Assembly (NCBI GenBank): GCA_029204225.1
Contig: CM055109.1
Location: forward strand, 373,500-437,499
DNA from: Diphasiastrum complanatum
Lineage: Eukaryota > Streptophyta > Lycopodiopsida > Lycopodiales > Lycopodiaceae
Length of the DNA: 64,000 nucleotides
Reading direction: 5' to 3'
Below are positions 1 through 64,000 of this stretch, in pieces. Each line of letters opens with the position of its first letter. Positions within the stretch are counted from its first letter, which is position 1. The notes below the pieces were generated by a model. That model did not search any database, was not told the origin of the DNA, and saw only the letters and a list, made by a program, of their open reading frames with translations. Both the position numbers and the translations under genes were made by a program.

Positions 1-139
1 TATCCTTAGAACAAGAAAGAAAAAATCTAGAATAATGTTTCTTAACTTTCAACTTCTAACCAAGAATTATTATCTTTGATTTGGTTTTCTTTATTCGTAA
101 TTTTCCTGTTAGAAAACTTTCAATTGTTTGTGCTATGGT

Positions 140-287
140 AGATCCGCATGCTTCAAGCCTACCACACATCCTAGATCATGACACATGGTGACCATGCAGG
201 TCCATGAGTTTGGGTCAAGTCAATGGGCCAAGTCGATTGTTCAATTATAAGTTGGGTTTGGGACCCAAGGGAGTTGGGTCCCTAACA
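140..287 (-). repeat. Partial gypsy-type LTR, minus orientation
   Basis: Read on the minus strand from 287 this begins TGTTAGGGACCC and matches, with scattered substitutions, the start of the plus-strand LTR at 2104 for about 140 bp; similarity ends near 147. A purine tract (AAGGGGGAGGGA, minus strand of 289-300) sits just before it, as expected for a polypurine tract and 3' LTR. The rest of the LTR is diverged or replaced. Confidence 0.75.
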
Positions 288-314
288 TTCCCTCCCCCTT
301 GAAAGAATCCTCTT

Positions 315-1760
315 CTAAGGAAGGAAATGTGGGAATCTTAGTCGAACGTCTCGCTCCTTTTCCCAAGTGTCCTCGTCTTCGGAGCTTCCTTTCCAACGAA
401 CCAAGTACTCAGTCACCTGCCGGTTTCTAAGCCCACATTGATGAACATCAACAATGGTCTATGATTCCGAAGGTACAAAGGATGGTCAGGTCCTCAAGTT
501 GAACTAGGCCCTCCTAAAGAATCAAGTCGTCCTTTCCACTAAGTTGTTCCTTTAAAACGACTAATGTGAAAAACTAGATGAACTTTGACTCCCTGAGGAA
601 AGTCTAGTTGGTAGGCATTCCGATTGAGTTTCTTTACATACGGAAAGGCCGAACACAACGAGGCAATAACATAGGACTTTTCCAATCTTTAATATCTTAG
701 CATCTTTGGGATTCTAAAATATACCCAAGCCCCTTCCTCATAGACCCTAGGCTATGGCTTTTGATTAGCATAAAAATGGGCTCTATCTGAGCCGTTTTCA
801 TGTTATCGCGAGCAACAAGCAACATTTCTTGCATATCATGCATGAAATTTCTTTGGGAATTCCTTCACTACATGACTTGGTTCCCATACAATTGAAGCAC
901 AGATTGTCGCTTTTGGCTTTAGTGAAAGTCTCACTAGTCCATAGAAGATCTTTACTTCAGTTTACTTGGGCCAACAGACACTTCTTTCACCTTATCTTTC
1001 CTTTCTTTGAAAGAATGGTTCTTGCCCTTTGCTTCGGTGAAACCCCAACCTCAGGCCTAGCCACTATATGAGTATCATCGTATATGCATGCGAAGCGAAC
1101 CGCATCATTGAGGGTAAGAGGCTGGTTCCTCCTAACATCTAGCTGATAGTCTACCAAAAACTAGTAGTCTATGACTAGATTCAATGTATCTCAATATGCA
1201 AAGTCATTAAGCTCAATTCGACCTTAGACCCTTCTAGAACTTCTCCAAAATACTAAACTTACTATTTTTAGAACTTATCAACATAAAAGAAATGTTTCTC
1301 TAAGTTTACTGCAGGATGTGGCCTCCAAATTGCCAATAATAGTCAAGTAGCTAGTTGACAATTTTCACGTGTATCACATATGGCATGTAGTAGAATACTA
1401 TGCCCTAACTTGAAATTGTAGTAGTCTAGGGCCATAGCCCCCATTGGTTTGAGAATGGCAACCATATATGGCCCCTTGACAATTTGGCATTTAACAAGTG
1501 TCAACAAAACCCTACATAACAAGTAGCTCCAAGATAATTGTATTTCAATTTCTTAAACCCAGGTTGTCTCTTATGCATCGATAGATCTCACATGGATGAT
1601 GGTAATTGTCACCTGAGTTGAAAATATTTAAGTCAACCAATGTTGAATTGATTGCTCAAACAACTTGGCATGTCACTTGATACACTATGCTTCTACCAAT
1701 TCCAAAAACTTCAAGACTATACCACAAAATGCACCTTTAGTCAATATGAACAACACTGAA
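315..1760 (-). pseudogene. Decayed Ty3/gypsy element (gag piece joined to integrase C-terminus and chromodomain)
   Basis: The minus strand of 315-425 reads through a chromodomain-like tail (EYLVRWKGSSEDEDTWE) ending in a TAG just before the polypurine tract. Around 560-650 there is the usual integrase C-terminal piece (AYQLDFPQGVKVH then VFHISRFK). Around 880-920 a gag zinc-knuckle-like piece (LCFNCMG) appears, so protease, RT and RNase H are missing between gag and integrase: an internally deleted copy with several stops and frameshifts. No intact frame remains. The left LTR fragment follows it at 287. Sequence between about 1080 and 1760 is probably further gag and leader, but I could not verify that. 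Confidence 0.7.
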
Positions 1761-2103
1761 GCAACTTGGACATTTACAAGAATAGGTAGAATTTTGGACA
1801 TGCGGAAGAAGGATTGCTATCTATCATCCTTGTAACAGTTCTTGATAAAATTTGTCACAGAGTTTTGTGCCCCTGGGCTTCACCCACCAATTCCAAGATT
1901 AAATGCTTGCTCAATTGTGTATGTGCTTTTGTGAGACGATCCCCAAAGATCAAACTTGCAAGCACACTCGAAAGGAGACTATGGAGCCAAACCACCAACT
2001 AAGTAGAAGCCTAAGATCACCTAAGCTTCATCCCCAAGCCACATTATGTGAATAAAAGAAGAGAGAGAGAAGACCAAAATTCAAAAAATTCCCAATGGTA
2101 GGT

Positions 2104-2521
2104 GTTAGGGACCCAACTCCCTTGGGTCCCAAACCCCAACTTGTAATTGAACGTCGACTGGGCCCGTTGACTTGACCAGACTCATGGACCTGCATGGTCG
2201 CCACGTGTCGTGATCTAGGATGTGTGCTAGGCTTGGAGACTCCTACCTTGGAGGTATACAAGGAGAGGAGGTCTCACTTTGCCTTCATTCTATCTATCTA
2301 GGGGATGGTGGATGGTGAGTGCTTGTGCACAGCTAGGATGAGTGCTAGCTTGAGGTGAGGGAAGGCTGATGGCTCTGGCAGTGTTATGGGACGCTGTCAG
2401 GGTTGGAGGTCGGATCTCGCTTGTTTCCGTTACGGGCCTATGGCGGGGTGGATTGTGTGATGTTCGGTCTCCTATGGGGTAACCGGCACCTGGCGGTTTA
2501 CGGTGGAAAGAGGTTGTAACA
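2104..2521 (+). repeat. 5' LTR of a gypsy-type element, plus orientation
   Basis: It runs from TGTTAGGGACC to GTTGTAACA (TG...CA, 418 bp) and is followed after 2 bases by a tRNA-iMet primer binding site. Its first 140 bp are the inverted counterpart of 147-287. No matching 3' LTR or pol is attached; the internal part was replaced by other retroelement sequence. Confidence 0.8.
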
Positions 2522-2523
2522 TT

Positions 2524-2536
2524 TGGTATCAGAGCC
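2524..2536 (+). other. Primer binding site (initiator Met tRNA)
   Basis: TGGTATCAGAGCC lies directly after the LTR end and is complementary to the 3' end of plant initiator methionine tRNA. The following leader to about 2837 is GC-rich and has no gag. Confidence 0.85.
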
Positions 2537-2837
2537 ACCATATTCCGTAGTCAAGTTTGCTCGATCCGTAAAGGCAATCTGTAAGTTTTTATTCTTCTGA
2601 TTCTGATTTCGTTGTTTAAAGCCAGGGTTTTGTTCTGGCTGATTTTCCCCAGATAACCATTTTTTTTTTATTTAAAAGGAAAAAAACAGAAGGCGGGAGC
2701 AGGGTCCACGCAGCCCTGCACAACTGTGCAGACCCAGGCGGAGGCACACGGCCGCGGGCGCAGGCCCTGCGTGGCCCGCGCAAGCCTGCACAGGCATGCG
2801 CAAGTCTGGCTGGCCTGTCGCAGAGTTTTCAGAGGTC

Positions 2838-3657
2838 AATCCAAACTCATTCCAAAAGTTTTGTATCCCAAATCTTCAACAAACCTGCTATCTGTCAGCA
2901 GAATCACTGATTTAGGGCATAGGGTGGAGTTTGGGTCAGACTCATGTAAAAGTGACCGTGCTTTAATCAGCTAAGTCTTGATCGATAAAGAATTGATTTG
3001 GCATTATAGACTAAGACATTTGAATCATAGTAACCCGTAAGTGACCCGTAAGGCTTCATCTTACGAGGCTTTACGAGGCTCACTGCTCGTATGGAGACCT
3101 TAAGGAAACCTATTAGGAGGCAAATACAAAGACCTACAAGTAACGACAAAAGACCATGACTGGCAGTTGGCAGACATTGACGTGCAACCACAATAAGGCT
3201 CATGATTGGCATTACGAACTAATCCATTCTTTTAATTATGCCTTGTAATTAAATTGTACAAATATAAATTAAGGCACATAGATGCCAAAATGCACATATG
3301 TCAATAGATTGAATGTCGTGTGCACTCTCTTGCAATTCTAATCAAGCTATTTCCAACAAATATCATCTTGTGTCATTACACATTTTCTGTTACATCTGAT
3401 TTTCTTTGCAAATAAATGATTCATAGATTGAACGTAACTATTTGATGTTGAATGTTAAATGCTTCTGAATGCCTCTATTGATCCTTGCTTCCGCGCACAA
3501 TTAAATTCGTGTTTGGCTATGTAATCAATTGCATAGATTCTGACGATTTCAAAGTCTGAATCACGTAGAGCTTAAAATTTACTTTGAGCTTCAATCTAAT
3601 AGGCGTAGTTCAACGCACTGAGAAAACCAGATCGTTTTTTCAATTCGTTTTCCAACA
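2838..3657 (+). pseudogene. Truncated copia fragment: protease/pre-integrase piece plus 3' LTR
   Basis: Plus strand 2850-2960 encodes a copia segment ([19 protein letters not shown]) closely similar to the one in copia E near 52130-52220. From about 3000 the sequence becomes LTR-like: 3515-3657 shares blocks with the end of the E LTR (ATAGGCGTAGT, GATTTCAAAGT, terminal TTCCAACA at 3657). Integrase, RT and RNase H are absent, so this copy is deleted from the protease region into the LTR. Its left side abuts the leader of the gypsy LTR at 2104, giving a mosaic. Confidence 0.65.
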
Positions 3658-3689
3658 TTGATGAGCCCTGAACTGGTGCAAAATTGTCA

Positions 3690-4263
3690 TACACACCAGG
3701 TGGGGCCATTTTTTAAATAAACTATCCAGTGCCTCATAAAGCTCTCTTTGGTAATCCCTTGGTTGTTTGTTTAATTTCGGCCATTGAGGAGCAATCCCGC
3801 TATGCCTATCCCAATCCTTGACTGCCTTGAAGTCACAAACCAGCTTTTTCCACTTTGTGCAATGACCCTTGCTATCTCGGCCAGGATAGCTTGTTCATGC
3901 ATGTAGGTTGCTAGTTGCTACAATTTCCCATTGTGGGTTTGCATTGGAATCCACCCTAACACGAGTGCTTGCAGTCTCATTCAATCTTCTTTGTATTCAC
4001 TAGACAAATAGTTTTAGAAATTTCAAATATCCCAATTTTTGGCACGTTGTCGCCTTTCATAGGAGGATGTGCCCCTCATTGTGCGTCTGAGGTCTCCCTT
4101 GGCCACGTGCTGTATTTGGTTGTGGGCTATCACTGATCCAAATGGATTGGTGAATTATAGATCAGTGGAGATTGTATGAAACTCACAAACTCGTTGTCTT
4201 GGGATTCATCAAGAAATGAGTCACCCCTAAGATCATTGATAGCAGGGTGCCAAGCCATGACTA
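3690..4263 (-). pseudogene. Possible trihelix (Myb/SANT-like) fragment
   Basis: On the minus strand about 3700-3900 reads openly through CTKWKKLVCDFKAVKDWDRH and then YQRELYEALDSLFKKWP, which resembles the KWxxLxxDFKxVxDW core of plant trihelix/Myb-SANT proteins. Upstream, an ATG at 4263 opens a 40-codon acidic stretch (MAWHPAINDLRGDSFLDESQ) that ends in TGA. The two parts are not in one frame and a TGA precedes the core. It could be a gene relic or the Myb-like accessory protein of a PIF/Harbinger transposon; I cannot decide. It lies downstream of the GPAT9 stop on the same strand. Confidence 0.4.
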
Positions 4264-4419
4264 TATTGAGAGAGAGAAAATGCCCAGGATTCAAGAACAG
4301 AGAGTCCTTTCAAGCAAAATTTGGTGAATAGTTGTGGAGGCAAGCAAAGAGTAGTGGAGGCTGCTTACAAAAACACACAAACAAAGAATGATGCCTACTA
4401 AACCACACCAGTGGAGAAG

Positions 4420-4560
4420 CTGCCCGCTGAAAAATGTTCTACAAAGACGTTGCTGTGCAGAAATGTTGCTCTAGAAAAACGTTCTGCCAAAACTTGCCTC
4501 TGGAAAAACGTTCTGCAAAAACGTTGCTTGGCAGGGAGGCTGCAAAAGACGTACGTAGCA
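4420..4560. repeat. Short degenerate tandem repeat (AAAACGTTCTGC-like)
   Basis: Several imperfect copies of a unit around AAAAACGTTCTGCMAAA (4433, 4476, 4503 and others) make overlapping frames stay open on both strands. I see no protein family in any of them. From 4804 to 5699 I find no gene or clear repeat. Confidence 0.5.
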
Positions 4561-5699
4561 GTGGAAGAGGCACCTTCCGCAAGTGTAGCCTTGTGTTGGC
4601 TGCCTGCAAATCGCTACAATGTTGGAGACTCCCAAAAGAAGCAGCAGAAAAATGGTAGCAGAAAGGGCAACCTTGCAAGCAACAATGCTCAACAACAACA
4701 CGTTCCACAGCAGCAATTCGCAGGGCAGAAAAGCTTTGTTGAAGTGCCAAGCATTTGTGAACAGGGAAGGGAGTGGACTGCCATCACCAACCATTTGTTG
4801 TAGTCCATCGTTGACAGTTGGAAGCTGACTCTAGTTAGCTTAACTGCATGTTTTTGGCTCAATTAAGGAGCCAAAAATACATTCGCACAAACAAAATCAA
4901 TTTGCGTTTTGCTTGCTAACTGCAGGTGGGGCACCACCAGTCTCTGTTAGAACAAGTTAGCATTAACTGAATGTTGCTAACTGGTGTAACTGGTGGTGGG
5001 GCAGGCCCTTTATTTGAATCAGCTGGCCTTGGTCTCTAAAACAATCTTTTAGCATATGAAATTGTTTTTATAGTTAGGATGTTGCCACATTATAAGCTAA
5101 CTTGGATTTTCTTCAATTTAATTGTATTTCAATCCAATCCCCTGTTTAGGGATAGATTCAGTAAAAACGAGATATTTAGGGATGCATTCGGCTAATAACA
5201 AGCTGTTTAAGGAATATACTCGGCTAAAAACGTCACCCCCGAAGCTGGAAACACGCCTGAAACTAGCTTTTCTTTTCACATTCCGTACCTTTTAGTGCAC
5301 AACTGCATAATATGCGACATGACCTGGTACCAGGCTAAGGGCTTGTTTGCTTTCTGATATCTATGTAAAATTTCTATCTTTTTGACTAATCATCTTACAG
5401 GAAGCAAACTTCGTTAAATCTGACTTACATGTCGCAAAATATAATTAGACAGACAAAGGTTTTTGCGTTATCAAACAATAAACACCTTTTCACTATAACC
5501 GATAACTGCACTGGACTAAGATTACCAAAAGAGCACATTTTCATGACTCGGGCCCAACGTGATTAAAGTATTGATTATAAAAGGCCAAGGGTCGATCAGC
5601 TATCAGTCTGCCAAGAGCAGGGAAGAAAGCTACACAAATGCCATTTGATTTAAGGAGTTTAAAAGAAATAAGAATAAAATAAGATTGCCATCAGCTTCC

Positions 5700-5802
5700 T
5701 TACTTCTTTTCCGTCAGCTTTGGGCTAGGACGCTGATACTTCAAATAACCATCCCACGGAACCATTTTGATACCAGCTCTGTCTGCTATCAGCTTGCGGA
5801 CC
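5700..5802 (-). CDS. GPAT9: GPAT9 coding exon 11 and stop
   Basis: 103 nt completing Arg337, encoding 338-370 and TAA. It contains [20 protein letters not shown] then LTEKK. Acceptor TGTGCAG. The stop overlaps a possible donor (AGAA/GTAAGG), so a further small exon could exist, but no family C-terminal sequence is visible below 5700. Confidence 0.9.
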
Positions 5803-8800
5803 CTGCACACGCTTAAACGAAAAGTATTGGCAGCCTGACCCCAACTCAGAAAAGCAGTTTGAACGACATATAGATTCTTTTTACAATAAAAATTAACCAG
5901 AAAAACCTTGACATCATGACTGAAATTATACCTCTCGGCAAACTCAATTGAAGTTTCACCAGGAAGAATATTTTGGGGTTCCATGTACCAGACATCACAT
6001 ACAACAGCCCATGACGTCATTAACCTTATCAAATGTTGGGTGAAACTTTGCCTGAAAAGTGCAAAATAGTGTTATGCTTTGTGACCAATCAATTAACCAG
6101 AAAGTAGTTTCTGCTTGATATTTTCAGAAATTCCATCCTTCAAACTCAGGTTGCTGTGACATATTGCGCATAAATGCCAATTGCTTGGAGTACATCCCAC
6201 CTTAATTGACTATGAGTATGTACCACATTTATTACTTTGTTGTTTACAAGTGAAACAAAGTCTGAACCATAGATGCACTGCGATTCTGAATCGCGTTTCA
6301 GAATAGCGATTCAGAAACGTGTTTTGGGATTTGCCCAAAATCGTGCAGAATCGTTTTTTTTTTTTGTTTTTGAAATTTTTTTAGGCAATATGGGTATCAG
6401 ATGAAAGCTCTGATTGAGAGCATTATGACTGTGTAATTTGCTGACTGTTTCGGGTGCGAAACACCAAAAAGTGTGTTTTCACTCAGGGAGTTGGAAGGCC
6501 AAATCATGAAGAGTGTGTTTTCACTCAGGGAGTTGGAAGTGCCCCCCAAGCCCCCCACCGGGGGGCTACCGCCCCCCGGACCCCCTCTTTCTCGGGGGGC
6601 TACCGCCCCCCGACCCCCCTAGAGCTTCCTGCTATATAGACACTGTAGATAAAAATGAGGTCCAAATGTGCGCCGAGAAGGGCCCAATATTTATGCCCCC
6701 AACTGTATGTACATTGCACTCACATCTCCAGTGAAACGATTGCAAAAGTCATCATCATCCATACAGTAGATAGTCCAAACTGTAGCATTAACATTTTCTG
6801 AAAACCACAGCAAATGACAACCGGATAGCTACTAAAAATAAGCTCTGTTTGTGCCTCATCTACTGCACTTTTGAGAGGCAAAACGCTGGTTTAACCATTG
6901 ATCCCCTAAAAAAATTTCAGCCATAAGCTATTTTTCCAAAATAATTTTTTTTTTTTTTGTTTTTTTTGCGATTCTGGGTCGGGAATTGCGACTCGCAGAA
7001 TCGCGATTCGCGAATTGCAGATCCAGCGAATCGCGATTCGATGCATCTATGCTCTGAACTAAGCTTCCAACATGGCATCATTTCAACCAAACATTTTCAT
7101 AGAATACATAGATTGGTCCTACTTTTGACAATTCTGTTCTTCAATCTTCAAACTCAGATATGTACTGTTCTGGGCATACCTTATGGAATGACATGGAAGG
7201 ACCTGGGCTTTCAAATTAAGGGATAAGTTCAAATTTTGAAATGGCCCTGGACTCTTCCCTGTGAAACCACCCTTACTCATGGAGCAAGGGTATATCAAAA
7301 TCAATTACATAAAACTTCAGCTAAAAGCTTCAGGCCTATAATTTGTTTCTTGCATCATGGTTACTCTCTCTCAGATTAGTCCATGCAAATGAGCAATATC
7401 TTTGCATTTTTAGTAGAGACAGGACTATGCCTGTTAAGAATAGATAGTACGAGTTTTGATGATAAATGTGCAGGAAGGAGTTTATGTATTGTTGGAGGAA
7501 CCGAGTTCCAGCCATTGGAAGTTGGTACAAACAAGAAACCCTGCAAAGGCTGCAGTGGACTGCTGTCTAAGGCACATGTAAGAGGACAATAGGCTTGATC
7601 TTTTGACATAATAGCTTGAAGGGGACAATGTAGCCAAAAGTGAATAAGTAGCTCACTCTACAGATTATAGTGAAAATGCTCTAAAGGCACGTGAAATTTT
7701 CCCATCTTATTACAAGTTTATACCCAAAATGTTCTTATGAAGAGGAATAGTGTACTTGTTGTTGGAATATTAGTATTTAGATATGGAGACGTTTAGCAAT
7801 GTAAATGAACATGCTACTTTGCAATAGGTATACCCAGCCAAGAATTGGCCCTGCAAGGCTCAGCCCTACAAATTACCATATTCAAATGGATTCCTTTAGA
7901 AGTTTTTCATTTACCAGCTGAAAACTAAAGGTTCTTACAAATAGCGCTTTCGATAGAGGCCTACGTTATAACCCTGTTTTGAACACAAACAATCTTAGGA
8001 CTTTTTATGCTTCTCTCTCAAAAAATTTGCAAGAAAATATTCTAAATTATGTGGATTGCAAAACTCTCTCAAGTAAAAGACTGATAGCGAAGAGGTTGAC
8101 ATCCTGAATGCAGCATAAGGAAAACAACGATACTATAGTATAACCAGGAGCATCTGGGCCAATGTACGACATTGACGATTTCTGATTGGCATTGCAAGGG
8201 AATTCAGTACTGAAAAGTCGTTTGGCAGGACCATATAATTTTCAGGAAAGAAAATTCATTTTCCAAGGGACTGCTATTCATCAGCAAGAGATGCCATGCA
8301 TTTCAAATAAAGCAAGTGAAAAGTTTATTGTCAAAGTATTATTAGCATATTAAAGGGTTCTGTAACTGATGAAGATTACATTTTAGCAGCAGACAATTTT
8401 CATTCTAGTAATAATCAGAATTGATCAACATAACAATTCAACATTTAAGATGATCACTCACTTTCTGCTATTCCAGAAGGCGTCTACAAATATCTTATTG
8501 TACTTTATGGCGATTGGGCAAACCGTACAGCCTAGCTCAAAAGCACCCTGCATTCAATAATATGTGATAACAACAATCAATACATGTAACATAATTGATA
8601 ATTGGGGTCGTATGGCTTGGCCATTACATCAGCACACAGAAAAAGAGCCTTGCTGAAGTTCACTTTTTAAGTAAAAGAAAGCACACTACCTATGTAGATG
8701 TGAAGAAACTTGCAAAAAGTGAAAGTTGAAGGTTTTATCTAGAGTGCATACGATTAGTGAACCTTTCTCATGCTACAAGCTGACACATTGTTCCAAAGCT

Positions 8801-9890
8801 TTACAACTCAATTAGAGCTTACTTATTAGCTAACCCTTAGTGTGAGAACCATGGCTTATCGGAGATCTGAGCTTGCTTGGTGGTCTATAGCTCCAGTGCA
8901 CGGGGGAGAGGTGGCAGTACCTCTATGGATGGACCTCGGTAACGTAGAGTTTGTCACCTGTTTGTGTCTTAGCAATGACCGGAACGACGATGGGGATTCT
9001 AACATTTGGTATCAGAGCCACCGATCATTGTGTATAAAGTGCAATCGTACTTACTTAAAGTTTTGGTTCGTTAAACTTCTGGTTGATGTGTTTGGAAGGC
9101 TTAGTTTTCATCGTTGAATCGCTGTGAACAACTTTGCTTTTCAGTTGGTTCAATTCTGAGGTCGTTTGAATAGGTTTTGGTCCTTGTATGCATGCCAAAG
9201 GGGTTATTTTTTACGGTTTTTATGGTTTTCTGCTTTTGCCGTTTGGGTTGCAGAAATTTCTGAACCGTGTATTCAAAACTTGAATGTCGGAATTGGGAGC
9301 TAAAACCATCAAAAAATCCTTGTTTTCTGACAGTTGCAGAAAACAGTCCATAAGGACTATTTTATGGTCTTTTGAAGCCGTAAAACAAATTTTTTTTTGC
9401 AGTTTTGGGTTCTGCTCCTTTTTTTTGTTAAAACCAAAAAAAACAAAAAAATCGCAGGCACCCACGCGTGCGGCACGCTACTCGAGGCTGGGCATGGATA
9501 CCCAGGCGGGAGCTGTGCCTACGGACTGTTCACGCAGGATGGAGGAGGCTTGAAAGTAAACTTGAAAGATTGTACTTTTTGTGAGAATTGTCAACTAGTT
9601 TGATCTAGTTCATTTGGCAATTCAGGCCAATATGCATTTCATACTTAGAGATAAACTTTATGAAGTTATTTCTAGTCTAAGTTCATTTGAATTACCACTT
9701 TTAGAAAGTGTGGGAAATGTAGTAGGTCGAGTTTGGGAAGATTCAAATTTGAATGTTTGGTACATTGAATCTAGTCTATTTGTGAGCAGGGTTGGAATAG
9801 ATCTAGAAGTTTCCTATTGTTGATAAGCTTGGAGAAGGACATCCAAATAGGGCATAGACCTGTTATAGTGTACAAGCGTGGGAAGAGATA

Positions 9891-9946
<56 letters not shown>

Positions 9947-12900
9947 TCATTCACGCTTATACATGAGTTCTCTTTTGGTTCGTATATCCATTTTTACATT
10001 ATAGTGTTGATATCTTGCAATCTTGTGTGTAGAATGCTATTGTAGGGACATAGTGGATCTTAGTGATCATAATTCTTCACATAGTATCAAAGCTATTGTT
10101 GCAGGTTATTGAAGGATCAGCCATCTTGAGCAAGGATTTGGAGGAGTTACCAATTCTAGAGTGTGCTAGATTGTTTTCTACTAAAAAATGAAGCATTTTT
10201 CATGTTAGGATTGAGTTTTTCAAAACTCAATATAGGGTTATGAACTTGAAGTAGGCCGATTTCACACTTCACTTACTAGATTTGGGCGACTTTAATTGCA
10301 TTAGATAGGTCTCATTGAAGACTACAAGATTCTATATCAACCTTGTAGCATTTGCATATAGAATTTGGATGATTTAATTTTTTGTAGTTTTGTCAAAACC
10401 CTAAATTTGTTTGGATCTCTTGTTTTTTAAGTTGCTGGACTTCTTAAGAGTGTGTTTCAAGTTTAGAGAAAGTACAAAAGTTCATGAGATTGTAGGTTGA
10501 TCGTGTGTTGATCAAGTATCTTCCATTCTATATGTTGGTTTTGCTAGGTTTGGTGCAAGAAAGAGATTTGAGAGGTTCCATATCTTTATGATTTCTTCTT
10601 GAGTTCATTTGTTGGCATTCAAGCATGTGCTTTGACTCAGAATTTGCTTTGCACAGGAACACAGATCATGCTACACAGTAACACATGACCCAGGTTGCCG
10701 TTGGCGGGACGCGTGTCCCATCGACTTGCCTCGTGGCGAGGCCAACTGCTCCTTATCCACTGATAGGACCCACAGTACAGTAACACAGTCACTTTTTATA
10801 CAGTCATATACATAGCTTTAAAGTCAACAAACTTTAAATACAGAAAGTTCTGATCTAAACTTATCAAACTTTTCTCCAGTAAGTGGCTTAGTGAAAATAT
10901 CAGCTAGTTGTTCTTCTGTGCTACAATGAACAACATGAATTTCACGACTTAGCAGCTTTTCACGTATGAAGTGATATTGAATCTCAATGTGTTTAGTTCT
11001 CGCATAGAACACTGGATTCTTTGCTAGCTGAATGCCACTCTGACTGTCGCTATGTAAAGTTGTGGGATTTTTCTTCTTCATGCCAATCTCTTCCAAGATT
11101 TGTCTCAACCATATAGCTTCTTGTGCAGCACTACACATTGCCTTATACTCAGCTTCTGTGGTGGAAAGAGCAATTGTACTTTGCTTCTTACTAGACCAGG
11201 AAAAGCAATTACCACAAAACTGGAATATATATCCTGTGGTGGATCTACGATCATCATAGTCACCTCTCCAGTCCGCATCCACATAGCCACACAACTCAGG
11301 TAAACCATCATGCTTCCTGTAAATCAAGCCATAATCTGATGTGCCTATCACATAACGCAAAATGTGTTTAGCTGCTTTCCAATGCGTTTCCGTAGGTGCT
11401 GCCATAAACTGACTTACAATGCCAACAACATAGCATATATCTGGTCTAGTTGTGATAAGGTAAATCAAGCTCCCTACTAACTGTCTATATAGCGTAGCAT
11501 CAAATGACTGTGATTCATCAAGCTTAGAAAGCTTTTTACCTGGTTCAATAGGAGTGTTTACTGGTTTGCAATCCTGCAACCTAAACCTGTGTAGTAACTC
11601 TTTGACATATTTCACTTGTGTTAAACCCACTTCATGTCCTTTTTGCCACACTTCTACTCCAAGGCAGTAATGCATCAGGCTGAGATCCGTCATCTCAAAT
11701 TGTTCCATGAGGTCTTTCTTGATTATGTCTATCATCTCTTGATTATTTCCCGTAATAAAAAAGTCATCAACATAAAGAGCAATCAAAGCAACCATACCAT
11801 CAAAGCATAAGACATATAGATTTGGATCAGAATGTGTTCTCACCATCCCCTTTGAACGAAAGTAGGCATCAATCCTGCTATACCACGCATGAGGTGCTTG
11901 TTTAAGACCATAAAGCGCTTTCTTCAAGCGACATACTTTATTTTCCTGTCCTTTCGTTACAAAGCCTTCAGGTTGATCCATGAACACTTCTTCTTCTAAC
12001 TCACCATTTAGAAAAGCAGATTTCACATCCATCTGATGCAAAGGCCAACCAAAATGTGAAGCTAAAGCAATAAGTAGACGTAGAGTATTCCACTTACACA
12101 CCGGCGCAAAGGTCTCCTCATAGTCAATGCCTTTATTTTGTGTGTACCCTTTGATTACCAATCTTGCTTTGTGCTTTGCTATGCTTCCATCTGCATGGTA
12201 CTTAGTTCTATATACCCATTTGCAACCAATGGCTTTCTTGCCAACTGGTGGTTCTACTAAGTCCCATGTGCTATGCTTAGCAATTGACTCCATCTCCTCT
12301 CCCATGGCCTTGATCCAAATGTCATCATCCTTCGCTTCACCATAAGTCGAAGGTTCTTTGCTTTGAATAATGCTGGATAACAGAGCATAATTTGCTTCAT
12401 ACCTTTCAGGTAGTATCTTCTCTCTTGTTGATCTTCGTAGTTCTCCCTGGTTAGATGATCCTGGAAAGTAGGTTGGCACACATGGATTTCCTCTTCCAAG
12501 AATCCATTCAAGAAAGCATTTGTCACATCAAGTTGGAAGAGCTCCCATTTGAAAGAAGTAGCAAGACATATGATTAATCTAATGGTTACAAGCTTTGCAA
12601 CAGGTGCAAAGGTTTCATCATAATTTATGCCTTTGACTTGCTAAAAACCTTTTGCTACAAGTCTAGCTTTATACTTATGAATGGAACTCTCTTGATTATA
12701 TTTCAATCTATATATCCATTACAAGTAAGAGGTTTCTATCGCGGCTCTCCATCAATCTCTCAAACCACTTAGAGAGCTTTCTGTCAGGTGATCGGCTTCC
12801 TGGTCAAAATGTATCCCACGGTACATCCTTTTCCTTGCGTTTGTCACCTGCAATTTCAATCCTTCTTGCACCAAAAGGTTTGTCCCTACCTCTCCAACCT

Positions 12901-15900
12901 GTTTCTTGAGGTTGAGTAGTAGTATCTTGAGATGTATCCTCATGTTCATCACTCGGAAGGTCAATGAATGGATCATCATCAGGTGATATCCTCACTATGC
13001 CATTTTTCCTACTGGATGTGTCTATCTTCTCAGCATCTTCGTCTTCATACATCTTGGATTCATCAAAGATAACATCTCGGCTTATATGGATTTTGTTTTT
13101 GACTAGATCAAAACATCTATAGCCCTTCACGCGATCATCATATCCTAGGAATATGCACTTGATAGCTTTTACATCAAGTTTACGTCTTTCTTCCTTAGGA
13201 ATATGTACAAAGGCCTTACATCCAAAGATTCGCAAGTGGTTCACCTTTGGCTTCTTCTTTGTGAATGCTTCCTCAGGTGTAATTTTTGGTATGGCAATGG
13301 TAGGACTTCTATTTTGAAGATAGACTGCCGTGCTACATGCTTCTGACCAAAAATCTTTTGGTAATTTCATCTCAGCTAGCATAGATCTGGCACTTTCCAC
13401 AATCGTACGATTTTTGCGCTCAGCTACACCATTGAGAGCAGGAGTATGAGCTTGCGTAAATTGTCTTTTAATCCCACATTGATCACAAAGATCATTGAAG
13501 TCATTAGACTTATACTCACCTCCACTATCTGATCTTAGGACTTTGATCTTCTTACCTGTCTGATTTTCGACCAAGTTTTTGAAGTTCTTGAAGTTATCAA
13601 AAGCATCTGATTTCTTCTTCAAGAAGTAGATCCACGTCTTACGTGACATATCATCAATAAAGGTCATGAAATAGAAGGCTTTTCCTAAGGACATGGTCCT
13701 CATGGGCCCGCATAAATCTGTGCGGATTAAATCCAGGATGTTCTTTGCTCTTGCAACACCCCCTTTATTGAACTTCTCTCGATGCTGCTTCCCATATATA
13801 CAAGATTCGCACATCGATTTCAAGTGATCTTCTATTGTAGGCAGTCCTGTTACCATCTCCAATTTTCTCATCAAACTGAGGCTTCCCAAGTTCAAGTGAC
13901 CAAGCCTCTTGTGCCACAACTCAGTTTGCGAAGGAATGGATGACACAAGTCCATGTTGCCCCTTGATTGTGGCATTCAATCTGTACAATTTTGTATTGGG
14001 CTCTCTTACTCCATTCGCAATAACTTTGAACTTTTGGTTCGCATCTTTCACAAAGCAACGATCATGGGCGAATTCTACTTTCAACTTTTGATCAGTAATG
14101 ACTCCAACAGAAAGTAGATTTTTCTTCAAACCTGGTACGTAAAGTACCTCCCTGATCATCCTGCTTTTGCCGTCAGGCAGTTGGATTGAAACTGTGCCTA
14201 TCCCCTTGATCATGCACACCTCACCATTTGCTTGTGAAACAGATGTTCCATTATCCAATGCCTTCAAACTACTGAACCAGTTCTTGTTACCTGTCATGTG
14301 TCTTGTGGCTCCTGAGTCAATATACCATGCTTGATCATCTTGATTAGATGACAATGCAGATATGAAGATGCTAGAGTCTTCAGTCTCACCCTCATCGACA
14401 AGGTTACCTGCTTGTTTTGGTTTCCCCTTGCCTTGTTCCGCCAGGAATTTGCGACATTCACTCTTCCAGTGGCCCTTTTTACCACAATGGAAGCACTTGC
14501 CTTTCTTCTTAGTTTTGCTGGAAGATCCCTCATCCTCCTGAGACTTGGCAAATTGTTGTTTAGTCTTCTTCTTGCCCTTGCCCTTGCCTTGTTTTTGGTG
14601 TGTCGCAAGTGCCTGATCATCAGTATTTTGACATCTAGCTTTCACCATTTCTCGTCGTTGCTCTTCCTGCATCAAGATTCCTGTGAGCTCATCAAAGGTT
14701 GGCAATCTTTCTCTTGATGCTATTCCGCTCACAAACATCTGATAGGGTTCTGCAATGCCGCATAATGCATTATGCACCAGCTCCACATCACGTATGCGTT
14801 CTCCAATAGAATGCAGTTCATCTCTCATTGTCTTGATTCTGGTCATGTACGTCTGAATGTGCTCTCCTTGCTCCATGCGGGCACTATTCAACTTTGACTT
14901 CAGAAACATGATTCTTGACGGATTTGACGTCTCGAACTGCTCCTTTAGCACATCCCATGCCTGTCTGGGTGTAACAGCATCACAAATGTGGGTAATGATG
15001 TGATCCTTCATTGACAAGTTAATGAAGGTCAAAGCTTTCCTCAACTTTTTGTCGAACACTTTGATGTCTGCTTCATTTGGTGGCCTTCTCTCATCACCTG
15101 TGACGACTTCCCACACATCTTTCTCCATCAGTATGTTTTTCATTTTGAATTTCCACACTGCATAGTTGGAAATCCCGTCCAATTTGCTACTTTCACTCAA
15201 AATGGACTCTCCCATGTTTGCCATCGCAAAACTGCTTAAAACTTCTGCCTTAGGCTAGGAACAGTATGTCGAGGCCAACAGTGATGTCAGAAGTTGAAAA
15301 TAATGACCTGCACTTTTTTTCTTACCAGGCCACTCGCCGCTTTTTTGACCAATTTGAAAGCCAAATCGGCATCGCCTTCCGAAATGCACTCAGTCGTCAA
15401 TTCCCAACAACGTGCCCAGTGGAATGGTGAAACTACTTCTGGCGTACTCCGAACACTTTCTCCGCTGCAACCGCTCTGTTGTGCTGTACCGTACTTGCAG
15501 GTACAGTCCGGGTGCCCTTCGTTTGGAGGTTATAGGCTTTCGTTTGGGTCAAAATGGGCAAAGGACCCAAAAATAGGGACTTTTCTAGCTTTTGAACTGT
15601 TTCTTCACTTTGAAGAAACTTCACTCTTCACTTGTGAAGGGACCCAACTCAATTTTCAGTATGAAAATTTTTAATGAAGTTGTAAGCCAAAATGCACTTC
15701 AATTCTTCAGGACCCTGTTTAAAGCTCATCCAATGGCTGAACCAAATCTTGTGGTTCAAATTTCTCTCCCATCACAGATTTTGGACCGTTGATTCACTTG
15801 ACACCTTATCTAAAGGTTCAAAGTACATCTGGGCATCGAACCGAACTCCTGCATACGCTAAGAACTTAGGTACACTGAGTTCTTCATCGCGTTGGGCGCG

Positions 15901-18900
15901 CGAGCTGCACCTCCCTTCTCTCAAAAAAATCAGATCAAGCTCTCCTGTGGATCGTTTTGAGCACGATCTGAGGCCTGGAGCAGGGTCGCCCTACTGAATC
16001 CATGACTATAGAATGTTCAGTCAGGAAATTCCGTGGAGAAACGGTGATTTTAGCTCAACTTGACAAAGTGGCTTTTTTCACCTTTTTACCACAAATCTGC
16101 TAGGTTAACTGTCTGGAGACAAATCTCTGACATAAACCTCAGAATCTCTCCATGGCTGATTGACAATGTGATTAGCTTCCTTGCTGTCCTTACGACATCC
16201 AAAACGGTGCACAGACAGCGAAGAAATCACCAGTTATGTATAAAAACCGTAACCCCAAGTCCGGTTTCAATTTTTAGTTGGCTTCGAAATTGTCAATTTC
16301 TCACCAAATTTTTCCTTGTCTGATGCTATGCACAGGCTAATAATCCCTCTGTTGAGCTTAGCAAGCCTCTATAAATTAGAAACCGTGCACCAGTGCTTCT
16401 CTTTCCGTCTTCAACCCGCCGTAAAACCCCGAACTCTCAGAAGACAGTTCTCCCGAAGCTCTCTTCAACGGCGACACTGTACTGTGTACACTCCCTATAC
16501 GGCTCTGATACCAACTTAGAATTTGCTTTGCACAGGAACACAGATCATGCTACACAGTAACACAGACAAAAAATCACTCTCCTCAGCAAGCTCACATAGC
16601 AACTGTATTTCTCAAAATGAAATTACACTGTACATATAGTTGTTCACTCAGGCAACCCATGCATGACCCAGGTTGCCGTTGGCGGGACGCGTGTCCCGTC
16701 GACTTGCCTCGTGGCGAGGCCAACTGATCCTTATCCACTGATAGGACCCACAGTACAGTAACACAGTGATTCTAACTTTAATTCTAACTCTTTGTGCATT
16801 GGAACAGGTTGAAAGAGAGGATCAGGTCATTGCAACATGGTTACAAATGGAGGCTTTATGTTGGAAAGCAATGATAGGCTTACCTCAAGCAACTATTCTA
16901 CTTGGAAGGTGAGAATGGAGTCTCTCCTTGAGATGAATGACTTGTTGGACATTGTTGGAGTGAAAAAAAGGCCCTTGGCACAACAAGATTAAATGAGGTA
17001 TGACAAGAGAGCCAAAAGAGCTCTACACATCATAAAGATGAATGTTACCAATGAGCTTCTCATTGGTAAGTGCAATTCATCTAATGAGGCTTGGGAAGCT
17101 TTGAAGAAGCTTTATGAATCCAAGTCTACATCAAGAGTAATTACTCTTAGAAGGCAAATCTTTCCATCTATGCAAAAGAAGGAAGAGAGTGCTCATGCTT
17201 TTGTGTTGAGAGTTAAAGCATAGTACTTCAATCATCAATGATTTTTTTCATGGCTTCTAATGGTCAAGAGGTTTCTACTTCTTATGATGCAATCATTAAG
17301 AGGGAGACTTGTGAAGGAAAGGGCAATGAAAGATTGGTTCTTGGGAAGATGCAAGGCATGGATCTCACATCTCTTCATCAACTCAAAGGATTCTATGATT
17401 ATGAATTGATCACTCATGATCAAGATGACAAAAGGTTGGTTGGAGAAGACTGCATGGACCAAGTCGAGAGGCAATTTCTTCAAGGCAAGGAAGATCTTAT
17501 TTGATGAGCTTATTGAGGTTTGTTATGAACTCAAGAGGGCTGGATTGATTAGGTTTGATACTCATCTTCATCTACTCTACTTCATGTTGGATGAAAAGTT
17601 TGGAATCCATCTTTTGCTTTATGATGGTGGCATTGTTTTCACTAACCTTTGTGGAAGGTCCAAATCAAGCATTGGTAAGATCTTTTTGGATCTAGATCAT
17701 ATGTTTGAGAGGGAGTACTTTCGGAGGTTTAGGTCTGACAATATTCATATCTTTGATTGTCAAGAGGAAGATCAAGAGGTTGGTCTCAAAGGGCTTCAAC
17801 AAGACAAAAAGGAAGTTGGCAATTTGGAGCTAGTCAAGAACATCAAAGGAGAGTCAAATGGCAAAGATGTTATGGATCTGTTTTTGTAGGTGTTAAAAGA
17901 CTCAAATAAGGTCAAAGGAGTAGCAAGGTAAGTGTTGTTCAAGTTTACTTTACTTGTTCTATCTCACGTTTGAGCAATTTCATGTGAATGTGTGCAAATT
18001 GTCAAGATATGTTGAATTTTGAATTTGATCACAACTGCATTTGTGATTGCAGTCAGACGGAAATGGATAGCATGTGAAGTGGTAATGTTTAAACATTCAG
18101 CCCATTAAAATTATAGCATGAATTTCTTTCTTTGATGTTATGTGTGAAGTAGCAAGAAGGAGCCAGAAGACGCGAAAGAGAGCCAGCCCTCTTGCACATT
18201 AAATGCAACCCAAGCTGCCCCCTATTTGTGTGAAATAAAAGGCGGAGCCCCATTTCTAGAAGGTCTGTTGTGTTGAGGATCAACCTAGCATATTGACTTT
18301 TGTTAAATTCTACACATAGGAGTGCCCATTATTATTATTCCTCTATATCCCTATCTTCCTATGCCATGTCTTGGTAACTTACTAGATGCTGAGCCTGGCG
18401 CTAGTGTGTCAAGTAGAATAGCATTTAAGAGTGGATACCATTAGGTTAGAGTTTGTGGAGAGTGCATAAGACTGATTGCCTTTCTAACTTGTTCTTCAAT
18501 ACAAGTTTCTTCTTGTGCCATTTGGTTTGAATAATGCCCCAAAAACATTTATAATGTTCATTAATTATGTACTCAAACCAAATATGGGTAAGACGGTGGT
18601 GACCTTTAGAGAAGATATGTTTTATTACAATGCAGGAGACGTGTTACATGTGACCCATTTTAGAATTGTGTTGTCAACATTATAGGGAATGATGGTAGAG
18701 CGAGTTCCTAAAAGGATATATAGCCCCTGTAGTGCCTATGCATGTGCCCATGCAAGCCTACAGCATTCCTATACATGCAAGTCATTACTATTGATACTCT
18801 ACATCATGCTAATAACCATCCTCACCCATGCAATAGGTCCACATGTCATTAGATGTGTGACTAGGTCCTCACAAGGTTATAAATTACACTTTTGGCCTTG

Positions 18901-21204
18901 TTCAAAATAACGAGGCATAACTAATAAACTCGTGTATTAGAGTACCAAAGGATTATTCCGATTCCTCGATACAGGACTTGGACGTAACTCTAACAAAGTC
19001 CAGAAGACATGATGCTTTCACAAGTGATGTCTCTACTCACGGAATTCTCCTAATGATGTTAGAGCTAACCAGGACTACCTACTACTACACATTTCCATAT
19101 CTTCAAATACCAAAAATTTCTATACCTATGTGATCAACTTGCACATAGCCTTTTATAGTGTGAGAGGACAACAAACTCAGCCATATTAATCTAGTGAGCC
19201 CCATTAATGGAGGGACTTCCACATGACAATATGGAAGCCCTAAATATGAAGAGCTGGCATAGCCAGATATCGAAGTCTAGTACACCAAGCCTCTATTGCG
19301 TGTATGGCCATGGGCATAACCAACATGTTAAACATATGACACTCGCTCCTCACATCTTAGATGTTTCTCCTATAAAAAAGTTGTTCCATGGAAACTAAGA
19401 ATATCTATCCCAGTAATCTTACATTTTCAAGGAATATGAGCTTCCCTTTGCCTGCTAAGGATGGGTGTTTGTGTAGTGCATACCATAAGTTTTGAAAACT
19501 CACCTTTTTGAACATAACAACATACTCATTATTCACACATGTACCCTCCGGAAATATAAGCAATGGATTGCTTTCCGGATCTTCCACATGTTCTCGTAAC
19601 CTGTTGATAGGAACATGAAGTATAAGGCAGCCATTTTTTTTTTCTTTCGACCTCATCTATGTTGCTAATTGGAGTCCAACTCCTAACCTCAAGTTGAGGA
19701 AAGGAGGTCTTCACCAACTTGCCACTTATTTGAGGACCAACCAATAATGTTAATAGTTTTTCAAGAAAATACAATCAAGTATTAGACAAACCCTAGCAAG
19801 AACAAATCACTTAAACCAACGATGTCAAATTATTTTCACATAGGTTCACCATATACATTCACCTTTTAGCAACATAGTGTCGATCTTTGGCTTCGGTGCG
19901 GTTAAATGAAATGCATCCGACACTTGGAAGAGCATAAGTTTGAAGCCAACCTGAACAAAATTTCAAAATCAATACAAAAGAGCTCGATATAAAGTGAAAA
20001 CCTTACTACGTTAAAATATCAAGTTATCAACACCTTTTAATAGAATCTTCCTACTTGAAGCCATCCAGTAATTTTAGAAAACACTTATGGATGTGTTGAG
20101 TTGTTGAAACAAGATTAAAAGAAAAAGTCTATGCATCACATTCATATTTAGCATCCTTTGATTTTAAACAATGGCATGAGAACATACAGTACGAGATAGT
20201 GTTTCACCCGGTTCAGAATCAACCTTTTCGTAATTAGATGAGTTTCTTGGCATCAATGGTGGTTTAGAATCAGTCCATCTCAAAAAAGTCAAAGATCAGC
20301 AAGAAATATTTTTGCAGATTTTTAATGATATAGTGCTAAAAATTATCTACTATAATATGTATCTTAGAAACCCGTCCCGGCCCTTTTGGGTTGGAATGTA
20401 CTGGGTCAAGACATTTTTTTTTTAATTTAAAAAATTAGGTACTAAAGCCTGAAATAGGTATTAAAACAGAGTGTATATTTATGATCGTCCAACAATGATG
20501 AATCTAATGAGAGCCTAAAAGGAAGAGTTAAAAATAGAAGAGAAAACATTATTGATTTGTTTGACTAATGGAAGACAATTGATCTCGCTGCCTAATCTTA
20601 TGACCTACTAAGTGCTTGGTTTTTCTTTAAACCAAGGATCTTAAACTTGATGATAGTAACTAGCAGGCATGAAAATCTTGACAGATCGAATCCTTGCAAG
20701 GGAGCAACTTTGATGTGAACTACTTTTATAAGCTTACCTGGATGCAGGGTTGCAGCAATCACGATTCGCGAATGGTGATCCCAACGAATCGTGACTTTTA
20801 GGGAGAATTGTGATTCCAAATTTTTTTTTTTGCTTAAAGCACTGTTTGACGCACAATAGTGAGTGATCAAACTTTTTCCAAATTTCTTGCTAGTTGGCAG
20901 ATTGCGGTGTTTGAACATCTGACGCACATCAACTCGGTGATATTGTGCATGGTGGCAATGGAGTTTGAGCTGCACGGGGCAAGAAATCGGCAAAAGAAAC
21001 TTTTTGGTGAGTTTAGACTTCTCTTTTTGCAAAAGAATAGATTGAGCTCTAGGCAACGAATTTGGGTGGGTGTTTGCTCTAAAGCAACTTTCTTTGGGCC
21101 CACAGACATTCCTACAATGTTATTTTTAGCCGTTACCATGCATAATGAAAGATGTGAAGTATCACCCAAAATCCGCTGTAATTGGGAGGCGGAAGTCCGA
21201 CCAA

Positions 21205-21276
<72 letters not shown>

Positions 21277-24200
21277 AGAGAGAGATGGCTCACTACATGG
21301 TTATTATCCAATTTGGTGCTTATCTGCTTCCAAAACGTATAGTATAGTTGTTTTTGTACACAAACCACAACGTTATAGTTCGAATCTAGCACAAAACATC
21401 ATTTTAGCTTATCTACCTTGAAATGAACCATATTGTACCTAGAACTACTGGCAACTTTCATAAATGCACTGCTCTTGCCAAGAGCTTCAATCTGATACCC
21501 ATATTTCCCACCAAAGAAAAAAAAACGATTCTCAAAAACCCTAACTAAAACCACGAAATGCGGTTGCAAACAGTGATTCGTTGTTCTATACTGCAACTAT
21601 GCCTGGATGTTAAAGGTCATTCAAAGGCAAGATAAATCACCTTATTTCCATAGTAGCCAAATGGCCCAAGCACTGGAAGAAATAAGAAAATTTGGTAATC
21701 AAAGATTTCCTGTCCTCACCAAGGACTCAAAGACTAGGCAAACCGCAACAAGGAAACAATAGGGAATCGGATGGTGGACAAACCAACCCAACCAGACCTA
21801 GATTGATTGGATCTAGCCCCCAAGCTATGGATCAATCACTCAATAGGAGAGGAATTCCACCAGTAGCATGTAGCTACTATTATCAAAATCATACACTAAT
21901 GAGAGCCCAATGGATATACTTATACCCTCCAAGGCCCATGCACCACTAGTAGTGCACTGTGACAACTCACTGGACACATGAGCAGCCTAACCGGGCCACC
22001 TCATCCACTTCTCCTTTGAGTCACTAATAGAACCATATAAATCAACCATCTTGAGTAAGTGCCCACAACTTCTTACAGCCCTCTCACACCGAAAGTGTTT
22101 CACAATACTGACCAAAAAGCCCTTGATCCTAAACGGACTCAAAGAAACGAAACTTCATGTAATTTTATAGAACTTTGCGTAATTGACTCTTGGTGGTAAA
22201 TTACAAGAACCACCAATGAGCCAATTGTACAAAATTCTTTACAAGAGGCAAGAATTTTATCATAAAATATATGACTTTAATAACATAAAAAACAATTAAG
22301 AAATATCGAAATATTTATTTGATGAAGCGCAACCAAGAAAACCTTGACTACAACCATAAATGAAGAAATTTTTCCGAACGCGATTCAGAAACGCTGGGAA
22401 TCTATGATTAAAAGGTGAATCAAAAGGAGGTAGAGCATACCTAGAGTAAGTGAACAGTTTTACAAATCAGACTTTAACTATGTAAAATAAATAGTTAGAA
22501 GAGAACCGGAAAAATGATTGAGTACAACGCAACTTCTTGATAGGTAATAAATTGTAAACTCAAACAAACTTCAAAACTATGTTGCACGTGATCTGGAACG
22601 CGTTCTGGAATGCAATCCGGGAAATCCCATAAGGGTTCCCCAGATCGCAAATCTTTTATTTTTAATTTTCAAAAGCTGCCAATATGGGTATCATGTGAAA
22701 CAATTTCAAACGAGCAATTCTGTTGCTTGGTTTAAGATGGTTAACTCCCAATATCTGCTATTCACTTCAATCAAATACTGAACAAATCGTTTTTGCAGAT
22801 ATATTCATTGGCTATTCATTTCAATTGTTTCTACTTCAGTGTTTCTGCCATTCATTTGCATTGCAACCAGCAGTGGATCCCTGCCTGATAAGAAAAAAAT
22901 TTGCAAAATATTTTTGCGATCTGGGACATCCTTTCTAGTCCCGGATCGCTGGCGATCTGGATCGCACGATCCAGATCGTTTTTGCAGCAAATCGCGATCC
23001 GCTGCAAATCAGCTTCAAAGGCTTTTTGAAATAAGAGCTAGGTTGAAAAAAGGAGAATATATGGGTGAACTAGAAGCAAGTGATTGACCTTAATAAGCAC
23101 TAGACCAAGAACTCAAACAAAGTTCCAAAAAGAAAGGGGAAAATAAAAAGGTATTATACATAGAAGACATAGTTGCCTGTTCCAGAACGGAACACGTTCC
23201 ATTTAGAAATGTTCACAAAAAAAATAAAAATAAAAAATTTAAATATTTAACACAGGGCCCGTTCCGAGTTCATTACATGCAAAAAATTCGGTCCTTTCTA
23301 TCAAATTTTCCTCAATGTATAATCAAAAAGATAGAAGATCATGGATGGAGGCAAATTTGGAACTGACATCCATGCTACGTATTGTGCGTCCATACTTGAT
23401 CCACTTATTCTTGATAATCTCCTTATGAAGCAATCGTGTCTCCTCCAATAATTAGCGCACTCTAAGAACCTCATAGGTAGGCTCTTTTAAAAAAAACATG
23501 CTCCGACCCAGTACGTTCCGGAACGGGTTTCTAAGGAAATACAAAAGAAAAACATAGGAAAAGGATAGAAAATTGAAAAAAAAAAATTATCACAAAACAA
23601 CAAGAACCTTGCCAACGTGACATTTAGCAAGAGATGTTTGTTTTGATTAGTAAAATATCAGATTATCTGTAAGAGCATGTGCAACCTCTCAAGATATGCC
23701 AATTTGCATATTTGCTAAAGTGACAGAAAAGTATTTGTTTGTGAAATTAGAATATATCCAATTTCACAAATTCAAATTGAGAAGTCTAATGATGTCATGA
23801 GGTTAATCTTAGAAACAATATACGTGCAACCAGAAAAGTCACAGGATCTATATCAAAACAATAATATAGAACTCAATAGACACAAAATCTTAGCCTGACA
23901 TCATTTCTTGTGTCTCATCAGTACAGCATTAGTTGCTAACTGAGTCTCGAAAGAATCTGGATTCAACTTCTTATGCTTGAATTTAATCAGTATCACAACT
24001 GTGAGTCAACTCTTTATTGACATATTCTTCGAAATTATTCAGTATTCTATTTTAGGGTGCTCGGTTATACTGTTTGAGGTTAACTGTATTTGATTATTTA
24101 TTGCACCTGCTACAGCTTCTGAGTACATTGGCTATTCTTCAGTCTAGCTCATTGTTGTTTGTTGTATTCAGAATCTGTTATCTATATCCGAGCTAGAATC

Positions 24201-27200
24201 GCTGTCTGAGCCACGCTATATATCTTGATTGCGTTCCTTAATCTCCGTTGCTTTGTTAAAAACCATGTTATCTACATCTGAGCTAGAATTGCTTTCTGAG
24301 CCACGCTATATATCTTGATTGCGTTCCTTAATCTCCAGTGCTCAGCTAAAAACAACGTATTTTTTCAAAAAACAAATTTGGCCAAGTTCTGGAACGGGCA
24401 ACTAAGTTTCAGATATAGTCTCAAGATCTTGGTAACAAGATACATAGATTTATGGCACGTTTTCAATGTGTCACTAATTGATATGAACTAAATCATAGAT
24501 AGTGGCATTTGGTGAAGAACAAATAGAATTCACAAGCAATCTCCAACTAAGAAAACTGGCTGATAATAGCTCCGGAAGATCTCTAGCTAAGATTGACAGA
24601 AAATGAAACTTTCCTACAAGGAGCTAAAGACACCAAACTCAATAATTCAATAAATGAGAGGTTCTGGCTCCTATTCTTATCAGTTTAGGAGCATTTTCGA
24701 AGGTCCTATGGAGCAAAAATTAGGGCTCCTCTAGAAATGTGACCTCTTTAACGCCACTCAATTTAACTACAGTTATTATTTTCATTTCTGGCATGCAGTA
24801 TCTTCTTGCTCACCTTCATATTCATAGCCACCATGCACCGTTGGCTTTTTTAGCACCACAATAACGTCTTAAACGTGCCAGAAAGTGATTCTCTTTGAAA
24901 ATATTCAGCACACTATTAGCATAAGCCCGTATACCTTTCATTGACTGGCCTCTGTTGAACCACAATTTTGACACAGGTTCCTCATCAGATTTAGCGAAGT
25001 TTATTGCTGTCATTGAAATTTGAGCTCGTTTAGATTAAACATCATCATAAGTTTAATCTAAACGAGCTCATCATCTAAGTTATCAAAGTCCTGGTGAAGA
25101 GCTAGTATGTCTTTGAGCAAGGTTTAATTGATTACAGGAATACTCAACTATAACTGATGCAGATGACTTCCTAAGCTGATTGTTAAAGAGAACCTGCCAT
25201 CAGACTCCATAGCTCGACAGTTCATCTGCTTTTCCTTGAAGGAGTTCAGAGAAATTGTTTTTATCTATAAAGCAAAACAATTAGGGCACAAAATTTGAAC
25301 CTAAGGAAGCGGACGCGGACGCGTCAGGGGTGCGTCCGCGTCCGGACGCATCCGCGATTTTCAAACTTTTTTTTCTTCTTCTTCAAAAAAAAAAATACAG
25401 GCACTAGCCCACGCTGTCCCACAACCCCAAAGCGAAATAAAAGCAATTTATGGCCCCTCCGCTCCCCCCCCCCCCCCCCCCCCGGAATTAATTATCAGAG
25501 GGTGTTTGGCACCCACCTGCCCCCTCCTGTTAAAAAATAGGAAAACGGTACCCAAAAAAATTTGCAAAAAAATTTGCAACAGACCTAACCACTGCCCATG
25601 CCTCCCATAACTGAGATATTACCAAACAACGATGACTAATGAGCAGTTCATAAATTATTACGAACCTTCATTGGGAACTAAGCTCCAAAAAAGCGGCAAA
25701 GAAAGATCTGAGAGTGGTTTGGAGTGAAGATGATGGTTTGTATGGCAAATATATTACTGATTTAGGGTTTAGGGTGCATCAGTGACTGTCTCAAAGAAGT
25801 GAATGCTCACCAAAGGATTTGGGAGAGGTGAATGCTCACCAGAAGAGTGACAAGCTCTCAGGACCACAAGTCTCTGGGGGAAATCAATGCTCACCAGAAG
25901 AGTGACAAGCTCTCAAGACAGGAAACCATGAGACCTACACAGTACTCTGTCCTATATGATGTGATCGGTTTCCCCCCGGATGAACTTCAACAACTTACTA
26001 ATTACTTATGCAAAACTGTGTCATTCACTACAGAAAACCACAAGACCTACACACTACTGTGTCTCGGTTGATGAGATCAGTTTCTCCCCGGATGAACTTG
26101 AACAGCTTACTAATTACTTATGGCACTACTTCAACACGCTACAACACGTTGTCGAAATTTTGCGTACCAACACGGGGACTCCGAAACATCTCCCAGTTTT
26201 CAGGTCCCGACCGGACAAAGTGTCCCTGAAGCCCTGTTTAACGTCGAACTTCGGATGGACATCCGACCGTCGGTCGTTTCCTCGTCCTGTTTGTTCCCAC
26301 AGGTTCATATTGAGGTTGTACACTGGCCGAAACAGACGACACCTGAAATGAATCCCGTTTGGAGAAACGAAGTCGTCGGACGGAGAGTTGCAAAACTAGT
26401 CCATTTCGCTTGACCTAATTGCGTTTCTCTCCAGTCGAAGGGCCATTTTGACCGAACGATACCCGAATCGAGCCAGGCTTGATCCCTTGGGTTCGTATCA
26501 GGATCACGAACCTGTGGACTGTGTTCCCAGACCATTGATGCATTCTACACAGTACCATGGCCTATGTGATGAGATAGATTTAGGGTTTAGGGTGGTACAA
26601 CATCACATGGGCAACTAATCAGAGCAGGTCTTGGTAGATGTCCGCCGACACAACGAACGGAAGCAAGAAGCAAAATTTCACGAGAGTCAGGGACAGATAA
26701 TGGCGCGACTACCGGAGCTGCAGCCACGTGCCCTCACGGTCCTTGTACCTGCTCCCCTACCCCAGCTGGCGAGGGCGAGGAAACGCAGCAGATTGGAATT
26801 AACTTCACCGCAGAACAGCTGGCCATGGTTCGGGAAAGGGTCCCTCATCGTCGGGCCAGCCAGTAGGTCTTCTGGTTCCCTGTAGCGAATGGCACAGTTA
26901 TGATGACCATTCACTCTTCTGGTGACCATTCACTCCCTGTAGTGAATGGCACGGTTCTGACGACCATTCACCACTGTTAGCAGCAGTTTTGTTGCAGTTG
27001 TTTTCATCACGCTACGGAATCAAGGACGCACACAACACAAACACCTCAAAACGCGCCAAAATGTTGGCCTTTTGTTTGGTTTGGGATTTAGGGTTTGGGG
27101 AACAAACAACCAGAAGGAGGATATCAAAGATACTGTCAAGCAAGATTCTGATGATGATGAGGAGTACAAGCCTTTAGTGCGCCAGACAAAAAGTTCCAAC

Positions 27201-29186
27201 TCTTCCATAATTCTGAAGTGTGACAGAAGTATTGAAGTTGCTTGGTATATGACAGGGACAGTGTGAGTGAAAGTCAGTTAAAGCATGTTTTGCAATAAGA
27301 ACACAATTTGAAAGGAAGTTTTATGGGCTTCAATACCCATTTCTTGAACTCAGACACCCAAGGAAGCAACATATATCAGACAATGATCAATACCCTTTCA
27401 TCTGGATGTTTGGCCAAGAAGCTTTGCAAGAAAGCAATGGTCAAAAATGTCTTTCCAGTGCATGGAGATGGTAGGAGTGGTTCTGATGCCAGTACGTGTT
27501 CCCGGATTTTACCACATCATCAATTGCTCCGTCTTGGACTCCACGTCAAACTTTTCTGGTGAGCCTCCAGAGACAGCACCCACTGGTTTCTGATCCACTG
27601 ATCAAAAACCAGCTGGTGTTTTCTCTGAAGGCTCACCAAAAACGTTTGGCGTGGTAAAATCCGGGAGTATGTGGAGGCGACACAACCACTCTTTTCGTCT
27701 GCATGCCCTAGACGGACCTTTTTGGCCATTGCTTTCTTGCAAGGCTTCCTGGCAAAATATCCACCCAGAAAGGGTACTGAACATTGCCTGATATTTACTG
27801 CTTCGTTGGGTGTCTAAGTTCAGGAAATGGGCAGTGAAGCCAAAACCTAAATCATAAAACAGTATAAAGCCAACATAACTGCCTTTCAAACTTTGTACAG
27901 ATTGAAAAACCTGCTCTAATTGGCTTTCATTTACACCATCCCCGTCGGTAACCAAGCATCTTCAGTACGTCTGAAGAGATCGAACTTTCTTCCTGGCTAA
28001 CTGAAGGCTTGTACTCTTCATCACCAGAAGAATCTTGCTCAACAGTGTATTTGATGTCCTTCTTTTCGCCGTTTGTTTGCTAGCCCTTGGCCCTAAAGCA
28101 TACGATAGGTCCACACTTTTGCGCGTTTTGATGGGCTTGTGTGGTGTGCATCCTCAATTCCATGGCTTGATGAAAACAACTGTGGAAAAACTATTGTTCA
28201 CAATTTTGAACTCCAGAAGTTAATGGACACCAGAAGAGTGAATGGTCAGCAGAACTATGCCATTCACTACAGGGGACCACATGACCGACCATCCTGCAAG
28301 AGGTATAGCTACCTCTGTCAGCACAGGCCTACACAGTACTTTGTCTTATATGATGTGATCAGTTTCCCCCCGGATGAACTTCAACGGCTTACTAATTACT
28401 TATGCAAAACTGTCTCATTCACTACAGGGAACCACGAGACCTACACAGTACTATGTCTTATATGATGTGATCGGTTTCCCCCCACATGAACTTCAACAGC
28501 TTACTAATTACTTATGCAAAATTGTTTCATTCACTACAAGGAACCATGAGACCTACACAATACTCTGTCCTATATGATGTGATCGGTTTCCCCCCGGATG
28601 AACTTCAACAGCTTACTAATTACTTATGCAAAATTGTTTCATTCACTACAGGGAACCATGAGACGAAACGGACGACACCTGAAACGGATCCCGTTTGGAG
28701 AAACGGGACCGTTGGATGGAGAGCTGCAAAACTAGTCCATTTCGACTGACCTAATTGCGTTTTTGTCCCATCGAACGGCCATTTTGACCGGACGATACCC
28801 GAATCGAGCCAGGCTCGGTCCCTTGGGTTCGTACCCACTTCACGAACCAGTGGACTGTATTCCAGGACCATTAATACATTCTACGCAGGTTTAAGTGTAT
28901 GCTACACAAGTGCAGCTTTGATGTTGAATCTGCACATACCTGTGGTGCAATGCCTACGACACAATGAGGACGTGGGATGGGGTTGATGATGTTTATGGAT
29001 GTGGTTATGATGATTATGGTTGTGGCTTGTTTTGATGGTTATGGCTGTGGGGTTGTGGGTTTATGATGATTTGTTAGGGTTTATGGTGTTATGTTGAATG
29101 TGCCATTTGTTTGGGGGTCGGTTTTAGCGTGTTATGTTAAATGGTTGAACATGATGCATATGTTCTGAGAGAGATGCAGATGTGCT

Positions 29187-29221
<35 letters not shown>

Positions 29222-32200
29222 AACCATTTCTGACTAACCATTCGAATTTCACAGAGCTAACCTTGTAAGCAACCACGATAAATTAGCCATGACACTAATA
29301 GACTGTAAAAAAATATACACATCTCATCTGATGCCACTGTACATGATGCTAAAATGTGTATCAGTATCTACAAGTCTGTGCTAAAAAAATCATCCCTCTA
29401 TGTGCCAGATGCATCTGCAAGGGTGTCAAATACAAAGTCTGGCTGGGAGTCTGGGGGCATTTGGGACTCCTCTAAGTTTGGGCCAACGCCTGCCAAGAGA
29501 CGACTAGAAAAATCATCAGGGCGTCCCCTCTTGGCTGGCCTGCCTCTGGGTCTGCCGGAAGGAACCCTTTGTGGTACACTCCTTCCTGGGGGTCTCCCTC
29601 TGCCACGGGGGGGTCTTTGGGAAGAACTGCCTGCCTATGATGCTCTGAGTCGTCTCTGCGCTATCTGTCTCTGGGCAGCAGCCTCTGTCTCCTTCGCAAA
29701 CTCTGACCAGCCATCATCTGAAAGGGTGCGTGATGCGAGAGTACTGAGTGGGGCACGTGGACCATCCCCTGCAAGGTCGACCGTCTCGTCTGAATCATAT
29801 GTGGGCTCATCATCAGAGGAGGGCAATGGAACGTCAGTAGGTAGGGGGGGTGGTCTCATCGGCATCGGCATCATCCTCGGGATCACCCCGCAGAGCACGC
29901 CGAGCGGCATCGTCTGGATCAACCTGTGGCTCTGCCTCATGATCGGCCAACCAGGCACTCATCGGGATTGACCTGCACAAGTCAATCATTCGTGAGAATA
30001 GCCAAAGCAACCGTGAGGGCATTAAACTGAATGTCTTAAACTAATACGAAAGCAAACGATAGAGCATAGACATATACCTGCAAGAGTAGGGCGCGTGCGC
30101 CTCCTGCCCTCATGCTCTCCGTGATGCGTCGAACCACCCTGGTGTTGGTGTTGCAGTACACCAAGCCATTGCATCGCTCCGTCGTCGAACGGTTCCGCTG
30201 TTCATGTGAACAAGGCTGAACGCTGGATGTATGCGAACCAGTCCGCACGCAACTCTGCATCGTCGTACTGCCTCTCACTCTGAAACAGCAGATGCAGTAT
30301 GTGGGCCACACTGTGAATGGGCCGGTGAAACTTATCCCATCGTCACTGCCACAAGCTCCTGATAGGCTCCAACCTGTGGACCAAACCACGTGGAGGCAAC
30401 AGTTACATACCATCGTGTTGCGGCAGCAAGACGAAACAGAGTGCAAAATGGAAGTAAGGATGGTGAGACGGAAAAAAGTTATACTTGGCAGGGTCCAGCT
30501 CAGAACGCTGGAGAGACTCGCCTATGCGGTCCATGAACTCGTAAATGAGGCCCATCGTGCACCCCTTGCGATCAGCGAGCCTCAAAACCGAGTAGATGGG
30601 GCGCATGACGTCCATCAGCTGCTGCATATCCACCCAGAAAGGCTCCATGAAGAGGATGTCGTGGAAGGCCAAGCCCTCTGGGGTCGTGGACAGGTCCATG
30701 GTGGTGAACTCTGCCGAAGTAGCCATGTGCCGCAAATTACCCTTGAGCTTATGTAGCTGCTCAAGCATGATGAACTGGTAGGCGAAGCGGGTGCGAGCGG
30801 GCTTCTTCAAGTCGAGCCTGCATTGACAAACTGAATGAGAGGCATACATGAAACGAGCAAAAAAAAAGAAGCATCTTGAACGAGCCAAAAAATAAATACC
30901 ATATTACCTGCTGAATGTGCGGAAAAGGGCAGTCATGCAGCGCTTGCGTGTGACGAAGTCCAAAACCGCAAGTTCCCTCGTGAGAATCTCATTGACCCAA
31001 GGCAAGCGCCCGATGGAATGCAGGAGGAGGTCCAGTGAGTGTGCAGCACATGGAGTCCGCACAATGGAGGGGTACTCTGCCATAAGAAGCTCCCCCATAC
31101 CGCGTTAGTTGGACGCATTGTCCGTCACAACCTTTCGCGGTACGTTCACACGATCAGTTCACAACTTGGAAACACATTGCAATCAATCGAAAACCACACA
31201 AAACTTTTGTATCAACATTAAGCAGTAAATGACCAAGCAACTAATGAAAAAAAATTGTACCTGGACAACGCGCTGTGGCCTGACCTCCTCTATCGCTGCA
31301 CGGATGATGTCGTACATGTTCTCGGCCGAGTGCACTCTCCCTGCCTCGGAGGCGTCGATGCTACGCAGGAACATGGAACCGTAACAACTAGAAACAATCA
31401 CGTTGATGAGTGGACGTCTACGACGATCAGTCCACCCATCAGCCATGATGGAACAACCATATCTATCCCAAGCCTCCTGCAGTGTGTCCAGTCTCTCTCT
31501 GACTGATGCAACCCAATCCTGGAGCAAAGGGCCGCGTAGTGCGTCGGCTGTGGGTGGTGTGTAGCCGGGCCCGCAGACTGCAACTTTCGAGATAGCCTGT
31601 CGAAAGATGCGGGATGATGCCATGATAAAGGGGAGGTTCAGGTCATAGAACATCAGTGCTATGGTCCTGGTGGCCTCTCTGTGTTGCCCCTCTCTGAAAG
31701 ATCCCGGCATGGACATCTGTCTGGTGCCTCGGGATGTGGATGGCTGGGAGGATGTGGATGGACAATGCGGATCTGGAGGTGGTGGCATAGGTGCAGGTGC
31801 GGAAGTGGAGGATGAGGACGGGCCGTGCAGATCTGACGGTGATGGCAGAGGCGTAGGTGCAGCAATGGAGGCTGTGGATCCATGGGGAGTACTGGCAGAG
31901 GGGGTACGGGTGGCTGTGGCGGAAGCGGAGGCAGAGGCGGTGGCGGGTGTGGAGGCGGAGGCGGTGGCGGGTGCGGATGCAGCGTCTGTAGTGGGTCCGG
32001 ATGCGACGGTGGGGGCGGTGGCGTTGGGTGTGCCAGTGGCAGGGGCGGTGGCAATGGGTGCACCAGTGGAAATAGAGTCCGCGGTCATCTGTGGAAGGCT
32101 TGTCGGGCTCAGCAACTGGCTCAGAATATGCCTCGAGAATGCGAGCCCTCTCCGCAGCGGGGATGACCATACAAACGCCGATCCCGTAGCGTCCCCCCCG

Positions 32201-32336
32201 TGGGTCGGACTCGCAACCCCCCAGATGTACTCGAACCCGAGAGGCGTTCCCTGTGAACTGCTTTCGACAAAAAGGGCAACGCCACTTTTTGTCGGGCAAC
32301 ACCTCCACCTCAACCCAAATGGGACGAGTGGCCATA

Positions 32337-32397
<61 letters not shown>

Positions 32398-32695
32398 GAA
32401 GCACGCAAATCTAATATCTCTCTCTCACCCTAAACCCTAAACCCCAAACCCAAGCACCCTAAACCCTAAAACCTAAACTCACACACACACACCATGTCTC
32501 GTACACGCGCGCACACACACAAATCCTCTCTCTCTGTCCCTCACACTCTCTGTCTCTTCCTCTCTCTCTCTCACACACACAAATCACCACACACACACAC
32601 ATCTGTATGCACACAAATCAACAATATCCACACACACACACACACACATAAATTACCACACACACACAATCATCACACACACACACAAACACCAT

Positions 32696-32767
<72 letters not shown>

Positions 32768-35700
32768 CTCCCTCACTCACTCTCTCTCTCTCCCTCTCCC
32801 GCCCTCTTTCTCTCCTCTCGGGCTTCTGCGGAACAGTCTGCAGTGCCCGCACCTTTTGTTTTTTTTTTTTTTTTTTTTTTAAAATGCGTCCGGGGCCCAG
32901 ACGCGTCCGCGTCCGGACGCTGGACGCGTCCAGCCAAAAAAAATTAAGAAAAAAGGGACGCGTCCGACCCCACGTCCGGGGGTCGGACGCATCCGGGTCC
33001 GGGCGGACGCGGACGCGGGCATTCCGGCCCAGACCTTCATGTCTGAAATTTTGAAGATATACTTTGTGGTAAGGAATATGCATTGTTTTAGCCCAATTAA
33101 TTCTTATAGAGTACAGAATACAATGACAAGAAATCTGGAATACATCACCCAGAATATATGGATGACTTATCATTGGACATGCTTTTCAAATTTTCACTTA
33201 CCCACAACAAGCAATGAAAAGGTGGAAAGCCTACATCAGGTATTGCTGAAAACCCAATTAGCTATAACTATTCACAACAATTTGACATCATTCTTTTCAA
33301 GCATATAATTTTCTTTCTATCCAGTGCAATTTAGCAGCTTGGAGACTTTTTATTTTGTGAATTCAAAAGATTGTTTTCAGCAGGTGATGTTTGAGTACTC
33401 ACCAACCCACCCAGGGTGCTTCTGCATAATGCAGGCAAATGCTGTTGACTGCTCCAGTACGTAAAAATCAATCATGGATGTGTGGTTGGCCACAAAAACC
33501 TGCAACATGGATTTTAAATATTAACTTGATTAAGAATGAAAACTATAGAAAATATCGCACCCAAAAACTTTTCAAGTTTTTTTACCCCAAGACTGCAAAT
33601 GATGACAGCATAAGGACCTGTTTTTGGCGAGGGCTGGGTCGTGGTCCGTGGTACTTTATAACTGCAGTCCATGAAGCCACAAAAGATCCAAACAGAAACA
33701 CCACCAAATCTCTCTGATGAAAAGGTCAAAAGGTGCACGTTAGCATAAAGCAGTGCATGACGGGTAGATTCCCAAGGGATTGTTGATTAACTCCATCTGA
33801 TATTATATTGCTTTTCCAAGTTCCAAGTCATGCAGTGTAGATTACTTTCTGGATGAGTTTTAAACATCTAAAATCATACATTTCTTGGAGGCATCTGTTG
33901 ATCAGGGGTCGAGAATTCACCTCCAGCTTTCGGCGCAACTTATGATCTTGCATACAATAGTGAACAGGGAAGAAACAAGTCAGAAACACAATCCATCCTG
34001 CCGTAAGAAGCAATACCCTGCACATCAATAAAATTGGTTATTGGTTGAGGTGTTTAACTTTTGGGTATGAACTAGGTGCCTCAACAGCAATTAGCTTTGC
34101 AAATGCTCACAGATGCAGTGCTTAATGGGCATTCGACATTATATATTTGACCATTTGTTATCTTGTATGTGCATGTGCACACACTGCAATCAGTAAAGCA
34201 CTAGCTCTCACCACCCAGGTGCAAACATCACAATGACCTATGATACCATATGAAGCACAAAGAAAAAAGGGCATAAGTAGTGGCTATTGTGCAAGACAAT
34301 AGAGGACAATTCACACAGCCATTACTACAGACTAGCAAGTCCTCTATGACCATCCACGGCCACAAATGCCCAAATGCCTTCCAACCCTTGATTCTCCTAG
34401 TGATTTCTTTCAAAAGAATTATTGTATTTACTATTTATAGTATGGCTATTCTTGCTCCAAGTGGCCACCTTTTTTGAAGTCTCTAACAAAAAGTTGTTCC
34501 CTCTTTTAGACATGATTTATGGCCTTATCATCAAGCTTCCTAGGCCCATTAGGCTACACCTAATTGAGCAGTAGTCGACACTCAGAATTAGGGACTTTCA
34601 GTCTCCAAGCTTTAACCATTCTAGGTCAATTTCCCCAAAATCGATTGTTTTGGCCTATTAGCCCCAAGGGTCTATCTATTTTCTTCCACTTCACCCATAA
34701 ATATTCTTCCACTTCCACCTCTTTTCTATTGAATATCATCGTGCTTTGTCAGAACACTCCCTCTATTCCTGTAGGTAATTGTCACTCTCCTTTGAATTCA
34801 GAGTTTGAAATGGAAAAAACTTAGCCTGGTTTATTGGTGGCTATCAAAGTGACCAATGATGAAAGGTTATAGTAAAGCATCATATGGTAACGTTGTCCAT
34901 TTGATTCATATTAATCAGGAAGTTTGTTTGAGGAAATTGAGAAAGCAACATGTTTCCCAATTACATGTTATGTGTCAGCCATGGTGAAAGCTTGATCCTT
35001 CTGTCGATGCTTTGTTATAGTACAATCAAAATTTAAAAAATCTTCCTCGCTATTTGTAAAATAGATCACAACATGGTATCAAAGCACTTTTCAGGGAGTA
35101 TTTGGATGCTTTAACCACCAACATTGCTTTGAACGATCTCTCATCAATAGCCTATTAAGAGGCTATACCTTCATCAACACCATTGGTTGAATCAAATCCA
35201 TTGCTACAAATGCCTTTTTAGCATGAGATTGGAGCAATATCTATCGTGTGCACACAACTACAACATGGAGGTGCAAATTTTGTAGGGTGCAAGCACAAGA
35301 GCAATATTGCAAAAACAAATCAAATTCCTGATCGTACACCATTCACCCCAACAACTTCCAACAGGGGGCTCAAAGTTAATGTCACTTAGTTATTTGTCAT
35401 CCACAACAATTACTCAAGGTACATATAGTTCAAATCATCAAAAGACAAGATCTTTAATTTGCATGGGAAGCATTAACATAAGGCACCACACACATGAATT
35501 CTCAAAACTCAAAAACCCACAGTAATTCTATTTCACACTTGAACATTGTGATACGCGCCTCACTGAGTGCTATGTTCAGGATATATCGCTATATGTCTCT
35601 GATCAATACATATATTATGTTGTATAAGATTACAAGATTGATTAGCTAAGTTTAAGCTAAGCATCCGTTTAAGTACGTTTTTGTTGACGTTGCGTGGCGG

Positions 35701-38700
35701 CAGTGTATCGTGGTACTTTGAAAAACTTCACGCCCAAGCCGATAGTTCGTCCTCACCCTGGAGTGTCGGCCTAACCCGAAGTGTCGGCCTTCTGAGTATG
35801 TGGCAAAAAAGCCGAGAAAGCCGAAGGTTGGCTGAAAAAAAATCTTGGGTCATTTTAGACCTACTGACTAGTTAAAATATGCAACAATCTTAAAGACAAG
35901 GAAAAATACTAAGGCTTTAAAGTAGAAAATTAGTGTTTCTTCAGCTCCCTCTTAAAGCGTGTATTTTTCTAACTCCCAAGCTAGCTCTCTGCCTTTCGAA
36001 CATCACCTTATCCAATGCCTTTGTAAATATATCAGCTACCATCTGCTTTGTCGGTATGAAGACGGTCTCCAACTCATCCTTCTCAACCAAATCCCGGATC
36101 ACGTGATACTTGATGGCGATGTGCTTCGTTTTCGAATGAAACACAAGGTCTTTTGTCAAATGAATAGCAGAGGTGTTGTCCATGTGCAGGATCAACAGTG
36201 TCCACTCATTGGCCATTTTGGCTGCAGCAACATATTCTGCCTCACAGGAGGATTGGGCAGTTATTGTCTACTTTCTGCTGACCCAGATAACAGCAGCATC
36301 GGCTGCTATGGTGCATCCTCCTGAGACGCTTTTACTATCATCTTTCAGGGATGCCCAACTTGCATCACTGTAGGATTCAATCTTGAATCCTGCATCTCGA
36401 CAATAGCACAGGCTGTAGTCCTTCGTGTTCTCAGATATTGCAAGATCCTCTTGGCAATCTTCCAATGTGTTGGACCTAGATTGATATTGAATTGGCTCAG
36501 TCTGAACACTACGTAAGCAATGTCTGGCCGCGTGTTGTTTGCCAAGTACATCACCACTGCCTAGCGGACTGTTTCAGTCCATAGATGCTTCTATGCATTC
36601 TGTAGGCATAGTCAGCAAGTGACTTGCAGGTAAAACCTGGTGTTGGTCCATGTAGTTTGTGGTTCACTGTTGAATCCACAAAATCCTTCTTGAGCAGAAG
36701 ATGAGCTGTCAGGTATATATCTGACTGGTGCTCTTCTTTGTCTTGCAGATCTCCTTGGAAATAATACAGGCTCAACAACTGCTTTGCCTTTGTCTTGCCT
36801 GCTGATAGCTGGACCTCGATGTATCGCCGGTGTAATGGGTACTCCCGATATGTCAGTCTGCTCGTCGTCCGAACTATCGTTCAGTTCAACTGGAATTTGA
36901 GTATCTTCAGCTGGATGATGCTCAGGGTCCTCTCCCTCTGTCGATGTGGGTAGGTCGTAGTACTATCTGCTGAGAACTTCATAGCTGATTGTATCTTCTT
37001 CAGCCATTGTTCTTGTCTCGTCAAATCTGACATCTCTGACAGTCTTTACTTCATTGGTTTCAGGCATGTATACTCTGTAGTATGCAGAGTGTATATCATA
37101 GCCAACCAAGAATCCTTGCTCCACCTTTTCGTCTAGCTTCTTCCTCTTCTTGTCTGGTATGTGTGCGTATGCTACACATCCGAAGATCCAAATATGAGCT
37201 AGATTGGGCTTGCTTCTCCACCATACCTCATGTGGGGTAGTGTGAGCAACGCTTGATTTGCCTGTCCTGTTCTGTAGGTAGGCGGCTGTAGCTACTGCCT
37301 CAGCCCATAGTGATCTTGATGCCTTCAAGTAGGCCATCATAGATCTTGCAGCTTCCATGAGAGTTCTGTTCTTCCTCTCCGCTACACCATTATGTTGTGG
37401 TGTGTAGGCTGTTGTCTTCCTGTGGAGAATGCCTCGACTTTTACAAAAGTCGGTAAATCGGTTGGAGATGTATTCTCCTCCCCTGTCAATCCTGAACTGC
37501 TTGATTTTATTTTCGGTCCACTTCTCAGCCCAGTTTACATATTCCGTAAACTTATCAAGAGCTTCAGATTTGTTGTGGATGAAGTAGACAACGACAAACT
37601 TACTGTAATCACCAATAAAGGTGATATAATATCTTGATCCCCCGACAAATAGTACATTAAAGGGTCCGCATATGTCTGAGTGTATCAGCTCCAGAAGTTC
37701 CGTCGCTCTGAAGGAATCCTTCGTGAAAGGTGTACGTCACATCTTTCCTTTGTTACATGCGTCACAGGGTGTCAGGCTTGCGTCCTTGAAGTTCACTCCT
37801 ATGAATGCGTTATACTAACTTGCTTTGTATAGCGCCAGTGGGTTCATGTGGCATAGTCTCTTGTGCCACAGAACATCTGTAGACTCACGAACTTGATGAG
37901 CCTGCTCTGTCGGTAGGCGTACCTTCAGGTGATACAAGTTTCCTCTTCGTCTGCCTTGTGTGATGAGTGTACTGGAGTTGGCATCATCACATTGCATGTC
38001 TGATCTGTGAATGTCACATGCATGCCTGCATCTGATATTGTAGCAACTGATAGCAGATCTTTCTGCAGTGTCGGCACATACAGGACGTCATCCAGTCTTC
38101 TGTCTCTGCCATTGGTGCTTAGCCAAAGTGCTCCAGTGCCGCTTAATTCATGTCGCGATCCATCTCCTAGAACGATATATTTGGAGGAGTCGGTTGGTCA
38201 AAAGTCGGCGATCATCTGCCTTGTCGTCACAAAGTGTGACGTGGCTCCTAAGTCAAGAACTATGTCTTGAACATCGGATGTGGATGTTGCACATATATCA
38301 GTGCACAGGTAAGCAGTAGGATTTCTGCTAGCTCGGTCTTCAGCCATCTTTGAGGATTCAAGCTCCTCCACGTATGATGTGCTGTTTGTGCTCTCCTTCC
38401 CGCTCTGCATCTTCTTCTTCCTTGGATTGTCGTGGCAATCCACGACTGCATGACCTTTCTTATGACAATGTATACACTCAATCTTTGGATTCAACCAGCA
38501 TTTATCCACTGTGTGGCCGTCACGTCTGCATCTCTCCAACGTCTTCTTGTCGTTGCCTTGCTGCCTATTCCTTCCTTTCGATCTGCTTTCTTGGGTTCCC
38601 TGCTTCTGCTGGTTTTGATCTGTTCTCTTTGTCGACTCCCTCTTAGGTTGAGCCTTCTTGTTCGACTGGTCTTTGTTGCTGTAGAGAGCTTGATTAGACC

Positions 38701-41700
38701 GTTCTTGTCGTCGTAGTGCTCTCTGGCTTCAACTTCTTCTTTGATGTCAATGACTGCCTTGCCGAAGGTCATTGTAGGATATTTAGCCAGCAATGTCCGG
38801 GTTGTCTGAAACAATCGTGGTAAGGAGTGAAGTAGGTAACTGAGCTACTTCTCCTGTGAGACTGCATGTTCTACCCCAGCGTTGTGTAGCGATAGGAAGA
38901 GGTTCTTCATCTTCCTAATGAAGCTGGTAAGATCTTTGTCGTCCCATCTTAGATAGGTAAGCTGATCTTCTAGATGCATTATCTGATTTTGAGACTTGGT
39001 CTGAAATCTGCTGATGAGTGTATCCCACATCTCTCTAGCATTAGAGATTGATGCGAGGTCAAGGGTAATGTTGTCTTAGATGGAAGAGGAGATGACAGCT
39101 ACTGCTTTGTCGTTCTTCTCTTTCCACTCCCGAAGATCTTTGCCTATGCTGGCTGGCATCTCTTCGGTGCCATCCACCCACCGCCATAACGCTTCTCCTC
39201 TTAGGATTAGTGATGTCTTCACTTTCCAAGCAAGAAAGTTTGATCCATCTGCTTCAAGTACCGTGCATATCTTTGATTGGATGTGACGAGGCTCTAATTA
39301 AGCCTTATGGCTCTGATACCACTGATGGAATCTACCCGCTAGCTCTGATACCACTGATGGAATCTACCCACTAGGAGAGAGGATTCCGATTAGGCTCAGA
39401 TGGAGTATCTGTCGGATAAGGCTACTGCCTCAACCCGCGATCAGTCATCCTCCGAACAGCAGATAGCTACTGCTAATCTGACTATAAATTTATGAACAGC
39501 AGATAATATCTTGATGACAGCGGAAATATATCTACTGATAAAATTGAGCCATCACAGCATTCACAGATTACACATTGAGCAGAAAAAGATGTACTCGTCT
39601 ATATTATCAAAATCGAGTGTACATGTAAATTCTTTCTTGAGCGCTGTCTATTTCCTAGATCAGCGCGTCGGCATGAGAGAGGTGTTCTCTTCTCACGAAA
39701 GGAACTAGCTACTGCTAGATCTATATTTCTTCCTTGATACGCGCCTCACTAAGTGCTACGTTCAGGAAACTGTATACTCTGTATATATCGCTATATGTCT
39801 ATGATCAATACATATATTATGATGTTTTAGATTACAAGATTCACGCCCAAGCCGATAGTTCGTCCTCACCCTAGAGTGTCGGCCTAACCCGAAGTGTCGG
39901 CCTTCTGAGTATGTGGCGAAAAAGCCGAGAAAGCCGAAGGTTGGCTGAAAGAAAATCTTGGGTCATTTTAGACCTATTGTCTAGTTAAAATATGCAGCAG
40001 TCTGTTACGAGCTCGTAACCAGTGCCGAACCCTAGAGAACACAGATAGGTCAGATACCACAGTCAGGGTCGTGTCCAGCGTACATGACCAACAGGGCAAG
40101 ACAGTGTGAGTAGTGTGCCCCAGCACGGTCCATAGCCATGGCGGGCCTAACACAGCCTAGGGACCCTGTCAGCAGGATAGGGCCCCCAGTTGGGTCCCGA
40201 CGTGCAGTCGGCCACGTCAGTGCCATGTGGCCGACACTTGGCAGTAGCATGCTACCAGTCCTCACACTGGGCTAGGAGGGGCTTACTCTATATCAGGGCG
40301 TAGGCAAGGTTGGGTGGATCAGTGAGTGTTTGCCCTACTGTGGTGTTAGGATCTATTACACTGGTATCAGAGCCATCTCCATCCTAGGGAGTTCAGGACA
40401 GCAGTAGAGAAAGCTATCAGAAGATAGGAAAGATTTCTCAGATTCTCAGAAAAGAATTGAGGAGGAAAATCGCTGTAGGAACAGCTTTCAAATCCTTGAA
40501 ATTTGCTGGGAATTTACAGTTGTTTGAGGCACAATCCCTTGTAGAAGCTCAGCGCTGAAAAATCAGGGATTTACCCTTGATTTTTATGTATCAGTTGTGG
40601 ATTTTTGAGCACATTTTAAATAGAAAACGTGGAGCAGGTCCAGCGCTGCCAAATTGGGTGGAAACTTCGAATTTGGAGTGAAATTTTCTGGAATTTGGAG
40701 CGGATCTGAGACAGAATCGTGGGTGCAGGTCCAGCGCTGAAGGTCTTTGGCAGGAACCACAAGTTTGCAACTGTTTTGGGTCCTAAAACGGGAATTTTGG
40801 AGCAAAAAGTATACACCTCAGACAGTGAGGGAAGGGGCCAAGACGATCAGAAGTTTGTTTCTTTTTCTTGGTACCTTGATCTCTGATTTTTCCGGACAGC
40901 AGATCTGAAAGCAGTGGAGGAAGAGCTGAAAGGGCTTTTCTTGATTCTCTCTGTGGAAGTACAGTTCTCAGAAAGAGCTAAGTTTTCTTTCCCTCCTTGT
41001 ACAGTTGTAAATTAGTCTTTTAGACTTTTTTTCCTTCAGAAGTTAAGGTAGCTCTCTTTCAGTTCCGAAGATGACCACTCCTCAAGGACCTGATCAACCC
41101 CCGGAGAGAGGCTTCGACGAACTTGAAACAGAAGCCTTGGCTTACAAAAAAGGGAAGGAACCCATGGAAGTGGAAGAACAGGAACAGTTCGCCGAAGAAC
41201 TCGACGAACTGGTTACCAAGGAGCAGTTCCTCCAATTGGTAACAGAAGTGGATGAACTGAAGTTGGCATTAGCCAATTTCAAGTCCAGTGTGGACGACTC
41301 GTTCGCTGAACTCAAAAACTTGTTTTTGAGTTCCGCGAAAGGAAGCCTTCCCTCCACTTCTCAGTTATCCCCTTCTCCACTTCCATCAGTTTCGGGTGAG
41401 ACTTTACGGTCTCACCCCAGTGTTTTTAAAGATTTAAAGCCTCCTACTTTTAATGGGGAAGAGAAGGATAGAAATGCAGATATTCTACAAACCTTCCTCA
41501 GCAAATGGAAGAACATTCATGCTCTTAAACAGACCCCTGACCATTTGCAAGCAATTGAGGCCAGTCTTTCTTTAGGGCCTATGGCCTATAAGTGGTGGTT
41601 AAATCTCCAGGAGACTGGGCAGACTCCCCGGTCATGGAAAGCTTTTGAAGAAGCTTTCCTAAGAGAATTTCTACCAGAGAATGAACTTGATAGAGCCTGG

Positions 41701-44700
41701 GAAGCCTGGGAAAGAACAGTAATGGACAAGTCCCTCATCCAATATATCTCGCAGTATCGAGAAGCAATTTTAAAGATTAAAAATATGGATGACTATCAAA
41801 AAATCAGGGGATTTGTCCGTGGCCTCAAAGATGAATATAAAGTAGAGGTCCAGAGAAACTCGCCTACTACCCTTGAGCAAGCTCTCAGATATGCTCAAAT
41901 CTATGATGATTCAGTGGGTAGGAAGAGAGCGAGACAGCAACCACTTTCTGAGCAGCTTCCTCAGAAAGACTTTCAATTTAAAAAGAAATTTTTAAAAAGA
42001 AAGAAAGAAGATAAATTTAAAGGTGAAGCTCCTCAGAAACGCCCTTCACTCATACAGCCCTTAAAACCAGATGATTTTGAGAAAGCCAAACAAGAACGTT
42101 TGTGCTTTGTGTGTATGGGCAAGGGACACACAGTCAGACAGTGTCCCAAGGGGCCTTTCACTAAAAAAGATAAAAAACAAGTTCATCTTGTTCAGACTGT
42201 ATGTTTCCCCAGTGACTCGGCAGCTTCCGAGATCAAAGTGTATCATGAAGATCATGAACACTATTGCCAGCTGACCTCTGCAATGCTAGCGAGACCCTTC
42301 AGCTTTGGGCCGCATGACCTAGTACGTATGCATGGGAAAGTTGGTAACCAGTCAGTAAGAGTCATGGTTGATGATGGGGCAACCCATAATTTCATCAACC
42401 ACACCCTGGTTAAAAAGCTTAAACTACCAGAAGTACCTAGTCAGCATAGGTACATAGTTTCATTAGCTAAGGGTGAAGATAAAAAAATATGGGAAACTAT
42501 GGTAAGTAAGTTAAATCTTGGTATTCAGGGGTACCAAGATCAAATAAACTTTCAGATAATGCACCTGGATCGAACAGACATTGTTCTCGGGAGAGATTGG
42601 CTCTACAGTTTAGGACCTTCCCTCCACAGAAACTATCAGGAGAACACCCTCAGCTTTCAGTATAAAGGCCGAGAGATCCAGTTGCATGGGGAGCATGATG
42701 TTCCCAATAGCCCTATGGTCTGCAGTTCAGAGCTCTGTCAGCTAATCGGAGACGAAGACCATCAGGTATTCTTATGTGACTTTCAGTTTATTCCTGAAGT
42801 TTCTATTTCCAGTTCTATTCAGCAGAAAATCAGTAAATTAGAAACTTTATTGTCTAAATTTAAAGATGTTTTTCCTGAAGATTTGCCACATGGTTTACCA
42901 CCTAGCAGAGAGGTAGATCATGTAATAAACCTAGTACCAGGTACAGCACCTGTTTCTAAACCTCCGTATCGGGTCAGCCGAACAGAGGATGAAGAAATAA
43001 CTAGGCAGTTAACAGACTATCTTGGGAAAGGCCAAATTCAGACCAGTAGTTCACCATGGGCCTCACCAGTCCTATTGGTGAAAAAGAAGGAGGGGTCTAT
43101 GCGTCTTTGCGTAGATTATAGAGCCCTCAATAAAGTCACAATTAAGAATAAATACCCTATGCCTCGGGCAACCGAGTTGTTTGATCAACTCGACGGGGCT
43201 AAGTTTTTCAGCAAAATAGACCTCAGATCGGGATATCATCAAGTCCGTATAAAATCGGAAGATGTCTCGAAAACAGCTTTTAGGACTCGTCACGGTCATT
43301 ATGAGTTTAAGGTGATGCCATTTGGGCTCACAAATGCTCCAGCTACCTTTATGACCTTGATGAACAGTGTCCTCAGACCATACTTGGGTAAGTTTGTAGT
43401 CGTATTTTTAGATGACATCCTCGTCTACAGCAAAACGAGGAAGGAGCATCTAAAACACCTCAGAAAGGTGTTTCGACTGCTCAGAAAGCATAAGCTTTAT
43501 GCTAAACAATCCAAGTGTGAATTCTTCGTTGAAGAAGTAGCATATTTGGGTCACATTATCTCTTCAGATGGGATTAAGATGGACCCAAATAAGGTTAAAG
43601 CCATACTCAGTTGGCTGAGACCTCAGAATATTTTGGAACTTCAAATCTTTCTTGGTCTGGCGGGATATTACAGACGATTTGTCAAGGAATATGCTCAGAT
43701 AGCAGTCCCTATGACAAATCTCCTTAAGGGGAAGGGAAAGGAGTTCATTTGGGAGTCCGCACAACAGGAGAGCTTTGATGCTCTCAAAACAGCCTTAGCT
43801 ACAGCACCAGTTTTAAAGGTCGTCGACCCCAATCAGCCATTTGTGGTCGAAACAGATGCTAGCGACTTTGCAGTAGGTGCTGTGCTAACTCAGGGTGGAC
43901 GACCAGTTGCGTTCGAGAGTAAAAAACTCGAGCCAGCACAGACTAGGTATAGTGCCTATGAAAAGGAACTCTTTTCTATAGTCCATGCCCTTAAGACTTG
44001 GAGGCATTATTTGTATGGTGCCAACTTTGAGGTCCTGACAGACCATGAGAGTCTCAGATACCTTTGCAATCAACCTGAGCTTAGAGGTCGGAAAGCTCGT
44101 TGGGCAGAGTTGATGCAAGAGTTTGACATGTCTATCAGATATAGGCGTGGAAAATTCAATACAGTAGCAGATGCCCTTAGCAGAATGCCTATGATAAACG
44201 AGCTGAGTTTTACTCAGATTCGTAATGAGTTACTCGAGTCCTTGAGAGGGAAATGCCAGCATGATGCATTCTTCTCTATTATCTGGAACTCAGTCCAGAA
44301 CAGACAGTTACAGACTCCAAAACCAGTTCCCGGGGCTGGTGCCAGTTCATCCAAGAATACGGCAGCTTCCGTTGAGGATGATGATGAGTCCGAGTATACG
44401 TCATCAGATGACGTTGAGGATTCTGAGCCTGTATTACCCAAGCAAACCCCAGTGGTTGAGGGTCAGTTGACTCAAGGATTCAAATGGAAACAGTATTCCA
44501 TTCAGGATGAGTACTTGCTCTATAGAGATAGAGTATGTGTCCCCAATTCAGAGGATTATAGGCAGCAGGTCCTATATGAATGTCATGACAATCCTAGCGC
44601 GGGACACCCAGGCATACAGAAGACCTATGAGCTTCTTCTTAGGCAATTTTTCTGGCCCAGTATGAAAAAGGACGTCCACCAGTATGTAACCAGTTGCCAG

Positions 44701-47700
44701 AAATGTCAAGTAAATAAAGCAGAGCGTTTAAAGGCAGGAGGGTTGTTGCATCCCTTAGAAATACCAGCTGGTAAATGGGAGAGTATCTCCATGGATTTTA
44801 TAGTAGGCCTGCCTAAAACCCAAAAGGGTAATGACGCTATATGGGTCACAGTTGACCGTCTGACCAAAATGGCTCATTTTATTCCGACCAAAACAACCGT
44901 CAGAGCTCCAGAGTTAGCGAGGTTGTTTGTAGACGGGCTATTTAAATTGTACGGTCTACCTTCCGGCATAGTCAGCGACCGGGACAGTAAGTTTACTGGA
45001 AATTTTTGGAAGGCAGTATTCCATCATCTCCATACTAAACTTAATATGAGTACCACCGACCATCCACAGACGGACGGTCAAACAGAAAGGGTAAATCAAG
45101 TGCTGGAGGATATGCTTCGTGCATACGTCAGCAAGAGGCAGACTAATTGGGAGGAGTATCTCTCGATATTAGAGTTTGCTTACAACAGTACCAAACATTC
45201 AGCTACGGGATACAGCCCATTTATGCTGATGTACGGTTTTCAGCCACGCTCACCCACAGCTGTAGGGTTTAAACAAGAAAAAGTTGAAGCAGCCAGAAAC
45301 TTTTTAGAAGACCTAAACCAGATGATAGAACATGCTAAGCGTAGCATTAGACAATCCCAGGATCGAGCCAGGCATTATGCAGATCCACACAGACGGGATG
45401 TGCAGTTCTCCACTGGTGAGAAAGTCTACTTGAGAGTCCCAGTTGACTCTAAAACCCTCAAATCAGGAGTGTGTGCTAAGTTGTCTCCAAGGTATTGTGG
45501 TCCCTTTACCATCAGTAGGAGACTAGGCGAGGTCACCTATGAACTAGAACTCCCACACAGCAGTAAGGTTTTTCCAGTCTTTCATGTAAGTCAGTTACGA
45601 AAAGCCTTAACCAGATCAGACAATCTGGTAGGGGACAGTGTTCTAGTTCTCCCATTGGATCCTCAACAACCTCCACATGAACCAGAGGAGATTCTTGATA
45701 GTAGAGAGACGCAGACTCGTCATACTCTATACCGAGAATATCTGGTTAAGTGGAATGATCAGCCTGTTGAGAATGCCACTTGGGAAAGAGGCAGCGTCCT
45801 TCGCAACATTTTTCCAGACTTTGTCTTAGAGGACCAAGACGGTTCTTAAGGGGGAGGGAGTGTTACGAGCTCGTAACCAGTGCCGAACCCTAGAGAACAC
45901 AGATAGGTCAGATACCACAGTCAGGGTCGTGTCCAGCGTACATGACCAACAGGGCAAGACAGTGTGAGTAGTGTGCCCCAGCATGGTCCATAGCCATGGC
46001 GGGCCTAACACAGCCTAGGGACCCTGTCAGCAGGATAGGGCCCCCAGTTGGGTCCCGACGTGCAGTCGGCCATGTCAGTGCCATGTGGCCGACACTTGGC
46101 AGTAGCATGCTACCAGTCCTCACACTGGGCTAGGAGGGGCTTACTCTATATCAGGGAGTAGGCAAGGTTGGGTGGATCAGTGAGTGTTTGCCCTACTGTG
46201 GTGTTAGGATCTATTACACAGTCTACAAGAAAAGGAAAAATACTAAGGCTTTAAAGTAGAAAATTAAAGTTTCTTCACCTGTGTAAATTTCCCTTTGATC
46301 CCACATTGCTTACAAAAATCTCCAATTTCAGCCGATTTGTATTTCCCCCCACTTTTAGACCTAAGAACATTGATCTTCTTACCTATTTGATTTTCAAGCT
46401 TTGCTTTGAGTCATTTGAATGCATCAATAGCATAACATAGTTTTTGAAGAAGATAAATCCATGCCTTTCATGATATGTTTTCTATGAACATAATGAAATA
46501 GTAGGCTGCACCTACTAACATTGTCTTTATAGGCCCGCATAAATGTATATGAATTAGATCCAGCATGTGTTTTGCCCTAGAAGCATCATCTCACTTGAAC
46601 TTTTCAAGAGATTGTTTTCCATAGACGCAAAATTTGAGAAAAGCCTTGTTTTGATCGATGTGCAAGCAATCCATTCACCATTCCCAATCTTTTCATCAAA
46701 TTGAGATTATCAAAATCTAGATAAACAAACCTTTTGCACCGGAAAGTGTTGTACAAAAGAACAGATGAGAAAAATCCATGTTGCCCTTTGATAGTTGCAT
46801 TCAAATTGTACAATCTAGGCTCTCTTATTCCATTCATAACAATATTGTAAATTTGGCTCATGTCTCTTACAAAACATCAATCGTAGGCAAACTCTACTCT
46901 CAACTCTTAATTGATAATTACGCCTACTGAAAGTAAATCCTTTCTTAGCCTCCGGTACATACAATAACTCCTTGATGCTTTTCCATCCCCCATTAGTTAG
47001 TTGAATAGAGATCATGCCAACTCCCTTGACTTTGTACACGTCACCATTCGCTTGTGAGACAAGATCCCCATTGTCAAGATCTCTCAAATCCTTGAAGCAG
47101 CATTCATTGCCCTTGGTGGCTCCTGAATTGGTATACAATATCTGATCATTCGATGACAATGCCAATATGAAGATGCTCAACCTTCACTTCCCTCCTCATT
47201 GATGAGATTGCCAACTTGCTTTTTATTTCCCTTGTCTAATTCTGCCAAGAATGTTTGTCATTTATTTTCCCAATCCCCCCCTCGTTAGAAACATTTCCTT
47301 TTCTTTTTTCTCTTGCTAGGTCATGGCTCGTCATCTTGAGGCTTGGGTGATTATCATTTCCACTTTTTCTTGCCCTTTTCATTCGCCTGCTTTTGGCATG
47401 CTACCAATGGTTGATCTTCCACATTGTGGTGTTTAGCCTCTTAGACTTAAAAACCACTATATGGTTTCTTCCCTTCACACTGAAATCTTTTTTGGCCTAG
47501 TAATTTGCCTTTAATCTCATTGAATCTCGGCTTTGTAATGGGAGTAATGACAATTCTAAGGCTGTGATTGGCCCACATGATGATTGCTAACAACAAAGTG
47601 GAGTATTTCCCTCAAATACACTATGTGTGTCCATCGCAGCGCGGTGCTTGGGTAGAGTTGTTAACTGCGACCAGCATGGTTCCCAGCCGCTGCGCAGTGA

Positions 47701-50700
47701 CATTGTAAGGAGCTTGCTCCGCTCTTGGCATTGCCCAGATGGCGTGGCCAGGCTGTATATATTGTGTATAACCCACTAGTGGCGTAACTCTGTATCCAAA
47801 AAAAAAAATACACTATGCCATATTTTCCTTCAATGCACAAACATTAGAAATGGTTGTTTTCTGAATTTCTTGGCAGCGCAACTTCTAGTGCATTTTTCTC
47901 TCCAACATTCCAACACTAAATTGCATGTTGTCAGTTGCTCCCAAGTCGCACTTGATAGGCGCTCCTCTTGATCTATTTGTCTTTTAGGATTTGTGCTCCT
48001 TTGCTTAGTTTTCAAAAATGTTCTTTGAAACTTTCCTTAAAGCTTTTTCCACAATCTCATTTCAAAGCTTTTTGGTGTCTCTCGGGCTGCAATTTCTTTC
48101 GAATTCTGACCTAATCCCACCAGCAGCCTTTGTAAGTATGGTACTAGTCCAAATGGTATTACAATTGATGCAATATTGAGTGAGTTATGGCTTTTTCCTA
48201 AAAACTGTCAATTTTACCCAATTTCTCAAAAATTTGGCAATGGATTTCTCAATTTTCCATCAAATTTACTATAGTTTGATGTTGTGGACACTTCAAGCAG
48301 TTGTTTGTAGCTCCCACAAGCTTTTTTGCAGCTGCTTTTGTGCTCCATATCTAAATGGGTGCTAATTTGTCCACCGTAGCCTTCAAGCTTTCAGAAAAGC
48401 CCTTTTTGAAGCTCTCCTAAATAGTTAAACATGTTGATCAATTGAAACTATCACTGTAGCCTCACTATTCTGTGCACAATCCTATGCCAACCTACAATTT
48501 GGTACCAAGTTCAAATTATTGAAAGACATGACAATAGATTTGCACGAGAAGCATCAATATGAAGCACCACAAACATGAATTTCCAAAACTTGAAAATCCA
48601 CATTGATTCTATTTCACTAAAAACATTGTACAACCTGCATGGCTAGGATTGCCACTTGTGGAATGCCTATCCCGCCAACTAGCTAGTGACTAGCTGGTCT
48701 AGCTACTAGCCTAGTTCTAATCTACTGACTAAACTGCTAGGCTTACAGTGCTAGTAACTCAACTTTTATGTTAATACATATTGATGGATAGTAAGCCATT
48801 TTGTCACAGATTTTTACCGAGTGATTCTCATCACTTTCCTAGATTTCACTTAATAAATATCTCGACCAACTACTTTGCTGATTAAGTCAAGCTTGGCCAT
48901 AGTGGCTTCTGCCATAAGTGAAAGGCATTTTGGGTTCTATTGTCCAAAAGTCTCCAACAGTGAAAGCATGCAATGCATGTGCATATTTGTAGAGAGATAT
49001 ACATGTATATTTTCTATGCTAATACTATAAATGATCGTTACTTGAAAGGTACTCAACAATACAAGAAATGGGTGTCATTTATTATGCAGTATTGTCTTTA
49101 TGCCTAGCAACCTTCTAAATAGACATGACTAAAGCTTGTGAATATGGCTTAAAAGTTTATGCATCATTTTACCAAGGGATAAAATTGATCTTGCATCTCA
49201 ACCAATACAACATCAACATAAATTGTATAGATGAGACTATGGGCTCAATTCCCATGAGTGAGAGAATTACCTTACAGGAAATAGGATACCATATCGTACC
49301 ACAACGCCAAGGCACCAAAGAGGAAATAAATATAAATTCCAATTCCATCGTTCGGGGGGATTTGACTTGAAGCACCTAGTAAAAGAATCCTGTGACATAT
49401 CAAGAGCACATGCTTAGTCCACAAAAGGAATATTCTATAGGCGAATATTACTATGTAGGATTACTGCACAAGTACAATAATACAATGACATCAAAGTAAG
49501 CTAAGCAAAGTGACATACCATCAGGAAATTTTGAAAAGCAGAACATTTGAACTACAAGTAAGCAACCTCAAGGTAGATCTTCTACGGTTTGTAACATATG
49601 TGAGAATGGACTTTTTAGTGATCGTTAGTGATAGTAAGGGTCACATAAGAAGTTATTGCAAGCCCCTCAAGAGAAACTAACTTCAAAATTTACCCAAACA
49701 TCCAGTAAAAGTCTTGAGAAAGACCTTTCCCCTATGTAGAGGTTGAGCATAAATTTCAAAACAATCATACTAAAATCTCAATTGGCATTTCTACAACAAT
49801 TGGTATAAAAAATCCAACAAAATTGATACCACAAGTAAAACCAAATATGGGCATGATAATTAGGTGAATTTTCTAATCACGGACTTCTATGATGTACCAA
49901 ATCTTTGTGGATGAGACTTATCTACCTTGGAATTGTTGGATTATTCTACTGTCGGAGTGATTCATCCGAATAATCGATCTTTAATCTTCATCCACTTTAT
50001 TATCCAGTTCTGCAATTTTATTCGTGTTTCTACACAGTCTACAAAAATACTCAGGAATCGCTCAACAGGTGGCTCCGACATATCGGACATCATCCGACAT
50101 ATCGACAACGCCGACGAAAGTCGAAGGAGTCGACATGTCGAAGACTGACAGTTATTGTTCACTTGATATGAAGCTAAAGACTTGCCCTAATTGCGTTGCA
50201 AGTAAATCTTTGGGAAGTCCTAACTGGATGGATGCCAGCGCATTTCGGCCATTTACCAAATGCGACTTCGGCCTGATTAGTTGTCCTACTGGATATGCTT
50301 TAGTATAAATAGCTGATCATCAAAAACTTCTTTAACTCTAACTCTAGCTCAGCTCTCAAGCTCAATTCTTCTTCAGAGTTCTACTAGAGTATTGCTATTC
50401 GTGCTCACTGCTTATCAGCGGAAGTGCATAAGACCGAGTTTTCAGCTACTCAAAAATAGCTTAGAGTAAGGGGTTTCATCCGTTATTGTTTTGCGATCTC
50501 ATCATCTAATTTGTGCATGCTACTTGCTGAATCAATCTATCCTTTTTATTGCGTTCAGTATCATGTCAGAATGTATGCTTCTCTGTAGTTATTTGTAACT
50601 GATAAATCTCTTATTTTTGTCTGTTTTGTTGAATACATCAACACTACAATATTCAATACATCATTGTTTGGCTACGAAATCACTTTAGTGCTAATGATTT

Positions 50701-53700
50701 CAAAGTTGGTTGCTAAAAGATTGAACGTGACTTCATTCATTATAGTTTTGTTCAATATTGATAGGCGTAGTCATGCATTAGGAAAGAAGGCTTATTCCGG
50801 TGCACTCGATAGGTCGTTTACAGTCTTCAACTTATCGAACCGACTCATTTCACCTCCCTCTTTCCAACATGGTATCAAAGCTCTACTACTTGATATCTTT
50901 TATGGTATCAGAGCGATATCATTAGATACTTTTCATAGTATCATATTAGAGCATACTTGCTCTTGTTCTTCAATTTGTGATATCAAATTTCAGTATCAGA
51001 TAATTGATTTCCAATTGTAACGCAGCACGACATCATTCTTAAAGTCATCGATTTATCGACAGACTAAAGTTCCAGATGGATTCTCAAAGTAAAGCCGGTC
51101 TCATCGCAGACAAGCCGAATGGATCCAATTACTATTTGTGGAAATTTAAGATGAAGACCTTGCTAATAAACGAGTTGTGGGATGTTGTCACAGGTATCGA
51201 AGTGAAGCTTGAAGATGACACAACCGACTCAAAGTGGAAGTCGAAGGATGGTAAAGCTTTTGTGCTTATTATTCTCAATATATCAGACACTTAGATTGGC
51301 CACATATCTTAAGCTCAAACTTAGAAAGAAGTATGGGACATCCTGAGCTCACTATATGATGTGAGAGATGTGACTTCCAAGTTACATCTAAGAAGAAAAT
51401 TCTTCACTCTCAAGATGTCAAATGGTGATTCACATCAGAATCACGTTAACCAGTTTAAGATCCTCTTGCAACAGATGGCCGTTGTCGTAGATCGATCATC
51501 AACGATCAAGATGCAATTATGAGATTGCTTTCAAGCTTGTCCTCTACATACGAGAACTGGGTGATGATCATATCCACACACTCAGATTTAACTCTTACTA
51601 GAGTTATCACTATGTTGCTGCAAGAAGACAATCAAAGAAGTCAAGACATCTCGTCGACTTCATCATCTCATGCTCTATATGTCAACAAAGGCTCAAAACG
51701 ACAGAAGCAAAAAAGCTCTAAGCAGTCCGCATCAAATCAGAATTCGACGCAAAGAAGTCCAAGAAGAAGATGTTTTGTAAGTATTGCACACACGCTAATC
51801 ATGAGATCGAGGATCGTAGGGTTCTCAAAGCGAAGAATGCCAGTAAACAACCAGATCAACAGGCGAATGCAGTCACAGCACCTCCGACATCGACATGGAC
51901 AAAGGAGCATTTATGGTCAAAGACCGAAAAGCACTATTGGATAATTCTTGGTTTTTGGATTCTGGAGCTACTCAACATATGACCAGTCGTCGTGAGAATT
52001 TTCACTCCTATACACCTTACAGTACAAAGAAATACGTTCATCTTGGCGACGATAGCACACACACTATTGAAGGTGAAGGCACTGTAAGATTGAAGTTCCA
52101 GCATGATCAATTCAAACTATTATCAAATGTTTTGTATGTACCTAAACTATCTACAAATCTGGGTCAATAAGTAGAATCACTGATTTAGGTCATAGGGTAG
52201 AGTTTAAGTCTGATCAATGCATCGATAGGACAAATAAGATCCTTGCACTCGGCAAGAGGCATGGATACTTATATAGATTGGTACATTTTTATTATGACAC
52301 TAGTCAAGCCTTGAAAACCTCTATTCTTGTCAGTAAAATATTATTATGGCATCAAAGATTAGGATACTTGAATCATACATCTGTGTCGAACATGTCTAAA
52401 CAATCCCTAGCACTTGATCTCGACTATCCAACCAACAAAGTCGACCTCCCTGTCTGTCATAGCTACATCCTTGGAAAGCAAACTAGGATTCCTTTTAGAT
52501 CGAGTCATAGGCATGCAAGAAAAGATGTTCTAAACATTGTTCATTTAGATATATGTTGTTCAATGCAAACTTCGTCGTTGCTTGATGCAAAATATTTCAT
52601 TACCTTCATTGCCGAATATTCCAGAAGAACAGTTGTTTATTTCATTAGGCAGACCGTCCAGTCGCGTTTGAGAGTAAGAAACTGGATAAACACCAATTGA
52701 ATTATTCCACTTATGAGAAGGAGTCGTTTGCAATAGTCTATGCTCTTAAGAAATGGAGGCATTACCTCTATGGAGCTAAGTTTGAGATCGTGTTTGATCA
52801 AGAAAGTATCAAGTGGCTTTTGTTAGAGTCCAGTTACGACTCTATCATGACCTCGGCACGACCGGTCACCAGAGGGCCTGAGGCCAAGTATTGGCAAGGG
52901 CCGGTGACCGAGGAGGACATTTGTCCCAAGTTGGGACCGGTGCGTCACGAGCAGTGACCCGATGTGGCCGCCTGACAAGCTATCATAGACGCAGTGTGTC
53001 GTGACCGTTAGGACCCTAGCCGTCAGTGACGAGATGCTACCGACAAAAAATCGGAGGCTTTCAAAATCTTTCGACAATTCAAAGAGTGTGCAAAATATGA
53101 AACTGGTAAAAGAATTAAAGCACTGAGGTCCAACAACGGGGGAGAATACATTTCTGCTGAATTCAAGGAGTATTGCCTTAACAACGACATTACTTACCTC
53201 CTATTCGCCTCAGTCGAATGGACTTGCTAAGAGAAAGAACAAAACCTTAGTCGAATCTCGGCCAAGTGTATGCTTGCGAATTCGACATGACCGATCTGGG
53301 TGAAGCTCATTACTGTCTAGGTATTCAAATCCAAAGAGACAGAAAACAGAAGTTGATTTATATTACAGATGTCGAAGGATCAATGTCCTCAGAAAATCTA
53401 AGAGAAGGAGCAAATGCGTGAGTATCCTTATCATTCGATAATAGGATCTCTTATGTACGCGATGATCTATACCAGACCAGCGTTTGCAGTCAATTCATGA
53501 CTAATCCTACGACAAACTGAATATTCTCAGTGGATTTTCAGATGCAAGTTGGGCAGGAGATGTAGACACTCGTAAATCCACTTCTGGATTTACATTCTTC
53601 CTCAACGATGGTCCTATTTCATGGAACAGTCGCAAGCAAACTTCAATTGCTCTATCTTCTACTAAATCAAAGTATATTGTAGCCTCTCAAGCTACAAAGG

Positions 53701-56700
53701 AAGCAGTATGGTTGAGAAACTTACTTTCAGATGTTAGTCTGAAACAATATGCTCCGACAACTTTATTTTGTGAGAATCAAAATGCTATTTCTTTATCAGC
53801 CAACCCTAGATTTCATTCTAGGAGTAAGCACATTGATATCAAGTGTCACTATGTCAGAAGCAAAGTTCTCGACAAAGAGGTAAACTTGCAGTACTGAGAA
53901 TGCAAGATTATGACAACGGATATTTTCACTAAAGCATTAAGCTTGGATGCACACAAAAAGTTTTGTGCAGAACTAAGTTTGAAGGTCACTTACATTCTTC
54001 GACTTATTGAACCTACTCATTTCATCTCCCTCTTTCCAACAGGAATGGTATTGGTAAAACCTTTACATTCTCATTCTAGAAAAGTGTTATGTCAGTTGCA
54101 TATGGACCTAGGAACCATGAACTCACTTCACTCAAATTTAACTAGGCACCGTGCAAGACCTAGTCCAAAATGTTTTCATAATGGCTTATTAAAATTCCAT
54201 ACCTCAAATAAAGTATTTGATGCTTCAATAACAAACAATTTCTTGAAACCAATGATAGTTCTCAAGAAATTGTCATATCAAGCTTGCAGATGCACAAATA
54301 TATAAAATCTAGACAACGATTCGTTCATCGGAACTCCGGTCTTGGAGTAGTCTTGGGCGTCGGCTGAACCAAAGAAGCCCATAAATCAGTGTAAAGAGTA
54401 AAAGTTATTGATGGTGGCAAAGGATGTACAGAAAAAAAATCTGCTGAAAGGTATTTGTATCTAGTAATCAAATGCTCCTAGTCACAACAATAGATACCCA
54501 TTTTGGACCTCTCAGTTTGGAACATTATATCTTGTAAATATGGAACTCGAGTGAGTGTGAAAAAAAAAAGTTGAATTTTTTTTTTCTGTGTAAAAAATTT
54601 TTTACCCTAAAAACATTTTGACATCATATTTTTGCAATGCCAACTTCTTTAAGGGAACTTGGGGACCTGAAAACTTATGTTTAAAATTTATACCATTTTC
54701 TATGTTTAAAATTTATACCATTTACGAACATTGGATCTAAAGTGAATGAGATTGAAAGTAAATATTGAATGCCAAAACAATAGCTTTTGACAACACTGAC
54801 CATAAAAGCAACCTCAACATAAAGTTGAGCCAAGTCAAAAGTTCAAACACTTTTTTTCAAAAAATATACCATACCACTATCCAAATAGCATCTGATGTAA
54901 ATGAGATTGAAAGTGAGAATTGAATGCTGATAAATAATACTAACTTTTCACAAGCCATACCACAAGCAACCTCAACATAAAGTTGATCCAAGTCGAGAGT
55001 TCTAACATCTCTTTTCTAGGAACATACCATATTGTCTTAGTTCAACCACTATCGTGACTATCCCTATAAAATTTGAAGTAAATGAGATTGAAAGGGAACA
55101 TTCAATGCCGATAACTAACAATAGCTTTTGACAAGCCATACCATATAAGCAACCTCAACATAAAGTTCAGCCAAGTCAAGAGTTCTAGAGTTTCTTTTCT
55201 ATGAATATACCGTACCATCTTGGTTCAACAATTATCCAAATAGAATTAAAGCTACTTGTAAGTAACCAAAAGTAGCATATGTACGAATCATGGAAGTATT
55301 CTTTTATGTATAAATGGATTTTTTATCTCTAAATAGTCTATCTAAGGCAGCCCAATGTCATTGCCTATTTTTTCTTTGGTTTAGGGTCTAACTAATAAAT
55401 AAAAGTTAGAGTCTTTTTTAAGTGCATTTCAACTAAATTTGTTTTACGTCATGGCCTGCTGTTTAAATGCATCAACACATCACGTTATGGACAAATTTTG
55501 ACAGTTCTTATCAGAGGATTAAACAGGAGGAGCAGAAAATTTCTTATGATTATCTAATCATAGCTTGTGTTGCTTTACGATATCATAACTCACAAAGCAA
55601 GAAACTGAATCCCTCACTGTCATGAATAACAATCCTAAGGACATATTGCAAAAGGAAGATTATCCATGTGAGAGAGTGGGGAACTTACATCAATGATAGC
55701 GCTTGCCACTTCAGTCAAAACTGGTGATATATCCAGGAGATTGGAGCTGGCTTTGTCAAAGTCACAAAAATCTATATTGACAACGTAGTATTTACTCCCT
55801 TGTAAGTTATTCAGACAAATTGAGTTTGGATAGATGGTCTCCTTGTTTGAGAGGTCCCGGCACATCAGAGCATAGTTTCCCATTTCAGAACAAAACGCAT
55901 TCCGTTCCGAAATGTGGCCCAAACAATAAAAATAAAATTCATAACTATTTAACAAAGAAAATTTTCTAGCATTATAATAATTGGTTCCTAGCATTATTTC
56001 ATCCATTTAAGATGGCCATTATGAATGAGAATGCATTTAGTGCTCCAATTGACTCTGATGCTTCATGTTATTTACTCCTATTTCAAGCTTCAATGACATT
56101 TGAAGAATGACAAATGCTGACTTAGTGTTCAAGGTTAAGTACTTAGCGTTAGGTTTTGAAGGTGGAAACATCCATATTGAGTATCGGCCATGCCAACATT
56201 GCCATCTTTGAATTGGAGGTTGCAAAGCTGTAAGGACCAATGTCATTTGAGTAGCCAATGTTTTCCGATTCACTGATTTTGATTCACAATTCTAATTCAG
56301 ATGTTGAAATCAGTCAATTTCAATTTACAATTCCTATCCGCATTGGTATTGGCCAATTCAAATTGAACAAACAAAAATTGACTTTGTAATCAATTTTCTT
56401 CCCAAAAATCCAATTCATTTCTGATAAAACCTTCAATGGATCAATGCACAAATCTATTCTAAATCTGATCTATTTAGTTCCTAATTCTGTGAAAAGTTTT
56501 TGAATTGTTTGCAGTTTTAATAGCTAGTAAATATTGAGCAGTGAGCACTGAGTAACAACTAATTTTGGATTAAAAGGCCACATTCCGACCCAGTACGTTT
56601 TGGAACATACAGTACATTCCGACTGTAAAGGGTCGGAACAGGTTTCTAAGCATCAGAGACACAAAGTAGAAAATGTGTTCCAGAACCTTTTCATCCACAA

Positions 56701-56912
56701 ACGAGGGAAAGAAAGCTAGATACAGGATATATGCAGATAAATCAAATGGCAATAGGATACAGTAGCAGCTTTGTTTCTTCGGCGATAATGGGCTCTGCTG
56801 ATGGATATGCCTCCAAATCTTCCAATGGATCCCGACAAAGGTCTGTCTCTGAAAATGTGCGCCCATAGTCTTGAGCTTCCTTTTCCAGACTGCTGATGCT
56901 CGAGACCGACAT
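5700..56912 (-). CDS. GPAT9: Glycerol-3-phosphate acyltransferase 9, whole gene span (11 coding exons, 10 introns)
   Basis: ER membrane sn-1 acyltransferase, the plant counterpart of animal GPAT3/4. It acylates glycerol-3-phosphate with acyl-CoA to lysophosphatidate, the first step of membrane glycerolipid and triacylglycerol synthesis. Joining 11 minus-strand segments gives 1113 nt (370 codons plus stop); Arabidopsis GPAT9 is about 376 residues. Motif I is H180-D185 (NHTSMID), motif II FNR 222-224, motif III FPEGTC 252-257, motif [10 protein letters not shown] 277-284. Hydrophobic segments lie at about 84-110, 111-127 and 145-160. The start was chosen because an in-frame TGA lies three codons upstream of the ATG and the following residues match the family's N-terminal pattern. 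All introns are GT-AG and phases agree throughout. Oddities: W-to-S before FNR, a C-terminus about 14 residues shorter than Arabidopsis, and introns up to 15 kb packed with transposons. Family comparison is from memory. Confidence 0.92.
5932..6051 (-). CDS. GPAT9: GPAT9 coding exon 10
   Basis: 120 nt completing Lys297 and encoding 298-336 plus two bases. It contains [17 protein letters not shown] and [10 protein letters not shown]. Acceptor TTTCAG, donor GAG/GTATAA. Intron 9 (2.4 kb) holds the hAT element at 6268-7051. Confidence 0.97.
6268..7051. mobile_element. Non-autonomous hAT element in GPAT9 intron 9
   Basis: 784 bp with perfect 10-bp terminal inverted repeats (CATAGATGCA / TGCATCTATG) and 8-bp target duplications differing at one base (GTCTGAAC 6260-6267, CTCTGAAC 7052-7059). 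Both ends are packed with GCGATTC repeats in both directions, and there is no transposase. The interior has a 42-bp tandem duplication (6471, 6513) and a G/C-run hairpin (6541-6620). Confidence 0.88.
6541..6620. repeat. C-run/G-run hairpin block
   Basis: Alternating CCCCCC and GGGGGG blocks (for example ACCGGGGGGCTACCGCCCCC, repeated after 40 bp) can pair with each other and give four or more G-runs on either strand. The small proline-rich frames here come from this composition. From 7060 to 8461 and 8548 to 8850 I see only unremarkable intron sequence. Confidence 0.6.
8462..8547 (-). CDS. GPAT9: GPAT9 coding exon 9 (motif IV)
   Basis: 86 nt, residues 269-296 plus two bases. It reads [20 protein letters not shown] followed by VDAFWNSR, nearly identical to the family. 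Acceptor ATGCAG, donor AA/GTGAGT. It is separated from exon 8 by 11 kb of nested copia DNA. Confidence 0.97.
8850..9004 (+). repeat. Truncated gypsy-type LTR 3' end
   Basis: It ends GATTCTAACA directly before a primer binding site, in the same arrangement as the LTR at 2104-2521 (TAACA, two T, PBS, then ACC), but the LTR sequence itself differs. The left limit is uncertain. The GC-rich leader to about 9560 has a poly-T/poly-A core like that after 2536, and no gag. Confidence 0.55.
9007..9019 (+). other. Primer binding site (initiator Met tRNA)
   Basis: TGGTATCAGAGCC, two bases after the LTR end. Confidence 0.8.
9580..10081 (+). repeat. 5' LTR of copia B (left limit uncertain)
   Basis: It ends CTTCACA before a one-mismatch primer binding site (TAGTATCAAAGC, 10082-10093). 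It contains a (CT)n microsatellite at 9894-9943. A leader follows to 10632 and is then interrupted by copia A; the gag resumes at 16848. I could not find the second LTR, so the start is approximate. Confidence 0.5.
10824..12479 (-). CDS. Copia A reverse transcriptase-RNase H (551 codons)
   Basis: Order: [64 protein letters not shown], catalytic ALYVDDFFI, then RNase H with [38 protein letters not shown] and the terminal [13 protein letters not shown]. The domains look complete and uninterrupted. Upstream, the link to integrase is broken by the fragment at 12475-12740, so a single Gag-Pol cannot be made. The stop is about 35 bp from the 3' LTR, leaving almost no 3' untranslated space. Confidence 0.9.
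   Translation of the reverse strand: MPTYFPGSSNQGELRRSTREKILPERYEANYALLSSIIQSKEPSTYGEAKDDDIWIKAMGEEMESIAKHSTWDLVEPPVGKKAIGCKWVYRTKYHADGSIAKHKARLVIKGYTQNKGIDYEETFAPVCKWNTLRLLIALASHFGWPLHQMDVKSAFLNGELEEEVFMDQPEGFVTKGQENKVCRLKKALYGLKQAPHAWYSRIDAYFRSKGMVRTHSDPNLYVLCFDGMVALIALYVDDFFITGNNQEMIDIIKKDLMEQFEMTDLSLMHYCLGVEVWQKGHEVGLTQVKYVKELLHRFRLQDCKPVNTPIEPGKKLSKLDESQSFDATLYRQLVGSLIYLITTRPDICYVVGIVSQFMAAPTETHWKAAKHILRYVIGTSDYGLIYRKHDGLPELCGYVDADWRGDYDDRRSTTGYIFQFCGNCFSWSSKKQSTIALSTTEAEYKAMCSAAQEAIWLRQILEEIGMKKKNPTTLHSDSQSGIQLAKNPVFYARTKHIEIQYHFIREKLLSREIHVVHCSTEEQLADIFTKPLTGEKFDKFRSELSVFKVC
12475..12740 (-). pseudogene. Foreign copia RT fragment inside copia A
   Basis: The minus strand reads [19 protein letters not shown], stop, [20 protein letters not shown] and [18 protein letters not shown]. 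This is the N-terminal RT of a different copia lineage. The same RT region of copia A itself is present intact just downstream, so this piece is additional and was acquired by recombination or template switching. Confidence 0.8.
12804..15224 (-). CDS. Copia A gag-protease-integrase polyprotein (806 codons)
   Basis: Order: UBN2-type gag ([20 protein letters not shown] near residue 20), zinc knuckle [14 protein letters not shown] near 245, aspartic protease [13 protein letters not shown] near 305, GAG-pre-integrase [14 protein letters not shown], integrase core with D (RTDLCGPM), D ([10 protein letters not shown]) and E ([10 protein letters not shown]). The frame is uninterrupted to a stop at 12804, where the RT should follow. 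The host context is GPAT9 intron 8, with transcription sense the same as the gene. The start is the first Met of the frame and leads directly into the gag domain. Confidence 0.9.
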   Translation of the reverse strand: MANMGESILSESSKLDGISNYAVWKFKMKNILMEKDVWEVVTGDERRPPNEADIKVFDKKLRKALTFINLSMKDHIITHICDAVTPRQAWDVLKEQFETSNPSRIMFLKSKLNSARMEQGEHIQTYMTRIKTMRDELHSIGERIRDVELVHNALCGIAEPYQMFVSGIASRERLPTFDELTGILMQEEQRREMVKARCQNTDDQALATHQKQGKGKGKKKTKQQFAKSQEDEGSSSKTKKKGKCFHCGKKGHWKSECRKFLAEQGKGKPKQAGNLVDEGETEDSSIFISALSSNQDDQAWYIDSGATRHMTGNKNWFSSLKALDNGTSVSQANGEVCMIKGIGTVSIQLPDGKSRMIREVLYVPGLKKNLLSVGVITDQKLKVEFAHDRCFVKDANQKFKVIANGVREPNTKLYRLNATIKGQHGLVSSIPSQTELWHKRLGHLNLGSLSLMRKLEMVTGLPTIEDHLKSMCESCIYGKQHREKFNKGGVARAKNILDLIRTDLCGPMRTMSLGKAFYFMTFIDDMSRKTWIYFLKKKSDAFDNFKNFKNLVENQTGKKIKVLRSDSGGEYKSNDFNDLCDQCGIKRQFTQAHTPALNGVAERKNRTIVESARSMLAEMKLPKDFWSEACSTAVYLQNRSPTIAIPKITPEEAFTKKKPKVNHLRIFGCKAFVHIPKEERRKLDVKAIKCIFLGYDDRVKGYRCFDLVKNKIHISRDVIFDESKMYEDEDAEKIDTSSRKNGIVRISPDDDPFIDLPSDEHEDTSQDTTTQPQETGWRGRDKPFGARRIEIAGDKRKEKDVPWDTF
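16848..17240 (+). pseudogene. Copia B gag (UBN2-type), interrupted
   Basis: Plus strand: [20 protein letters not shown], then an in-frame TAA after RPLAQQD, then [20 protein letters not shown] and [19 protein letters not shown]. This is the DUF4219/UBN2 gag pattern of plant copia elements. It continues the element whose LTR and PBS are at 9580-10093; copia A sits between leader and gag. Confidence 0.8.
17238..17889 (+). CDS. Unrecognised coding-like stretch downstream of copia B gag
   Basis: Two overlapping plus frames (17238-17504 and 17416-17889) follow the gag. The second, 157 codons, contains [34 protein letters not shown] and an acidic, Lys-rich end. I recognise no retrotransposon domain (no zinc knuckle, protease, integrase or RT) and no known host family. 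It may be an acquired host fragment or noncoding filler of a large non-autonomous element. Confidence 0.3.
18505..18620 (+). pseudogene. Ty3/gypsy reverse-transcriptase crumb
   Basis: Plus strand reads [20 protein letters not shown], the gypsy RT motif normally [20 protein letters not shown], then breaks down. No flanking domains remain. The rest of 17890-19503 shows nothing I can identify. Confidence 0.7.
19504..19600 (-). CDS. GPAT9: GPAT9 coding exon 8 (motif III)
   Basis: 97 nt completing Arg236 and encoding 237-268, with [16 protein letters not shown] and MFKK at the end. Acceptor CAACAG, donor AAG/GTGAGT. Intron 7 is 262 bp. Confidence 0.97.
19863..19950 (-). CDS. GPAT9: GPAT9 coding exon 7 (motif II)
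   Basis: 88 nt completing Gly207 and encoding 208-235 plus two bases. It reads [20 protein letters not shown]; the family usually has VGCIWFNRSEAKDRE, so the Trp before FNR is Ser here while the substrate-contacting Arg is kept. Acceptor TTCAG, donor GTGAAT. It lies 13.5 kb from exon 6. Confidence 0.94.
20363..20410 (+). repeat. hAT-type terminal repeat of the GTTCCG family (orphan end)
   Basis: CTTAGAAACCCGTCCCGG followed by GGAATGTACTGGGTC matches the inverted ends at 23490-23533, 56582-56650 and 57352-57430. I could not pair it confidently, since candidate 8-bp flanks do not match. 19951-20362 is otherwise plain intron. Confidence 0.5.
20745..21601. mobile_element. Non-autonomous hAT element in GPAT9 intron 6
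   Basis: 857 bp flanked by perfect 8-bp duplications CCTGGATG (20737-20744 and 21602-21609). The ends CAGGGTTGCAG and (reverse) CATAGTTGCAG match at 9 of 11. Subterminal repeats are built on CGATTCG/CACGATTC. A (GA)n tract at 21208-21290 explains the Arg-Glu frames. No transposase. Confidence 0.85.
22576..23011. mobile_element. Small non-autonomous hAT-like element
   Basis: 436 bp; flanks ACTTCAAA (22568-22575) and GCTTCAAA (23012-23019) match at 7 of 8. Ends TATGTTGCACGTGATC and (reverse) GATTTGCAGCGGATC are similar. Subterminal repeats are of the GATCTGG/GATCCAGATCG type. Confidence 0.6.
23168..24410. repeat. Cluster of GTTCCG-type hAT ends
   Basis: CATAGTTGCCTGTTCCAGAA at 23168 is the inverted counterpart of the sequence ending at 24410 (rc TAGTTGCCCGTTCCAGAA). 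A second end type (CGGAACGGGTTTCTAAG) lies inside at 23517-23533. Target duplications were not found, so element limits are unresolved and may be nested or rearranged. Confidence 0.5.
24178..24356 (+). repeat. Two-copy 90-bp tandem duplication
   Basis: The block containing GAGCTAGAATCGCTGTCTG and CTATATATCTTGATTGCG is repeated at a 90-bp offset with few changes. It lies within the hAT-end cluster. Confidence 0.75.
24822..25013 (-). CDS. Unrecognised short ORF
   Basis: 63 codons with protein-like composition ([35 protein letters not shown]). The WFNR resembles acyltransferase motif II, but the context does not fit and the true motif II exon is at 19863-19950. It may be a gene fragment or chance. 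Confidence 0.2.
   Translation of the reverse strand: MTAINFAKSDEEPVSKLWFNRGQSMKGIRAYANSVLNIFKENHFLARLRRYCGAKKANGAWWL
25021..25070. repeat. Perfect 20-bp inverted repeat with 10-bp loop
   Basis: TGAGCTCGTTTAGATTAAAC, ten bases, then its exact reverse complement. There is no mismatch in 20 pairs in otherwise decaying intron sequence, so it is either recent or constrained. Confidence 0.95.
25464..25483 (+). repeat. Homopolymer (C)20
   Basis: Twenty consecutive C residues. Such runs are uncommon in plant DNA and prone to assembly error. Confidence 0.9.
25934..26120 (+). repeat. 112-bp tandem repeat, left array
   Basis: Copies begin at 25934 and 26046 (CCTACACAGTACTCTGTCC, then CGGATGAACTTCAACAACTT); the second is cut off near 26120. 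The same unit recurs at 28328. Confidence 0.85.
26328..26552 (+). repeat. 225-bp direct repeat, left copy
   Basis: Matches 28663-28889 in the same orientation with moderate divergence (shared GACGACACCTGAAA, CCCGAATCGAGCCAGGCT). The pair brackets the large inverted repeat. It has no LTR-like TG/CA ends that I can confirm. Confidence 0.8.
26880..28280. repeat. Large imperfect inverted repeat of captured gene-like sequence
   Basis: The left arm (26880-27520, plus) and right arm (28280-27640, minus) are alignable along their length, with a loop of about 120 bp. Both arms keep parallel coding-like text: [13 protein letters not shown] on the left and [14 protein letters not shown] on the right; [18 protein letters not shown] and [18 protein letters not shown]; then TCSRILP and TYSRILP. 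I do not recognise the protein. The arrangement suggests a host fragment captured and duplicated head to head inside the transposon. Confidence 0.75.
28328..28663 (+). repeat. 112-bp tandem repeat, right array (three copies)
   Basis: Copies start at 28328, 28440 and 28552 with few differences and are the same unit as at 25934. The array leads directly into the right 225-bp direct repeat. Confidence 0.9.
28663..28889 (+). repeat. 225-bp direct repeat, right copy
   Basis: Counterpart of 26328-26552. Confidence 0.8.
29640..32335 (-). pseudogene. hAT transposase with BED zinc finger, decayed
   Basis: Minus strand from ATG 32335: BED finger [20 protein letters not shown]; a one-base shift near 32085 into a Pro/Ala/Ser/Thr-rich linker; DUF659 region ([40 protein letters not shown]) to a donor at about 31258 (CAG/GTACAA). 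The next exon (about 31133-30909) has VVTDNASN followed by a stop and then [17 protein letters not shown]. The next (to about 30440) has [15 protein letters not shown]. The dimerisation end near 30050-30430 is frameshifted, and an acidic tail lies at 29640-29970. The in-frame stop and shifts make it non-functional as read. The domain order is typical of plant hAT transposases. Confidence 0.85.
32428..32480 (-). promoter_or_regulatory. Telobox cluster upstream of the hAT start codon
   Basis: Four or more imperfect CCCTAAA/AAACCCT units about 95-145 bp upstream of the transposase ATG. Teloboxes are common in plant promoters and 5' leaders. Alternatively this is interstitial telomeric repeat. 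Flanking (CT)n, (AC)n and (CT)n tracts occur at 32338-32395 and 32505-32763. Confidence 0.55.
32696..32763 (+). repeat. (CT)n microsatellite
   Basis: About 68 bp of uninterrupted CT. It produces the Arg-Glu/Ser-Leu frames seen here. Confidence 0.95.
33403..33499 (-). CDS. GPAT9: GPAT9 coding exon 6 (acyltransferase motif I)
   Basis: 97 nt, residues 175-206 plus one base. It holds the catalytic HX4D motif in [15 protein letters not shown] and ends in MQKHPGWV. Acceptor TTGCAG, donor GTGAGT. Intron 5 is 118 bp, so exons 4-6 form a compact cluster. Confidence 0.97.
33618..33713 (-). CDS. GPAT9: GPAT9 coding exon 5
   Basis: 96 nt, residues 143-174, phase 0 at both ends. It contains [18 protein letters not shown], a signature stretch of the family just before the acyltransferase domain. 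The donor is CAG/GTCCTT, a weaker consensus. Intron 4 is 207 bp. Confidence 0.95.
33921..34017 (-). CDS. GPAT9: GPAT9 coding exon 4
   Basis: 97 nt completing Arg110 and encoding 111-142, including the membrane stretch [20 protein letters not shown] and the basic end LRRKLE. Acceptor GTGCAG, donor GAG/GTGAAT. Confidence 0.95.
35074..35085 (+). other. Primer binding site of a truncated copia element
   Basis: TGGTATCAAAGC directly after an LTR end (GATCACAACA, 35073). The LTR's left limit lies somewhere in 34500-35000 and could not be set. About 300 bp of leader follow before the copia D LTR. The stretch 34018-34500 shows nothing identifiable. Confidence 0.65.
35424..35549 (-). repeat. Copia D 3' LTR remnant
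   Basis: Matches 48508-48638 (shared TTCAAAT, AAAGACA, GAAGCAT, CATGAATT, ATTCTATTTCAC, ACATTGT) in the same orientation. It is cut at 35549, where the copia C LTR begins. Confidence 0.75.
35944..39308 (-). pseudogene. Copia C gag-pol, decayed
   Basis: From the right: gag ([20 protein letters not shown] near 38950), zinc knuckle [14 protein letters not shown] near 38460, protease with DLGATSHF (normally DSGAT) near 38240, pre-integrase [14 protein letters not shown] near 37850, integrase end [20 protein letters not shown] near 37250, RT scraps ([15 protein letters not shown] near 36560, [15 protein letters not shown] near 36510), RNase [21 protein letters not shown] and the terminal [20 protein letters not shown] near 36080. 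Much of RT, including the YVDD region, is missing. Several frames and stops make it inactive. Confidence 0.85.
39309..39354 (-). other. Tandemly duplicated primer binding site and LTR terminus of copia C
   Basis: On the minus strand TGGTATCAGAGC occurs twice, at 39353-39342 and 39321-39309, each preceded by the same LTR end (GGGTAGATTCCATCA). The repeat offset is 32 bp. Confidence 0.85.
40003..40360 (+). repeat. 5' LTR of gypsy G
   Basis: TGTTACGAG...ATTACA. The first bases contain the perfect palindrome GTTACGAGCTCGTAAC. Differences from the 3' LTR are at 40126, 40215 and 40299, each a C of a CpG here and T, T or A in the other copy. Confidence 0.97.
40362..40374 (+). other. Primer binding site of gypsy G
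   Basis: TGGTATCAGAGCC one base after the LTR; complementary to initiator Met tRNA. Confidence 0.95.
41071..45849 (+). CDS. Gypsy G Gag-Pol polyprotein (1592 codons)
   Basis: A single frame with gag capsid region at about 130-300 ([20 protein letters not shown]), zinc knuckle [14 protein letters not shown] near 345, protease [10 protein letters not shown] near 433, RT with [10 protein letters not shown] (677), [14 protein letters not shown] (713), [12 protein letters not shown] and catalytic VFLDDIL (778-784), RNase [14 protein letters not shown] near 928, an acidic linker ([15 protein letters not shown]), integrase HHCC zinc finger (HPGIQK ... CQKCQ, 1178-1213), DDE core ([23 protein letters not shown]), and C-terminal chromodomain [19 protein letters not shown] (1555-1575). 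The stop TAA lies 12 bases before the 3' LTR. The 700-bp leader has no other gene. The protease carries DDGA where DSGA/DTGA is usual. Confidence 0.97.
45848..45860 (+). other. Polypurine tract of gypsy G
   Basis: AAGGGGGAGGGAG, immediately before the 3' LTR and overlapping the stop codon region. Confidence 0.93.
45861..46218 (+). repeat. 3' LTR of gypsy G
   Basis: 358 bp, three substitutions from the 5' LTR, followed by the CAGTC target duplication. Confidence 0.97.
46278..47480 (-). pseudogene. Copia D integrase-protease-gag remnant
   Basis: Minus strand, same lineage as copia A. Integrase piece (GKKINVLRS then [10 protein letters not shown]-like, 46280-46620), pre-integrase [13 protein letters not shown] near 46790, protease [10 protein letters not shown] near 47120 (Asp of DSGA changed to Asn) with [15 protein letters not shown] before it, then scattered gag/zinc-knuckle text to about 47480. 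RT and RNase H are missing: the element stops exactly at the copia C boundary. Confidence 0.8.
47626..47806 (+). mobile_element. SINE (tRNA-like head) inserted in copia D leader
   Basis: About 181 bp flanked by an 11-bp target duplication AATACACTATG (47615-47625 and 47807-47817) and ending in an A-rich tail (CCAAAAAAAAAAA). The head looks tRNA-derived: GCGGTGCTTGGGTAGAGTTG resembles an A box, and GGTTCCCAGCC could be a decayed B box. There is no coding capacity. Promoter-box assignment is inference; the duplication and tail are direct. Confidence 0.75.
48508..48640 (-). repeat. Copia D 5' LTR, recognised part
   Basis: Counterpart of 35424-35549. A degenerate primer-binding-like site (minus TTGGTACCAA, 48498-48507) lies on its internal side. 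The LTR probably continues to the right, but its outer end could not be set; 48640-49270 shows nothing else. Confidence 0.6.
49271..49389 (-). CDS. GPAT9: GPAT9 coding exon 3
   Basis: 119 nt, residues 71-109 plus two bases. It begins [18 protein letters not shown] and continues into the first hydrophobic segment ([19 protein letters not shown]). Acceptor CACAG, donor AG/GTAATT. It is isolated between a 6.3-kb and a 15.3-kb intron. Confidence 0.95.
51076..53990 (+). pseudogene. Copia E gag-pol, decayed
   Basis: Gag starts [20 protein letters not shown] and is broken by stops near 51294 and 51525. The zinc-knuckle relic [14 protein letters not shown] lacks the last Cys. Protease [13 protein letters not shown] near 51960 is conserved. 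Pre-integrase [15 protein letters not shown] near 52350 and integrase [20 protein letters not shown] lead up to 52648; a gypsy fragment intervenes; integrase resumes at 53045 ([24 protein letters not shown]). RT is almost wholly deleted (jump near 53270). RNase [21 protein letters not shown] and [19 protein letters not shown] end the coding part. Confidence 0.87.
52649..53044 (+). pseudogene. Gypsy RNase H fragment fused to an LTR-like segment, inside copia E integrase
   Basis: After a frameshift it reads [20 protein letters not shown] then [19 protein letters not shown], a gypsy RNase H. At about 52826 the text changes abruptly to TGTTAGAGTCCAGTTACGAC, an LTR-like start with GC-rich sequence to 53040. 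Integrase, chromodomain and polypurine tract are absent between them. Copia integrase text flanks it on both sides and would be continuous without it. Confidence 0.8.
54741..55245 (+). repeat. Three-copy imperfect tandem repeat (about 156-181 bp)
   Basis: AATGAGATTGAAAG recurs at 54744, 54899 and 55081, each time followed by AGCAACCTCAACATAAAGTT and CCAAGTC. Copies are diverged. No coding content; 54047-54740 shows nothing else. Confidence 0.85.
55689..55746 (-). CDS. GPAT9: GPAT9 coding exon 2
   Basis: 58 nt, residues 52-70. It reads [19 protein letters not shown], matching the family's DLLDISPTLTEAAGAIVD. Acceptor GCCAG, donor GTAAGT. Intron 1 (1,014 bp) holds the hAT element at 55871-56650. 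Confidence 0.93.
55871..56650. mobile_element. Non-autonomous hAT element in GPAT9 intron 1
   Basis: 780 bp flanked by a perfect 8-bp duplication CATCAGAG (55863-55870 and 56651-56658). Ends are CATAGTTTCC and (reverse) CTTAGAAACC, with GTTCCG/CGGAAC repeats just inside. No transposase. It ends about 110 bp inside the exon 1 donor. Confidence 0.93.
56761..56912 (-). CDS. GPAT9: GPAT9 coding exon 1
   Basis: 152 nt encoding residues 1-50 plus two bases. It starts [11 protein letters not shown] and continues with an acidic region ending in EETKLL, ahead of a GT donor (ACT/GTATCC). The region is weakly conserved in the family, so this exon is the least certain by sequence, but the phase fits exon 2 exactly (CT/C gives Leu). 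Confidence 0.78.
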
Positions 56913-57351
56913 GCCCACAATTCATGAATCAAATCAGTGCCAACTTGACAAAGTCATCTGAGATGCCTTACACACAAAAACTTTCAAACTAACATGTACA
57001 AAGCATACCTGTTCTCAAAAGTCTGATGCTTTGTACATTGCAAAATATGTAAAAAGCTAACAGTCATTATGCAGAAGACTAGCACAGTATCACAATAATG
57101 AATGAAACCAAATAAGTCAAGTGCACTACCAAGTAAACAGAACCATTTCCACTTTGAAAAGAGTAAATCCTGGGTCTATGTTAGCTCCATCAACAACAAA
57201 GTTCAATTTCAGCAGTTTTAGACAAGGAGAGTATTCATTATTCAATCAAATGAATTAGGCAGATTACCTTCAAATGCAGCCTCATTATGAAATGCAGTCA
57301 CAACTAGTAAAGGTGATACAGAAGTGAGCAAAGACATTTGTGTGTGTAGAC

Positions 57352-59109
57352 CTTAGAAGCCCGTTCCGACCAAAATGGGTCAGAACGTTCCGTTCTGACC
57401 GTTCCGTACGTTCCGGAATGTACTGGGTCGGAACGGTTTAGTGTAAGTTAAAAAAAAATAAAAAACGGCCCTGCTGGCCTGCGCATTCTGCATTTCACAG
57501 ATAGCGAGCAAGGTAGCGAGCAGGGAAAGTGCGCCTACATTCATTTTGGGGATGAGCTGAGTGGTGAATGTGCTGTCCTTTTTCTGTCATCATTGTTTGG
57601 GTATGGCAGTGTGATCAGCTGCAGGATTCAGTAGTGATCATAGTTTCGTTTTTCAGATCCCATTTCGTAAGTTTTTTCCGCATCTTTTTTTCTTAAGTTT
57701 TTTAGTTTGATGGGCATAGAATGGGCTGTAGGCATAGAATGGGCATAGATGGGCATAGAATGGGCTGTAGGCATCAGATTTGGATACTTGTTTGTGCGTT
57801 TAGTTTCTTTCAGTATGTATACAAGTGTGTGAACCCGTTCGTTGTTTCTTTTCTCAAGTTCTTGTAGATTTTTGGGAATCCCACTAGGTAGGCTAGAGTG
57901 GGTTTTTTTGACATTTTTTTAGGGTTTCAGAAAATCTGCAGGGTTCGGTGTTTGTTGTTTGGGGTTTGGTGTAAGTTGTTTTGTGTTTTGTTTTTCGAGT
58001 TTAGTGGTCAAGTTGCTTGTAGTCGTCGAGATTTAGAAATTGCGGTTTTTCTTTGTGAATTTTTTTAGTTTCTGGTTTAGGGTTCATCATGTATAGGCTG
58101 TCATATTGGGATGAGGTGCAACTTTTACAGGATGAGGATAGTAGGTATGGGGGGACTGGTGCTAAGCGCTGGAAATGTCCGTTCTGCCAGTCTGATTACT
58201 CTAGCACACTCACCAGAGTGAGGGCTCACCTTGTCGGTTCATCACAGGGGACCACAGTTGGCATACGAGGTTGCCCCATGGTTCCAGAGGCGGAGCTTCA
58301 TCGTATGATTGAGACTTACTCACGGTCAGGCACTGCGCAGTTCCTATAGCTCCCACACTTGTTGTTGCACCAGTTTAGTCGGGGCCCCTCCTCTAGCCAT
58401 GAGCCAGCAGTCGCTCCCGCGAGCATTCTTGAGAGGATGAGGCAGGCAGGTGCTGCTGCATTTGCTTCCACTAGCCGACCATCCACATCTACGACACCTC
58501 CTATCACATCCACCACACCTCCCACCACATCGGAGCATCCTGAGAGACCTTCCACTTCTGCTACATCTGATGGACCTTCCACATCTTCTGCAACTGACAG
58601 GCCTAGCACATCAGGGCCACCTCCAGCCCGTTCCCTCATCTACTGGTAGTGTCTCACTTTCGTCAGACACAGAGCCTGTTGCCGATGACCAAGCAGCACC
58701 CCGAGCACCTCGTCCACCTCGAGGCAGATCCACCTCACGCTCCACCCTACCTCAGAGCACCATTCGTCAGTCCTTTCGACGGGGCCTGAACCTACCATTT
58801 GCTATAGCAGACACCCACTTATTCAGAGATGTCGTTACTGTTGTGACTACATGCACCCCCGCCTATAGGCCCCCGCCCTTCGCACCACACACCTTAGGGC
58901 AGCATATGACCGTGTTGATACACGGTTGCAGTAGCTTAGGTCAGGCTGGGAGGTTTTTGGTTGCTCCATCATGGCAGATGGATGGACTGACATGCGGAGT
59001 AGGTCAGTCATCAACATCTTAATTCCAGTTGCATGGGCACCATGTTCTGGAAGGCAGTTGACTCCTCTCATGGGGGTGCCATCCAGGACGCTAGTTACGA
59101 ATAGAGCCA
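57352..59109 (+). pseudogene. Second hAT element with BED-type transposase, decayed, upstream of GPAT9
   Basis: The left end CTTAGAAGCCCGTTCCGACC with GTTCCG repeats (57352-57440) belongs to the family of the 55871-56650 element. From ATG 58089: BED finger WKCPFCQSDYSSTLTRVRAH, then a shift and stop near 58348, a Ser/Thr/Pro-rich linker, FRRGLNLPFAIADTHLFRDV, and the DUF659 start [16 protein letters not shown]-like text with shifts near 58950. It is cut off by the gypsy H LTR at 59115. The right end is not visible. It sits 440 bp and more upstream of the GPAT9 ATG in divergent orientation; 56913-57351 otherwise holds no recognisable element. Confidence 0.8.
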
Positions 59110-59114
59110 CAGCT

Positions 59115-59502
59115 GATCTATCATTAAGCTATGAAAGCATCACATAAGCAAGACTTAACCCTAGAAAGCAGGAAAGAGAGAGATTAAGGAGGCTAAAGAG
59201 AGAGATCAATATCATCAGCTGAATGGCAAATGACACAATTTCCCTACTTATAGCCAAGAGGAAGCCCTAAAAGGAAGCTTCCAGTGGCTAGGGTCCAACT
59301 GGGAGGGATAATAGTGCGCCCTCCAAGAAGGCCCCCACTCTCCAGTAATATGTCCAAATGGCCTAACAATGAATAATAAGGCTAAAGGCCAACCATATAG
59401 TCTGAATGTCACTAATGAATAAAAAAGGGCCCAAGGCCTGCTTATGCATAAAGTAAAGTAACTGTAAATGTAAATGGATGCGGATGTAATGAGCCGAGTC
59501 CA
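59115..59502 (-). repeat. 3' LTR of gypsy H (right edge approximate)
   Basis: On the plus strand it begins TGATCTATC after ACAGC; the inner edge lies near the minus-strand purine tract GGGGAGAG (59506-59513). The matching 5' LTR is outside the window. Confidence 0.6.
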
Positions 59503-59556
59503 TAACTCTCCCCGACACAAAAAAAAAAAGACCCAACTGCCGAAAAGATAACCGGA

Positions 59557-62253
59557 TCAAGTAGCAGCAAGCCCTGGTGCATCAACAGCTAGAGGAACAT
59601 CTGATGTAGAGGAATCAACAAGTGCAGCAAGAGCACGAGCCTGATCCGCAAGTAATGGTGTATGATAAAACACATCAATAGGCTCCCATGTAGCCTCCTC
59701 AATAGGACGACCATCCCACTGGACCAAAAACTGAATCTGTCGGCGGCGTCGTCTATGGTATAGACGGACCTGTAATATAGCAGCAGGTAAAAATGGAAAT
59801 AACTCTGGAGCAGTAGGAAACTCAGCATCACAAGGAGCGTCATCCTCAATAGCAGCACGTAATAAACTGACATGGAATACATCACAGGCGCGTGTGGAAG
59901 CAGGAAGCTGTAAGCGATATGTAACTGGACGTAACAGGTGTATCCTCAGGAGGAAGAGGAATGCCAGGTAAAAGAGGTGCATAGCCATGAGATAATAAAA
60001 ATGGAGAGACACCTGTGCTGGTACTAACAGAGCTATTATAGCTATACTCTGCTAAACATAAATGCTGATCCCAATCCTTCCCTGAAGGAGTAACAAAATG
60101 GCGTAAATAATCCTCAAGGATCCTGTTAAGGACCTCAGACTGCCCATCAGAAGTAGAATGATAAGCAGAATCCATAAAAAGTTGAACATCCAAAATACGC
60201 ATAAGCTCTGTCCAGAATATAGATGTAAACTTACTATCCCGATCAGAAAGGATAGTACGAGGAAATCCATGCAGGCGGAAAATCTCTGATAGGAACAAAC
60301 GTGCACACTGCTCTGCTGTGATAGTACTGCGAACTGGGATAAAATGTGCCTGTTTCGAGAACCTATCAACTACCACCATACATGAATCGTGACCACGCTG
60401 GGTATGGGGAAGGCCAAGGATAAAGTCCATAGATATATCAGTCCACTGGCGATGAGGAATAGGCCAACTCTGGAGCAAACCAGCAGATTTAGAACGGGAG
60501 TACTTATTACGAAGACAGAAAGGGCAGGTACGAATAAGTACAGCAAGCTCAGATCGAAGAGAGGGCCAATAGAATGGTCTTTGAGACGAGCATAAGACTT
60601 CTGAAAACCAAAGTGACCCCCAACAGGAGAGGAATGAGCATCCGACAACAACTGGGAACGGATACCCAAAGAACTAGGGATACAAAGAGAATCATAATGA
60701 TAAAGACGATTGTCAATAATGGAGTAAACCTGATGAGGACTGGACGAAACAGGTGGGGCAGAACTATAAACATCACGAAAATCAGAACATGTAAGGTATG
60801 CTGCAGGTAGAGCATCAAACCATGGAGGAATAGTAGAAATGAGTGTATTTAACAAAGCTGGAAGACGAGATAATGCATCAGCAGCAGTGTTAGCACGACC
60901 AGGACGATACAATATGGAGAAATCAAAAGACTGTAAAAACTGCAACCAACGAAATTGACGATCACTAAGGTCACGTTGAGAAAACAGATAACGTAAAGAC
61001 TGGTGATCAGTAATAATGTCAAATGGGACTCGATACAGATAATGACGCCACTTCTTAAGAGCATAGATAATAGCAAGAAGCTCTTTCTCATGCACAGAAT
61101 AACGTTGCTCATAAGAGCGAAGACGACACGACTCATAAGCAATAATACATTGTGACTAGCGAAGTAAAGCACCCAAACCAACATTACTAGCATCAGTCTT
61201 AACAAGAAACTTCTGATCAAACTGTGGTAAGCACATAACGGCAGCATCAACAACAGCACGACGAAGAGTATCAAACGTTGTCTGACAATCAGGAGTCCAC
61301 AGAAAAGTACTAGACTTCTTCAAAAGTGCATGAAGAGGAGCTGCGATAGTGGCAAAATGAGGAACTGGACGACGAAGGTGAGTGGCTAACCCAAGAAACA
61401 TACGAATATGATGAATATCAGTAGGTATAGGCCAATCCTGGATGGCCTGAACCTTATGAGGGTCCAGACGAATGTGACCATTACAAATAAGAAAACCAAG
61501 AAACTCGATCTCAGAAACAGCAAAAGAACATTTAGACAACTTAGCAAATAACTGGTGGTGTACAAGTAACTGAAAGACCGAGGAAAGATGGGCAACATGC
61601 TCAGCAAGAGACTGACTAAAAATAAGAATATCATCAAAATAACCCAAGACACAATGACCAAGAAGCAGACGTAACACGTTATTCATCACATTCTGGAACG
61701 TAGGAGGGCCATTAGTTACACCAAAAGGAAGCACACGAAATTCATATAAACCAAGATGAGTACGGAAAGCAGTCTTATGTTCGTCAGAAGGGTGCATCCT
61801 GATTTGGTAATATCCAGAACGAAGGTCTATCTTGGAAAAGATTTTAGAGGTACCGAGCTGGTCAAAGAGGTCATCCATGTGTGGAATAGGGTACTGATTA
61901 CGAATAGTCAACTTATTTAAAGCACGGTAATCAATACAAAGGCGTTTGGTACCATCTTTCTTATTAATAAGGAGAACAGGAGCACCAAAAGGGCTGTGAC
62001 TAGGAACAATGAGACCCTGATCTAACAAGGCACTAATATGGAGCTCAAGCTCATCACGCTCAGATCGAGACATACGATAAGGGGGACGGGAGGGAGGAGC
62101 AGAACCAGGACGCAAATCAATATGATGGTTCACGTCACGTAATGGTGGTAGCGTCGTAGGTTCTGAAAAGACAAAAGCATACTAATGTAATAAGTCAGAA
62201 ATCACCTGAGGAACAGCTGCTGGTGTAGAAACTGGAGGAACTGGTACTGCCCG
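59557..62253 (-). pseudogene. Gypsy H pol, decayed
   Basis: Minus strand: RT with [44 protein letters not shown] and catalytic GYFDDILIF; RNase H SYEQRYSVHEKELLAIIYAL; integrase [51 protein letters not shown]; chromodomain-like QFLVQWDGRPIEEATWEP near 59700. In-frame TAG codons occur near 62253, 62185 and 61153, all in the gag/RT frame. Frameshifts near 60570 and 59950 split integrase and chromodomain. Gag and RT are otherwise well preserved. Confidence 0.9.
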
Positions 62254-63954
62254 CTAAACACATAATAAGGCAGCACAATGAGCCTTCGGCAGGCTGCAAA
62301 TAAACTGCTTCCCAGTAATCAACTGGAAGTCTCCCTGAGAATCAATGCCCACAAGTGAGTGTGTAACTGCATCATGTACAAATGTCAATGTCTGCTGTGT
62401 CAAGTCCAGTGTAACGGCTCCAAGAGATGCAAACCAATCAACACCAAGGATAAGATCATAATGCTCCATAGGGATAATGTAAAGATCTGCCTGTCCAGAG
62501 AAATCTCCAATGCGGTATGGTAAACGCTGAAACATCTGAGAACTAGGAAAAGAATGAGAACTGGCAGCCTCAACTGTGAGAGGCTGGGAAGCAGGAACAG
62601 GTGAAGCGTGGATCCGACTAGTGATATAACTGCTAATAAAAGAATGAGTGCTACCAGTATCAACTAAAGCAATATACTCTCGACCTGTAATACGCACACG
62701 TAACCGAATGGAGCGAGGACCAGGACGCCCTGTCCAAGTAGCATAGGCAAGCTGAGCATGGCAAGTAGCAGGAAGTAAATCAGGGGAAGGCTCAGAGGAT
62801 AAGTCAGGCTCATCAGAAATATGAATGTAGATATCGGAATCATCTGGAGTAGTGCCCTCATGGTAAAAAACAGCAGTAGTAGTAGGGAGAGGCTGGCGGC
62901 AATCACGGGGAAGATGGTCAGGACTCTTACAACGAAAGCAAAGACGCTTCTGCTGAAGATCAACGAACTCTGCAGACGTGTAACGTCGGACAAAAGCAGG
63001 TCGAGGAGTCGGAGGATGAGGAGGCGAAGGGGCAATGGAGAGAGCTGGAACAGAAGGGGCCGGTGTAGGGGTGAACGTAGCGGGAAAAGATGAAGCAGAA
63101 GGACGGGGTCGGGAGAAGCGGAAAGGAAGGGTGTCAGAGTACTTATGCTGTAAAGTACTGGCAAGAGACATCGCCTCAACAAGTGTGGTAGGACGGAAGG
63201 AAGAAACATCATAACGTAAAGCACCACGAAGCCCAGCAATGTAACGAGAAATAAGCTCAGTGGGCTGTAGATTTGTGAAAAGATAAGAAAGCTCCATAAA
63301 CTGATCTGTATAAGAAGCAAGATCGCTGGTCTTAGTGAGACTACGGAATGTATCACGTTGGCAGTCAAGCCACTGAGGATCAATCATAGCATGGCGGAGG
63401 TCACGGCGAAAAGTATGCCATACATGGAGCCCTTCCCGATCAGGATCAACTCTATAAACTCGCCACCACGTGGCGGCACGTCCATCTAAATGTAAAGCAA
63501 CCAACTGGATCTTCTGAGGATCAGTCTTGGGGTAAATCTGAAAATATGTGTCAAGCTTAGCAAACCAATTCTCTAATAAGTTCCCGTCGGAGGAACCGGA
63601 ATAGGTAGCAAGCTGTACCCTATCACGAAAGTCTCGAGCAAAGTGTGGCTCAGGAAGGGGGGGACGAGGAAAGAAACCAGGAGGTGGGTTAGATGGAATG
63701 AACGGTCCACCACCAGGCTGACTAGCAGAAGAAGATGGAAATCCAAATGGAGGGGGAGTCCCAAATGTAGGAAAAACAGGAGCTTTACCAGGACCATGAG
63801 GCTGTAAAGAATCAATCTGTGACTGCATAGTAGCAAAGCCGGTCATAACTGAATCGAAGCGAAGAACGAGGCCAGAAAGGGTCTCATCCATGCGACGAAA
63901 CTGATCGGATAAGGTTTCCTGAGTAGTCTCACTCGGGGTAGGTGAATGTGCCAT
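62254..63954 (-). CDS. Gypsy H gag-protease (566 codons, ends at a premature TAG)
   Basis: It begins MAHSPTPSETTQETLSDQF; gag capsid region at about 110-270 (ENWFAKLDTYFQIYPKTDPQ, DGRAATWWRVYR), Pro-rich linker, zinc knuckle CFRCKSPDHLPRDC near 345, protease ALVDTGSTHSFIS near 430 and LILGVDWFASLG near 510. The frame stays open until the TAG that separates it from RT in the same frame. The leader and 5' LTR lie beyond the window. Confidence 0.9.
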   Translation of the reverse strand: MAHSPTPSETTQETLSDQFRRMDETLSGLVLRFDSVMTGFATMQSQIDSLQPHGPGKAPVFPTFGTPPPFGFPSSSASQPGGGPFIPSNPPPGFFPRPPLPEPHFARDFRDRVQLATYSGSSDGNLLENWFAKLDTYFQIYPKTDPQKIQLVALHLDGRAATWWRVYRVDPDREGLHVWHTFRRDLRHAMIDPQWLDCQRDTFRSLTKTSDLASYTDQFMELSYLFTNLQPTELISRYIAGLRGALRYDVSSFRPTTLVEAMSLASTLQHKYSDTLPFRFSRPRPSASSFPATFTPTPAPSVPALSIAPSPPHPPTPRPAFVRRYTSAEFVDLQQKRLCFRCKSPDHLPRDCRQPLPTTTAVFYHEGTTPDDSDIYIHISDEPDLSSEPSPDLLPATCHAQLAYATWTGRPGPRSIRLRVRITGREYIALVDTGSTHSFISSYITSRIHASPVPASQPLTVEAASSHSFPSSQMFQRLPYRIGDFSGQADLYIIPMEHYDLILGVDWFASLGAVTLDLTQQTLTFVHDAVTHSLVGIDSQGDFQLITGKQFICSLPKAHCAALLCV

Positions 63955-64000
63955 AATGATAGTGGAAGGAATAGACGAAAACTTGAGAGAGCGGACTCTT

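Follow-up and report, generated by a model that had tools for sequence, protein, structure and literature searches.

Does the locus studied here hold a complete gene for a GPAT9-type glycerol-3-phosphate acyltransferase, and if not, where does the gene end? The locus lies on the minus strand of a 64,000-nucleotide stretch of DNA from the clubmoss Diphasiastrum complanatum, here called the window. An original prediction had described a complete gene running from 56912 down to 5700, more than 98% of it intron and its introns containing nearly every transposon of the window. Our analysis makes it highly probable that the locus is a nuclear gene of Lycopodiaceae encoding an enzyme of the GPAT9 clade at the endoplasmic reticulum (ER), with 12 exons and 11 introns that have grown by transposon insertion, and with its twelfth exon beyond the left edge of the window.

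Exon layout and identity of the product

Spliced together, eleven minus-strand exons give an open frame of 1113 bp (370 codons and a stop), with no frameshift or internal stop, GT...AG borders in all ten introns and consistent phases, just as had been predicted. The frame opens with an ATG at 56912 in exon 1 (56761..56912), which ends in phase 2, and continues through exons 2 (55689..55746, phase 0), 3 (49271..49389, phase 2), 4 (33921..34017, phase 0) and 5 (33618..33713, phase 0). Exons 6 to 9 carry the acyltransferase motifs: one in exon 6 (33403..33499, phase 1), motif II, GCISFNR, in exon 7 (19863..19950, phase 2), one in exon 8 (19504..19600, phase 0) and motif IV, CPIAIKY, in exon 9 (8462..8547, phase 2). 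Exon 10 (5932..6051) again ends in phase 2, and exon 11 begins at 5802. The ten introns, in order, measure 1014, 6299, 15253, 207, 118, 13452, 262, 10956, 2410 and 129 bp. Within the predicted span of 51,213 bp coding sequence makes up 2.2% and introns 97.8%, slightly less than had been claimed; were the gene to extend to the left edge of the window, with 1109 coding bases in 56,912, the intron share would exceed 98%, at 98.1%.

The product contains a single Acyltransferase domain (PF01553, E 7.2e-25, residues 161-283) and is 71% identical to a GPAT9 sequence of Arabidopsis over 351 aligned positions. A protein search with a cut-off of E 0.001 returned 1702 proteins, and among the best 120 of these, which were listed, the top match is the D. 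complanatum protein O6H91_17G018600 (hereafter P0001), 97% identical over 98% of the query in local alignment and 95% identical in multiple alignment. All four acyltransferase motifs are present, with motifs I, III and IV unchanged and motif II having serine where tryptophan is usual. The residues named for boxes I-IV of GPAT9 in the account we cite, His and Asp, Phe and Arg, Glu and Gly, and Pro (PMC6724121), are all found in the window protein, as H180, D185, F222, R224, E254, G255 and P279, and are invariant in the 12 rows of our alignment. A sequence search of solved structures gave no match at E 0.001, and the structure prediction for P0001 (mean pLDDT 57.2) is too poor for use. Homologues, motifs and intron phases agree, as does a tree of GPAT9-type proteins alone, and membership of the predicted product in the GPAT9 family, which had also been proposed, is well supported. 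It had been feared that annotation would split or lose such a gene; this is not borne out for the closest protein listed, P0001, which is one annotated product of 399 residues.

At the 5' end, similarity to P0001 starts at 56894, and the ATG at 56912 agrees with the first exon of the published GPAT9 pattern. The P0001 model starts differently, and its first 19 residues, used to look for an upstream exon, found no convincing match within the window. The start codon at 56912 is plausible, if unproven.

A stop codon inside a splice donor

The stop closing the predicted frame falls in the letters AAG TAA, but these letters form an exon end, AA, followed by GTAAGG (5703-5698), a good splice donor with its border at 5704/5703; the TAA itself occupies 5702-5700. 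Nearly all land-plant GPAT9 genes are described as having 12 exons, with intron phases 2,0,2,0,0,1,2,0,2,2,2 (PMC5913721). If exon 11 is taken to end at 5704, in phase 2 (corrected coordinates 5704..5802), the ten complete introns and the eleventh donor of the window gene reproduce these eleven phases exactly. The GPAT9 gene of peanut, in the structure drawn with its UTRs, is reported to have 13 exons and 12 introns (PMC7474056), and the exon count of GPAT9 is therefore not wholly fixed.

Homologous proteins argue for the same correction. A tail beyond the predicted stop, mostly beginning QQ, is present in 112 of the 120 listed homologues, and its first glutamine is invariant in the 36 homologues chosen for one alignment, a selection containing none of the eight that break off right after the same lysine. 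Among those eight, three end at the lysine, three go on with tyrosine, as expected from read-through of a donor, and the remaining two with other letters. The TAA at 5702-5700 is very probably intronic, and the 370-residue model very probably misses the final exon. That the gene is complete, as had been claimed, is not supported, since its supposed stop overlaps the conserved donor of intron 11 and the window yielded no exon 12.

We searched for this exon with five tail peptides over the whole window. There were 18 matches scoring 24 or more, none of them on the minus strand below 5700, and within positions 1-5700 the tail of P0001 scored at best 19, whereas it scores 78 with itself and 37 with the tail of its paralogue P0003, which is of the 81%-identical type; an exon 12 in the remaining 5.7 kb was rejected on this basis. 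A 13-column tail profile reached 0.9 at best, while 100 shuffles reached up to 5.5. This profile, built from 109 of the 120 tails and without those of P0001 and P0003, tests the clade of the window gene poorly: P0001 itself, when left out, scores just -1.1 against it, and the anchoring pattern placed P0003 wrongly. The profile adds little, and the conclusion rests on the peptide scan.

Could the lineage instead have lost exon 12, so that the gene truly ends at 5702-5700 and encodes a tailless GPAT9 of 370 residues? The open frame does close there, the scans of the next 5.7 kb gave no further exon, and three of the 120 listed homologues end on the same lysine. However, the stop shares letters with a donor whose phase is the conserved one, the 95%-identical P0001 retains its tail, the three short homologues may themselves be products of retained introns or of annotation, and three others read on with the very tyrosine that an unspliced donor would yield. 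Such a truncation appears very improbable to us. As the close relative P0001 keeps the tail and no counterpart was found in 5.7 kb, exon 12 most likely lies past the left edge of the window. Intron 11 would then start at 5703, run off the window (1..5703, minus strand), exceed 5.7 kb and include a Gypsy (321-1151) and a Copia (2834-3025) remnant.

Exon 12 would encode the tail by which GPAT9 is reportedly brought back to the ER; a pentapeptide within this tail is described as the retrieval signal (PMC6724121). P0001 has VFNKL at this place, and a loose hydrophobic pentapeptide pattern occurs in the tails of 95 of the 120 listed homologues, P0005, a further D. complanatum protein, not being among them. 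More generally, the case shows that a gene model built by hand may look plausible and yet end on a stop codon within an intron, an error that conserved intron phases bring to light.

A duplicate clade in lycophytes

Besides P0001, two more D. complanatum proteins occur among the listed matches, 81% and 73% identical to the window protein. The species therefore has at least three GPAT9-type proteins, and the window protein differs from all three listed. In a tree of 37 rows, built from GPAT9-type matches alone with no GPAT1-8 or plastid outgroup, the window protein joins first P0001 (support 100/99), then P0003 (100/100); the three share a long stem, and weak support (81/79) places them close to P0005 and Selaginella. 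The window gene thus belongs, as judged from its predicted protein, to a lycophyte duplicate clade beside the more typical D. complanatum copy P0005.

Members of this clade depart from conserved positions. The window protein differs at 6 of 188 columns that are at least 95% conserved in 118 other rows, P0001 at 9 of 189 and P0003 at 5 of 189; the 118 others, each left out once, have a median of 2 departures and at most 9. One of the departures of the window protein is the change of the motif II tryptophan to serine, and P0003 has methionine at this position. These departures point to a lineage-specific duplicate whose constraint is somewhat different, rather than to a dead gene.

It might nevertheless be argued that the exons merely look intact, and that the gene is a decaying duplicate, silenced or mis-spliced through the burden of its transposons, with the work being done by another GPAT9 copy. 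The presence of at least three GPAT9-type proteins in the species would allow this, as would the position of the window protein, which groups with a fast-evolving pair and not with the more typical P0005, and the loss of the motif II tryptophan. Yet GT-AG borders are kept in all ten introns and the eleven exons are free of frameshifts and internal stops, the box residues reported as needed are retained, the six departures are within the range of the 118 other rows, and a close orthologue persists. We consider decay improbable.

With this in mind, one may speculate that clubmosses hold an extra, faster-evolving GPAT9 lineage whose motif II change from tryptophan to serine or methionine accompanies a new acyl preference or role, for example in spore oil; this lineage would have remained intact despite a roughly tenfold expansion by transposons over a compact GPAT9 gene. 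This proposal is tentative, and we think it rather unlikely in this full form. GPAT9 has been described as mostly single-copy, and a lycophyte duplicate clade may interest those who work on spore and membrane lipids; in the literature library searched, no paper paired GPAT9 with a word beginning Lycopodi.

Transposons, gene size and comparison with known genes

Remnants of transposons were sought with 25 selected open frames (26 scanned proteins including the gene product) and with the window's own elements as queries, a list that is not exhaustive. Twelve were recognisable, nine inside the predicted gene span and three outside it (321-1151, 2834-3025 and 59683-63606). This span makes up 80.0% of the window, and nine of twelve remnants in such a share represent no excess, so the impression that nearly every transposon sits in the introns is not borne out, and enrichment of transposons in the gene was rejected by proportion.

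Intron 8 contains a minus-strand Copia element (10635..16767) with two long frames and terminal repeats about 98% alike; further remnants within the span lie at 16837-17217, 18358-18682 and 46276-47257. In intron 6 there is a minus-strand DUF659 frame (31183..32424), which we take to be of the hAT-transposase type. Intron 3 has a degraded, Copia-related element on the minus strand (35549..40002), the right-hand repeat end of which resumes at about 46219-46280; nested in it is a young Gypsy chromodomain element on the plus strand (40003..46218), antisense to the gene, with CAGTC on both sides, a 359-bp terminal match at 99.2% and one frame of 1600 amino acids. This Gypsy insertion split a terminal repeat of the older element. 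At 2.2e-9 substitutions per site and year, a rate given for gymnosperms and not for clubmosses (PMC9364684), the Gypsy element would be about 2 million years old. Intron 2 contains a degraded Copia element on the plus strand (51124..53981) with a Gypsy piece at 52649-52822.

Several other repeats were observed. Upstream of the gene, a second Gypsy chromodomain element (59683-63606, minus strand) is broken into several frames, and near the left edge the Gypsy remnant is framed by a 138-bp repeat (151-287 and 2103-2238, 91% alike) which may be part of the LTRs of a broken element. Intron 6 contains a foldback-like element, an imperfect palindrome of about 1.4 kb at 26863-28289 that matches itself in inverted orientation at 67% and has 112-bp tandem units and a 225-bp direct repeat at its flanks. 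Beside the DUF659 frame, at 32337-32819, there are long microsatellites of TC/CT and CA. At 55850-57440 similar short stretches around CGTTCCGACC, spotted by eye near 57.4, 56.6 and 55.9 kb, are perhaps a small inverted-repeat element.

Taken together, these features can be accommodated in a simple model. The gene would have kept the old land-plant layout of 12 exons and 11 introns, while insertions of Copia, Gypsy and hAT-like elements enlarged several of its introns. Transcription across the locus and splicing would remove these insertions and join the short exons into a message for a protein of about 385-400 residues, which is predicted to transfer an acyl group to glycerol-3-phosphate at the ER and so to begin the synthesis of membrane lipids and oil. 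Exons 1-11 would lie inside the window, and exon 12 with the C-terminal tail would most probably follow past the left edge.

How does this gene compare with known ones? With land-plant GPAT9 (clade I in the classification of PMC5913721) it shares the Acyltransferase domain, the four motifs, the order of intron phases and high identity; it differs in its far longer introns, its motif II serine and its place in a lycophyte duplicate clade. Peanut GPAT9, for instance, is reported at about 5.5 kb (PMC7474056). P0001 is a likely orthologue at 95% identity, but its model has another N-terminus and a 16-residue C-terminal tail that was not found in the window. Long introns are not general among lycophytes, since a mean intron of just 426 bp is reported for Isoetes sinensis. 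A modest coding sequence spread out by intronic transposons is likewise found in other plant genes such as MSH1, which reaches 805,861 bp in Cycas and whose length is reported to track the transposon share of its introns (PMC10487979); the window gene is unrelated to MSH1 and far shorter. It is thus ordinary in kind, as long transposon-rich plant genes are known and the protein of a near relative is already annotated. Size and transposon load alone are unsurprising in plants; what is of use here is the correction of the 3' end and the recognition of the duplicate clade.
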